NCBI GenBank assembly: GCA_907163375.1
Contig: CAJQUW010003226.1
Location: 62,001-126,000 of the forward strand
From: Prostheceraeus crozeri
Lineage: Eukaryota > Platyhelminthes > Polycladida > Euryleptidae
Direction: 5' to 3'
DNA: 64,000 bases
Shown here: piece by piece, positions 1 to 64,000 of the stretch
How the letters are laid out: every line of letters starts with the position of its first letter
How positions within the stretch are numbered: position 1 is the first letter of the stretch
Notes under the pieces: model-generated
Database searches by the model: none
Told to the model about the DNA's origin: nothing
Seen by the model: only the letters and a program-made list of their open reading frames with translations
Translations under genes and position numbers: made by a program

Positions 1-590
1 AAGTGCCAAACAAATGAATGAAGACTGCATGTGCAGATGCTGTCATTGGAAGATATGAGTAGACAGACATGCAGTGCGCCATAATGACATTTTCAATTGT
101 GAAATATTTTAGAAGGCTTATCTAATTAACAAATTGAAATTTTCAGGAAGTTCCTACTGCTTTCATCTAACTATTGGGGATTAATTTTATACCCAGCACT
201 AATGTAGACAGTATGCAAGATAATAATGCTGATCTTTATTTCTTGACTTACAAAACGAATGTAATTCGGTGAGTGCAATTACAAAACTGATTTAAACTGA
301 AATGTAGCATGTAACAGAGAAGGAATTTTAACTTCCACGACTGTACAGGGTCGGAAAGGAAGTATGCCATTGCAACGACTGCATTTGAATATTGCAAATA
401 ATAAAGTAGTAGCAAAAACTTCGTGAAGTTGTAGACAGAAATCGTTATATTGAATATAATGATACAAAAAATCCACCATTTTGGTGGTGGAAAGGAGTTT
501 GCAACAGTTCATGCATTTAGGATTTCATGATCATCTCTACGTTGAATTGATCGAAACGGTCAGAGAAAGCAGACTGACTGCCATAGAAAG

Positions 591-1136
591 TAGCTCGCTC
601 AATGAATAATCGCTATTCAAGTGAAAGTCCTTAGTAGAATAGAAACCCATTCGTCCTGGCAATGTGCAAAAGATGCACCCGAAGGAGCGCAGTGGGACCA
701 GAGTACCAACAATCTAGCTCATTCCACCCAGCACCAAACTAACAGCAGCCCTGCACCACCCCTGGAGGCCCTGTCACAAAGGATGCAGACATACAAGGAC
801 ATTAAGCCGGCAAGGGACATAGCTGCTTCTATGGGAAGGTCCCATCAAGCTCCTTAACCCCGGTTCGTTTGCACCTGTGTCACGCTGACTTCCAACGAAA
901 ACAACTTTTCCAGCAATCCTCTCCGTTATGAGGGACGTGCTCAGTACCGCTGACTGGCGTTTCAGGGGTACATTGACAGTTACAAGAGTGTCTCCCCCAG
1001 TCACAAGCACTAGCTCGTACGGGCCAGGAACCCAACAAGAACCAACCCTGACATTGCTAGCTCAATGAACAAACCCTATTAATATGAAAGTTCATAGTAG
1101 AATAGAGACCCATTTGTCCTGGCAATGTGTCAAAAT
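591..1136. repeat. 80-bp direct repeats flanking a GC-richer insert
   Basis: About 80 bp at 591-672 recur at 1055-1136 with roughly 85% identity (shared blocks include 'gtagaatag' and 'cctggcaatgtg'). Between them lie about 385 bp that are GC-richer than the surroundings and have open reading on both strands, none of which I recognise. This could be a segmental duplication or an inserted sequence with a long duplicated flank. Confidence 0.5.
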
Positions 1137-1533
1137 TTAAGTTATCTGCTGCACTGCAAAGCTATTTACCGAATTATCTACAATACTAGCATCATTCACA
1201 TATTGCCGTTCAACGATTCTTACACGATGGGGTATTAAAATTAATAAAAAGTATCATAATGGATTCAGCTAAAAAAGAATTACAAATCTCTAAATTTTTG
1301 CCATGTAGGTCGAAATAAGATCATTTTTGATATTTCATGAACGGGTGCAGTATCTCGTGATGCTCATTTCCTGAAAATATAGCACTCAGAAATTATAATT
1401 GCATGTCTTTAGCGGGAGTTACAATTATGTACATGTAGACGATGATAGAACACATGAGCCATAGGCCTGTATCTGAGGAGATATATCTCATCTGCACTTG
1501 TTATTAGGTTGACGAGCAGACGCATAACCATAT

Positions 1534-2284
1534 AGTCCGGGAGCTAGCGTGAAGTTGTGCAGGGAACGAGGTAGTACATAAAACTTTCACATAGCATAGT
1601 ACACCTCTAACCTACTGCTAAACTTCGCGTCTGCCGGATCAGATCATTTGCTTTTCAGAAATAGAGAGGATAACACAATCCTATGTATTTCCAGTGGTAA
1701 AATTGTGACATTTAAGGTGTTGACTCCATTTTTTCGAATTTTTGCTCATAAAAGTTACACAAATTGGTATTTTGTTGAACTGGTTATTATAGAAATCATC
1801 TACAGATCATGATCTTTCAAATGAGTTATCATTCAGTGACAGAGGATGAAGTAAAGTGTACAAACAGACACTTTTCGTTAAAGTATATCAACAATTTTCC
1901 TGAAAATTCTATGTCAAAATTTGCAGTTACACCAACGAAAAGTGTCTGTTTGTACACTTTACTTCATCCTCTGTCACTGAATGATAACTCATTTGAAAGA
2001 TCATGATCTGTAGATGATTTCTATAATAACCAGTTCAACAAAATACCAATTTGTGTAACTTTTATGAGCAAAAAATCGAAAAAATGGAGTCAACACCTTA
2101 AATGTCACGATTTTACCACTGGAAATACATAGGATTGTACAGTATTATCCTCTCTATTTCTGAAAAGCAAATGATCTGATCCGGCAGACGCGAAGTTTTG
2201 CAGTAGGTTAGAGGTGTACTATGCTATGTGAAAGTTTTATGTACTACCTCGTTCCCTGCACAAGTTCGCGCTAGCTCCCGGACT
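1534..2284. repeat. Long palindrome / foldback element
   Basis: The left arm (1534-1879) and right arm (1934-2284) are near-perfect reverse complements of about 346 and 351 bp, around a spacer of about 54 bp. Arms begin AGTCCGGGAGCTAGCG and differ only at scattered sites and short indels. The outer flanks show no obvious target duplication. The two arm reading frames are mirror images, so no gene is called. It could be a foldback transposon or a recent inverted duplication. Confidence 0.8.
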
Positions 2285-2915
2285 AATACGACACTTTGTA
2301 AACTCATCGCAGTTTTGATTTCAACATTTATTTGGATGACGAAGAGGAGTATTGACATACTCCTGTATGTAAGCTCTTTATTCAAATTTTTCCCTTGAAA
2401 ATTGAGTTGACAAAGTGACGCCCGCATCAAAAACTGTAGTTTGCGATAAGATTTCGAACTCAGGACCATTTCCAATGGAAAGAGCAATCTCAGAAGCCCT
2501 CCGGTTATGTCTTTATCTCAAAATCTAAAATTTTGTGGATGCGCCCCTTCGTCAACCCAGGAACGAATTTATGTATTACTACTAAATTATTGCACACATG
2601 AGCACAACCGGTGGCAAATCCATCCTTGATTTCTTTTGGTTACTTTCTCGTTCTTAAGAAAAGTCAGTCAAAACGTCACATGAGAAGCGATCAGATGTCA
2701 CAAAAATTTAAAACATTTTATCACTACCGATCTCAAAATCGGTGACAAAACTGCTTTAGTGCAATATAATGTCGTCGCGACTTCATCGACTGCTTCTACT
2801 ACATGGTTATCGCTGCATTTTCACACTGTCCCTTCGGAGATGAATTTATAATTGTGCGCTGCTATTGTCAATGCTGACATATTCTTCGATTCAACCGACC
2901 GGCTGAATACTGTAC

Positions 2916-5900
2916 GTGCAGAGTATGCCCTCAAACAAAAAAGAGAAACGAGAAACTTCAATAGAAGCGTCTAGACATGATGTTATTACTACTCTGAAAA
3001 GTGAAATTGTGTCCTTGGGAGATGTCATCCATGGTCTTACTGGTCGAGCTGCGGATCTCGAAAACCAAATTTCGGAGGTGAAAGGAAATATGAGCAACCG
3101 GTTAGTGAACCTTCTGTTTTCAAACTATGAATTTAACTTTCATGAATCCCAGTGTTATTGCTCAGGAAGCATAAATGAGAATATCCAGACAAAATAACAT
3201 CATCTTCACTGGTATGCCCTTATGCAGTGACGGGAACCTGGAAGAGAGAGAAAGATAAAAGACGAGCTTGAATGCGAAAAAGTGTTGACATTTCTTGACT
3301 TATCTTGCGATGAGCTTGTTGGTGCATATCACATTGGAAGATCCGGCAATGCATCCTCTAATATGCCCAAAATTAGATTCAAAACGGTTGATGGAAAATT
3401 TTAAAGCTTTAAAGAAATCCAGAAATCTTCGAGACCATTATGACCCGTGGGTATGACTAACGTTAAGTTCACGTCAATCCAGATAGAACCACTATCCAGC
3501 AAAAAGAACATCGAACCCTTCATCAAGAGTTGCAACAGCGAATCGCATCGGATAAAAATGTGAAAATGCACAAAGGGAAAATCACAGATTGCGAGTCGAA
3601 TTTTCATCAGAGCTTTTAAATAGACTGAAATTACATCGATACATTACCTTCGTTATTCCTAGGTAACATAGGGTCGCTTCATCGTCGAAACTCTGATGAA
3701 CTTCGCTTGTTCATCAACTTTGTTTCAATATTTGAATATCAAAATCGCTGAGCAGATGAAATATAAAAGTTAAGACACACCTGAGGTTTGATGCGTGAGA
3801 GACAGTACAGGCAATGTTGTCTCACAACCAGATGAGGTCAAAGCACGACAGTTCCTATTTTCATCACGCGGCAGATCGTTGAGCATTATAATACCAAACG
3901 CAAAATGGTGTGTGTGGCTTTTATTGACTTGGAAAAAGATTTTGATAGAGTTCCAAGGGAAGTTCTGCGATGGTTGCTTAGAAAGATTTGTGCGGAGGAC
4001 TGGCTTGTCAGAGCTATCATGTCACACTGCTACGGTTGTAAGACCATCTTTTGGAGGTAGTGACAGCTTCACGGTTGATGTTAGTGAGCATCATGGCTCT
4101 CTACTGAGCCCATACTGAGAGTAAACAGTAATCAGCTAGAATCAAACAAGAATTTTTTTCCGCCTGGGAAACGAGCATTTCGTCGAAAGGTCTGAAGATG
4201 AACACAAAAAAGACCGAAACACTTGTTAGTAGAACAAGGAATCGGACAGACAGAAAATACCAGAAAGCGAAATGGCCATGCAGGATATGTGTTAGTGGAG
4301 TCGGAAGCAACTGTATTCGGTGTACTTCCTGCACGAGGTGGGCGTATGCGAGATGCAGCAAAGTGAAAGGAAACCTGAGCAACCGGCCAACTTCGTTTGC
4401 CGAGCATGTGCATTAGGGTCAAATATGGAGTGTGTCGACATGGAAGGAGCTCGCCTTGACTGTGCGAACAGTTTCTCCCATCTTGGGACATTCTCGATAG
4501 CTCTGGAAGTATAAAATCTAGTGTTTTAGTGGCCATCGCGGAGTAAAATGATTTTTTTTGGCTTAAAATTAAATTCAATGCAAATTAATTTGCATTGACC
4601 GTGATCAAGCATCAGTGCGAAAATTTGGGTTGCTTATAAATTTAGTTAGTTTTTATTTCTTGATTTTGCGTGGAAGAAGGGCCACTAAGCCAAATTTTAA
4701 ACCAAAAAAAAGCTCTGGAAGTGTTGAGTTAGCAGTAGTGTCAAGAATGAGATGTGGATGGTGTAAATTCCATGAACTGCAATCCTTCTTGACCTACAAT
4801 GGTCCATCTTTGAGAACCAAGGGTTGTGTGTATGGAGCCTGTGTGCGACAAGCTATGCCTTATGGTTGAGAGTCATGGCCGCTGCTTTCATCCCATGAGA
4901 AGATGCTTGAGCGTGTGGAAATGTGAATGTTAAGGTGGATGTGTGGTGTAAGACTATCGGACAGGAAATCGAATGATGGCATCAGAAATCAATGGGTCTT
5001 GCCAACATCACAGACGTCGCGAGAAGGCAAAGACTAAGTTGATTAGACCACGTGGTAAGAAGAGATGAGACAGAGTGGATCAGAATCATTATGTGGATGG
5101 AAGTATTGTAGATGGTAAAAGAAGAGCAGGAAGACAAAAGAAGACCTGGAAACAAGTATTGAAAGATTACCTCAAACGTGCTGGAGCCCCGGAATCGGAC
5201 GCTCGTGATCGGCCGAAATGGAAGTCCATACTGAAGCGGCAAACGTCTAACCAAGCAGTTTCTGGAAGCAGAGGACGCAAAAAGGGATAAGTAAGTGAGT
5301 GATTTCGTCCGTCACTTATCGCTATTAGTGAAACGTGTACAAATAACGACATACCCAACTCCTCAATTTCCATCCACGGCTACTCTATCTTCCGTCATGA
5401 TCGTTGTGATGCTCGTCGTAATGGGGGAGATTGTGTGTACATCGACGAAAAAACTCAAGCAACTGCGACTGAAAGTGCTCCGATCAACCCAGATTACATT
5501 GAATGCCTTTGGCTGCATCTTTCATACTACAACATAATTCTCCTTGTGATATATGTGCCTCCAGGTCTTTTGACTTCTCAACCATCCATTGCTTTAAATT
5601 ACATTATCGATACTTCTGATGGCATCAAAATTTGTGACACTTGGTGACTTGAACGACTTGCCGACTGATGAGATCGAGATACTTTGTATACAAAACAAAT
5701 AGTAAACCTTCTCACCAGTGAACATTCGATCCTCGACAAAAATCTCCTACATGTTGATTTGATTGATAGTTATGAGGATCCAATTGCAACTCCGCCTACA
5801 GGCAGCATCATGATCACTCTTCGATTTTGCTCAACTCACTTCAATCACGCAGTTCTAACATACGCCGACTGGTGAAAGAATACGACAACAGACAGTCGAA

Positions 5901-5930
5901 CATAAACATGTTTCTACTGAAATTGCAGCG
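2916..5930 (+). pseudogene. Decayed L2/CR1-like non-LTR element, split by an RTE fragment
   Basis: An ORF1 relic (2916-3620) has a coiled-coil-like stretch and then reads RQNNIIFTGMP and HIGRS, like the ORF1 at 52.8-53.5 kb. From 3650 to 3730 the start of an endonuclease is readable (LGNIGSL, DELRLF). The endonuclease resumes after 5300 with AISETCTNND, the Tyr-rich block and LVIYVPP, then FGDxN-like FVTLGDLNDLP and a worn C-terminal part near 5830. Stops and frameshifts are frequent and no reverse transcriptase follows. The missing middle is replaced by the RTE-like insert of about 3735-5297. Confidence 0.6.
3735..5297 (+). pseudogene. 5'-truncated RTE-like retrotransposon fragment, decayed
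   Basis: Readable blocks in order are: RT motif A region (VAFIDLEKDFDRVPRE, 3905-3960); a Cys-rich zinc-finger-like segment near 4285-4415 (WPCRICVSGVGSNCIRCTSC); ACVRQAMPYG with LRWMCGV (4830-4950); and the basic C-terminus with GRQKKTWKQV and GRKKG (5120-5290). Several stops and frameshifts break the frame. After the stop only a short 'taagtaag' type tail remains, as is usual for RTE-type elements, which end in short tandem repeats rather than poly(A). It lies inside an L2-like endonuclease, so it is the younger of the two. Confidence 0.6.
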
Positions 5931-6286
5931 TGTACTTTGGCATCACATGTACCGTGCTGAAGTATCGCTGATGAAAAGGTGAATTTCTTCTACACTCATT
6001 TCTTATCAGCTATGGAAATGATCCCTTTTGCCACTTACTGTCTGAAATAGCGCTTCATGATCACGTGAACTTTGACCAATGCTTCTCCTCTCCGTCATCG
6101 CACGCACGGATAAAACTCGCATCATCAAATCAATCTTCATATGTGTAGCTTCTTATGACACATACCTTCTTAAACAATAACGCAAACTCTTTCCCATTGT
6201 TTTTAAGTTGTGAGTTTTAGTTATCTCTCTTCGTTCCGTTTTACATATAAGCAAATGAGGATGATAGCTAAAGTCTTATTACTGTA

Positions 6287-6288
<2 letters not shown>

Positions 6289-6348
<60 letters not shown>

Positions 6349-6349
6349 A
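6289..6349. repeat. (TA)n microsatellite
   Basis: About 60 bp of almost pure TA dinucleotides with one interruption (TATTTATA). Confidence 0.95.
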
Positions 6350-7579
6350 TTACTATTCACAATCAAGTGTTATCGCATAAGATTATCAATAATATTGAGT
6401 ATCAAAATTCAAGTGTTTGTAATAAGTTGAATGTGCAGAGCATCTGATCAGTTAATGACAATTTCATCAAAATGAGTAGTTGAAGTCAAGAACATTGAAA
6501 ACATGTAGGCTTATAGTCAATACATGCAAAATACTCGTTCTTACATCTATTATACATTCCTGTATAACTCAGCAGTCAAACCAAGGATGGGTTTGCCATC
6601 TGTTCGATGCACATGCATGGCAGATAGATAATTGTAAGATACTAAAAAGTAAACAATGAAAGATAATTTTCAACATGTAATGTTTGACATCGTTCTGTGA
6701 TATTGACTGAAATACGCTTTCCTATGAATGAAAAACATCGTGAGAACAGAAGACATCAAGGATGAATTTGCCACAGGTTTTGATCATGTATGAGATACTC
6801 TAATGGACAAACAAATGAATCGGCAAAACGTATATTCCATGTATGTCCTTTTAGAGTGAATTTAACAATTCCTAACAATCAGTTATCTATGGACCTTCCC
6901 ACCAATTTATCCATTCCACTCTTCATCCTTTCCATTTTATCCATGGGCATAGTAGATAGATTGTTGTTTGCAAGAGACCTACTTATAAACGATGGTTTTT
7001 AGCAATTGACTCAGCTACCTTATCTTAAGCAATCTTTCGTCTAAATCACTCTTCTGCAATGTATCATGCTGTTATCTGTGGACATCATAAAGTAATTTTC
7101 TATCTGTTTCGTAGATGCCTACGGCAATTAGAATTATAATCAAACCAGTTTTATGCTCTGAAGCACATTAGGTACATGGTCTTTCTTGCATGTGGCCAAG
7201 TTTCTTTTTATAGTCCAGGCAATATATATTTTAACCCGCCACAAATTGCTATAGTTTCAAGAGTGGGTTTATATTGTGGAGAAAAATCCCTTATCAACAC
7301 ATCAAAAATCTAGGAACATGTAGTTAGTGGAGTACCTTGAACTTTCCACTTGAAGTCACGAGTTTATTCGAAATATACATACTTGCTTACTCCAATGAAA
7401 TGGCAGATATAGATCTGCGACATCTGCAACAGCCACTCAAAATGAAGCGCTGTAGCTTTGTCTCACTAACTGCATTTACCTTCCGCATGGCTCCCACCAA
7501 TATCAGCTATGTCTTTTGAATTATGTCTTTTCCTAGTGATAAGATTTCTCTGTCAATTAGTTCAACAATACTTGTAACT

Positions 7580-7960
7580 ATCTGCAGATGCAATCGGATG
7601 CAGATTTCTACAAGTTAAGCCACAAATCTGCGAGTTTTACCATGAATAAACGATTACTTTCTGCAACTACCGTCTTGTGAAAACGCATAGCTGTTTAAAC
7701 CGCTAGGTCGAAAACGCGCTTATGTACCCTTGTCCTGTAGATAACTTTCCTAGGCACCTGTAGGATGCAAATTGATAAAGATTTATATAAGTTAGGACAC
7801 AAATTTTCATTTCTTCCATCAATAAGCGAAGCATGTTTGCAAATACTCTCATGTGAATATGCATAGAAATTCAAACATCTGCATCAAAAACACGTTTCCG
7901 CACAGCTATCATCCAATACACATTCTGAAGTACCTGTAGATGCAAATTGATGAAAATTTG
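7580..7960. repeat. 176-bp tandem repeat, about 2.2 copies
   Basis: The block 'ctgtaggatgcaa' with the following 'gatttxtataagttaggacacaaatt' recurs at 7580, 7756 and 7932, exactly 176 bp apart each time. The third copy is cut off after about 30 bp. Copies are diverged (roughly 60-70% alike by eye). The unit is close to nucleosome length, as in many satellites. Confidence 0.6.
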
Positions 7961-7969
7961 CTTTGACTA

Positions 7970-8162
7970 TGGCAAGGGAAAAATCTAGGTGTGTTTCTAT
8001 CAGTTGAATCTCCATCACCTGCCTCAATTGCCTGGACTATTATCCCACTCTCATAAAGCAAGAATGCAGAGTGCACCTGCCGAAGTTTGCTCCGACCTAG
8101 GTTAGAACCACGTCCTCTCGGACGCAGAGCGAACACTCTAACACAAGGCCACAGCACAGACC
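7970..8162 (-). repeat. tRNA-derived SINE
   Basis: Read on the minus strand from about 8162 there is an A-box-like GTGGCCTTGTGTTAGAG and, about 40 bases on, a B-box-like GTGGTTCTAACC, the spacing of an RNA polymerase III promoter. A non-tRNA body follows. The cloverleaf is imperfect, so a working tRNA gene is unlikely. It lies in an intron just 3' of the host stop codon. Confidence 0.55.
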
Positions 8163-8375
8163 TTAAAGAGATATATGCATAGTAGGTTGTAGTTAATGTC
8201 TTTCATTTGTGACCTCTTGACTGAATTCAACACACTGAAATCAAACGGTAATCAGTTGATGCGTTTGATATTGTTTTTGTTAATGGGTGCGAGAAGTCAG
8301 AGAAAATGAAATTATCGCTTTTTTGAAGGAACCAGTTGGAATTGAAACTTCAGAAAACCATCTAAAAGCTAAGTT

Positions 8376-8476
8376 TTACACATTGACTGTAGCCAACTTT
8401 TCGTTTGCGTTCGTCCTAGAAAGAGATCCTGGCTCCCGTACTTGAAGGTTGATGGCATCACTCCTTTGCGGTGTCT
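8376..8476 (-). CDS. Host gene exon H, terminal, with stop codon
   Basis: The acceptor TTTATACAG is followed by AG, which completes a Glu codon with exon G, then 32 codons beginning TPQRSDAINLQVREP and a TAA stop at 8378-8376. The protein ends LATVNV. The last three residues (V-N-V) fit a class II PDZ ligand pattern (inference only). No polyadenylation signal is obvious within the next few hundred bases. Confidence 0.65.
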
Positions 8477-8479
8477 CTG

Positions 8480-10600
8480 TATAAATGCACAAAGAATTAT
8501 TGCATGAAACACATGTTAACCAGTTTCCTGCATGAAAACTAGTACAAATGTTTCAGCTGAATGCGATATAACAAAAAGCACACAGACATTCAACATCATA
8601 AACTTAGGCCGACATATCGAGGATTCTTATGTGCAGCAATCAACCAGATAAAAGAGGTTTCAGATGGAAATATGAATATATGAATTATGCGCAACATGAC
8701 ACTGAAATCATAGACTAAAACTTACCTGGATAGGGACGTGAACTCTCATCAATCCTACAATAAAAAAAAGCAAAGCATCATCAATGCCCAGATCACTTTG
8801 CTCCATATGGGAGCTATAGAAATGGGTAAAACAAGGATAACAGGGACATCAAAGTAGAAAGGGAACATAATTGGATTGAATATAGACAGCATTTTCTCGA
8901 AGGTTTGATGTCTGTCGATTAAAGATCTTTCTGTTGTGCGACAAATACGTTAGAATTGACATTAAAACTGTATTCTACTTATTAAAATATATTACATGAA
9001 AAAGCTCAAACGGTTCATGTTTTGAAAAGTGAGAAAGTATGAACTATCAACGGTCGAAATATCATCATCATACAAACATAAATGAAAACTGAGCTGGCTT
9101 CTAACTGATGATTAAAGACTTAACTGCGACAAACTTGAGATCAGACATTGTACATCATCGCTTAAGAAATTTTATAACTTTGATACCAAGATACTCAAGA
9201 TGATAGATGTCATTCTCAACAGGAGTAATCATTTGAACCTCTATTTCAGTAATAGATGATGATCAAAATAAATGAATTCAATGTTACTGAAACACTTTGT
9301 ACTTCTCGTCGGAATCGGTTTATTTTGAGGCAATTTGATAGTACTCAGACAATTTTGAAAGCTTTGACGATCAGATAGAATATTAATCAAGAAGACGATT
9401 AGGAAGGCAACGTTATTGGTGCTGTAGCAATGAAACCCTTCAACCATCGTCAAGAATGAGTTCATGTATTAGATAATTTAGTAAAAACATGCAGAAGTTG
9501 AGAAGATGAAGTAAAGGAGATGGTGCCACAAAACATCCCGTTAGGAGAGGGTGACTAAAGAATGTAATTACCACTCGCAGGCAGCATCGCCAAATTGAGC
9601 TGAAATTCAATAATTAAACAATTCTGAACATGGATGCCTTTATAAAATGTACCAGCTACGAAGAATAATACTGTTAAGTTTTACAAATGCAGTAAAAACA
9701 GAAGCTAGCGATGTTACCAGTTTCTTGTTAGGCACTACAATTTCAAAGTTGGCATGGATCTAATGAAAATGCCAAATTAGTCTACAAATTTAGGTTTCAA
9801 CACGTTTTTAGAGCTGAAGAGGTGCTAGATATGTGAGCATCAAAATAATTCTTTTATAACTGAAATAGCTTTAGTTTTTGTTAGGTCTGACGTATGAAAT
9901 TTAATTTTTTTCTTTGAATGCTTTGGCGGTGCTAGCGCACAGGTGCAAGATCTTCCACAGTGCGGATTTCTTCTCGATTCTTTGGTCAGGTAAGTGCAGT
10001 CGGATAATCAAAGGAGTAGGTGTCTTTGATAGAGGCCTACTGGCCGTCATTCTCTAGAAATACCTCTTGATGTGCAAATGCAACATGTAGGAGTATATTA
10101 TAAATTGCTTCAATGAATATGCAGTGGTAAATGAAGTGAAGTCGCCTATATTGCAACTTTTTGTAGCCTATTTTTCTAGAGATGGAGTTAAAAGAAACTA
10201 AAATGTGCATTGTTAGATGAATTGAAAATAATTGTCAATAAATATAAAAAAATAATTAATACTAACTTGCGAACTAGTAAATAGTTACTAAAATTAAAGA
10301 CTGAAAATTAGAAATAATATATCAATATTTCGAATGTGTTTGATCTAAGTTTCAAAGTCATACAATTTCCCCGTCATTGTGTTTACTCAGTTCGTGAATT
10401 GAGCTTTTACATTATCATGTTTTACTTCATAATGTGCAGCGCCATTGGATTAGGATTTGCAAACAATAAGAAAGAAAATCTTGATGCCTATGGAGTGTTG
10501 CAGTCAGCGAAATTATGCATTGTCAATAACATTTCTAAGTTCATTCTAAGTTCTATCTAATTCATTCTAACTATCTATCTCATTCATCTATCTAAGTTCA
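8480..10600. other. Intronic DNA without recognised features
   Basis: Apart from the 29-nt exon at 8726-8754, I see only AT-rich sequence. The longest reading frames are short and carry no known motif. The last 80 bp before 10600 are low-complexity TCTA/TTCTAA repeats leading into a long inverted repeat. Confidence 0.5.
8726..8754 (-). CDS. Host gene exon G (29-nt microexon)
   Basis: This microexon sits between TTATTGTAG and CCAG|GTAAGT. One base completes the Gln codon of exon F; nine codons (IDESSRPYP) and one base follow. The first frame would hit TGA at once, so the phase is fixed by the neighbours. The long T-run before the acceptor and the perfect donor support it despite the small size. 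Confidence 0.6.
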
Positions 10601-11350
10601 TTCTAAGTTATATTCCATCGACATACCATGCTGTCACTTTCAGAGCGAACGACAGAATAATAGACAATGCAAGAGGTCAAATTCAGTTAAATCACGATCT
10701 TGATTCGCGGACATGGACATTCAGAGAAATTAGAAAGACATGGAAATAGAAAGGTTGATACAAGTGACAAAGCATAATACTGCTACATTTTTGAGTAGTA
10801 AGAGAGTAATTCTTTCTGTACACATAGCGTGGGTTTAGTCAGACCTACGAGCACAGCCTCACCAATTTCCTTCGGCACTTTTTCACAACTTTGAATGCAT
10901 TCTCTGACTCTTTGTGACCTCAAGTCAGATGATGTTGAGTGATGGCGGAAGCTGGAGGTCGTCTTGATCTTCGACACTTTCCCCCCTTTTTCACATCATT
11001 TCGGGATATGCTCCTTCACATGAGTCTCCAATGTTCTCTCCTTCTTCCACACATAGCGTTTGATCCGAAAGCGCAGTCTTTCGAGTATGTGATGAAGGGT
11101 CTCTAGAATGGAGGGATTGAGTCCTTTGGAGCGTTACCTTTCACTTCTCGTGCGTGGTACCAAGTAGTCACTTTCATGTGGTGATATGTCTTCTCAATAA
11201 TGGCTTTGATTTTCTTTACTTCGATGATTGAAGCTTCACCACTGTATTAGATCCCGAAACGTAACTCCATTTTCTCGACAGTGGAAATGTTTCTGGTGGT
11301 TTTAAAAGTGCTGTTGCACTTGTCAACAAACCAGTATGGAAAATCATTCT

Positions 11351-12357
11351 TGGACAAGATTGTTCTGCTCACCTTGCTCACCTTGTCGACCCTTGTCCCG
11401 CGTATCCCAGGGTAGGTCCAGTCCTATTTTTCCATTCCTTCCGGTTGTGGACCAGGGAGGCATCCACTCCTTTTGCCTTCATGTCGGCGGTTACTGTCGC
11501 TGTCCAGGTCTTCTTCGGGCGGCCTCTACCTCTTCTTCCTTCCACTTGCAGACGTGATGATTTCTTAAGGGGATGGCTCTCTCCGCGACGCTGCACATGA
11601 CCAAACCATGACAGCCTTCTTGCTCTTGCCACTTTTTGAATAGGGGCTATCTCCACATTAGATCTTATTTCTTCATTGGTCTTCCGGTCCAAGCGTGTGT
11701 AGCCCTGCATCCACCTTAGCATCCGCATCTCCGCCACGAGCAACTTCTGCTCATCTGTCTTGAGAGGGGCCCAGCACTCAGAACCATAAAGGATTGCTGG
11801 CCTGATCATAGAGGAGTATACTTTGCTCTTTATCTTCAGTGGCATCCTTCTGTCACATAGCACTGGAGTCAGTCTCTTCCATGTGTTCCAGCCACAACGT
11901 ACTCGATGTGCAACATCACCTGCGCTGGTCACCTCAGTATTGACCATGGACCCCAGATATTTAAAGCAGTCCACACTCTTCACCGGCTGACTCTGAATCT
12001 CTATAGTTGTTATTCTTGGGTCGGACGACAGATATTCGGTCTTGGAACGGCTTACCCTCAGGCCCTTGCTCTCAAATGCTCTCCTCCATGCTTCCAACCT
12101 TCGCTCTACATCTTGATGACTGCTTCCAAATATTACGAGATCGTCGGCGTAGAACATATCCCAGGGACCACCTCTTCTGCAATCTTTGGAGATTTCATCC
12201 ATTATTACGATGAAGAGAAAAGGGCCTTGATGTAGCCCAACCGAGACAGGAAAGGCACGACTTTCACCTTGTCTACATCTCATTGCAGTTGTGCTGTCCC
12301 TGTACCTGTCCTGTATTAAACGGATGTTATGTTATGTTAAATGGACAAGATTGTTCT
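11351..12357 (-). mobile_element. 5'-truncated RTE-like insertion with 16-bp target duplication
   Basis: The 16-bp sequence TGGACAAGATTGTTCT flanks the insert exactly at 11351-11366 and 12342-12357. The insert reads on the minus strand, starts in mid reverse transcriptase at the right end, and ends a few bases after the stop codon with two copies of GGTGAGCA. A 5' truncation, short tandem 3' end and target-site duplication together are the marks of target-primed reverse transcription. Confidence 0.85.
11378..12335 (-). CDS. Partial RTE-type reverse transcriptase, C-terminal portion
   Basis: An uninterrupted frame of more than 300 codons, entered in mid-domain. It reads VGLHQGP (RT motif B region), FYADDLVIFG with the catalytic YADD, YLGSMV, then the C-terminal region with MIRPAILYGSECW, EMRMLRWMQG, WFGHVQRR and GRPKKTW. 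The endonuclease and first RT motifs are absent, so the fragment cannot act alone. The frame is open, which suggests a fairly young insertion. Genuine coding continues upstream of the first ATG (12283) to about 12320, so that ATG is not the natural start. Confidence 0.8.
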
Positions 12358-13844
12358 CAGGAAGATAATTTCCTAATTGAAATGATCTGAACAGATTCTG
12401 CGCACACGGTCAAAACGCTTTTCACGATATTGATTATGCATTGTATTTGGCCATCAAACGTCATCGATATCTATGCGAAATGTCATCTTCTGCATTTACG
12501 CTCTTAACTTCTCAGTCTCGTGTCTAACCTGACAGAGAAAGGGCGAAACATGTCGTTGGAATTTTCTTGCTAAATATCAATACAAATTACAAGCAGGAGT
12601 GATTGTTGAGACTGTGAATCGTTTTAATCGACGTTTGATGATATCTTGATCAGCCTTCTATGATCATCAAAGATGGTTTGCATGCGATCTGAGTGTTGCT
12701 GATGATCACAGATGAACAAAGCTACAGTAAAATTTCTTTCGTTACTCTTGAACACCTGTAAATTGTAATTCTTGACATATTTCAGGACTTCAGTAACACG
12801 ATGCTCCATGACTTTTTTCTACTTTTTGCATGCGGCCCATTCTGTGGGCAGAATTGCTCAACTGGGTTTGACATTCCCTCGACAAATCTAGAGACATTGC
12901 TGTCTCTCCTTGTAATCGATAATTGAAAGCCTATAAATCAGTGCAAATGTCTAACTCCCAAAAAGCCCTCATCACATACTCGAAAGACTGCGCTTTATGA
13001 ACAAAAGCTATGTGTGGAAGACGAAGAGAATATTGGAGACTCATGCGAAGGAGCATATCCCGAAATGATGTGAAAAAGGGGGAAAGTGTCGAAGATCAAG
13101 ACGACCTCCAGCTTTCGCCATCACTCAACATCATCTGACTTGAGGTCACAAAGAGTCAGAGAATGCATTCAAAGTTGTGAAAAAGTGCCGAAGGAAATTG
13201 GTGAGGCTGTGCTCGTAGGTCTGACTAAACCCACGCTATGTGTACAGAAAGAATTACTACTTACTATTACTACTTATTACCTACTCTCTTACTACTCAAA
13301 AATGTAGCAGTATTATGCTTTGTCACTTGTATCAACCTTTCTATTTCCATGTCTTTCTAATTTCTCTGAATGTCCATGTCCGCGAATCAAGATCGTGATT
13401 TAACTGAATTTGACCTCTTGCATTGTCTATTATTCTGTCGTTCGCTCTGAAAGTGACAGCATGGTATATCGATGGAATATAACTTAGATGATGGTACATG
13501 ATTCTTTAATGTTTCATAGAGATTGTCGCATTCCGAAGGAGGCTGTAACTTCAATAAAATATTGACTCAAAACTTGCGGTCTGTGGTGAAGGTGAATGAT
13601 ATTAATTGTCAATTTTGTATTTCATAATTCATTCAATACAGGGAATATAAGGCGTTTAAAAATGATTAGTATTTGAATAATGAAGAAACTGAAGTTCAAT
13701 AATAGAAATATTAGTATAAATGGAGATGAAGAACAAAGATCTGGTACTAAACAAAATGTGCATAGCTTCCTAAACAAGCACCAGAATTTCAATGTTTCCT
13801 TTTTTGGAAATACATCAAAATAATAAGAAGCACCAGGGTTTCGG

Positions 13845-14050
13845 TGGCGTAGTCAAGCTCTACAACGGCACCGGACGTCTCCAACCCAAGACCTGTCGAC
13901 GCATAGTCGGGCCCACAACACGAGACCGACAATGAGACTTTCACAGAATGATGTACACCTCTGGCTACTAAGAAATTGCACTTCTGTCGAGGTCTACGCG
14001 GTACCTCCTCTTGTCAGACAAGAACAAAGAAAGCACATATGGATCCAATG
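13845..14050 (+). repeat. Possible tRNA-derived SINE
   Basis: TGGCGTAGTCAAG resembles an A box and AGTCGGGCCC, about 55 bases later, a B box. The stretch is GC-richer than its surroundings, as tRNA-derived SINEs are here. The match is weak and the 3' end is not defined. Confidence 0.35.
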
Positions 14051-14999
14051 GGAAGCAGACAGAGATTTTCGGTAAAATGACATTAATCTGTATTTCTGTC
14101 ATTAAAAGAGAAGTACTTCGTTAAGTGCAGAATCACCTCTAGGTCATGCTGGTCATGTACCTTTGTAAAAAGAAGCTTAACACATTTAAATTTATCAAAT
14201 CGTTTCTTTGTCATCATACACACACCATTCTGATTAAATTTTAGCAGAAACTTACTGTCTTTTTATACATTTTCGTATACATCACTGATCAGAGGCATAA
14301 GCACATGCAGATAGAAAATGATCTGAAGATGTTCCATGCTAAAAATTATGACATAGCTGATGCTTCCCATTTAAGACCTTTTTTTTACGAAGCATGAGTG
14401 GCAAATAGAGCCACGAAAATGTTCTCTATTTTTAGCGGACTGATTGAAGTCTCTGATTTAGTCCCTACCGGAAGCGCTCCTTGCGTTTAATCAGAGGTAA
14501 GTACAAATATTTCATTCTTCTAGAGTGAGGCAATTACTAATTAAAAGCAAGTATTTTAGTCAGACAAATTGGCCACAGTGAAAGGGTTTTCAAAAACTTC
14601 AACCCGCATCCACTTGGATAATTTCTTTTAACCTGGCTGGTAAGGGCAGAAACCGGGTAGAATTCGGCAGACGCGCAGATTCGTAGCAGCCATGGATAGG
14701 GTGCAGCCTCCTGCATTCTCCGAAAGTCCAATTTTCAGTTTCTTTTCCTGCAGAAACTCGTTCTACCGATCGGAAGAGATGACTCAACCACCTAGGTTTC
14801 AAGCCTCTAATATTCATCAATCAAGTGAAGTAACTGAATATTTCCGAATTGAACCAAAATTTTCTATATCAAAAGCACTTCTTCAGAAGTGTTTTAATGC
14901 TTCATCTAAGTATTTTATTGAAAAACAGGCACTTATAAAATAGCCATGCGCTTATAAGGGGAGAATTATTGAAAAACAATATTGAAGCTTTTACGTCAC

Positions 15000-15175
15000 T
15001 ACTCCCCATACTTGGGGCTTGGACAGTGCTGACATAGTCAGACTTATGGAGCGTTGTGGTACTTTATAGTTCGGATGCCCTTCCTGCCGACTTCCAATGA
15101 CATCTTTGGGGCTCGACCTCTGGACCAAAAGATCGCTAGGTCAAGCACTTAACCACTGTGCAACGGAGACCACAA
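15000..15175 (-). repeat. tRNA-derived SINE with GGAAGGGCATCC core
   Basis: From 15175 leftwards the minus strand reads an A box (GTTGCACAGTGGTTAAGTG), a B box (AGGTCGAGCCCC) and then GGCAGGAAGGGCATCC. The last motif also occurs at 44742-44760 in the 5' region of an RTE-like element. SINEs often borrow part of a partner LINE, so the shared block may mark that partnership (inference). Confidence 0.7.
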
Positions 15176-15667
15176 TATTGTACTTGAATTAAGATCCAAA
15201 ATTGTACTTTAATACTAAGTACACTGAATTTGAGGCGAGAGTGCATGTGTAATTTGTTCATCAAGATCTTTTCGTCCAACAGTTGCGTTTTCGGCTGAAG
15301 CACAATCTTAAGGAAGTCCACCATTTCCTTTAAAATCTAGATTAATGATTCGCAGTAGGTTGTGTATTGAGAGGAGATGAAGACCGGTAGATTGTGGGAG
15401 GTCTACAACGATTGCACGATTGCATTCGTTTCAGCTGCACTGTCGAATATCACTTTTTCTCGCAAAGTGACTGAATTCAGATGCATATAAAGCTTCAAGT
15501 CATAGCCGGAGCCGTGATATTTTCTGTCGACCACGGCTCCAGGCGACTCCAGCTCCCTCTGAAGCACACATCATACAGTACAGCATAACGGTTTTTCATG
15601 GATTTCAATATTCAGCCGAATGACAAGATGAATAATGCAGATTGTTTTCTAGCATCTGTTGGCAAGA

Positions 15668-15773
15668 TGTTTCAGTTGATCTGGCCGATTTTTTTGGGTA
15701 AAATGAAAATCTGAAATATATAAAAAATATCTGAAAACATGATATAGAAAGATCGGCCAGATCAAATGAAACA
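15668..15773. repeat. Small hairpin (MITE-like)
   Basis: TTTCAGTTGATCTGGCCGAT at the left is mirrored by ATCGGCCAGATCAAATGAAA at the right, 22-bp arms around about 60 bp of AT-rich sequence. No gene is present. Confidence 0.5.
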
Positions 15774-15983
15774 CTGTATATAGATCAATGGCAAGTTGCC
15801 GTCGTTCCTTGAAACAATATAATAAGAAATATAACTTTAAATATTCAACCGAAATCCTACCGGGCAAGAGGCTTCATGGATCTCTGCATAGTACAAGTGC
15901 AGGGAAAAGTAGCGAACTATTTTAATGGCCTAATGCATTATTAAACCAGAAAAGCATTAGGGCCAGAAACTCTGAAAACTTAC

Positions 15984-16048
15984 TGTCGTCGCTCAGACCG
16001 AAGCGATTCCTCATGAAAATCCGTTTCGAAGGCTGACTGATCGACATG
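15984..16048 (-). CDS. Host gene exon F
   Basis: This 65-nt exon is flanked by a strong acceptor (CTATTTGCAG) and donor (GACA|GTAAGT). In phase 0 it gives 21 residues beginning HVDQSAFETDF, then two bases CA that complete with the G of exon G to make Gln. One other frame has a stop and the remaining one does not fit the neighbours. It is charged and has no recognised motif. Confidence 0.65.
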
Positions 16049-16745
16049 CTGCAAATAGACATGTATGTATTAAAGAACGACTTACACCAGTTTAGTCATT
16101 TTATAGAAGTGCATTTACAACATATGAAATTGCCTTTTACAATTGTTCAAATTGAATATATTTTTGAAAAGAAAATAATGAAAAAATGTGGGAGATTTCT
16201 GTCTTGTACAAAAAATACCTCTTCAAACCGCTATTCTTCAAATAATCATTTTTCAGGTATTTTTCCAACACTGAAAGTATGAAACGCATGAAGGAGGAAG
16301 CACACGTTTCGTAACTGTAAATATTAAGTGAGGAAAACAGCCTTTCTCCTCGTTTTTGACTAAAGATTTTGCTTCGTAAGGTAAGTCGTCTTCTCAGATT
16401 TATTTTGCCGTGTCTTATTGAATGCTATTCAGTAACGTATACTGTTATCTGTTGTCCGACATAGCTAAAAATTCCTGTTCTTAGCAGCACGCACGTTCGT
16501 CTTCTCATCTCTTCGACATGATCTTGTCGCGCTTCGTCAACCATTTCCTCTCTCCTGTTGTTTTGCCGTCAATGCTCATGCTTGCGCTATACATGTATAC
16601 ACACAATTTCAAGCATAGGGCGAAGAGTCGGCGTGGTTGGATCAATTCGATTGTCTCGAGATCATACAATTCCAAAATTCCTTAGAGTAGGCCTACATCA
16701 AAGGACCTGTTTGCCAGCCAAATCCTTTCATTTCCTATTTTGGCT

Positions 16746-16775
16746 ATTATATATATATATATATATATATGTATA
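16746..16775. repeat. (TA)n microsatellite
   Basis: About 30 bp of TA dinucleotides. Confidence 0.9.
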
Positions 16776-16839
16776 TGCATTTTGTAAAGAGTGAGGTTCT
16801 TAATGGCATGTCAGACAGAGTCTTATTTTTCCAGAGGTA

Positions 16840-17780
16840 TATACTCGTAGGTGATTGATTTTGTCATTTATAAAAACGTCTTGATGATCGATTGCAAACT
16901 TTCAATTCTGTGAATAAATGTATTTAATTTGCTGTTGAAGAACCCTCAGGCAATGAATTACCGTTCTTAGATCTGTTGGTACATTACTCGAGTTCTAGAT
17001 GGTCTTTTCCACATCACTGTATTTTAAAGCATGTCATTCTGGCACTGTGTTACCTTGGCATCAAATGTTCCTATTAGTACTAAGCGTAACACTTATTAAT
17101 GAATTTAATCGAGCTATACGAAATAGCTCTGATGATGTCCATATGCTCAATAGCACAAATCTATTTGAGAATCGTTATCTGAATAATGTTTATCCTCTTA
17201 AGTTAATCAACAATTGTAAACGTATTTTCGAGAGGAAAATTAGTGTTACTGAAAGAAATGATAGACTACGCCTGATTTTACTTTGAAAATGAAACGCAAA
17301 ACTTTTGAGTTGCTTCGCACGACCAATTTAGCAGAACATATTCAAATTTCTTGCAAACAAGCCTTTGCATCATGATTTACGGAAGCAACGAAGTAGCTGT
17401 TTTTACAAAGATGGTAAAACTTGTACAAGTGCATAATTTCTCAACATTTGTAATGTTCAATTTTGTCCATACAATTACTTGTCAGATATGTAGTGCATTT
17501 TATATCGGTGAATCGGCACGTACAATGCATTCTCGTGTTGAAGAACATTCAAACATTCAAGTAAGGAGAATCATGCAGTATTTCAGCGCTCAAAAGGTCA
17601 CGGCTCGTCAAAGTTGCAAGCATAAAATGGAACAGCATTCATATAAATCTAAAGTTTACCAGTGACCGACGTAAAGTGGAAGTTGCAGAGATTTCTGTTC
17701 AAGGTCCACAAATAAATGCTCATTTTGGGCATTGAAAGACAGTTTGCTTGACACCCCTGCTGAAGGATGCGCCGAAAATT
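16840..17780 (+). pseudogene. Decayed Penelope-like element, RT end plus GIY-YIG
   Basis: The end of the RT is readable: a worn YVDD region near 16850, LQTFNSVNKCI, then FAVEEPSGNELPFLDLLVH (16928-16984), the 'ELPFLD' block typical of PLE reverse transcriptases. The linker region is present (FENRYLNNVYPLKLINN). The GIY-YIG endonuclease follows as ICSAFYIGESARTMHSRVEEH (17490-17553) with its Cys pair. Frameshifts and stops separate the blocks and the N-terminal RT is missing. At 17755-17778 CTGCTGAAGG and CGCCGAAAA resemble a worn hammerhead ribozyme core, which PLEs often carry. Confidence 0.7.
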
Positions 17781-17789
17781 CGAGTTCTA

Positions 17790-19740
17790 TAATTTTCTTT
17801 TTTGTCTTTATCTTGAATAAAACGGTTGAAGAAAATAAATACGGATATTTTTATTCAATTCCTTTTATTTGTCTTTGAATTCGATGATTTGTCTACGGTC
17901 ACACATTCAGTTTCTGCAAATCCGATGCCGATTGGAGGTTTGAGTTCATTCGTTAATCATTTATATTTTGTTGATGTCTAATTACTCTCATATTTTGCTG
18001 CTTATTTTTGGTGAACAATCTCCATAGAGTTGAATAACATCCTTTGAGGTCGATTGGAAGCCATTAGAATTTTCATATAGGCCTAGTAGTAACCTGAGAG
18101 CATCAATTTTTCACTTGGATAATTTGTACCTTCTTGTAATCTACTGCTGGTTTAGTAAAGTATATCGACGAATCGAGTGGAAACTAGGGGCACACCGATT
18201 ACCAATTATTACTACGCATTACTAATATTATTCTTATCTCCTCATATTACAAATGTTTTTTTTATCTCATGATTCATTTAATGCAGTTTTTAGATATGCG
18301 TTCAAAAATTAGTGTTTGAATGAAGAAGAAACTGAAGTTCAATCATAAAAATATCAGTATAAATGTAGTTGAAGAACAAATAATTAGCATTAAATACAAC
18401 GTGCATAAGTTCCTCATGAAACGAACTAATAACATGATTTTCGATTTTTCAAAATTTATCTTTCCCCTCGGTGAGACTTGAATTGCAGCTCTCTGAAGAT
18501 GACAACAATTTGCAAGAATCAGCTCATTTTTGTTGATGACATCATTAATACATTATGCACCTGTGTGTCTTCAAGTGGCAACCTTAGATATAATCAAAGA
18601 ACTTCTCGGGATATTTACTCATTGAATGATTCACAGTATGATACTCCTCGGAAGAAATTACTTGACGACATGTTAGTAGTTATGAAAATAGAATGCATCA
18701 TCATCCATGAAGCTGACATGCTGGCATTCATTCTTGTGGGTGTCCCTTCGTGGCGTGGAATTTCAACAACGACTTGGTAACTCCTTTCGTGGCCGCAGCT
18801 TCACTAATCAACAAATGTATCGGTAGAATTGTAACTCATGTGAACATTGCTTGTATGACACAATGATTAATACTTCACTTACATCCGATGTAAAAGATCA
18901 GACGAAAGCATGAATCAAAGATAATGTACAGTTGCCATTAGCAGGTATTATCTCTACTTAGCAACGTTTTCGTGTGAATGACATTTGCTTCACACGAGAT
19001 CACTTTTTCGCATCATTTGGGAATTTTCCTTGACAGCCAATTTCAAATGCATGCTAAAGCATCAAGTTGAAAACGTGTTAGTAATACTAATTCACTCTGA
19101 GAAATGGAAACATTTCATGTGACGGCTGTTAGTCTACTCAGATACAGATGAACAATTCCACAAAGTATGACCACTTTTTGCAAAAATCATGAAATTGAAT
19201 CAACCATCGATCTATTAGTTCCAGAACATCGCTAATGCACTACATTCTGCTATTTAGCAATTTTTCTTATAAGTTGAACATGCTTGATTTGGCATACTCT
19301 TACTGTGAGGGGATTTTACGTATTTACTCTGACGAATTTTAAAGAATATGTGTGTGAATCCACTTACAAGATTTTGCATTAGCTATCGTCAGTGTATAGC
19401 ATTCGATCTATCAGCTTCATATATAACATTGATAAGCAGCAATTGTAACAAATGTTTTACTAAATCCATGCAATAACATTTCGAAGCAAGGTAGGCTATG
19501 TTGTGCAGAAACGAGCTATTTTTTCGCATTATACTTGTGGAATAGGCTGCCAAGGAATTTTTGTGCTTTAATTGATCGAGTCTGGAGACATAGTTCCACG
19601 AGTTCTCGTAAAATATACATGCATATATACATACATATACATTAGGATTTAGGATAGATATTAAGAAAGACAAGGCCAATTAACTAGATATTATTTTTCG
19701 GTCTTTTCTTCCATTTTGTTTATCTTAGTTCCTACCGGAC
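17790..19740. other. Intronic DNA without recognised genes
   Basis: AT-rich sequence. An open frame of 100 codons at 18478-18780 matches nothing I know and has no supporting context. The second copy of the 13.6-kb dispersed repeat lies at 18268-18420. Confidence 0.4.
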
Positions 19741-19759
19741 ATTGGCCGGTTATCATGTC

Positions 19760-19810
19760 TGACTTAGTCTTGTCCCAACATTGAAAACTGATTGTGACAA
19801 GACTAAGTCA
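19760..19810. repeat. Short perfect hairpin
   Basis: TGACTTAGTCTTGTC and GACAAGACTAAGTCA form 15-bp inverted arms around about 20 bases. It lies about 440 bp outside the dead Harbinger transposase and might be a terminal remnant; that is inference. Confidence 0.45.
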
Positions 19811-20249
19811 AGCACAAACTTCGCGCATGTGCTATCTGACAGATGATGTTCTGAAATTGTATTCATAGTTTTATTGGTTTCATTTAGCTATTATTTTCGC
19901 GGTTATTTCTATTGTTAAATTTTTCTTAGAATATTCCATGACAGTCGATAATTCTTCCTTCAAAGAGCCATGTCACAAAAGTCATCTATCTGGAGATGTT
20001 CGTCAATTGGTTGTTGTTATTTTTTATGTTGTTCTTATTTTTCTACATTGAAAAAGTACTTTTAAAAAAGAAGTACTTTTTTCGAAGGTATTAAAAGTTA
20101 TTCAGAACTAACTTTTAATTACAATGTATTTCATTCAACAAATTTTATGCGTTATTAAAGACATTGTTTGTAACTTGACGACGTACAATGGATCCATCTC
20201 CATCTACTGGCCGGAACATCATATCCGATATCACTTGCATCATTCTCGC

Positions 20250-21105
20250 TAAGGGCGATCGAAAACAGCATTGCAAGTAGCTACATTGTGTAAGACCGCA
20301 CAACCAAGGATAATGCGAGAACACTTTGCTGGGGAAAATCATAGTCTTAGAAAGACACCGAAATCTTGATTTAAAAATATCAATTCAACGTTCGACACAG
20401 GCTCGCCCTTTGTAAGAGCTTTATTAAAGTTGTCCTCAGCATAATTCAGTGGATTATTGCATGGTTTCGTCAATGACAATAATAGGGGATAGGCGGAGTC
20501 ACCTAAAACATAACAGTTCGATAAATTATCGATATGATTCCATGCGCCACTGTTTTTTCACAGTATATAAGCATCATGACTACTTCCACGCCATCTTGGG
20601 CTGATGTCGAGTATCTTCGTAGTCGAGTCGCATACTAATTGACAGTTGATCGAATGCCAGCCTTTCCGGTTAACATAAACGCTTTCAGTGACTGCAGGTG
20701 CCAGAATCCGGATCTGTGTACCGTCAATACATGCAACAATTCTTGGCATTCCACAATAATGGCAAAATCGTTCTTTCGACAATCAAATCTCCTCAGACGT
20801 AGGCCAGCTTATGTAGCGATGATGTATTTCACAAAGTGCACTTGATATTGCGTGAACCACACGTCCGGAAGTCATCTCTGATATACCATGAAGGTCACCA
20901 AGTTCACGCATGTAATCACCTTCTCCATAGTATCTACTCTATGATAGTATCGAAGTCCAATGGACAGTCGTTGTTCAACAGATAAGCTGTTATTTCGACG
21001 AGTTTGATGACACAGGAATGGCTCTAGTTCGCACGAAAGATCTTTCACAACACTCCTTGGTAAACGGTACCGATCGACGAAGTCAGCTTTTCAGAAGTCG
21101 TCGGC
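20250..21105 (-). pseudogene. Decayed PIF/Harbinger transposase (HARBI1-like)
   Basis: On the minus strand the HARBI1 order is readable: FVDRYRLPRSVVKDL and RNNSLSVEQRLSIGLRYY (N-terminal), then VACIDGTQIRI with the first catalytic Asp, VNRKGWHSINCQLVCD, SSHDAYIL with the second Asp region, VLGDSAYPLL, the acidic end of the DDE domain and CAVLHNVA. At least four frame changes or stops lie between the blocks. It is unrelated in detail to the neighbouring Harbinger element at 21.6-23.8 kb. Confidence 0.75.
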
Positions 21106-21806
21106 TTGACGTTTCGAAATGTCCATCAGCTTCTACTCGCCACATATCTCGATGAAATCCTTTTCGAGATGAGAGCTGTGATTTCGGTGTACAAGTTTTG
21201 TTGTATACAGCGAGTAAACAGCACCTTCATTGCTGTATGCTACAGAAGACGAAATGAACCACTGTTTAGCAAACAGCGTTTTATTGGTGTTCATTTTAAC
21301 AACGAAGTTACAGCGAGGTTACAATGAACTTTTAACAGTGGTTTGTTGATATCGAAAATATCGCAAACAGTAAACGTCAGGCTTAGCTGCGGTTCTTGTT
21401 CCCCGTCCCAGAATGTTTTTACACAGCAAGGACAGAATTCCCAAGACATTGAAATTACAAGGTGTATATGCATATAAATACTAATGTAAAGACTGCAAAC
21501 AAGTCTCTATTGGGGAGACGACACGACATCTGGCTACTGGAATGAGCGTATACATGGGTCGATTGCACCATCGTGGAATAAGTCTTATTCCTGGAATAAC
21601 ACAAGGAATAACTTACTTGCATTGCACCAACGAGGAATAAGCCTTATTCCGAGATTAAAGTTAATCTCTGAATAAATTTATTCTTAGAATAATAATTTTC
21701 ATTGCACCAATGGAGAATAGGGAATGAGTGAGACTAACTCGCTGATTTAATCCGTTGTTTTTATTCCTGTGCAACAGCCGGTTTAAAAGGTGACGGAGGG
21801 CTTTGT

Positions 21807-22872
21807 TTGTTGGAAAAGATGACAACTGGCATTGCACGCTTCAATGATATCGCAGTATTTGAAGAGGCAGGGTCTCAACGATTTTCTTATCGACGACGAA
21901 GGGCCGTATACCGGAAAAGACTGGATCCGTTCGGTGCTTACAGCGATGCTGAATTTCGACAGCGATATCGGTTCTCTAAAGAAGGGGTAAACCACATTTT
22001 GAGCCTTATCGAAGTTCAATTGCGGCCATCATCCAGAAGAAACAGACCTGTTTCTGCCATCCATCAACTACTTATCACGTTGCGATTTTATGCAACCGGA
22101 TCCTACCAGAAAACTGACGGCGATCTTTTCGGCGTGCATGAATCGACTGTAAATCGGATCGTACACAAAGTGAGCAAAGCAATCGCCTCTTTGTCTCGTT
22201 TAAAAATTATGTTCCCGCAGCAGTCGATCAAGGCAGAATAAAATCATCGTTTTATGAAATTGCAAATTTTCCCGAGTTGTTGGCGATGGCACGCACATAC
22301 CAATTCAAAAACCAAATCGTCATCATGCCGAACTGTACCGGAATAGGAAATCTTATTTCTCTATTAACGTTCAAGTCATGATGGAGCCAGATTTCCCAAT
22401 TCATGACATAGTATGGAAATGGTATGGCAGCGCCCACGATTCTCGTATTTTCGAGTGCTCTACCTTGTATATGAAGTTAGAAAACATGACGAACTCTTGG
22501 ATACTTGGAGATTCTGGCTATCTATGCAAACCCTTTCTTTTGACGCCATTCCTTCGTCCTGCTAACCCTCACGAGGAACGGTTCAACCGATCTCACAAGA
22601 AGACTCGAAACCTCATCGAAAGAGGGTTCGGAGTGTGGAAGCGAAGGTTTTCTATCTTACGATATGGACTGAGAATGAAAGTGGAAAGATGCCCATTGTC
22701 ATTGTGGCTTGTGCTGTTTTGCACAACATTGAGATTGAATTGAACGAGGATTGTTTTTGCCTGACGCTATTGAAGATCAAATTGATGACCCATTAATTAT
22801 CAATGTCAACGATGCTCTTGGAAACTCTGTGCGACGGCGTATTGTTCGTGATTTTTTCGCAAGTCAATCATG
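21807..22872 (+). pseudogene. HARBI1-like transposase, broken by frameshifts
   Basis: The N-terminal half is open (21807-22241): FRQRYRFSKEGVNHILSLIE and the helix-turn-helix VHESTVNRIVHKVSKAI. The catalytic half continues in other frames with VVGDGTHIPIQKPN (two residues short of the usual GAIDGTH), YFSINVQV, GSAHDSRIFE, ILGDSGYLCKPFLLTP and RNLIERGFGVWKRRF (DDE domain), then AVLHNIEIELN and RRRIVRDFF at the end. Breaks lie near 22241-22280 and between 22690 and 22760. DDE transposases cut and paste the element with the help of the Myb-like partner; this copy is probably dead. The first ATG in frame is at 21820; TTG at 21807 is not a likely start. Confidence 0.8.
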
Positions 22873-23152
22873 ATGGTCTATCATGGCGCATCAGTTGCAA
22901 TTGCTGTTTTTGAAATTAATAGACGAATTAATTAATTGGAAGCATTTGGTTTTTGTTATTTGTCTCCGTAAAAGTTAAGAGAAATTTTAACATAGTATTT
23001 TAATTCGGTTTAAAAAAACAAGCTTCATTCTTTAAAAATCATTCAATTTATTGAGATAGTACTGTTCTTTCAACTTCAACACCTTCATCTTTGCCTTGTG
23101 CTCTATTGTTGCCATGCGCAGGAACTCTCTTTGGAAGGGCGTCATTTCTTCT

Positions 23153-23533
23153 TCATCCTTTTCTTCTTTTTCGGCTCACGCTCAGCTGATGATGGATACC
23201 GACAAACCTCTCACTAACAGGTGAAAGTGTCAAGGGATTCTGTGGCAAACCGCCTCCAGTCCTCCGAGCTTCTCTTTTGTATTGTGCGTCCTTCTTCTTG
23301 GCGTCGATCTTCAAGCGCTTCCACAATAATTTCAAGTTCTTCGCATCTCTTGAAGTTCCACTTCGAGTCTTGAATTCGCTTTCAATTTTCTTCCATTCTT
23401 TCTCCTTCTCCTTAACACAGGAAGCGTCAGTTTTCTTGGACTCCACTATCTCTCCTCGTTTGCCGGAGAGCAGGTCGAGAAAAATCTCAATTTCCGCTGT
23501 CGTGAAGTTGGGGCTCCTCTTGCGTCCACTCAT
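23153..23533 (-). CDS. Harbinger Myb/SANT-like DNA-binding protein
   Basis: An intact 126-codon frame with ATG at 23533. FTTAEIEIFLDLLSGKRGEI and the later WKKIESEFKTRSGTSRDAKN and LKLLWKRLKIDAKK are the three-helix Myb/SANT-like pattern of Harbinger ORF2 and NAIF1-type proteins. The C-terminus is short and basic (SVSRKRRKG), as in a nuclear protein. In active Harbinger elements this protein brings the transposase to the nucleus and to the ends (family knowledge). It is open while the transposase is broken, so it could in principle still be made. Confidence 0.75.
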   Translation of the reverse strand: MSGRKRSPNFTTAEIEIFLDLLSGKRGEIVESKKTDASCVKEKEKEWKKIESEFKTRSGTSRDAKNLKLLWKRLKIDAKKKDAQYKREARRTGGGLPQNPLTLSPVSERFVGIHHQLSVSRKRRKG

Positions 23534-24813
23534 TTCCGCTTGTCTGTTTCGAAAGAAAGTGGAATCATTGACCGATTATTCACGCACTGAAAACCGTTAG
23601 TTATCATAGCAACGTTTGAAAAATGACCCACAAATGACGCAGTCAATGACGTCATTGGCGCGTGTTTTTCAAGGGCGGCATAACTCGCTGGAATAGTTAA
23701 ACCTGCAATCAGCTCCGTTGGTGCAATGACAGTTAGCTCCACGGAATAACTAGTCTGAGATTAGGATTTATTCCTGGAATAACTATTCCACGATGGTGCA
23801 ATCGACTGAAAGAGTTCACATGAAATCGATGAAAACACTTTCTGTAATCACTGTGTCACATGGGCACAAAATGTCAGAAGCCTTTTGCTTGAAAGAGACT
23901 CAAAATTGCATGAAAGATATAGTTCATTTCCATTATCATCAGATTTGTGAACTTTAATTTTTTTGAAGAAATTTGACCCGCTGCATAATTTATATAGAAA
24001 AGCAAGTGCAAAGGGCCGATTAATATATTATAAAACGAAGTGACAGTTAAAATCAGAACACGAGGCCTTTCGTCCGCTCTAAGTCGTGTGCTGACGCGGA
24101 ACTGGTGTTAATCACAAGAACATAACTAAATAACATGCAGTGTGAGACAAGGACAATAACATCGACGGTAAGTGGACAGCAAGCAATGCTATTGCCATGG
24201 CAACCCAAGGCCAATCACGAACTGCATCTGGATGCACAGGTCAGGAGCAATCGCTTGAATGGCTAGAGCCTCCATGAAACAAAGCACACTTCTGACGTCG
24301 GATCTACACAAAATTCACATCCGTTGGCAAGTAAATGGCGAGCAATAGAGCTCTCGGGCAGACTTAGATCGAGGAGGAGCACTACTTCCTTCCAACAACC
24401 TCTTGGGTATATGCTCCTTGACCCGTTCACCCAAGGATCTTTCCGTTCTGCCAATGTACTTGCTACTGCAAGTGCACTCAAATTAATAAAAGACTTTAGA
24501 ATGAGCAGAAACAGGAAGTTTATACTTGGGCGAACTAGCCGGAACACGAGAGGTCGAAAATGTAACAACCGGTTTCACTACCGGGACACACTTAAGAAGA
24601 CCCTGAATAGAACGCTTTACAAACTGAGCTGTTCTATCACCAATAAAAGGGAGCTTCATATAAACAATCTTTCGCTCAGGAAAGGCTTGTCCTCGGGCAC
24701 AGTCAAATACCTATCAACAAAAAGCATTCCTATGCTATTATCGGGAAAAATATGTCTCAACGCATGTATCTCACGATCAATAGTATCGGGAGAACAAATG
24801 CGATAGCTGCGAC

Positions 24814-27800
24814 CAGGGTTTCCGCGGTTTTCAAGAATCGTTTTTCCAGGATTTTCCAGGATTTTCCAGGAGCTTTTCAGGAGGTTTACATAATTTGATT
24901 TACAAGCGGATTTTACATAATTCGTGATATAGCCTATACCAAATACAAGTTCTTTGCATTACATATGCAAGAGATAAAGCAACTGATTGTACAATAGTTT
25001 TAACGCACTTTTCCACTTCAGCCTTAATGCGAATCACGAGTGAATCTGACCATTCTTTATAATTCATGAACTCTGGTCTTATGATTTGTGACGGTTTATA
25101 TATTTCAGGCACTCACAGTACGATGTCCCAATGTGGCTCAAGCCTCAAACGTGCCTTTGATCATTTGGTGTCCCCATGAAAACTCCTCGGTATTACAAAA
25201 TACATGGAGTGTAAAATCAAGACAAATAATCTGATAAAAAAGGATTTGACGTGTTCATTTCAATTCATCTTCTAATTTGTTCATTTGTCCTTCAAGCACA
25301 TCCTCTCAATGTAATTTTCCACCTGAATTGCAATTGACTCATTTTGTCTGTTATCTTAGTCACAGCAAATTGAGAGAATAATATTTTGAGCATACAGTAA
25401 AATTAATCCAACTAGCAGAACATTATTCAATTCTATTTATCAAATCAAGTCAAGCTTCATGATAATCAAACTTCAAATATCAATTCACTTCACAATAAAT
25501 TTCTACATCAGGAAAATGAAACCTTTTGAAAATCACGGTTATGTCATTAAAAAACGATGTCAGGCCTGTGATTAGCCTATGAAAAAAATTGAGGATTTTT
25601 TGTGAAAAATTTGAGGAATGGAAACAGAGCCTAATATGATAATTGCAAGAATAGCTACAAATTTTAGCACGGATTTTGGGCCAAACTTCAAATCATGAAA
25701 GTCACAACGAAGAAGGTAACCCCAGGGTTGACCACACCCCACTTTTTGAAGTTGTGTATATTGCAAAGGAATACTGACTTGGTCATAATCACTTCCCGCG
25801 TTGTTACGAAATCAATTTGTTGCCTCAAGTATTATCTGCTTAGAATGTGTCGAACAGAGGATGTCAGATCAAGCTGCTGATATCACTCTGCTTCACGCTA
25901 TCGTCTCCGATTCAATGATGCTTGTCAGATTTGTATACCGTAATTTTTTGAATGTAGGATATATACTCAACCACATGCATCTGGGGCTTTGCAACGATTA
26001 ATATTTACGGACTTTAGACAAATTTGGGAAGAGAGTAACCCATAAGTATAGAAAGCTTAAAATCGTTGACGGAATGCTCGTGACTTAAAAAAAGTCAGTA
26101 ATTTATCATGAAGGATACGCCACATTACACACTAATTTATTAATTTTACTTTATGCTACATAAGTTTTGGTGGGTTTTGTTTACTTGTTAGCGTTTGATC
26201 ATATCGCTCCGATCTACATTCAAATGAACATGAATTCTCTCATACAACACAAAACAAGTGTCGGAAACAGGCTTGCCAGTTGAGTTGTTGATCTCATACA
26301 GGCAAAGAGTGAAAGATTATCACCTCTATTCGCATGAAGTTGCGCCGAGATATTGACATCCACATCTTGCAGTAGACCAGGTTGAAAATCTACCAACCCA
26401 GTACTATGTGGTTCAATGTCTTAATTAATCTAAGTTCACATACAACGATAAGCAATGTGTGCACTAATTTCACACCAACCTGTGTTCAGCAAATTATGAA
26501 AACGATCTATGCGTGAATAATTCATCCAGGATAAATGTCGGTCGGCAGACCCTGGAAAATGTAGCTGCAAAAAGACTCATGAGATAGCAGAGCTTCATAC
26601 GCTTCCAACCCCCGCACGCTAGTAACCAGGAAGCATGTAGACACTAAATTTAGGGACCATCCGCTTTACCCCGTCGGATGTGTTCATGTTCAGCGGAAAT
26701 AAAATGGAAGAGAATGAGTGAAACAAACGCTTCAGTTGATAAGAGCACTGAAATCCAAGTGGGCTGGGCTACCTATATGTTATCATATAATGGATATGGA
26801 AGATCGACATCCTTAAGTTCTTTCAGAAGTACAGGCATGCATTTAGCAGCCATATAGTCGCAGAAACATATAACGAAGGTTGTGACAAAGGTCAAGATAA
26901 TTAATGAAAATAATTGAATGTGCATTTTATTGTTGGAATTCTAAGCAATATTATGAAGTTAGAAGTAAAAAGTTGCAGTGTTCAAATATACAATTTCTGT
27001 AGGTTGATCACAGTGTTTCACTTATTAAATCCGTGAAAGCATTTAATGAGTGAGTTCGACAGACAATAACTTCGGACAACTTCTCTGCTTAGCAAAATAA
27101 GTCCAGACGAAGCGGAACATCTGCAGCCCAGTAGCTTGCAGAAATAAAAACGACCTTCAACGTATTCAACATAACAAAGTGCGTCAAGGTAACAAAACTA
27201 AAAAACAAGCTAACGACTGGTTAATTTTTGATGTGCTAAATATGACATGGCTAAAAGAAAATCATTATATCCTAAAATGTCTAGAAATTTAAAAATACTT
27301 ACTAGAAGGACAAGCAACGGTTCTCCTCTCCTCATGTGGAATGAATTGGTGAGTAAGTCGCCCTTTTCAAAATTATGTTTATCACTTATATATTGAAAAG
27401 ATTCTATTTAACAGTCTGCCCATTCAGATGATAAAAGGACAGGTCTGTTTCCAATCAAAATATCAGATCTAGCTAGCACAGCGGGATTACGCTATCCAAA
27501 ATCTACCAAGTGTGTGAGAGAATAATCATTAAGTTATAAATCATGAGAAGAAAAAGAAAAGAAATAAATCATGAGTGATTCATGATTAGCAGCATGGATG
27601 CAGGGTACATGTTACAGGATTCCATCTTAGCTTCTTGTTTGGATGTTTACATATCATCGCCATTCGCCAAAAAACAATACATTATCCGACATTTAGCCTG
27701 TAGTGTGTCGTATTTGAGGAATTTCTCATAGTTAAGCTATATTTGAGGAATTTTTGAGGATTTGAGGAGTAATAAACAAATTTGAGGAATTTGAGGAGTA

Positions 27801-28544
27801 ATCTCAGGCCTGCGATGTATTTCCTGATGATGATGAGAGAAAATGTGAAAGTTGACAAAAATTCGGCAATTTAAGTTCACGGTAAGTCATTTTAGGCCAC
27901 AAAATCCCGATTCCCGCGACCTCAGAATTTTGAAATCTTAGTGAATACAGCGTAGGCCTACCCTGCAGTTGCTCCTCCTGCTAAGATGAAGGTTATCTTG
28001 GCATTCCAGTGGCCAGGTATTCATCCGAAAGATTTTCTTCTTGACTGCTTGAAGCAGATCGTAATGTCGAGATCGTGACTTTCCGCATAGTAATTTGCAG
28101 ACCTGACATTGCTTCGAACCTGTCTACATTTCTTGATCAGTTCAGTTATTTTGATAAAGAATAAAAAATAAACTCCTCCTTTGCTGTATATCATTTTAAA
28201 ATGAATCAATTAAAAACCCAACGTTTCGCCCGCCGGTATTCAAAATGTTCCAATGCACGAGTTGTTTCTTTTATAGACTACGGATTGCAATAAAAAGAGC
28301 GTTAATTAAATTTCCTGAATCAAAAAGATTGACAAGAACGTCTTTAAAATGTATAGCTAGAAATTTCTTTTACTGCAAGACCAAGAATGTGAATGAATTC
28401 ATTACATTAACTTTGTATCAATAGTAAAATTCCATCAAAAACTTCTAGTGATCAAGTAGAGATGCCGTTACTTATCTACCATATTCATAAAATTCCAGGA
28501 ATTTCCAGGAGTTTCCTGGAGTTTCCAGGAGCGCGGAAACCCTG
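24814..28544. mobile_element. TIR DNA element, 3.7 kb, 6-bp target duplication
   Basis: Ends are CAGGGTTTCCGCG and its exact reverse complement. The flanks are TGCGAC (24808-24813) and TGCAAC (28545-28550), a 6-bp target duplication with one change. Reiterated CCAGGATTTT on the left and CCAGGAGTTTC-type motifs on the right make mirrored subterminal arrays. No transposase is visible. The end sequence recalls hAT-type elements, but those usually duplicate 8 bp; 6-bp hAT-related groups or Dada are alternatives. It holds a second TIR element at 25561-27812, without which it is about 1.5 kb. Confidence 0.75.
25561..27812. mobile_element. Nested TIR element, 2.25 kb, exact 6-bp target duplication
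   Basis: Ends are CAGGCCTGTGATTA and TAATCTCAGGCCTG (one mismatch). CGATGT flanks both sides exactly (25555-25560, 27813-27818). Subterminal reiterations of TTGAGGAATTT are seen at both ends in mirrored orientation. The interior is AT-rich with no long open frame or recognised transposase, so it is non-autonomous or decayed. It lies inside the 24814-28544 element, so it came later. Confidence 0.8.
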
Positions 28545-28893
28545 TGCAACTCACAAGTGACTTAATCACGCCGATCTCATAAGACTTTGGTACAAAACCG
28601 TAGACGTTAGTGTAGAGACCTGTCTGCGCATCTTTACGAAAAACGGAGGTCTGAACAGAACCATCACGTCTGCGAACACATTTCACGTCAAGGAAATTCA
28701 GGTAATCATCCACCTCTGTTTCGCAAGTGAAACTAAGAAATGGATGAATGCTGTTAGAAACGCTCAAAAAGAACTTTAATTTGATTTTGTCTAATTTCTT
28801 TATTCTATTTACGGAGTCTCTTATTGTGCTTTCATGTTGACATTTCAGAAATCTTTATGACTATGACCTTCACGAACTTTAAATCTGAGCTTA

Positions 28894-29513
28894 AGCCTGA
28901 TTCTCACTAACTGCGAAATCCTGTCGTCAAACACTGCGAAGACATCATTTTGATGTGAATGCTTTTGCAGTCGACTGCGAAGATCCACTGCAACCACTGA
29001 GAGAAACCACTCAGTCAGTCTACAATTTGATTGCGTAGGTGTTAATGACATCACTGTTTCACGCATATAGGTGTGAAGAGTCACTGTGAACTTCATGTGA
29101 AATGAGGGGCACTGTGGTAAGAATACTTTTTCATTTATTTCAGCTCCACCAGAATTATGTCAAATTCGGTGGAGAATGCTGCGAGACAAGTTCAACAGAG
29201 AGATGAAAAATATGTGTCAAAGCAATTTGAGACGCTTGATATTATGAAATCTGCTCTATACTAATGAGTTCTAATGATTTCAACTGTTGTTCACAGATGC
29301 AAATAGCTGCTGCAGTAAATTCTCGCAATCGTCGAGTGGTTGCAGTAAATTCTTGGAATGAATGTATTGGTTTCAGATGTCGCCGCCATTCACATTAAAT
29401 GAGTGACTTGACGCATTCAATCGACTGCGATCACTGAAATGATAAATTAGCCTTCGTAAAGAATCTACTCAGTCAACTGCGAAACATTTTCGTCGACCAC
29501 TGTGAATCAGACA
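28894..29513. mobile_element. MITE with TTA target duplication, Harbinger-like
   Basis: Ends AGCCTGATTCTCAC and GTGAATCAGACA are inverted and imperfect, flanked by TTA on both sides (28891-28893, 29514-29516). Three-base TTA/TWA duplications are typical of PIF/Harbinger, whose transposases occur at 20-23 kb. The 620-bp interior carries many copies of ACTGCGA, in both orientations near the ends. No gene is recognised. Confidence 0.5.
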
Positions 29514-29868
29514 TTAGCCTTTATTGTCGAGGTTCCAGCCTCACACTCAATTAATTTACTTTCATATTAGATTCCGAATTAGAATCGGATTCGGTAACTT
29601 GCGGAACAGTTAAAAATTTGGAACAACTTAAATGCAAGTTTTGTACAGGTAATTCAAGAAATTAGCTTCACAACATGTAACATCAGTGTCGAGACCACCA
29701 CAGCTTGTCGTCAGTGAATAAATCGATAATTCAGAAAGTGGAATACTACTAATCTTCAGCTTTTATTGATATTTTTATGCAAAGGTCACATGCCTGTAAT
29801 TATTGTTATCATTCAATTAGGAATATGTCAAGTGGAAAACTGCACATTTTATCAAACGCCGCCATCTA

Positions 29869-31113
29869 CAGCGTTTCCAAAGTAAAAACTCTGAGAATCC
29901 GCGCAGGCCAAGTAAATCCGCGCAGATGGACCATAACCCCTTTTACATTGCAGTTTTAAGACCATATTTGTGATTTTCTGGATTTCATTTTCTTGCATAT
30001 TCAAAAATGAATCCTACATAGTGATGTGCAACTTTTATTTTCAATCTTAAGTACACTTTCGATGGAACCTGATTGGGTCACTATAACTGTTTCTATCAAT
30101 AGGGTCAACATATTGTAACTAGTAGTACTAGTAGGTAACTATAAACAAAGCGTAGTGTAGTAGGTACTGTATTTTCAGTAATAATCAAAGACTTCACAAA
30201 ACAAAATGAACAAGAAACTATTCCGGTACCAATATCTCTCGAGTCAAGTGGCATGGGAATGCGACTACAACAAAAGGTCTTCATGATAATTATTGCAAAA
30301 AAATTGAAAAGTAGCCTCATGGTCCACGTTTTACTACATTTCACGGTAACTGAGTGTGAAGGACATATAGCTTATCTGAATGTAGATGTACATATTGACA
30401 GAAAAATAAATCTTTTTTAAGAAAAATTGTATTCATCTATTGAATTTGTAAAAACTTGAATTGAGGATGACGAGAAAATAGTCTCTTACACTCAATAGTC
30501 CAAGTGTCTTATCATTGTCTATGACGCCTCGTATCCATCAGTGGTTCGGTAGAAGGCAATTTCTCTTCAACTTTCTTTTGGACTCATCTTTTTTCGATGA
30601 CACGGGAGCTGCATCTGTTATCGACTGTGCTTTTAGCATAAGCAAGGCTGTTTCCATTGGCCACGTCATCACAAGGCAGACGAAGTGGCGCCCGCGATTA
30701 TTCGCTGAGACCTTCCATACACAGCAATCACAAAGTGCGATGAACCGATGGGAAATGTATTTACCTGATATACGCACGTATATCGTTCTCTCTTTTGGTT
30801 TGACTTCAGTTTTACCACTGCAACCTGATGAAGCGGACCTGATAAGTCCACGAAAATTTGTACATTTCTTTTATTTTATCTAACAAAAAATGTGTTCTAT
30901 CAAATGTACTACAGAAGCTGTACATTAGGTGAACAATGTCTAATTTGAAATGATTTATGTGAAAAACACCACACTAAGATTCAAAACATACTTAAAACTG
31001 AAAAAAGATTGTGACATCAAAATTCCGCGCAGCTTCTCAATTTTCCGCGCTTCCGCGCAGAAATCGGCAAAACCGCGCAGCTGCGCGCTGCGCGCTCACT
31101 TTTGGAAACGCTG
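29869..31113. mobile_element. TIR element, 1.25 kb, exact 6-bp target duplication
   Basis: Ends are CAGCGTTTCCAAAGT and ACTTTTGGAAACGCTG; CATCTA flanks both sides exactly (29863-29868, 31114-31119). CCGCGCAG is repeated near both ends, strongly so on the right, where it merges into GCGCGC-rich palindromes. An open frame of 122 codons (30515-30883) has no recognised motif. The design matches the elements at 24814 and 25561: CAG ends, reiterated subterminal words and a 6-bp duplication, but with different sequences. Confidence 0.75.
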
Positions 31114-31802
31114 CATCTATTAAGCGCTGTCCTTCAATAAACGTCGCACTTAAAAAAAAGGCGATTGTAAATAAACGCCGCGGTGTTTGTTGGAGAAGAT
31201 ACGGCAACTAGATAACTGGAACCAACAGCCAAGCTTTATCAGAGAAGAGTTTCGCTTGTATCAGTACGTTGTTATTTTGTATAATAGGTTGTCTGCAATA
31301 ATTGGAAACTCTGACCTAAAAAAATCCATGCATCATGAATTGAAGGAGACTGGCTATGAGAAATGATATATTAAATGATGATGAATACAATATATAATTA
31401 TGATATTGAACCAAACAAAAAACTATTAAAATGCATTCTGCATTCTACATAAGAGTTGTAATCTGCAAACCCGTATGCATCGCATACTCAAAAAACCAAC
31501 TTGTAGTCGATCGTTTCATGAAGAAATAGACTGATTTTTCTGAATTTTAGTTTTTGCCGGTTTTTTTGCGGAGTTTTGCCAGGTTTCTACCACTTCATTG
31601 CAAAAATCAGTTTCAGCCGGCAAAAAACTCACCCTGGTTTAAAAACAAAAAAAGAAAACACCACGCAATGATACGTGAAAGTTCTTAATAAGTGCAATAG
31701 GACTGTATGGACAATATGAACTGTATTTAAAGCTTGATAACGATTTCAGATTCAAACCTCATTCAACATCCCACTATTTTACTTCCACAATATGTTCCAT
31801 AC

Positions 31803-32167
31803 CTGATGATCCAATTCAGCATCACCTTGAGTTTTATTTTTCTGCTTCGAATGGCATCTATTTGAGTCTCTATTGTCCAGTCCGTTTTCAAGTAATTCCG
31901 ATTTTTTCTCTTGCGATGATACCTTGATATTGTATTGCAACTCTGTATTGACCAGCTGAGTAGCTGACAGTCCCTCAGAGTAACTGACAGTGCTATCTTC
32001 GATTGGAGAAATCGCCACCGCTTGAGATCGCCGTCGTCTCGGTGGAATTTCAGGATCATTATTGATTGCAGCATTCGGTGGCTGAGGAGCAGGACCTTTC
32101 TTATGGGAAATCAATTTAGAAGTCGAAGAGGACTTTTGAGCAGAAGACATTTTAGCAGACCTTTGAT
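31803..32167 (-). CDS. Host gene exon E, proline-rich
   Basis: This is the longest exon (365 nt), from acceptor CGTTTCAG to donor CATCAG|GTATGG. It reads two bases plus 121 codons and ends in phase 0. A proline-rich segment (HKKGPAPQPP, then EIPPRRRR) is followed by a Ser/Thr-rich stretch and a Lys/Asn/Gln-rich tail. The PxxP-like clusters suggest SH3 or WW binding by analogy with adaptor and scaffold proteins (inference). The internal ATG at 32150 could be mistaken for a gene start, but the open frame and splice acceptor just before it argue for an internal exon. Confidence 0.7.
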
Positions 32168-33259
32168 CTGAAACGTATAATGCTGATTATCGGAGAGTGT
32201 CTAATAAATGCTAAATGTTTGAGGAACAAACATTGTTTTAAAGATAAGAAATGAAGTATTGATCAAAATATATATTCTTCATTTTAAGTAGTATATAAAC
32301 CAGTAAACTGACACGACATACTCAGGAATCAAAATAATCTTGATTGCAGCAAATGCGACTGCTAGCATGATGGTGTTTACAAAAATGTTTATGATGACAA
32401 CTTGTTCCATCAAATGTATCACTTACATGTATGTGAGTACTGTGAAATGTGCACCCTGTCCACTATATTTTCCTATCACAATTTATTGAAAGTGAATAGA
32501 TCTCTCCATAATTTTGTTGTAATGGTTTTTCTTCATTCTTGTCACTAAAACAAAGCAGCGAAGATGGTCAAGCACCAATAATGGATGCACGGCCACCCGG
32601 TCTGCATCAGGGTATTTGAACGATCGATCGACCGATCGCTGTTTTTACTATTTTGGCTTCATTGGGCGATCGATCATCACCTCCAGCATTATGATAAATG
32701 GTCGATCGATAGGTGCTTTATCTCGTGATTGATATGCGTTCGGTCTTCCTTGTAGTGATTGATCGGTAGATAGCAGACTTGACTTCATTCACAACACTGA
32801 CACAGAATTCACATTCAGATCAAAGATTATAATTACCCTCCAATTGAGCGCACACTCACATTGGAGGATTTACGCGCAGCACGCACTCTCTGTCGATCTC
32901 TCTTATCTCAGGGCTTCTATGCAGCGCTCTGGAGCAGAAACTATTGGTAGTCTCTACTACACCATGCTTAAATGCTGCTGGGACACACAACTCACCAGCA
33001 GTGAGCACAAGTCGCCGGCAGTTAAGGCACCTGGCACTCATGCTCCGTCGTCCAATGTTTATGTGTAGGTAGTTGCTGGCAAAAAAACCTTTGCGCCTCA
33101 CAAGTCGATGCTTTTTCTTAGATTAATAAGACCACAAGTGGAGAATGCATTTTTTTTATCTGTATTTGCGAATAGAAAAATTAACAGAGTATCACATGAA
33201 ATACAAATGATTGTGGCAAATACGAGATCCAAGAATGGTCAAACTTCAACATCTTTAAT

Positions 33260-34120
33260 TCTGAACTACCAGATGTCAGATCGTTTCAAATAATTGACAA
33301 TTTTCTTCAACATTTCTCACAGAGACGTCATCTTCAGATAATGAGTTCCAATGTTGGATTACTTAACTGGTAAAGAAATGCTGGAATCTTTTGTGCCTCG
33401 TGAATCGTGCGGCTAATTTGTAAGGATGTCCTCGGGTTGCGGAATAGTTCGTAAATCGAAAAAAGTCATCAAAATTCAAGTCAGATAAACCATGCATGAT
33501 TTCAAAAACAAAGATAAGTCTGTAACGCAACCTTTGCGCTTTCAAACTCAGTAATTTACGGTTACTGAGTCTTATTCTATATGGCGAAGAACGAAGCAGA
33601 GGGAAAAAACAGGAAAAACGTTTCTGAACACGCTCAAGTGAATGTACTTCGTATTCATACGCTGGATACCAAATGATGAAGCCGTATTCGAGTACACTCC
33701 GCACGTAAGTCTTGTACAGGATTGTGAGTGTAGCAATGTCTCGAGTCTTGAAAGATTTTTTGATGACTCCGAGAATTTGATTTGCCTTTGAGATTGTCAC
33801 ATTGATGTGAGATGTAAAAATATTCGATGAATCAGTGGAGACAAGTATGCCCAAATCTTTCATAGTGGATGTCATATTAATGTCTGCTTTATCGACATAA
33901 TATGTATGCATTGTAGGAGACTTCGAAAAGTGCATAACAACACTCTTTTGCAAATTCAGCGGCATCTGATTTTCTACTGACTACTTGTGGACTGAATTTA
34001 AATCATCTTGAAGACATAAAACTTTGGAACGCTGATCATTGAATTTGTTAGAGAAGTCAATACTCAACTTGACATCGTCCGCGTATTTCAGCACATCGGA
34101 GAACTTGAGGAGGAATCTAC
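33260..34120 (-). pseudogene. L2/CR1-like reverse transcriptase, 5'-truncated
   Basis: From 34120 leftwards the minus strand reads LKYADDVKLSIDF with catalytic YADD, then an intact 200-codon frame (33965-33363) with LQKSVVMHFSK, KDLGILVSTD, ITLTILYKTYVRSVLEYG-type residues and a basic C-terminal region. A further block, IQHWNSLSEDDVS, follows the stop at 33363 and is the usual end of these proteins. The endonuclease and most RT motifs are missing. One or two stops break the frame near 33970. Confidence 0.75.
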
Positions 34121-34189
34121 CCTTAAGATGAAAATTCATCCGAGGGCATGGTGGAAGATGAAATCACACATAGCCCTCCATCGTTTCTC

Positions 34190-34204
34190 CTCTCCCCCCC
34201 CCCC
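34190..34204. repeat. Poly-C tract
   Basis: A run of about twelve C residues, unusual in this AT-rich window. Confidence 0.8.
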
Positions 34205-35176
34205 AGCATCCCTTGGAAATAGGCTTCTGTGGAGCATATATTCTGCTGTACAATCTGGATAACACTGCTGGATTCCCTCATCTGGGCTGCGATCTTGCCT
34301 CATGACTGACCAGTTTAAGCACTCACTGTTTTTGTACGAAGAAGTTTATTAGACGTTTGAATAGCCAACAATGAATATTGTGATTTGATTTGGAAGTTTA
34401 ACGTCATGTATTTTGTGCTCATTGTTTGTGTAGCGTAAGTTTTTGTTAGACAATTGAACAAGAGACATGGATTTTTAATTTCAATATTATTTGTATTTGG
34501 TTTATATAGTACAAACCTTGAGCAATGAATTTCGTTTTTCACAATTTGGATAATTCAAAGTCCTACCGAGAACTAAAACTTATTCAGCATGGATATTTTA
34601 CAGAAACAGATTTTAACGTAGGAGTCGGAAAAAACAGTAATAACGAACTTAGTTAGACGTCTGCATGCTTTCAATCGGCTTCCAAGAACACGAACTTGCA
34701 ACGAACAGCGGAAAACTTTGTCACACATTTGCAAATTCTGTTAATTTATGCGATCGATTGATCGCTTCTATGACATAGGACGATCGCTGATCGGTCGATC
34801 GGTGAAAATTAAGCATGATCAAAATATCGATCGATCATAACCGTATAGGAAAAAATTCCCGTCTCTACATGCATAGGAAATATTGAATTCATCGTTGATG
34901 TCAAATGAAAAGGGGATGGCGCTCTGCACTATAATAAGTTTCCATTTGAGGGCCCTTTTCACAAATCACGTCCTATTCACGCATGCTGTAATACCAATCG
35001 CAAGTTCCCCAATTATTATTATTATTATGCAATTACAATACAAAAGCAAAATTGAAGAGTGGGTGTATAAATCATTTTGAGCAACAATGATGCTCCTGCC
35101 TACCGTTTTATGTACTGTATACATATAGGTTTTGATTATAAGAAACACCATAAGGGCACAAAACCATACTAGAGGT

Positions 35177-35620
35177 TAGAGGTGTGCAATGGCTATAAAT
35201 TGAAACCCGAACCCAACATAAATTCGCAAATCCGACCCGAACTCGAATGTAAAGCGCATGTCATATCGGAATATAGCATATTAACAATATTATCATGATC
35301 GCTTCTTGCAATGTAGTTTCATGTTTCATCATATTATACTGCAATTTTTTCATACATTAGGTCTAAATACGCTTAAATAATATAAGCTGTACTGATGAAT
35401 CAAGAAATATATACACATTCTATATATACACACATAAATATATAGCATTCTATAAAAAGTACATGTATCCAAGCATAAAATATGTGCATGTATGTCTACA
35501 AAGAAAGTCAACAAAGCATAAGCATATTTACAAATTTCTAAGAGCAACAAATTATGACCCGAATATTCTAAAGTCAATTTAAACCCAAACCCGAATTCAG
35601 GTCGGGTTCGCACACTTCTA
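35177..35620. mobile_element. hAT-like MITE, 444 bp
   Basis: Ends TAGAGGTGTGCAA and CGCACACTTCTA are inverted; flanks CTAGAGGT (35169-35176) and CTGGAGGT (35621-35628) are an 8-bp duplication with one change, as for hAT transposons. Subterminal AACCCGAACCC and its complement appear at the two ends. There is no transposase. The 'TAGxGGTGTGC' end is common in hAT MITEs. Confidence 0.75.
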
Positions 35621-35696
35621 CTGGAGGTGGAGCAGCCTTCACACAGGCATCACTCACCAGACAATGGTTCATAAGAGAGAAGAGATGGGCCTACTT

Positions 35697-35786
35697 TCCC
35701 AGGCGAACCGAATCGAACCCTTGATCTTTCTTTTGCATCTCCGTACGTAAGCGCGGCCCTTTACCAATCGAGCTATCTTACCACCT
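35697..35786 (-). repeat. tRNA-like sequence, likely SINE head or tRNA pseudogene
   Basis: On the minus strand TAGCTCGATTGGTAAA is a near-consensus A box and GGGTTCGATTCGG a B box, 45 bases apart. A D-stem (GCTC/GGGC) can form, but the T-stem and acceptor stem are poor, so a working tRNA is unlikely. Confidence 0.5.
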
Positions 35787-36286
35787 AAACCCAGAAAAAT
35801 ACGATTTTCTATCGGCAACAAAAAAAGCTGCCTTCTTCAGCAGAGAAAGCAGAAAGTGGCAGAATTACAGCCAACCGGAGAAATTTTGAGTCTGAGCCTC
35901 ATTTCCAGACAAGGCTTATTTGTCCTTATTAAATGCAAATTATCATTAAAAGCGTGGAATAACTTCTGTTTTGGAAGGGCTGAATTTCACGCCGAATGTT
36001 ATGCACTCATTGCAAGGACTAATCGATCAGAGTTGCTTTCAAGAACTGCTGTTGAGAAATAACTCACACAATCTCATTGCCAATGATCGCTGGAATGGGC
36101 AATCTATTGAATATCTCTAAACAACTGCTTTCATTTGTGCAGTTAGCAATTTTCAACAGAAAACTACATGTTATAATGCAAGCAGATGCATATTTTGAAA
36201 AACTTGAATGAGGGTCATATCAGAAATGGTTTTAAAAGCTCGTAAGACACTACGCATGCAAGCTGATACACGGGAGTGTTGCATGC

Positions 36287-38913
36287 ACATCAGGGTGAAG
36301 TGAAAAAATGTTTTTTCGAATTTGAAAATGCTTGGGGTCGCTATCCACGTCGACACGAAACTTAGGATGTCACACAAATTTCATCGATTTTTATTGATGT
36401 TGAGAGGTCACACACCGAGCTGGAACCTGATTGGCTGCGCGTAAAATCGATTTTTTTCAAAATCCAAAATCCTACATAGTTTGGGGTCTAGAATGATTGC
36501 ATAAAACTGTAGAAACAACATACTAAAGTTTGAGACGATTTAAACAATTACTTCTGGTCCCACATTGAGGCCAAAAAGTCCCAAAAATTGGGGAGAAAGT
36601 CTGAAATTTTGTGATTTTTTTAGAATTAGCTATACTGAAGATCAAAATACGACAAAGCTTGGGGTTTGAAATGATTGCTTGAAGTCGTAGCAACAATATA
36701 CTAAAAATTGGAATGATTTACACAAATTTTTACGGTCCTACACCAAGGTAAAAAGTCACGCGGAAAAATACAAAAAATCGATCTTATAAAAAATATTTTT
36801 ATGAATTTCACTGTAAGTAGCGTTTGAAATTGCGTGTAAACCCTTCCTATTAGAAAATATGCACTAGAGATCACTTATGACATATACTACTTGTACCAGT
36901 ATTTGCATTTATTTAAGTATTAATAACAGTTGATTTCCGATCCCACTTCAAAAACTAATCATCACATGTTTTTTTAATAATATATACATGCTGGCTGTTT
37001 TTATTTGTAACATTCAATACACTAAATGCGCAACTGAAATACAATGCTTTCATAAAATTTTTTTAAAACTTGTTAGCTACATGTAAGTCCAGAGATGATT
37101 TTCCAAAGATGAACACTGTTACTGCCTAAAATCTTATTTTGCATTAAATATTTGTGTCTTCTTTCGAGAAACTATCTTAGTTTGTACCACCGCATTTCGG
37201 CGAGCACGTCCACAGACCGATGTAGCTGCCTCTGTTGTCATTTTGACGCCGCGCTCGACAGACTGTGAGTGGCAAGGGCATTGCACACGCGTATGTTCAA
37301 CAAGATTATGTGGAGAACTCTCCTTCGTGAGTTCACAAATCGTACCGTCAGGTACCATAGATAATATCCAAGGAGAGCATCTCTGTGATTCGGTAGTCCA
37401 GTCGATCATTTCATGATAAGTATTTGCCGAGAGGTTTGTTTGTGGTACTTGTAAAGTACGTACTTGAGAGACTAGTACACAGTTTTCCCTGGCACTTGTA
37501 TTCTTCAATATACCAAAGTTCTAATGTGGCCTTCAGCATCATAATCATGGAAATATTTCTTGATGGGCGAAGTATCCGTTTTCTTTAAGTAGGCCCTACT
37601 GGATCAACAATTTCACGCAAGTAATGCGGCAAATATCTTGATTTCTCTACCAAAGAGAAAAAATGTCTTGCTCCGATAGTACAGAAAGGCATACAAGTCT
37701 CAAACCTAACTGGAGCGTATGGGGTCAAAATGTATTTTTTCTGAGGACAACACGGTTTTCTGTCGCAACATACATACAGACACAAAATGCGGCTTCCCAT
37801 CGTCAACCATCGAGTCAGACTCAAGTTTCCTTGGTCACGATGGGCTAAATTGGTGGAGCAAGCACCGTCCGATATACCCGACATATATCCCACAAAAACT
37901 TTTGATCAGTACTCAATCTATCTCTAACATGCGACAAGTCAACATTGAAATTGAACTCAACTGTTTCGAAATGAGCAACACTTTTCACACTCTTTTAAGG
38001 ATTTGCCGAGAGGACCGCTAAAAGAGCCTGAACCAATGCTAGCTCCATCTAACTGCAAAAACAAAATGACGGAGAGGAAGCTCGTTGATATGGAGCATAC
38101 ATAAAAGCCACTGAAAGGGGCGTTGTAACTCTCGCTCAATTAATCGAATGACGCCACCGTTTTGTCCGGTATTTACATTTGTTGAAAGTACTCGATAACA
38201 AATTGAAAAGGAAAACGTAGGTTTCGCAAATTCAAAACATAAACACATAAAAAAAAATCTTTCATAGAATAAAAACAGTAAGGCCTACACTGAAAGACAA
38301 GAATCAAGGAAATTATGATGGGTATAAACAACTGCTTTGAACACTTCATAAACTTGCGTCGATGAATTTGATTATTGGCTTTATCATCGAAGGAGTGCAC
38401 AAGTATCTAAGAGCTCATCCATTTTTGTATTTTTCCGCGGGACTTTTTACTTTGGTGTGGGACCGTAAAAATTTGTTTAAATCATTCCAATTTTTAGTAT
38501 GTTGTTGCTACGACTTCAAGCAATCATTTCAAACCGCAAGCTTCGTCGTATTTTGATCTTCAGTATAACTAATTCTAAAAAAATCACAAAAATTTCAGAC
38601 TTTCTCCCCAATTTTTGGGACTTTTTGGCCTCAATGTGGGACCAGAAGTAATTGTTTAAATCGTCTCAAACTTTAGTATGTTGTTTCTACAGTTTTATGC
38701 AATCATTCTAGACCCCAAACTATGTAGGATTTTGAATTTTGAAAAAAATCGATTTTACGCGCAGCCAATCAGGTTCCAGCTCGGTGTGTGACCTCTCAAC
38801 ATCAATAAAAATCGATGAAATTTGTGTGACATCCTAAGTTTCGTGTCGACGTGGATAGCGACCCCAAGCATTTTCAAATTCGAAAAAAACATTTTTTCAC
38901 TTCACCCTGATGT
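36287..38913. mobile_element. Long-TIR DNA transposon, 2.6 kb
   Basis: Inverted repeats of about 490 bp (36287-36776 and 38421-38913) begin ACATCAGGGTGAAGTG and are roughly 93-95% alike. The interior of about 1.6 kb holds a decayed minus-strand gene. Within the arms two related sub-blocks recur (a TGTAG-AACA-TACTAAA word at about 170-bp spacing), so each arm is itself internally repetitive. No clear target duplication is visible. It sits in the host intron between exons D and E, next to a dead RTE C-terminus. Confidence 0.75.
37134..37900 (-). pseudogene. Decayed transposon gene with CHSQSVER block
   Basis: The minus-strand frame 37508-37134 reads YHEMIDWTTESQ, then CPCHSQSVERGVKMTTEA, VCGRARRNAVVQTKI and a basic tail. 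I recall a similar order (INW, CHTQAVER-VK--TEA, VCG, R--I---SR) from uncharacterised repeated proteins of insects and cnidarians; this is memory, not a search. A second minus frame (37893-37585) lies upstream and may be its N-terminal part. The placement between 490-bp TIRs suggests that it is the element's own transposase or accessory gene (inference). Confidence 0.45.
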
Positions 38914-38916
38914 AGA

Positions 38917-39325
38917 TGACCATGTACGGTAGTGAGACATGGGCCGTGAAAGGCGATAAGAAAATGAATAAGAAAAGAGCAGAAAAGACAAGATCGATGT
39001 AAAAGGAGGTGAAGTCCTAAGGAAGATGAACCTGACATGCATCTCCAATGTTCTGCGAAGAAGAAGGATGCAGTGGCATGACCACATTCTGAGAAAGGGC
39101 AGATGACTGGACCAACAGATCTTTCCAGCTTGATGCAGAAGGCAGGAAGCAGAAGGTCGAGAGGAAGACCAAAGAAGACATGGTAGCAAATCGTCTCCTA
39201 TGATCTTCGAGCCCTGGACCTGAATTCAGCAATGGTCTACGATCAGCAGGAGTCATCCGAAAGCAACAACCGTCTGAGCCCGTTCAAAATAGAAGAGGAC
39301 GAAAAGGAGGAAGAAACTAAATAAG
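38917..39325 (+). pseudogene. RTE-like C-terminal relic
   Basis: TMYGSETWAVKGDKK, then RRRRMQWHDHILRKG, RGRPKKTW-type residues (worn), and ALDLNSAMVYDQQE and RLSPFKIEEDEKEE can be read in shifting frames. This is the region after the RT domain in RTE-type proteins. It starts abruptly at the edge of the long-TIR transposon, which may have cut it. Confidence 0.6.
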
Positions 39326-39706
39326 CAATCTACTTTACTCCTGTACTGAAATATCACAAACATAGAACATACCTGCATGTATAATCCAAGCTATATTCAT
39401 TCGTAAAATATTTCTGTTGTGATAATGTTTACTATATAATCAAACTATTTATCATTTCAGGAATTTAAAATTATCCAATCTAAGCTATTATGCTCATCAA
39501 CACAGGCATTATGTGTGTTAACAAAAGTGAATTTTCTCTAGCGAATCTGCTGAAAATGAGTACAGATCAAACGAATTGAAATGCAATGAAATAGAATACG
39601 AAAATGGATATTCAAGTACTCGTACATCACTCAAGTGTGAACTCTCTGGGAGAATAGAACTTTGGTTTCGAGCAGCAAAAAATTATTGTCTCTTCCTAAA
39701 ACTATC

Positions 39707-40801
39707 TTAACACTTACTATTCCCTCGAGTGTCTGGCATGTGCAGTTACCACCTGGTCTTTAAAGATACAAAGGGGTGATCATTTTGATCACCTCCACTA
39801 TATATTTTAGATTTTTCTTAGACAAGACAGATCTGTGTCATGATACTTATTCACTTTTCCTTTATCAGTATAAAGAAGAAATTATTGGAAAAATAATTCA
39901 TAATTTTGCATTTTTTTATAGTGATAAAATAGTCATTTTGAATTTAAAAGCATAGAAAAATAAGTAACTTTTTTGACTGAAAAAACGGATTCATGAAACA
40001 TGTTTTGTTTTGCATGAAATTCATATAACAAGTCAATTATTGAAATATGTTTCATAACATCATTGCATTATCAATATTTTGTAACGCATTATCACTTTGA
40101 ATCAATCGTATTTTGGTGTCCAATATCTATAGTAAGATCAATGCACAGAATCTTCTTTATTCCGTGTTTTCCGCAAATTGGCAACTTACAAGCTGCACAT
40201 TTCGAGGCTTTCAGATTCGCATCGCGAGGTCGTTTGCCCTCTTGAATACATTTGCCACATCGGAGTCTTGAACTTGAAGCCTCAACTTCTTGCCATTGAA
40301 CAGCACGAGGACTTGGTTGCCCTGTATCGGGACAAATTCTCAACTATGTTCGTGGGAAGTCCAAATGGTCTGTCAAGTCGCAACACCATTTCTTCTTTCA
40401 CCAATTCATCAGCTAGACTCATAAGAAATGTGCGCCTCATAGTGCGTGGATTGTTATTTCCTGCTGTTGGATGATGAATATTGAAGATAGTTTGCACATT
40501 TATTTATTAACATGGCAAATTCGATAATGTTGATGTGAGTTTTAAGCAAAAATTGCAGTTGATACTAAAAAAGAACACTCAATCAGATTCAATACAAATC
40601 AATCTCAATCAATACCCGGCTTGTTAGACGGTAGTTTAAGCGTTCAAATACGACGAAATACGTCCTTTCGGCCATAAATAACCTAGATGAGTTAAAATAT
40701 ATCAACTATCAGGCATAAATAGTGTTTATTTTCGAGGTGATCATTTTGATCACCCTTTGTCTTTTAAAGGTGGCAAATTACCTTTGTATCTTAAGGGTTA
40801 A
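39707..40801. mobile_element. piggyBac-like remnant bounded by TTAA
   Basis: TTAA lies at 39707-39710 and 40798-40801. The right end reads, inward, TTAACCCTTAAGATACAAAGG, with the CCC start of piggyBac ends; the left end is more diverged but shares AGATACAAAGG further in. The same palindrome GGTGATCATTTTGATCACC stands near both ends (39777, 40737). Only the C-terminal part of a transposase remains, so it is an internally deleted copy. Confidence 0.55.
40092..40497 (-). pseudogene. piggyBac transposase C-terminus with Cys-rich domain
   Basis: TMRRTFLMSLADELVKEEM resembles the end of the piggyBac catalytic core, and after a frame change LRCGKCIQEGKRPRDANLKA with SKCAACKLPICGKH gives the C-x2-C ... 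C-x2-C-x3-C-x2-H cysteine-rich domain that binds the element ends. The three catalytic Asp residues lie upstream and are absent. A frameshift separates the two parts near 40300. Confidence 0.6.
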
Positions 40802-41345
40802 CAAAAAAAGTGGGTCAAACCCCATTACACTGTTCTGGAGTCAGGATCGAGAAGGAGGGGGCAAAATGTTATAAACTTCAGGAGATTCACCGATCATCTG
40901 GTACTTTCCATGGATAGGACCTATTTCTTCACTACCCTACTTCAGTCTTCGTTGATTTTTACTCCGGTAAGCCGGGCATGCTGGATGTGGTTACTATATA
41001 AAGCACGATTTGCAGGTTGACTCATCTACCGAACCAAAACCAATTGATGGAAAATGCAAAGGGTTAAATTCCAACGTACGAATAAACGTTTCTGCAATGC
41101 AGCTACACTAAGAGCAAAACCTAGCCGCTCTTGAGAAGTCAATTTAAATAAACAGTTAGAAGCCGTAGCTTTTGACAGATTTATTTGAAAACATATTTCA
41201 GTGGGCAAGCTACCATCATCAGTGACAACAATCAATAAACAATGCAACAATATATACAGGACATAATGAAATAAAAATCAATGCAAGAAAAGTGGCTGCG
41301 ATTGGTTATGATTATTCATGAGACAATGCGAATGAAGAAATGACT

Positions 41346-43331
41346 TTATGTACAATAATTAAGCAAATTTTGTGTATGGAGTGCGCATGAGAATTTTAAA
41401 TTATCTTTATCTGGGATATGAACATGAAGCGATATTTCAGATGGTGGTTGACCTTTCACATATTCGTTTATCATAGAAAATATATGGCGATGGGTTTCAC
41501 CGACGTAGCATTGACTGCAATGCTCACAAGTACATTTATACGCTACGGAGGATAACTCACTAAAAGGCATTGGATCTTTATTGGCTATCATATTTTGTTA
41601 TCAATTCAGAAAGGATGCATTTTTCAACTGAGAGTTATATTGTAAAATAAGAAATAAACATCACAAAGCGTTTCGCCCTTGGCTTGATCACTTGTGCAGT
41701 AATTATTTCTTATTTTACAATATAACTCTCGGTTGAAGAATACATCCTTTCTGAATTGATAGCCGATATACCAACCGATTAATTCCATGGATCAAATATC
41801 ATATTTTGTGTTTTGCAAGTGCTCAAGGCACTTCTTAAAACATTATTTTCTAAAGCACTGTGGCGAATATCACGCCTCATTTGAGAGAGACGAGTTGAAA
41901 CATAGGGGAGTTTGCAAGATATTTCAGTTTTTTTCTTTGGATTCAATTTTTATTTTAGGATGATCACATCTCTCAAAGACTCTCACATCTCTCAATTTAT
42001 TCTATCAGGATGATATCCGTTATGAATGAAAATATTCCTAACTTTATTTTTGTTAAAATCGCGGTCGGCAGGGAGACTGCTTAGTTTTGAGACCTATTGT
42101 ACAAGCCTTTCATCGCATTGTTCTTATAAGAATCAGGACTGTAGGAGTCACCATGAGTACACAATAAAGTATTTGCTTATTTTATTATCCAATTATTTTC
42201 AAATTTGCCATTTTTAATGAAAATATCCTTATCTAGAAAATTAATTGAGCTGTTTATCGGTTCTTCTATAGTAAATTTAAATGATGAATTAACAAGATTA
42301 AGTTGATCTAAAAAAGAGGGCTTCGACTCGAGACCGAAAGACGGCAAAAAGTCATCAACGTACCTAATGTAAAAAGCCGCCATTTACATTTTACTTTCTA
42401 CAATGCTCATTGAGAATTCAACCATAAGAGGTGTAAGGTGCAAGGGAGGATGTCATACTCATTCCTTCTTTTTGAAGGTGGTTTCTACTGCTAAACAGGA
42501 ACGAAAGATTAGTGCAAGCGAGTTGCAAAAGAGTACGAAAAGTATCTCTTAGTTATCTTAGTCAAAGTATCTAAGTTTTCAATTATAGGAAATCTTTCAA
42601 AATCTGGTAATTTAATTATATGGTCCATAATGTCATTGACTGGAATATTACAGAAAAGTTGAACAGCATCGGAATTGACTAAAGAAGGGTTTTCATACGG
42701 AAATTCGAAAGAGTTAATTTTTCCTGAGCTTCAAAGCTATCCTAATTTGTAAAAGACTTTGGCAAAAAAGGTTTTAGGTGAACAAGAAGCCAGTCGCTAA
42801 TGTTTTTGCAGAATGAGTCAGTCATTGACAAGATCAATCTCATTGGAGGTTCTTGTGTAGCTTAGGAAGACCGTAGAGCCTGCTTGGCTGGCAATCGGTG
42901 CTTCGCAGCTGCTTGTATTGAGAATCGGTCAGTTGTTTATTGTTCTTAAGTTGCAGTACCTTGTTGTTGACTTGAATAACCTTTCAATTGCAAACAATCT
43001 TCTTATGGGTTGGAATTTGGGAGAATTTCTGTGACTCGAGCGGCTTCTTAATGTATTGGTCTTTGTCCATGAGGACCACACAGCTGCTTTTGTCCGGTTC
43101 TGCAATGTAAAGATCCTTTTCCTTGCAGATAGCCTTGATAGTCTTCATCATTTGAATAATCTTATTTGAAATACTTTGCTTCTTCTTCAATATGAGTCTG
43201 ATTGTCGACTTGATCAGGAACTTCACGTCTTCTTCTCTTTCTTGTCGTTGTAAGAGCGAATTGATGCGTTTGAAAATTCCTTCACCTATCTCCTCCGCGC
43301 ATTTTCGGAGGATAATAATTTCTAGATACAC
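41346..43331 (-). pseudogene. Nearly full-length Penelope-like element, decayed
   Basis: In order on the minus strand: an N-terminal region with YIAEPDKSSCVVLMDKDQYI (43130-43060), CQPSRLYGLPKLHK (near 42890-42850, the PLE hallmark), catalytic YIRYVDDFLPSF (42360), FTIEEPINSSINFLD (42270), and the GIY-YIG endonuclease with CEHCSQCYVGETHRHIF (41535-41480). About ten stops and frameshifts lie between. A 161-bp hairpin with a hammerhead-like core sits between the RT and GIY-YIG parts (41600-41760). No introns or long terminal repeats were seen. Confidence 0.75.
41600..41760 (-). ncRNA. Hairpin carrying a degenerate hammerhead ribozyme-like core
   Basis: Arms of 58 bp (41600-41657 and 41703-41760) are reverse complements with about four differences. 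In the loop the minus strand (41697-41664) reads CACAAGTGATCAAGCC, then AAGGGCGAAACGCTTTGTG. This resembles the hammerhead order CUGAUGA, stem II (GCC/GGC), GAAA, with two changes in CUGAUGA (GUGAUCA). CACAA and TTGTG could form an enclosing stem. Hammerheads are known in PLE terminal repeats (established); activity here is doubtful. Confidence 0.45.
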
Positions 43332-43344
43332 GAAAACTTGAGGT

Positions 43345-46300
43345 AGACGGACATGGGTGGGGGTCGACGGGCAGCATCCCGATGGAAAGGGTTGCTGACC
43401 TTCTCGATCCCATCAGGCACCTTCTGGCATCCGCTTGGTCGCCGGTGTTAATGTCCAGTCAACGTCGAGCGCTGGGAGGCGGTAATTAACCTAGCTAACC
43501 CTAGAGTCTACGGAAGGTAGTGGAATCCTGATGGAGTAAATGCCATCAAATCTTCAGACATCCACTTTTGCACCCTTTTATAGCTGCGTACTCCACTGCA
43601 GGGATTGCACCGGGTCAAGTTCCGGATCCGAGATCAGGTATGAGATCCGCCCGGATCCCGGATCCAGCGAAGAGCGTTTATGATAAGATGTTGATGTTCA
43701 TTAATGCTGTGGAAAATCCTTACAAAAGTTATAAAGCCTCAAACTCGTTTTTCTCGTCCCTCACTTAGAGTTGGGAGTGGCAGTCAAGAATGCGAATATA
43801 AATCTTAATAGAAATGTTTTATTCAGGAATGTCTGTAGCTCGCTATTGAATTACAATCTATTAATGTACAAAAAAGATGAAGCTTTTTCATGCTTCGTTC
43901 ATTCTTATTGTCATGTTACCGCTGTAGACCCGCTTTACTATTCCACACTAAGGAATGAATGGACATCCATGAACTCCAAAGTTAACAACAAAGAAATATC
44001 CATTGTGCTTCTCCAGACATATAGTATTGATCCGACTACCTTATACTTACAATGAACAGCAGCTGCAATTACTAATAGTTCTAATAGTTAATCAACACAA
44101 ATAAAATCAGGTTTGCTTGCTGTCTTTTCTTTATTTTAATTAAATACGGAGGTTTCCTGTCTTTTCTTTATTTTAATTAAATACACATGTTTATCGTTAT
44201 TGAACTTATTTTTTGATTGACAATCATGGTAAATATAGGCTGAAACTTAATTAATTCAGAAATTCAGTTTCAGTTATCATGTACTAAGAAAGAGTACACA
44301 TTTCTCTAAGCTCGGTCTCAATTGTAATACCGATATTTTATATACTTATAATCATCTATTGATATTTAGTAATGATAATTTGTAATATATATTGCAACAA
44401 CTGATAACCAGAATGACAATTGAAGTTGGCGATAACAAAATCATGGGATTTCAAGATCACTTTATTAGTTTACTTTTATGCATTATAATGCATAATTGTG
44501 AAACGCATAGGCTAATTTAAACTTAATCTCAGAAACCATACCATTCAATGTTTCATGATAATGAAAACGAATTACACGCAATTTAATTACTTTTGATAAT
44601 AGGATCCGGAATCCGCCAGGGTAACCGGGTCTAGGATCCGGATCCGGATCCGGGTGCTTGCAATCCCTGTTCCACTGCCTTAGTGGGTTAGAACTTTTAA
44701 GTTCATAAGGCTGTGAGTCCATCCCAGACAGAAAGGGTTGGCGGCAGGAAGGGCATCCGGCTGTAAAAATCCGCAAAAATAAATCAAATCATGATATCTT
44801 CACTAATACATGTTCCGGATATGGTTAGGGCGTCTCCTGTTTCAAGCGACGTGCACCACCCTCGTCCGAGTGGTGTGACCAGTGGACCAAGACTACCGCG
44901 GAAAGACCGGCGACCGCGGCTAAAGAAGCAAGTCGGAATGCTCAGAATTACCTCATGGAATGTAGGATCTATGACCGGCCGCTCGATAGAAGCAGCTGAT
45001 ACGTTAACACGCAGGGGTGTAGACATTGCCTGCGTACAGGATGTCAGGTGGACTTGGTCTAAGGCGCGTGACATTGGTATGGGATACAAAATTCACTATT
45101 ATGGTGAAGTGTGAGGGAGAAACGGCGTCGGCAGGATATTAAGACGAAAACTAACATATCAAGTCCTGGAAATCAAGAGGATATCGGATAGGATAATCAG
45201 AATGAATCTGGTTGATCACGATACCAAGAAGTTGTATACAATTGTATCGGCCTATGCACCACAACAAGGTTTGAGCGGTCAAGAGAAATACGAATTCTAT
45301 TTGAAATTGGAAGAAGCAACGAATGAATGGCCGGAGCTATCTAAGATAATTGAATGCAGTGGGGAGAAACACTTAGGTGTAACAAGAGGTGGACGGTGGC
45401 GAAAAAAAGAAACCTGGTGATGGGACGTCGAGGTGCAACAGCACACCCGCAGAAAAAAAGAAGCATTCAAAGAGTGGCAGCTTAATACAACAAGTGAGAA
45501 CCATGAAAAATGCAAGCAGGCGAAGAGAGAAATCAAACGGGTAGTAGCCTTGGCTCGCCGCAGAGCTACAAATTTGCTATACGAAGAGTTGGAGAGTGGA
45601 GATCCCCGGTGGAGAGAAAAGAATATTCCGCATTGCAAGAATGAGGGATCAGAATACCAAAGATAATTATGAAGGGCATTTCGTGAAGGACTCCCAAGGA
45701 AACATCTTCAATGGCACCAAGGAGAACATACAGAGATGGAGAGAATATTTCTCGACTCTCTTGATCGAAAGTCGACCGCATGTAACCCCTCCAGAGACCT
45801 CCTGAGAGAAGTATCAGAGACTGAGGTGATACATTGTTTAAGAAAGATGAAAAACAACAATTCATGCGGTCCTAATGGCATCCCGACAGAAGCAATCAAA
45901 AATATTGGCGCACAGGGTGTTGCACAACAGAAGGGAATATTCGATAAACTTCTCCAAGGGGACAAGATACCAAAATCAGTGGAGAGAGAGAACATTATAG
46001 CACCTATCTTCAAAGGAAAGGGCGATCACATGAGTTGTGGAAATTATCGGGGGATCAAATTGTTGAGCCACACATTAAACTTGTGGCAGCGTATCATCGA
46101 TGGCATACTGTGAAACATCATTACAGTCTCAGATGGACAATTTGGATTTCTCCCAAACTGCAGCACCAGTGATGCCATATTCCTAGCAAGAAATACGATG
46201 GAACGGTACAAAGGTCCGTCCTCTCGACACATGATCTTTGTTCATCTGGAAAAAGCGTGCGACACGGTACCGAGGCCAGCAGTTTGGAATTGCCTGCGAA

Positions 46301-46726
46301 AAAGAATGAAACCTGAACGATATGTTAACGCAAGATATGTATTTCGAAAGTACCACCAAAGTGCGCTCCAAGCAAGGAGTCTGTGAGCTTTTCCAAATCG
46401 ATGTGGGCCTCCACCAGGGATCGGCATTGAGTCCGTTCCTATTTGTAGTAATGCTAGATACTATCGCCCACGACGTTCAGAAGCAGCCACCCTGGGACCT
46501 CCTTTATGCGGATGATTTTGCACTTTTCGACGATACTGTGGAAGTAGTCAAGGAAAGAGCGGACGACTGGAATAAGATCATGACAGATAATGGCCTCGAG
46601 ATTAATTTCGGGAAGACATCAACTCAAACCCAATATCAACAACAGATAAGCTTAAGTACCTCGGGTCGATGCTAAGCAAAGATGCCACTATTAATGAAGA
46701 TATGAACCGAGGAACGCAAGTAGCAT
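43345..46726 (+). pseudogene. RTE-like non-LTR element, decayed, split by a hAT-like insertion
   Basis: A GC-richer leader (43345-43598 and 44670-44790) with GGCAGGAAGGGCATCC precedes the protein. The endonuclease begins RITSWNVGSMTGRS and continues DIACVQDVRWT and TIVSAYAPQQG (44935-45270), then has lost the central GDFN part (jump near 45345). RT blocks follow: GPNGIPTEAIKNIG, NYRGIKLLSH, FGFLPNCSTSDAIF, MIFVHLEKACDTVP (usual IDLEKAFD changed, first catalytic Asp lost), VGLHQGSALSPFLF, DLLYADDFALF and YLGSMLS. It stops near 46726, without the C-terminus. Confidence 0.7.
43599..44669. mobile_element. hAT-like element, 1.07 kb, 8-bp target duplication
   Basis: Ends CAGGGATTGCACC and TGCAATCCCTG are inverted; flanks CTCCACTG (43591-43598) and TTCCACTG (44670-44677) are an 8-bp duplication with one change. 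CCGGATCC is repeated near both ends (four times on the right). A 94-codon plus-strand frame at 43771 has no known motif. No hAT transposase is present. It separates the two halves of an RTE leader. Confidence 0.75.
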
Positions 46727-46729
46727 GTT

Positions 46730-47660
46730 TTTGTAGCTTGAGTGTTTCTATTGAACTGAAAGGCATAGCGCAAAATTAAAATGAACAGGCGAACTGAGTG
46801 AACGAACAAAATAGTTGAATGAGTGAAGAGCTGAGTGAGCTGAATATATGGCCTTATTCGAATGCACTGGTGCACTTGGATTTTGGGACGATCTTTTGCA
46901 TTCAAGTTTCGAATATACGCATGCATTTATCGATGGAATGATAATTTGCACCATAATAATGATAAATGAATTTTACGCTTAATTACTTTTAATTGCTTCA
47001 TCTGTTGATGCAATAATGAAAAAGGAATATTGTACTTCAAAATGCAACTAAAATAGCTTTCTTAATTTGAATTCGTCATAAAAAATTTTTGCAATTGTGA
47101 TGAAGGAAAGTCAGTGGCTATCACATAGCAGATGGCAATTAAACGCTTTCAATCTTCAGCACATATTTTCACATTCTTTCTATAATCAGTAATATAGAAT
47201 TTTCTTTTTAAGATGATTTTATTCCAATATAATATTACCTTTTTTGCAACTGTAGTACTGCACAAACGGCATGCATATACGAGCATTTTTATAGTGCACA
47301 TCACTCTTAAGCACTACTTCTAAAAAGCATATATTCTGCTACGTGCAGCTATAATCGATTGTTCTTGCTCAACTGTTTTTAACTGTAATTTTGCATCATT
47401 AAATTACGAAAATTGTGTTGGAATATCACAACTTTTAGGATATAAGAAACGGACTATGTTGGTAAGTCATTATCATTAATAACCATCATAACATATCATT
47501 AATATGGCTTGTGGATGGGGACTACTGCATTACAAGAGCTATTCATCTAAACGCAATAGTGATTATCACAAAGAGCCGCTTTTGTGAGTTAATTGATGAA
47601 TTTATAATACGAAAAATGAAAAGGTTCTTATTAATTAGTTATGATTTATGTTATGTCGTT
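46730..47660. other. Intronic DNA without recognised features
   Basis: AT-rich sequence (about 70%) between the RTE relic and host exon D; frames are short and lack motifs. Confidence 0.5.
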
Positions 47661-47667
47661 TACTTAC

Positions 47668-47890
47668 CAATGATTTGTATGGTGATTTCACTTTTATCAT
47701 TCTCATTAAAAGTATCTTTCTTCGTATTACTACTGATATTACTCAGAGTTGAAGTACAAGGATTGTCATCTTTTCTTGTAGAGGGAGTGCATTCGACATT
47801 ATTCTTTGGTGTGGTGGTTGATGGAGTGGAGAATGGAACAGAGTTCTCGGGGATACTAGGATGATCCGCCTCGTCTTCAATGAATGATAC
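47668..47890 (-). CDS. Host gene exon D
   Basis: This 223-nt exon lies between ATGTTTCAG and ATTG|GTAAGT. Only phase 0 is open, and it fits exon C. The 74 residues start VSFIEDEADHPSIPE and are dominated by Ser, Thr, Pro and Asn, as in a disordered region. It ends with a single G that combines with the AT opening exon E to form an Asp codon across an intron of 15.5 kb. That split codon is good evidence that the two exons belong to one gene. Confidence 0.7.
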
Positions 47891-48491
47891 CTGAAACATG
47901 AAGTATAAAATAAAATAGAAAATCTGGAATGCTGACCATGTACGAGTAGTCATACAAGCAGTTGTTAGTCAATATTTGCATCAAAAAGCTATTATTGCTT
48001 TCTTCAAAACAAACGAGATATTGAAGCATAAAATATTGAGAAGCTTTGAGTTCAGCTTTTGATATCAGAATATTGGCAATCTACACTACATCTTTTTCTC
48101 TGTCAAAACTAAAGCTTAATTAGCCTACGGTACTCGAATTTCTCAAAGGAACCGGTAGGTAAGAGATTCTAATCACTTAAGGACTTTTGATCAAGGATAT
48201 CAAAAATAATCAGTCATTAACCACAAATAGCGTATTGTCAGAGGGAACTAGGTGAATAGAAAGACAAAAGAGACCATTTATGTCGGAGAAAGGTCACGAG
48301 GGGACCTATAAGACACTACAAGACACACCTTCTGAGATTGACATACAAGTATATAAGACTGATGATTACGCAAAATATTTTTGATGTATGTTGTACATGA
48401 ATTTCGTTATGAAATGAGTGGAGTAAAATATTTGATTCGATTGCAATTATACTTTATAATACCGTATATTTTCGAGAGATAAAAAACTCAC

Positions 48492-48530
48492 TTTGAAAAT
48501 GATCGAGCCATTTGATAAAATCACGTGGAT
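48492..48530 (-). CDS. Possible 39-nt cassette exon between C and D
   Basis: A 39-nt stretch is bounded by TTATGTCAG and AAA|GTGAGT on the minus strand. It is a multiple of three and would be silent for phase if included between exons C and D, adding 13 residues (IHVILSNGSIIFK). Another frame reads PRDFIKWLDHFQ, which looks more protein-like but breaks the downstream frame. It could be an alternative exon, an exon of another transcript, or chance. Confidence 0.25.
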
Positions 48531-49079
48531 CTGACATAACAACAATGTGTATCTCTATACGCGAATATGCTATATAAGGAGACATTTTTCAAGCAATAAC
48601 CTTTCCTAAAAACATCGAAAATTGTAGGCATAAGCCCATATTTCTAAGTATCATAGGATGTGGCAGAACTTAGTGGAAATTGTTTGATTGCAATTACACA
48701 TTTTAATTCTATCGAAGTGTTATTGAGCAATTACTTACATTAAATATAAATATAAAATCAATAAATTAAAATACAAAAAATGGCCACTCAGCCAGTAAAT
48801 CTCTAAATAACAAACATTGAGATCGATAGAGGCTTCCTCTGACTGAAGCAGCATTACCACGCTGCACGGTAGGACTCAATCGTTGAGTCAGTTGGACCTG
48901 TTGTAGCCTATCTACGACGAACGGATTTATCGCGACTGAAACCTTCTACAGCAACCAATCAGTTGTGAGAGTAGGGTTTTGATGGCATGATCATAAATGT
49001 AACATGAAGATAACTGAGCATTAGGGTATCGAGCAGGATTAGTTAAAGTTAGGCTGCAGCTGTGTATTTTAATTAAGCT

Positions 49080-49505
49080 GTGTTAACTCAACATCCCGAG
49101 GCTCATGATGAGAACACTGAACAAGTAGTCGATAAGCTGATGGAAGCCATCGATGTTGACGTTGACATAGATTCCATCGAGAGGATCGGGAGACGCAACT
49201 CCAAATTCTCGCGTTTGATTAAAGTAAAAACGAAAAGTAAAATTCAACGCAATAACGTACTCAAGCAGGCAAAGAAACTGAGAGAAGATGCAACTCATGA
49301 TGGCGTTTACATAAATGCTGACAGGTGCCCATTGGATAGAAAAGAAGACAAACGTCTACGAGAATTAATTCAAATTTTCAGAAGAGACTATCCAAATGAG
49401 ACATTTTTCATTAATAGAGGAAGAATTATGAAAGGGGACGTTATCATCGAAACAGCCGACCCGCTACGTCAAATTCGCGCATTGCCAAATACATGCAATA
49501 TGTAA
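49080..49505 (+). CDS. ORF1 protein of the L2-like element, N-terminally truncated
   Basis: About 141 codons with no ATG at the start, so the natural beginning has been lost. IERIGRRNSKFSRLIKVKT and VLKQAKKLRED, then VYINADRCPLDRKEDKRLRE match the C-terminal part of the neighbouring ORF1 (RIGR, VYVNPDLTPLEQN). This is the RNA-binding ORF1 region of L2/CR1-type elements, basic and likely RRM-like (inference). The stop is TAA at 49503, and ORF2 is in the same frame 75 nt later. Confidence 0.7.
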   Translation: MLTQHPEAHDENTEQVVDKLMEAIDVDVDIDSIERIGRRNSKFSRLIKVKTKSKIQRNNVLKQAKKLREDATHDGVYINADRCPLDRKEDKRLRELIQIFRRDYPNETFFINRGRIMKGDVIIETADPLRQIRALPNTCNM

Positions 49506-52190
49506 CTACGTCGTCAACCTGTAAAGCAGAGGAAGAAACCTGAAGCAAAAGCGTTAACTGATCAATTTACTAATCTTTGTTTGCCGAGTGTTTCATTGAC
49601 TAATATAAGGTCTATCCGAAATAAAGTCGACGAGGTACGGACATTTCTATCTACGCATCGCCCGAATCTTCTACTTCTCACGGAAACCTGGCTTGATGAC
49701 ACTGTTGATGACTCCTCAATAACTTTACCGAACTATATACTACATCGCGCAGATCGACATTCAGCGAAGAAGGGTGGAGGTATATGTTGTTTTGTTCGGG
49801 ACGTTTTTCACTCAGAATCCCTCCTGACTGTTTCTAAAAATGACGAAGTAGAAATTCTGGTTGTAAAAATATGTTATAAATCATTTAAATGCATCGTGGT
49901 AACCATTTACTTTCCGCATGGATCATCTTTATCCTCAATTATTATTCAAGAAGTCTCAAATTTTGTAATTTCCGCAGTGGATGACATTTTGAACAAGTTT
50001 TCATCTTACTCCGTCATGTTCGCAGGTGATTTCAATCGCATCTCGAGTGACTTCCTCGAAGATAACTTTTGCGTGACGAATGTAGTAAATGAGCCTACTC
50101 GTTATGATGCTTGCCTTGACATGATCCTCATCCCAGACAACTATATTCCATACTATGATCAACCTACGATCACACCACCGCTTAGTCACAGTGATCATAA
50201 TTGCGTTATCCTCAAACCAAAACGAGAAATTATCTTAGAAGACAAACTGATTGAGGTGATTGATTTCCGCCAATCATATTTGAACGATGCTCAATCATTT
50301 CTAGATTCTCTTGATTGGGATGTGCTATTTGACAACAAAACTTTGAATGAGATGTGCGATATCTTCTATGGTGAACTTCGAAAGAGTTTTGATTTTTTAC
50401 CTCGTAACATTATCAGGAGGTCTCCCAAAGACCCACCTTGGATGACAAATACAATAACTGTCCTAATAAATAAAAGGTATGATGCATACAGAAAGAAAAA
50501 CTGGCCTCAATATCAGCATTATCGAGAAAAGGTGAGAACCGCCATTTTTTGCGCCAAACAAAGCTGGGGACGTCATATGATAAAACGTAATCGCTCAATC
50601 TGGGACATTCGAAAGCAAGTTCTTGATAAAAGCAATGACAATTGTAACTGGTTGCTGAACTACAAACCAAATGCATCGGTTGAGTCAGTCCTTGAGGAAA
50701 TAAAGAAAAACATCTTTCCTGGTGTATCGTCTAAACTCTCATTTCCTCGTAATTCCTCCGATTATCAGAATTCATTGCCCTTTGTTGTATCCGAAGCTGA
50801 AATCAATACACAATTAAAGAATGTCAATCCAAGAAAATCCAAGGGTTCAGACCAGATTCCAAGCCTAGCGTGGTCAAAGTTTGCTGACAACATCTCCTTA
50901 CCTCTTTCACTAATTTTCCGAACCTGTCTCAAATTTGCTGACCTTCCGAAGAGCTGGAAAATAGCAGATGATGTTCCCCTTCCAAAATTCACACCACCAA
51001 GTGTCAACAACATCAGACCAATTTCCCTTCTGCCAATACCAGAAAGGATATTTGAGAAAATTCTTGTAAAGAACATGGGCAAAGAATTTCTCTCTCGCTT
51101 CGACGATGGACAATTTGGTTACAAGAAAAAATCGTCTACAGCATGTGCCCTAATTGAAATAGAAAATTTCATAATTGCGAAGCTTGAAAGCACCTCAGTT
51201 AAAGCTTGTCATTTGATTGCAGTGGATATTATGAAGGGTTTTGACAGGATTCCTCACGACCTTTTAATGACGAAAATGGTACGAGATGGATTTAGTGAGT
51301 TCCTGATTGTATTCATTGCTAATTATCTTTTCGAAAGAGAGGCGAGGCTGCGCTGGAACGGGCATTACACTTCTCCTGTCAGTTTGAATTGCGGAATCCC
51401 TCAGGGATCAACTTTAGGTCCCCTGATATTCGCATACTTCGTCTCAGACTTACAGTGTCAATCAAGATCAAGTACATTGATGGTGAAATACGCAGACGAT
51501 ATATTTCTAATGGGAACAATACATAAAGACGCTATCTCTTCGAATGTACACAATAGTTATAACGTCATCATCAAATGGACAACAGACAACAAGTTAACTG
51601 TTAAAAAAGAAAAATGTCAGCAAATGTTCTTATCACTCAATAACTCGTTCGATGGATCATCGTTTGAAATTCCTGATATTCCAATTAGAACGGAAATGAG
51701 CATTTTGGGAGTGAAGTTTTGCTCTAACATACAATGGAAGCCTCATATTCGTAATGTCTGCAAGAGGTCATCTTCACGACTATTTGCACTGCGACAAATG
51801 AAAGAATTCGTAACCAGGGAAGAGTTAATTGCAGTATACCAGAACTGCATACGGAGCCTTCTGGAGTATTGTGCACCTCTCTTCACTGAGCTAGACAGAG
51901 CATCAGAATGTCTCATAGAACAGATTCAAAGAAGATCCCATGCTATCGTGTGTCAATCAAAACACTGTGAATGTGCGAATTTCGTCCCACTTCATTACCG
52001 CCGTAAGGTGCTTGGTTTTCGACTTTTAGAGAAAATTTATGGTGATAGTGATCATCCTCTCCATCATCTCATTCCGCCCATGATGACCCACTCACGAAAT
52101 TTCATGCTTCCGGTAATACGATCAGCTCACCGAGAAAAAACTTTTGTGATATCTATGTGTAAGCTTTTCAACAATGGCTTCACAATTTAA
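49506..52190 (+). CDS. ORF2: endonuclease-reverse transcriptase, intact
   Basis: An open frame of about 890 codons, in frame with ORF1 and separated from it by a single TAA. Numbering from the TTG at 49581: the APE endonuclease occupies residues 1 to about 215 with N8, E35 (TETW), GDFN (149-152) and SDHN (204-207). The RT spans about 410-690 with motif A D549 (VDIMKGFD), CGIPQGSTLGP and Y637-ADD. A C-terminal Cys/His-containing region follows (CQSKHCECANF). All catalytic residues expected for nicking and target-primed reverse transcription are present. No ATG opens the frame, so translation presumably relies on reinitiation, readthrough or a downstream ATG. Confidence 0.85.
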   Translation, partial: LRRQPVKQRKKPEAKALTDQFTNLCLPSVSLTNIRSIRNKVDEVRTFLSTHRPNLLLLTETWLDDTVDDSSITLPNYILHRADRHSAKKGGGICCFVRDVFHSESLLTVSKNDEVEILVVKICYKSFKCIVVTIYFPHGSSLSSIIIQEVSNFVISAVDDILNKFSSYSVMFAGDFNRISSDFLEDNFCVTNVVNEPTRYDACLDMILIPDNYIPYYDQPTITPPLSHSDHNCVILKPKREIILEDKLIEVIDFRQSYLNDAQSFLDSLDWDVLFDNKTLNEMCDIFYGELRKSFDFLPRNIIRRSPKDPPWMTNTITVLINKRYDAYRKKNWPQYQHYREKVRTAIFCAKQSWGRHMIKRNRSIWDIRKQVLDKSNDNCNWLLNYKPNASVESVLEEIKKNIFPGVSSKLSFPRNSSDYQNSLPFVVSEAEINTQLKNVNPRKSKGSDQIPSLAWSKFADNISLPLSLIFRTCLKFADLPKSWKIADDVPLPKFTPPSVNNIRPISLLPIPERIFEKILVKNMGKEFLSRFDDGQFGYKKKSSTACALIEIENFIIAKLESTSVKACHLIAVDIMKGFDRIPHDLLMTKMVRDGFSEFLIVFIANYLFEREARLRWNGHYTSPVSLNCGIPQGSTLGPLIFAYFVSDLQCQSRSSTLMVKYADDIFLMGTIHKDAISSNVHNSYNVIIKWTTDNKLTVKKEKCQQMFLSLNNSFDGSSFEIPDIPIRTEMSILGVKFCSNIQWKPHIRNVCKRSSSRLFALRQMKEFVTREELIAVYQNCIRSLLEYCAPLFTELDRASECLIEQIQRRSHAIVCQSKHCECANFVPLHYRRKVLGFRLLEKIYGDSDHPLHHLIPPMMTHSRNFMLPVIRSAHREKTFVISMCKLFNNGFTI

Positions 52191-52315
52191 ATTGACTATT
52201 TATGTTCGATATCACTTTATTCGCTTCATTGTGGTTTGTTAAGTTTGCTTACTTCAAATGACTTTTTGAATACTTTGTAACGCCCCACGATTTTCAGTAT
52301 TGGGGTTCTATTTCA

Positions 52316-52348
52316 AATAAACGATTATTATTATTATTATTATTATCT
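52316..52348 (+). terminator. Polyadenylation signal and (ATT)n tail
   Basis: AATAAA is followed within four bases by about seven ATT units, the 3' end of the L2-like element. Confidence 0.8.
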
Positions 52349-52754
52349 GAACTGTCGGATGTTCTGTGTCTGCTGATCGTGATTCCAGTGGATATACATT
52401 TTGCTGCATCGCGTCTTTCATTGCCGTAGTTTGTCGCCGAAATTTATGTTGTCAGATTCGTCACGTTACGAGCTTTCGAGCGGTGCTAATTTCAACAACG
52501 TGGGATCCCTATCCTAATCATGAATCGCTTTTTGTCCTTTCTCTTCTTGAGTATCATAACGTCTGTCAATCTGCATAACCGGAAACTCGACTGAACTGTT
52601 CTCCACGGTCTGCAAGATTGTTGATTTCAATCTAAGGTCATTGAATGGTTAATTAATCGGAATCAGTGATTCGGTGGTGTATCACTTCAGGTGTTAGATT
52701 AGCATCCAATGGTCAGGAGGTCGAGACTGCGACGTGTAGTTTTGTGTCGGTATC

Positions 52755-53489
52755 ATGAGCCAATCTCCTATGACTAGAGGAAAAAGTAAAAGGAAATCAG
52801 AATCTTTTGTATCTTCTAATGATATGAAGCAACTTTTAGAAGCTACCAAGGATGAATTGATGTCCTTTTTTGAAGCCAAATTCAATGATGTAAATAACTC
52901 TATCGTGATGCTGGCAACCCGCGTTACATCTATGGAAGAGTCATTGACCTCCTTAAGATTTGAGGTTCTTCTACTAGATACAAAAGTTAAATCGCTAAAG
53001 AATGAGGTGGATGGTTTTGGTGAAGCTTCAAAGCATTTGTTTGATTGTGCTTTGCGAGAATTCCAGCAAATTCAGTCTCGCAAGAAGAATATTATTGTTA
53101 AAGGGTTAAGCGAAAAGAATAAAGGTAGTTTAGATGAACGGATTGAGCATGATAAGAATAAATGTCGGGAACTATTTTCTTCAGTACAGTTACCAGATCT
53201 GAATATAAAAAATGTTCGAAGAATTGGTCGTCAAAGAGATGATGGCAAGTGACTGCTCAAGGTTGAATTTCACAAAACGTTTGAAAAGCAGTTAATAGTG
53301 GAGAAAGCTAAAAATTTGCGCAATACAAGATTTCGAGATGTGTACGTCAATCCTGATCTCACCCCTTTGGAACAGAACCGAATGAAAGAACTTAAAATGG
53401 AACTCAAGGCTAGGAGAGAGAGGGGAGAAGACGTCGTTATTTCACGTGGAGTTGTGGTGGATAAGTCGCAGTTGAAAAATTTTCGGTAG
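52755..53489 (+). pseudogene. ORF1 of second L2-like element, one premature stop
   Basis: ATG at 52755 opens a 244-codon frame interrupted only by TGA at 53250. The N-terminal third is Ser/Lys-rich, followed by a helical, probably coiled-coil stretch (LLEATKDELMSFFEAKFNDV, then regular Leu/Val spacing to about residue 105). The basic domain reads SRKKNIIVKGLSE and VRRIGRQRDDGK, then VYVNPDLTPLEQNRM and ISRGVVVDKSQL. The coiled coil plus RNA-binding layout is that of ORF1 chaperone proteins. The stop probably arose from a CGA codon, since it sits where a basic residue is expected. Confidence 0.75.
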
Positions 53490-53539
53490 GGCTTTTAAAC
53501 ACTCAGCGTTTATTTTCCGGTAAGCCCAGTCAATTTGTT

Positions 53540-56167
53540 TTGGAAAACAGCCATAAATCATATGTGAATCCTACACCCAGCATTTTATTGACGAATGAGC
53601 GTTCTATTTTTCATAAATTTGACGAGTTGTGTGTACATATTAGCATCCTACGCCCTACTGTTGTGGTTATAACTGAATCTTGGCTAAATCCTGACTACGA
53701 TGACAGTTTATTCTATATATCTGGATATTCTTTGATGAGAGATGATCGAATGAATCAACGTGGTGGAGGAGTGATGGTATGGGTTCTGAATACATATGAA
53801 ATACAAGTAATTGATTGCGTCAGAGCTAAACCCAAGGCTATCAATTGTGTCCAGCTTCTTTCGAATAGTAAAATTTTTCTTTGTGCTGTTTATGTTCCTC
53901 CTGCTCTTAGTGCAGATGAAAATCGTGGAATAATTGATTTCTTATCAGAATCAATCGATGATGTTCAGAACATAGCTGTCAATGTTAAAAGTATATTATG
54001 TGGAGATTTTAACAGATTGAACGTGAGTTTCCTAACGGACTTTCATGACTTGCATAATGTGGTTACCTCCCCAACAAGAATTGATGCTATATTGGATTTA
54101 GTTTTCGTCGAAGGTAGCATTTTGGAAACATTCACGGAGCCAATAATCTATCCCCACTGTCATCTTCTGATCACAATGTTGTATTTGTAAGGGGATCCGC
54201 ATGTTCCCAAGACCCAGTTCAGCGTTTCGTGACTTTATTTGACTACAGAAAAGAATATCTTGGTAATTTCTTGAATACGATGGCAAACGTTGATTGGCAT
54301 GAGCTATACTCCAGTGAGCAGAATATTGATATCAAGACTTCAAAGTTTTATGAACTCCTGCAACCGGCCTTACGAGAAATTCCAAAAAACACAGTCGTTT
54401 TGACAGACCGGGATAAGCCGTGGATGACGCCTTTGACAAAGTATATCATTCAAAAACGCTGGGACGCCTTTAGAGCTGGTAATTACGAATTGTATGAGCA
54501 TTATAAGATCAAAGCAAAACTAGAAATAGATGCAGCAAAACGAGCCTGGAGTAAACGGTCACTTGATGATACACGAAGTATCTGGAACATTGTAAAGCAG
54601 TACAAAGGCACGAATAAAGCCCCACTGAGAAATTGTGATATATCAGCCGATGATTTAAATGACTTTTTTACGTCAATTTTCAGTGACAAAGTTAATTCGA
54701 CACCTATTGCTGGTGATTCACCGTGGTGTAGCTTGATTGAACCGAGCGAAATCGAGGAACTGCTTCAAAAACTGCCAAATAAAGGCGAAGGGTCGGATGG
54801 TTTTCCGAGCAAATTACTGAAAGTCGGGTCATCATATCTCTGCTACCCTTTATGTCATTTGTTCAACACTTCATTATTGTTGAATACTTTTCCGGAATTG
54901 TGGAAAATGGCAAAAGTTGTACCTGCTCCCAAGTGCCTTCGCCCATCTGTTGCTGATTTTAGACCAATTTCGGTACTACCTGTAATCGCCAGAATTTTTG
55001 AGCGGCTTATTTTGAAGCGCATGTATCCAACTTTAATTGACCTCTATGGTTCTAATCAGTATGGATTTCTCAAAGGTAGCAGTGCCGTCTATCACATAAT
55101 AGCCTTATACGACGACATATGTAAAAAACTGGATGATGCAACTAATAATGCAGTATCGGTTGTGAGTTTTGATTTATCAAAGGCGTTTGATACTGTCCCC
55201 CATCATTTGTTACTTGAAAAGCTTATTGAGATTGGCATTCATAGAGGCTTCATTGCCTGGTATAATTCGTATTTGGAAGGCAGGAAGGAATTTGTAAGCT
55301 ACAACAACCAAACAAGCTATATCTCTAACGTGACATCTGGACTGCCGCAAGGAGCTATTTTGTCACCGTCTCTTTTTGTGTATTTGTTGGAGGATTGATG
55401 ACAATTCATCCTACTTGATGACTCTACATGATGACAATTCGATTTTCAAATATGCCGATGACATTTTTCTTTGCCTAACTCATAAGATCTCAAACAGCAA
55501 CGAGATTAGGAATAAGGAGGAGCTTCAGCATGTTGTTGGATGGGCGACAGAAAAAGGCCTTTCCTTAAATATGACTAAAAGCTGTCAAATGCTGATTAAA
55601 ACTAAAAGTACATCTTCCGTCAGCCCTCTTGATTTTTCTCTCCCATCTCGGAAGGATTTGAGTATTTTGGGTATCCAAATTAGTGAATCACTATCATGGA
55701 CCGCGCATGTAGATGCTAGATTGCGTAAAGCTAGCAAATTTCTCCATCTTCTAAGGGTACTGAAGAACATTATTACCAAAGATGAACAGGTTCGTGTATA
55801 CCAATGTCTTGTTCTTGGTACTGTGAGTTATGGCAGCACGGTGTATGTTGGCAGCATTTTGAAAAAGGATAAGCGTAAGAACAACAAATTCGTGCGTCGC
55901 TGTCACTGGGTTATATGTGGAAAGGAATGCAAGGAGGAGGACTGTCTACCTGATTTTTACCAGGCACAGGAAAAGCAGGCACTCAGACTGTTTTCGAAAG
56001 CTTTGAGTTTTGTTGACCATGTGTTGCATCCTATTTTGCCTGAACGTTTGCCAAGTGGTCGCGTCAGAATTCCAAAATGCATTACCTTGAGACATCAAAC
56101 TTCCTTTGTGCCGTTTATGAGCAAAATGTTTAATTCCATGTTCTCAGGTTCTCATCGTCTGACTTAA
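53540..56167 (+). pseudogene. ORF2 of second L2-like element, two frameshifts
   Basis: The endonuclease (53540-54190) has TNERSIFHKFDEL, ITESWLN, GGGVMVWV, CGDFNRL and, after a one-base shift near 54155, PLSSSDHNVV. RT follows (54229-55398) with PWMTPLTKY, FRPISVLPV, YGFLKGSSAVYH, SFDLSKAFDTVPHH (motif A intact) and SGLPQGAILSPSLF. After a second shift near 55390 it reads FKYADDIFL, SLNMTKSCQML and LGIQISESLSW to the end at 56167. Apart from the two shifts there are no further stops. TTG, not ATG, is at 53540, so the natural start is uncertain. Confidence 0.8.
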
Positions 56168-56223
56168 ATCTTGACTTTATTTGGTACTTCATAACTTGTA
56201 ATTGATGATTTTTAATTTTGAGA

Positions 56224-56262
56224 AATAAACGCTTTCTATTCTATTTCTATTCTATTCTATTA
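56224..56262 (+). terminator. Polyadenylation signal and (TTCTA)n tail
   Basis: AATAAA at 56224-56229 is followed by repeats of TTCTA/TTTCTA, the 3' end of the second L2-like element. Confidence 0.75.
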
Positions 56263-56269
56263 TCTTCAC

Positions 56270-58080
56270 CGCCTCCCACATCACATCAAAATCAACGCAA
56301 GTCATCCGTGGTGATTTTGAGCTTTGGAGACCACTTTGGAGATATATCTTCAGATATCATATGTCTTCAATTTAGGAATACATAATTAGCCAACAGCTTA
56401 TTAGTACTATACTATATGTCAATCAGTTTCGCGTAGATAGATTTTCACATCAGACGTGTCAATGGTGCACATTTGCTATGGGACTACATTCAGAGATATT
56501 TAGACAAACTGCATTATCTAGTTTGAAATGGCTGTGTATTTTCACCATTAGTGAACCACCTTTATATATAACAACATAGTACAACACAACAAAAGGTCAA
56601 GCTAAATAAGTTATGGATATCAGGTGGTTGACAAGAGACTGTGTATCAAATGCACCAAATGTTGAAGATACTTATCTTCTACAATTAATGTTTTGATTAG
56701 TTAGGTTGGATGAACCACAGATTAGCCTACAATTCAATGGGTAAGCTATTAATTATTGGAAATGTGCAAAATGCATGGCAGCAATAAAATTCATAACTGT
56801 ATACGTGACATATCTACCTCTAATGTTTTAAAGATGTTGACCTTACTACATGAACTTTTAATATCATGGAGTTACTATTTGCATTACTTACAATTCAATG
56901 CTTTACAAGTTTACAGGACAGAGAATGGCTATACGATTCTGTCGGATATAGACAGGGACACTAGTTGATAAATCCCGAAGGCTTAAGCTCGAAAAATTTA
57001 TCAAACAATTTTACAAGCCTCTAACTACACCTTTTCCCATTCAACTTTGATAGAATTCCTCTCAAATTTCTGAATTGGTGGTGGCAACCAGCTGCAGGGA
57101 ATCTGAATCAGAATAAGAATGGAACTTCATAATGTAACCAGCAGTACAATAGAACCACAAGACGGATGTGTATGCACTCAGCAATACGAGGCCACTGCAA
57201 TGAGTCCAGAGAAGGTGCGACATAATCGTTGGAGTGGGTATAGAAAGCATGTGAGTATTGACACTATGAAATATGCGAATATCTGTATGCAAATCGCAAA
57301 GAAAATGCATGTATAAGCATACTTATCTACATCCTTTAATTGCACGCATGTTTTCACATTGCAGATCTTTAACAAAAAAAGATATAATTATGATCGTGAT
57401 TTTGAGCATTCTGATTTTCACATAGACTGCGTCATCTGCACGATATTTACCCGCTGATGCTGTAAAACATTGCATCCACTCCGCTTTTCAAGAATGTGCG
57501 TCCTTCTCCACATGTAAGTAGCTACCGTTAGAAATTCTTGATCACGAGGATGCATTAGAAAGTCTAACAACGATAGCTCACTATCTCAACTCAGAAACAC
57601 CTTAGCAACCGAAATCAGTACTTAACTTTACTTCCAATGGAATGAAGTAAAGAAAAGATGAGGAATTATGCATGACACTGTTAGCAGTGATCAGAGGAGC
57701 TCTTCACGTAAATCCTGATGTCCCAACTTATGTCCTAACGCATTTTCGACAGATTGGTATGCTATTATCACATAAAGCTTATGTTAAGTTTGATATAATA
57801 ATCGAAGATATATTCATTATAAATATCCACCGTAATGCTGACATATCTTAGTGATGAAATTGCAATTGATAATCGAGAGAAATTCACGAATATCACTATG
57901 ATTTACATTTACGAATGACAGCGTCCGTATAAGTTACAAATTCAAACACATATACGACGATTATTCATCGCTTGAAAAAAGATAAGCAGCATCATATTGC
58001 AGTATTTACAGATTGCTGTTATCTGGTTTAAATTTTTGTGATAGCCAATGAAATCATAGTGTAAATTTTATAAAGAAGTG
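56270..58080. other. Intronic DNA without recognised features
   Basis: AT-rich sequence with short frames on both strands; no element ends or known motifs were seen. Confidence 0.5.
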
Positions 58081-58088
58081 TAACTTAC

Positions 58089-58138
58089 TGCAAGAGGAGA
58101 TAATACTGTATTACTGGAGCACAGCATCCGATCATTAT
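58089..58138 (-). CDS. Host gene exon C
   Basis: This is a 50-nt exon between acceptor CCTTTCAG and donor GCA|GTAAGT. It begins with two bases that complete the codon left open by exon B (T+AT, Tyr) and then reads 16 codons, NDRMLCSSNTVLSPLA, ending in phase 0 as exon D requires. The short length makes the reading weak alone; the match at both ends supports it. A 155-bp hairpin element lies only about 60 bp upstream of its acceptor. Confidence 0.55.
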
Positions 58139-58196
58139 CTGAAAGGGAACGATCTGATTGTCATGACGAAATTACACCAATCGAATTTGGTAGCAT

Positions 58197-58351
58197 AAAT
58201 ATCAAAGTGAGGAACCCAAGTATTTGTATATTTCGAACAGCTCTTTGGTTATCGTCAGAAGGTCACAATGACCAAAGAGTTGGTCGAAGTATATAAAGGT
58301 TTACAACAAAAAAACATTTTACAAATACTTGGGTTCCTAACTTTGATATTT
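58197..58351. repeat. 155-bp hairpin MITE
   Basis: AAATATCAAAG and GAACCCAAGTATTTGT open a 31-bp left arm mirrored at 58321-58351 with two mismatches. The interior also folds partly (CTCTTTGGT / ACCAAAGAG). No gene is present; it lies 59 bp upstream of exon C. Confidence 0.65.
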
Positions 58352-59245
58352 AAAAAATGACCAAGGCCTCTTCACATATAGAACTTGGTAACATTTTAAA
58401 GTGCATTATTCTCAAGATTAGGGCTTTTGACAGTAATGGAAAAAAGCCAAACAATGCCATCGATAAGTCAGCCATTGAGATATATGGGTTAGAATGAAAA
58501 TTTACACATCGAATAACTACAAATTAACATCAGTGGACAAACTCAGAATCAACAGACAAACATGTCATCTGAACAGCAGCTTCAGCTTTTACTCTCTGAG
58601 AATCTTTGGTGACTGAAATTCACTTCCTCAGGAAGATACTGACTCCTGATCGATGAAAGTTTCTAATCGAACGTTAAAGATTTGCAATTTTATCATCACC
58701 TTTCCTCAGTACTGTTAGTAGTAAAAAGTAAGTAAAAAGCAGCAATCGCTCAAAATAACAGAAATCAAATCTGCATTTCAGACATAAATGATAAGTAACT
58801 TAAATATGAGGTTGCGATTTGCTGTTGATTAGAAAGTTAACAAATGCAAAGTCACATAGCTCTACGTGCATGCAAACATATATTGATATAATAATTTTGA
58901 GTTAATGATTCCGTTTCAGCGAAAATGGTTTCGATACCAGTTTCTTTCCATTATGGAATCTGCCTACAATTTTTTCGCAAGACAATATCTTCAGCAATTT
59001 AACACAAGTAGAGCAAGGCAGAAAAAATTTTCTTTTCTTTGTTATATTGCGGAAGGAATTTCGGACGAAAAAACTAACAATATTTATCATGCGGAAATCG
59101 AATAATTATATTTTAACATCTACATGTAGAATACAGTAAAGCTCTAGAAAGGTCTAATAACTTTCGTAAACAATACATATTGTAAATCAAAAAGAAAATG
59201 TTAGTGTAATATAGTAAATGGAAAACGCTTGAGAGTGAAACTTAC

Positions 59246-59393
59246 AAAAAAGATTGGACTTTTTGGATAAATTTGGACGGGGAGAGTTGAAATGCTTTGG
59301 TTTATTTTCATGGAACGCCATTTCAGTAGCGACAGTTTCCTCCTCATAAACAGGTTGTCGGCCATTTTCGATTGAAGACTCAGAATCTGTGGA
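59246..59393 (-). CDS. Host gene exon B
   Basis: The exon opens after TTGCTTAG in phase 0, which fits exon A, and closes at TTTTTT|GTAAGT with one leftover base. It gives 49 residues beginning STDSESSIENG, with a tyrosine in PVYEEE that could be a phosphorylation site (inference), and ending in a basic stretch with SKKSNLF. An alternative AG six bases downstream would keep the same frame. Exon length and reading frame agree exactly (148 = 49x3+1). Confidence 0.65.
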
Positions 59394-59399
59394 CTAAGC

Positions 59400-61590
59400 A
59401 AGACGCAGCATTTGTGATAACAGGACGAGAGAAATGTGACTTTCTAAGTACATGCATATTCTAAAAGCAAATTACATTTGAAAATGTGCAATGAACAATC
59501 ATTTTTAATCATAATAATGCCCGTACCCAGAAGACTAGACTAATTCAGTAGCATGCAGAAACAAAAAAAATGATCAGTACCGGCAGACAACATAAATTGC
59601 AGCGTGCTTAAAAGTGAATGTGATTCATGAAAGACGTTGATTGTTTGTTCCTGTTTCATTTTTTTTAAAGTAATCATCTACGGCTTTAAGATATCATCTA
59701 TCATTTAAGGTTCGTATAGAAGACCTTTGTGGCGGTAAGTAGGAATATTCATCAGCATAAAGTGTTTCAAGGAAAGTCACACAACTTCAGACGTGTAAGA
59801 TTGACAAAAAATGGACACTGGTCGGAATTAGTTGATGAATTAACGTTACCGATGTCCAACTGATGGGGATTCAATTCTTACTGCAAGTGAAACAGATTAT
59901 TCACGACTCTTTTGGCTAGTGAGTGAAAAGTAGCTATCGCAGAGAGCTCCAATGAGATTGTTCTTCCTTCTGAATCCGTGGAGATAGCCAGCCATCTCAG
60001 CTCAGCCCGGATTGCTTCCTAAATCTAGAAATTAGGTTTTAGAGGACTTTGAGTTACATATTGAGGAGTCGATGCATTTTGGTAAGACAAAGGGGAATCT
60101 GTGAATGCTAAAAGGTCGCTTTTTTGAATTCGCACTGGTGTAAAGAGTTACATGACAATGAGGATGAGATAATTCAGCTACATTGAGTGCTTTGATAAAA
60201 GAAAAAGGCATCTAGCTTTTGCAGGGATTGTAATTCGTTGACAGTCAAATATTTCGCGTTCTTTAAAGGGGCTTCCACAATGCTTTGACCTCATACGTAA
60301 AAGAAGAAACTAGCTCTAAGAAACACTAGGAAACAGCAGCTGAAACGTCAAAAGACGCCTGGAATTCAATTTAACGAATTAGATCAGTTATTCGACTTGA
60401 GCGTATTTGTACAATGTACAATGATTTGATAAGGAAAGTTTTATCATGACCGCGCTATTCCTTATATAGAATTATACAATAAAATGTGAATAACATCCAG
60501 TGATATCCACAGTAAAAACTAAATGTATTACAACATGGCTACTCGGCTAGGCGCTGATATTTCAATGTTGCAAGTTCTGAAAAAGAAGCAAATTAGTGAA
60601 ACATGCAATAGTTGTAGATCCTTACACGGTGGGGTGTGCTGTAGGATTTTGTATCAAAAAGATTCTATAATTGAAAATTTTACTAAGTGCACTGACATGT
60701 TACCTAGCCATTGTTAACTCCTGGAAGCCGCCATCGCTTGAATATCGTTGTCATGTCAACGAACCTGCTTTTTACTTTGCATCCAGTTTGGATACATTTA
60801 GCTTTTAGTTCATCGTGTTGAACAACATAGGTCCGATAACATAATCATGTACTTTGTTATTCACATGATGTATACTGAACTCATAATGCAATATGTATGG
60901 CTTTCCAAATTCTGCAAATAAATCGGTGCATGCCTGCTTTGGAATACAAGAGTATTTAGTTCTAATAAGCATGAGACCTATGTTGCATACATCGTTCACT
61001 CAATTTCTGTTTCTGACTCGATAATAGAGAATACCAAGATTCCTGAATCCAATGTTTGAAATTAAACTTATCACAGTATTATCTCTAGCTGCAACTGATA
61101 GTTTGGGCTGTCACATTCATTTAACTGTTGAATTACTATGTTGATTATCAATATCCATTATTAAACAAGTACTTTCGAATACATTCTACTTCTATTTCAA
61201 TCTAGCGCAACAAACCGATCCAAACTGGAATGATAATATTATACAATATTATCATCAGGAATAAAATTTTCTTGCAGCATCATTTGAACATGTTTCGTGC
61301 ATTGTTATCAAATTTCATGTTTGCTTCAGTATTCATCAGCAGTGAGTGATCCATAAAATTGACGATCAATAATCTTCTGCTATCCTTCACCATCACAGCA
61401 CAATCATCTGTGTAGGCCAATCCCATTATACAGATGACATAAAATCAATCCTTCTGGACATTCACATTTACAGTTTGTCGTTTACAAGTTGCACACTATA
61501 CATGCACATTGTCCGAAATTGCTATGCAAATGCTATGATCCCATACTCGTATTGCACATTCTGCGAACGAAATAGAATTCAGCTGTGATA
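59400..61590. other. Intron between exons A and B, no recognised features
   Basis: About 2.2 kb of AT-rich sequence. Frames such as 60523-60717 (plus) are short, lack context and match nothing I know. Confidence 0.5.
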
Positions 61591-61595
61591 CTTAC

Positions 61596-61686
61596 TTCTT
61601 GCGTGCTTTCATCGCTGTACTCCGGAAGACTTTCAACAGCCCTGTTGAAGACATCATCATTTTGCGAGAAGGAGGGAGAGTGCCAA
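61596..61686 (-). CDS. Host gene exon A (most 5' exon supported)
   Basis: The exon runs from an ACTTTCAG acceptor to a GAA|GTAAGT donor. Only one frame both stays open and matches the next exon. It starts with the third base of a split codon and gives 30 residues beginning WHSPSFSQNDDVF and ending EYSDESTQE, finishing in phase 0. The acidic, Ser-rich composition matches the later exons. No domain is recognised. Upstream exons must exist, because it begins mid-codon and has no start codon. Confidence 0.6.
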
Positions 61687-61878
61687 CTGAAAGTGTAAAA
61701 ATCAAGGTATATGCTCTATAACTTACACGAAGCAGGCGTTTTGGTGCACACAGGGAGTCAACTCAAAAATGACCCGACAAAATATGAATATAGGACTCTA
61801 TAGGATGAATATAGGACAGCTATTGCAGCTATAACGACAAAATATGCGATCACACATTAGCCAAAAAGGGTTATTCGA

Positions 61879-62710
61879 TTGGATTCTGACGATACAGATC
61901 GTGTCATAGCGACTGTTGAAAGCAATCCATTCGCCACCTTGCCCGAACTTCAAAAGGAACTCCGCAGTAATCTTGTGACATTCTCACAGTCAACGATTTG
62001 TCGTCGCCTCAATAACTATCGTCCATTTAAGCTTCCGCTGTTGACCGAAAAGCACAAAGTCGACCCACAAGAGTGGACTCGGCAGCATCTTCCATTGTCT
62101 GTGGATCAATGGCGGCAAGTTGTTTCTAGTGATGAGAGTCGTTTTTGCTTACGTTGGACTGAAGGGAGAATTCGGTTACTCAGGCTTCGAGGAACGAGAC
62201 TGACTAATCAGGCTGCAGTGCAATGGTGTGATAGGGCAGGAGGAGGCGGAGGTTCCATAATGGTGTGGGCCGCCATCAGCTGGAGACAAATCTGCCATGG
62301 TGCTCATAGACGATACTTTAAATGGCCAGAAGTATCGGGACGAAATTTTGGAGCCAGTTGCAATTCCGTTTGGCTTGGAAAGAATTGGCCCTGGCTTCAT
62401 CTTCTAAGACGACAATGCACATGTCAATGCTTTTCATGAAGGGCGGACAGATTAGACCCACATGGAGTGGCCAAGCAAAAGTCTGGACATCAATCCTATT
62501 GAGCAGTTGTGGGATCAACTTGAAAGAGCCATTTCCAGGCGATCGATCCGAAATCTCAAAGACTTGGCGCCTACAGTGATGGGGAAATGGTCTGCAATAC
62601 CACAAATGCTTGTAAGAAGACTCATTCGATCGATGCGGTCACGCTGTGAGCAAGTGATTGCTGCTGCCGGAGGTGCAACTCAATATAACAGTAACATGGA
62701 TTTTTTCGGG
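61879..62710 (+). pseudogene. Tc1-type transposase, broken
   Basis: The helix-turn-helix end reads FSQSTICRRLNNY. The DDE domain begins WRQVVSSDESRFCL (first Asp), then GGGGSIMVWAAISW. After frame changes near 62320-62420 a worn second-Asp block (DDNAHVNAF, frame broken by a stop) is seen. WPSKSLDINPIEQLWDQLER supplies the third acidic residue with the usual Tc1 spacing (DD34E type). The N-terminal first helix-turn-helix is missing. Clear terminal inverted repeats were not found. The element lies just upstream of host exon A. Confidence 0.75.
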
Positions 62711-62929
62711 CAACAATGCTATGAATGTACATGTAGATACACGCTGATTGAGATTTCAAAAATGTCTTCCACATTCATAGATAGAGAAATCATCATCACG
62801 GGATACATTGTTGCCTTCCTTTTTCCACATTGTACCATAGCTCAATTACGTACAATATTGACTTTTTCCTTTTCTTTCACATCAGCTTTCTATATTTTGT
62901 ATTTTCTAATCATATCAAGTGCTTTCTGA

Positions 62930-63670
62930 TACCAAACTTCTTTTAAAGCTAAAATGAATATCTTTAATAGTCATAGACATTGTGGTCAAGCTTACATAGC
63001 CATCTGTATTCCCACAACACATAGCAATGACATGATTTTTCAACTGTGTGGGAACTTTTTCAAGAACGTATATAACAGCTTATAAATGCATGTACGTATA
63101 CGATAAGACATGATCATGCATTTACTTGTCGGATTAGTATGTACTATATGACGAAATGCGTCCGACTGCACAATATACGAGTAGGCCTATGCTAGGCTCG
63201 AACAATGAAATCTCCAGAAAATGCCATTCTAGAAGCAAGAAGCTTCACAAGGAAGTATTGACAATGCTTCGCTCAGTTCTGTGGAAGTGTCCCTTTTCCA
63301 GAAGTAATCAGTTCATTAAACGCATATGTAAGTATATGTATATCGTAACAAGTGACACATTAAACACGTACAGTACATGTAGACATTCAATAATGTACAT
63401 GTACAAGGTTGCTCAAAACGTTTTGCCGAAAAGTCAATAAGTTTTGTTATATGTACTTAATCGACAAATTTAATTGAGCAGCCCACCGTACAGTCTCTAC
63501 GTAGCTGCACAGATGAGATACAGACGAATTAAAATACTTAAAATCATTAAGCCATTTGGGTCAAAAGAACAAAATATCACACAAAATATTGTCAGTATGA
63601 TCAATATATTCATGTTATTTAAGTCTACATATTACCGACAAGCAAACAAGTCCTTCGTGACCTCTAGAGG
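62930..63670. other. Non-coding stretch without recognised features
   Basis: AT-rich sequence with ACATGTA-type words; no motif or element end was identified between the Tc1 relic and the PLE at the right edge. Confidence 0.4.
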
Positions 63671-63678
63671 TTAACCTG

Positions 63679-64000
63679 CATGAATATCCTCTTCTCATTC
63701 AATGACAAACTATTTGTACAGACCGATGGGATGTCTATGGGATCGTGTCTTGCCCCAACAATGGCTCCTTTCACCATGGACATGATAGAAACTCGCATCC
63801 AAAATTTCAGCGAATCTGTGCCTGTGCTCTACAAACGTTATGTCGATCACATTTTTGAGAAAAATTCTGATATTTCTGCATTTCATGATTTCTTGAACTC
63901 CATTCATCGTGACATCAAATTCCCAATGGAAGAGGAAGTCAATGAAACCCTTTTGTTTCTAGACACAAAATGGCATTCATGTCATTTCGCTGGGCATGTG
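63679..64000 (+). pseudogene. Penelope-like reverse transcriptase, continues past window end
   Basis: An open frame to the last base reads FNDKLFVQTDGMSMGSCLAP (RT motif B), PVLYKRYVDHIFEKN (motif C) and KFPMEEEVNETLLFLDTKWH, all in PLE order. Motif C has YVDH instead of YVDD, so the second catalytic Asp is lost and the enzyme should be inactive even though the frame is open. The N-terminal part is missing, so the copy is 5'-truncated. The GIY-YIG domain would lie beyond 64000. Confidence 0.75.

Follow-up and report, generated by a model that had tools for sequence, protein, structure and literature searches.

In Drosophila ananassae, genes on the Muller F element have larger coding spans than their orthologues (median difference 32,500 bp), owing to larger introns (PMC5555453). 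The candidate gene described herein, which is located in a window of 64,000 nucleotides (the whole stretch of DNA that was analysed), resembles those genes in having small exons that are far apart, LINE-rich introns and a coding span of tens of kilobases. Orthologues and expression are reported for the D. ananassae genes (PMC5555453), whereas the chain of exons presented here is known from sequence alone. An earlier note on this DNA had proposed a split minus-strand host gene. Our follow-up finds strong exons for which this is the best reading, but the argument from codon phase proves weaker than was claimed, and two of the exons are doubtful.

A second class of interest comprises disordered tails and scaffolds that carry SH3-type proline motifs together with a C-terminal PDZ ligand. 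The peptide predicted from the exon chain is similar to members of this class in its low hydrophobicity, its basic proline-rich stretches and its VNV terminus, from which binding is predicted only. It is unlike them in that no domain, membrane segment or relative was found for it.

Reconstruction of the exon chain

The chain was rebuilt as eight open stretches bounded by AG and GT, which run on the minus strand from 61686 to 8376 and end with the stop codon TAA. The coordinates 8376, 8754, 15984, 32167, 47668 and 61686 come from the earlier note. All remaining borders are our reconstruction, as are the exons at 59393-59246 and 58138-58089, which were chosen as the pair that best matches the earlier account. 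The splice matrices and codon model used for scoring are generic ones that were made for this analysis and not trained on this organism, and they were applied to a copy of the window in which 19,290 bases (about 30%) had been masked by hand as elements.

Two strong candidate exons, each with one open frame, are located at 47668..47890 (223 nt, phase 0 to 1, 26.1 bits) and at 31803..32167 (365 nt, phase 2 to 0, 27.6 bits, hydrophobic fraction 0.18). They join in phase (47668 to 32167), and the second carries the proline-rich segment that had been described previously. The microexon at 8726..8754 is only 29 nt long (phase 1 to 1, two open frames), with an acceptor (11.3) and a donor (12.9) that each score above about 99.9% of sites. 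At the upstream end of the chain, the exon at 61596..61686 (91 nt, phase 1 to 0) reaches a total of 23.2 bits with an acceptor of 7.7 and a donor of 8.2, and has two open frames and a hydrophobic fraction of 0.23. The candidate exon at 15984..16048 (65 nt, phase 0 to 2, hydrophobic fraction 0.19) scores 16.2 bits in the chain frame and ranks second among 11 candidates compatible in position and phase with the gap from 31803 to 8754, behind a 23-nt exon with a score of 16.3. The candidate last exon at 8376..8476 (101 nt, acceptor 6.6, codon score 4.2) provides the stop codon and the protein end LATVNV, in agreement with the terminus given earlier. Its other frames are open too, and among the stop-ended exons listed for 6500-8680 it has the highest splice-plus-codon total. 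The minus strand of 6500-8400 contains a single AATAAA or ATTAAA, at 7368, which is 1 kb past the stop.

The two reconstructed exons, and the joins they make, are doubtful. The first, at 59246..59393 (148 nt, phase 0 to 1, hydrophobic fraction 0.20), has an acceptor of 3.6 that is only in the top 24% of all sites and a donor of 4.6 that is in the top 7%. An alternative acceptor 7 nt further on, at 59386, scores 6.8 but breaks the phase, and thus the previous description of all splice borders as good does not hold. The second, at 58089..58138 (50 nt, phase 2 to 0, codon score -0.9, hydrophobic fraction 0.38), is the weakest candidate exon of the chain; no other candidate that passed our thresholds suits its gap and phase.

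With all eight exons in place, phase is consistent at all seven junctions, four of which split a codon (T/AT, G/AT, CA/G and G/AG), just as had been reported, and six of the eight exons are indeed shorter than 150 nt. The donor sequence is GTAAGT at six of the seven junctions, and GTATGG after 31803. The joined peptide runs to 356 residues with no stop in frame. The AG/GT borders and the single open frame that the exons form together are in keeping with spliceosomal splicing, and a similar-scoring chain exists on the plus strand too.

We consider it somewhat likely that the gene is real and the chain is wrong, such that exons 59393, 58138 and perhaps 16048 do not belong to it, or that others are missing. 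Position 61596 joins 47890 directly and in phase when the two doubtful exons are omitted, 59393 depends on the poorer of its two acceptors, 58138 does not pass the composition test described below, and 16048 has the competitors already mentioned. Furthermore, a stretch at 40321-40190 fits in phase between 47890 and 32167; it was left out of the chain on our judgement that it is unlike the other exons. However, the hydrophobic fraction of 59393-59246 is as low as that of the strong exons, which favours its retention. The exact eight-exon chain, as given above, is rather unlikely to be correct in full.

Phase agreement and exon scores compared with chance

Phase agreement alone is weak proof of a gene, because phase-consistent chains arise easily, including on the other strand and in shuffled sequence. 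A consistent open path is available in 96 of 2187 junction-phase rotations (4.4%) before any choice of exons is made. A chain finder operated without a limit on exon number yields absurd chains and served as a control only; at its loosest setting it linked 53 exons on the minus strand and 51 on the plus strand, compared with a mean of 42.7 in 25 shuffles. The earlier assertion that agreement by chance is unlikely was therefore overstated. At three settings, the chain-finder scores were 278.3, 180.9 and 119.5 for the minus strand and 194.6, 110.2 and 54.1 for the plus strand, versus maxima of 171.2, 94.3 and 45.5 in 25 shuffles. Both real strands beat the shuffles at all three settings, the minus strand by more, and therefore exceeding the shuffles is not specific to genes. 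The eight-exon chain has a total of 159.4 (summed by hand), compared with a mean of 134.2 and a maximum of 152.6 in 60 shuffles. The best eight-exon chain on the plus strand totals 156.1, and the best on the minus strand, which uses other exons, totals 178.8.

Single exons constitute better evidence than phase agreement. A score of 24 bits or more is reached by four exons of the masked minus strand (32167, 8754, 47890 and 1047-795) and by none of the plus strand. Of these four, 1047-795 is not a chain member and is flanked by two copies of a repeat of the window. Exons of this strength occur at a mean of 0.07 (maximum 1) in 60 shuffles and 0.27 (maximum 2) in 60 local shuffles, and the reversed strands contain one and two. 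At a threshold of at least 26 bits, the minus strand retains three exons, all of which are chain members (32167, 8754 and 47890), against none in the 60 shuffles, a mean of 0.13 (maximum 1) in the local shuffles and one per reversed strand. By a rough estimate, about two ORFs as long as the largest exon are expected in such a window.

These numbers bear on the proposal that the chain was merely picked by chance out of many candidate exons. The ease with which phase-consistent chains are found, the plus-strand chain of nearly equal total and the strong exons in the reversed strands are all compatible with chance, but the excess of exons at both thresholds over the two sets of 60 shuffles speaks against it, and we judge such an origin to be improbable.

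Composition and relatives of the predicted peptide

In the chain frame, the hydrophobic fraction is 0.18-0.23 in seven of the eight exons, compared with about 0.43 in shuffled exons of similar length. For each of these seven, the chain frame has the lowest hydrophobic fraction of the three, although in exon 8476 the values are 0.22 versus 0.23 only. The fraction of 0.38 in exon 58138 is ordinary (36 to 50%), and for the 9-residue exon 8754, low hydrophobicity is not unusual by itself (11 to 17%). In a test that was devised after the fact, none of 5000 random chains was as low as 0.21, the minimum being 0.315. Low-hydrophobic open stretches, when stop-ended ones are included, number 44 on the plus strand versus 30 on the minus strand, and thus low hydrophobicity is non-specific. 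A hydropathy of 0.383 over 352 whole-codon residues, versus a boundary of 0.427 at its net charge, places the peptide among predicted disordered sequences, and together with the low hydrophobic fractions this bears out the disordered appearance noted earlier. The peptide includes the basic proline-rich stretches KKGPAPQPP and PEIPPRRRR, and its C terminus is VNV.

The joined 356-residue peptide is without a Pfam match at E values up to 10, and so is a 290-residue version. The previous statement that no family can be assigned thus stands within the collections searched. The only match in a search of the PDB was SemD (two chains, E 0.0095 and 0.94), across a stretch beginning at the motif KG.APQPP, which we read as a low-complexity resemblance of the proline-rich stretch. 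The 121-residue exon peptide has no relative in genome_contigs (bacterial and archaeal) or in viral_contigs, and since these are not eukaryote collections, that result says little about a eukaryotic gene. When the three minus-strand frames of 8374-64000 were searched with X at stops, four Pfam matches were obtained at E values up to 1. Two are below 0.001 (a DDE transposase and a reverse transcriptase), and the others are weak, namely a Myb-like domain that adjoins a transposase element and a ComK match below the cut-off that we take for chance. Joining 32167-31803 to 16048-15984 in the other open frame of the latter gave only a Pfam match at E 0.14, and this version was dropped. A text search of the literature for peptide strings matched only 'atvnv', in work that is unrelated by title.

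The proposed chain might instead combine exons of at least two different genes, or the remains of a decayed gene, that have been read as one. The intron from 31803 to 16048 measures 15.8 kb and is bridged by phase only, and no Pfam domain ties the parts together. However, low-hydrophobic composition is common to both sides of this intron and the joined frame is free of stops, and we regard a composite or decayed origin as having little likelihood.

Transposons in the introns and elsewhere in the window

The window is about 38% G+C and has no Rfam match at the gathering score and no tRNA by ARAGORN. Ten of its large ORFs were scanned: at E up to 0.001, seven match a family of reverse transcriptases, endonucleases or transposases, and the other three match nothing. 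Masked elements are present in four of the seven introns, where they make up 18 to 67% of intron length, in keeping with transposon-expanded introns, and the exons are thus scattered among transposons, as had been observed. No inverted repeats flank the Tc1-like ORF within 61200-63600, and exon 61686 may sit in the outer end of that element.

With about 30% of the window under the element mask, and many elements here absent from Pfam, the strong exons could conceivably be coding pieces of unrecognised transposons and not host exons. Against this, self-BLAST within the window revealed no overlap of the chain exons with repeats and no second copy of them, the peptide is without a transposon domain, and good splice sites interrupt it. 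We find this explanation improbable.

Several elements of the window deserve separate description. A PIF/Harbinger-like element occupies 21558-23806 on the plus strand, with a DDE_Tnp_4 transposase ORF flanked by terminal inverted repeats, which are imperfect and about 40 nt long, and a weak Myb/SANT-like ORF on the minus strand inside it. A second DDE_Tnp_4 match is located at about 20728-20285 on the minus strand. The region 10602-13488 is a long inverted repeat, whose arms of about 500 nt are 92.6% alike and enclose a minus-strand ORF for an RTE-like reverse transcriptase; the retroelement may have inserted into a fold-back element. Another long inverted repeat, at 36287-38913, has arms of about 490 nt that are 97.8% alike. 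Neither of its two inner ORFs matches Pfam at E up to 0.1, and one of them presumably resembles a transposase-like protein. At 1533-2285, inverted repeats of 205 and 144 nt are nested; they are 97-99% complementary and would fold into a long hairpin. A sequence directly beyond the last exon, at about 8110-8165 on the minus strand, looks tRNA-derived by eye and may be a SINE; ARAGORN reports no tRNA in it.

The reverse transcriptase ORF at 11378-12331 has a relative that is 40% identical at 20907-21842 of NZ_CP104070.1, the same record being found in both genome_contigs and plasmids. Two other transposon ORFs have no match in viral_contigs. The record is named as an Alicyclobacillus fastidiosus plasmid, its gene table lists nothing but a chloramphenicol-resistance gene, predicted twice, and its replicon is typed as IncFIA. 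It may be the record of a cloning vector that carries an animal insert.

Proposed interpretation

Splice-site quality, open frames, phase, composition and the transposons in the introns are direct observations, and they lead us to consider that the strong exons probably represent the 3' portion of a single, ordinary spliceosomal gene in a nuclear genome of the animal type, as judged from the splice sites and the types of elements. This is the best reading for exons 47890, 32167, 8754 and 61686, to which 16048 and 8476 are added by position and composition. The gene structure is of a known kind, and there is little unusual about it. The 5' part of the gene probably extends beyond base 64000. 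We infer that transcription runs through more than 50 kb, with the exons joined as described and the transposons removed along with the introns, the length of which would have resulted from growth by transposon insertion and not from function.

The exons in the window would encode a long disordered protein tail. Because the basic proline-rich stretches are of the SH3-ligand kind, and VNV is of the hydrophobic-x-hydrophobic PDZ-ligand kind, the tail, if the gene is real, might perhaps be a flexible docking region for SH3 and PDZ partners. This tentative assignment, in which binding is predicted, is the weakest step of the proposal. It is a more distant prospect still that the locus is a lineage-specific gene, encoding a disordered docking protein, that gene callers would miss; its exons would have moved more than 50 kb apart, and its microexon of 29 nt carries the strongest splice pair here.

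One lesson is that agreement in codon phase is, by itself, poor proof of a gene, as phase-consistent chains are easily found in long AT-rich sequence. If the gene is real, it would illustrate how tiny exons and disordered sequence can let a gene escape gene callers, and it would be one more host gene that is kept working as transposons enlarge its introns.
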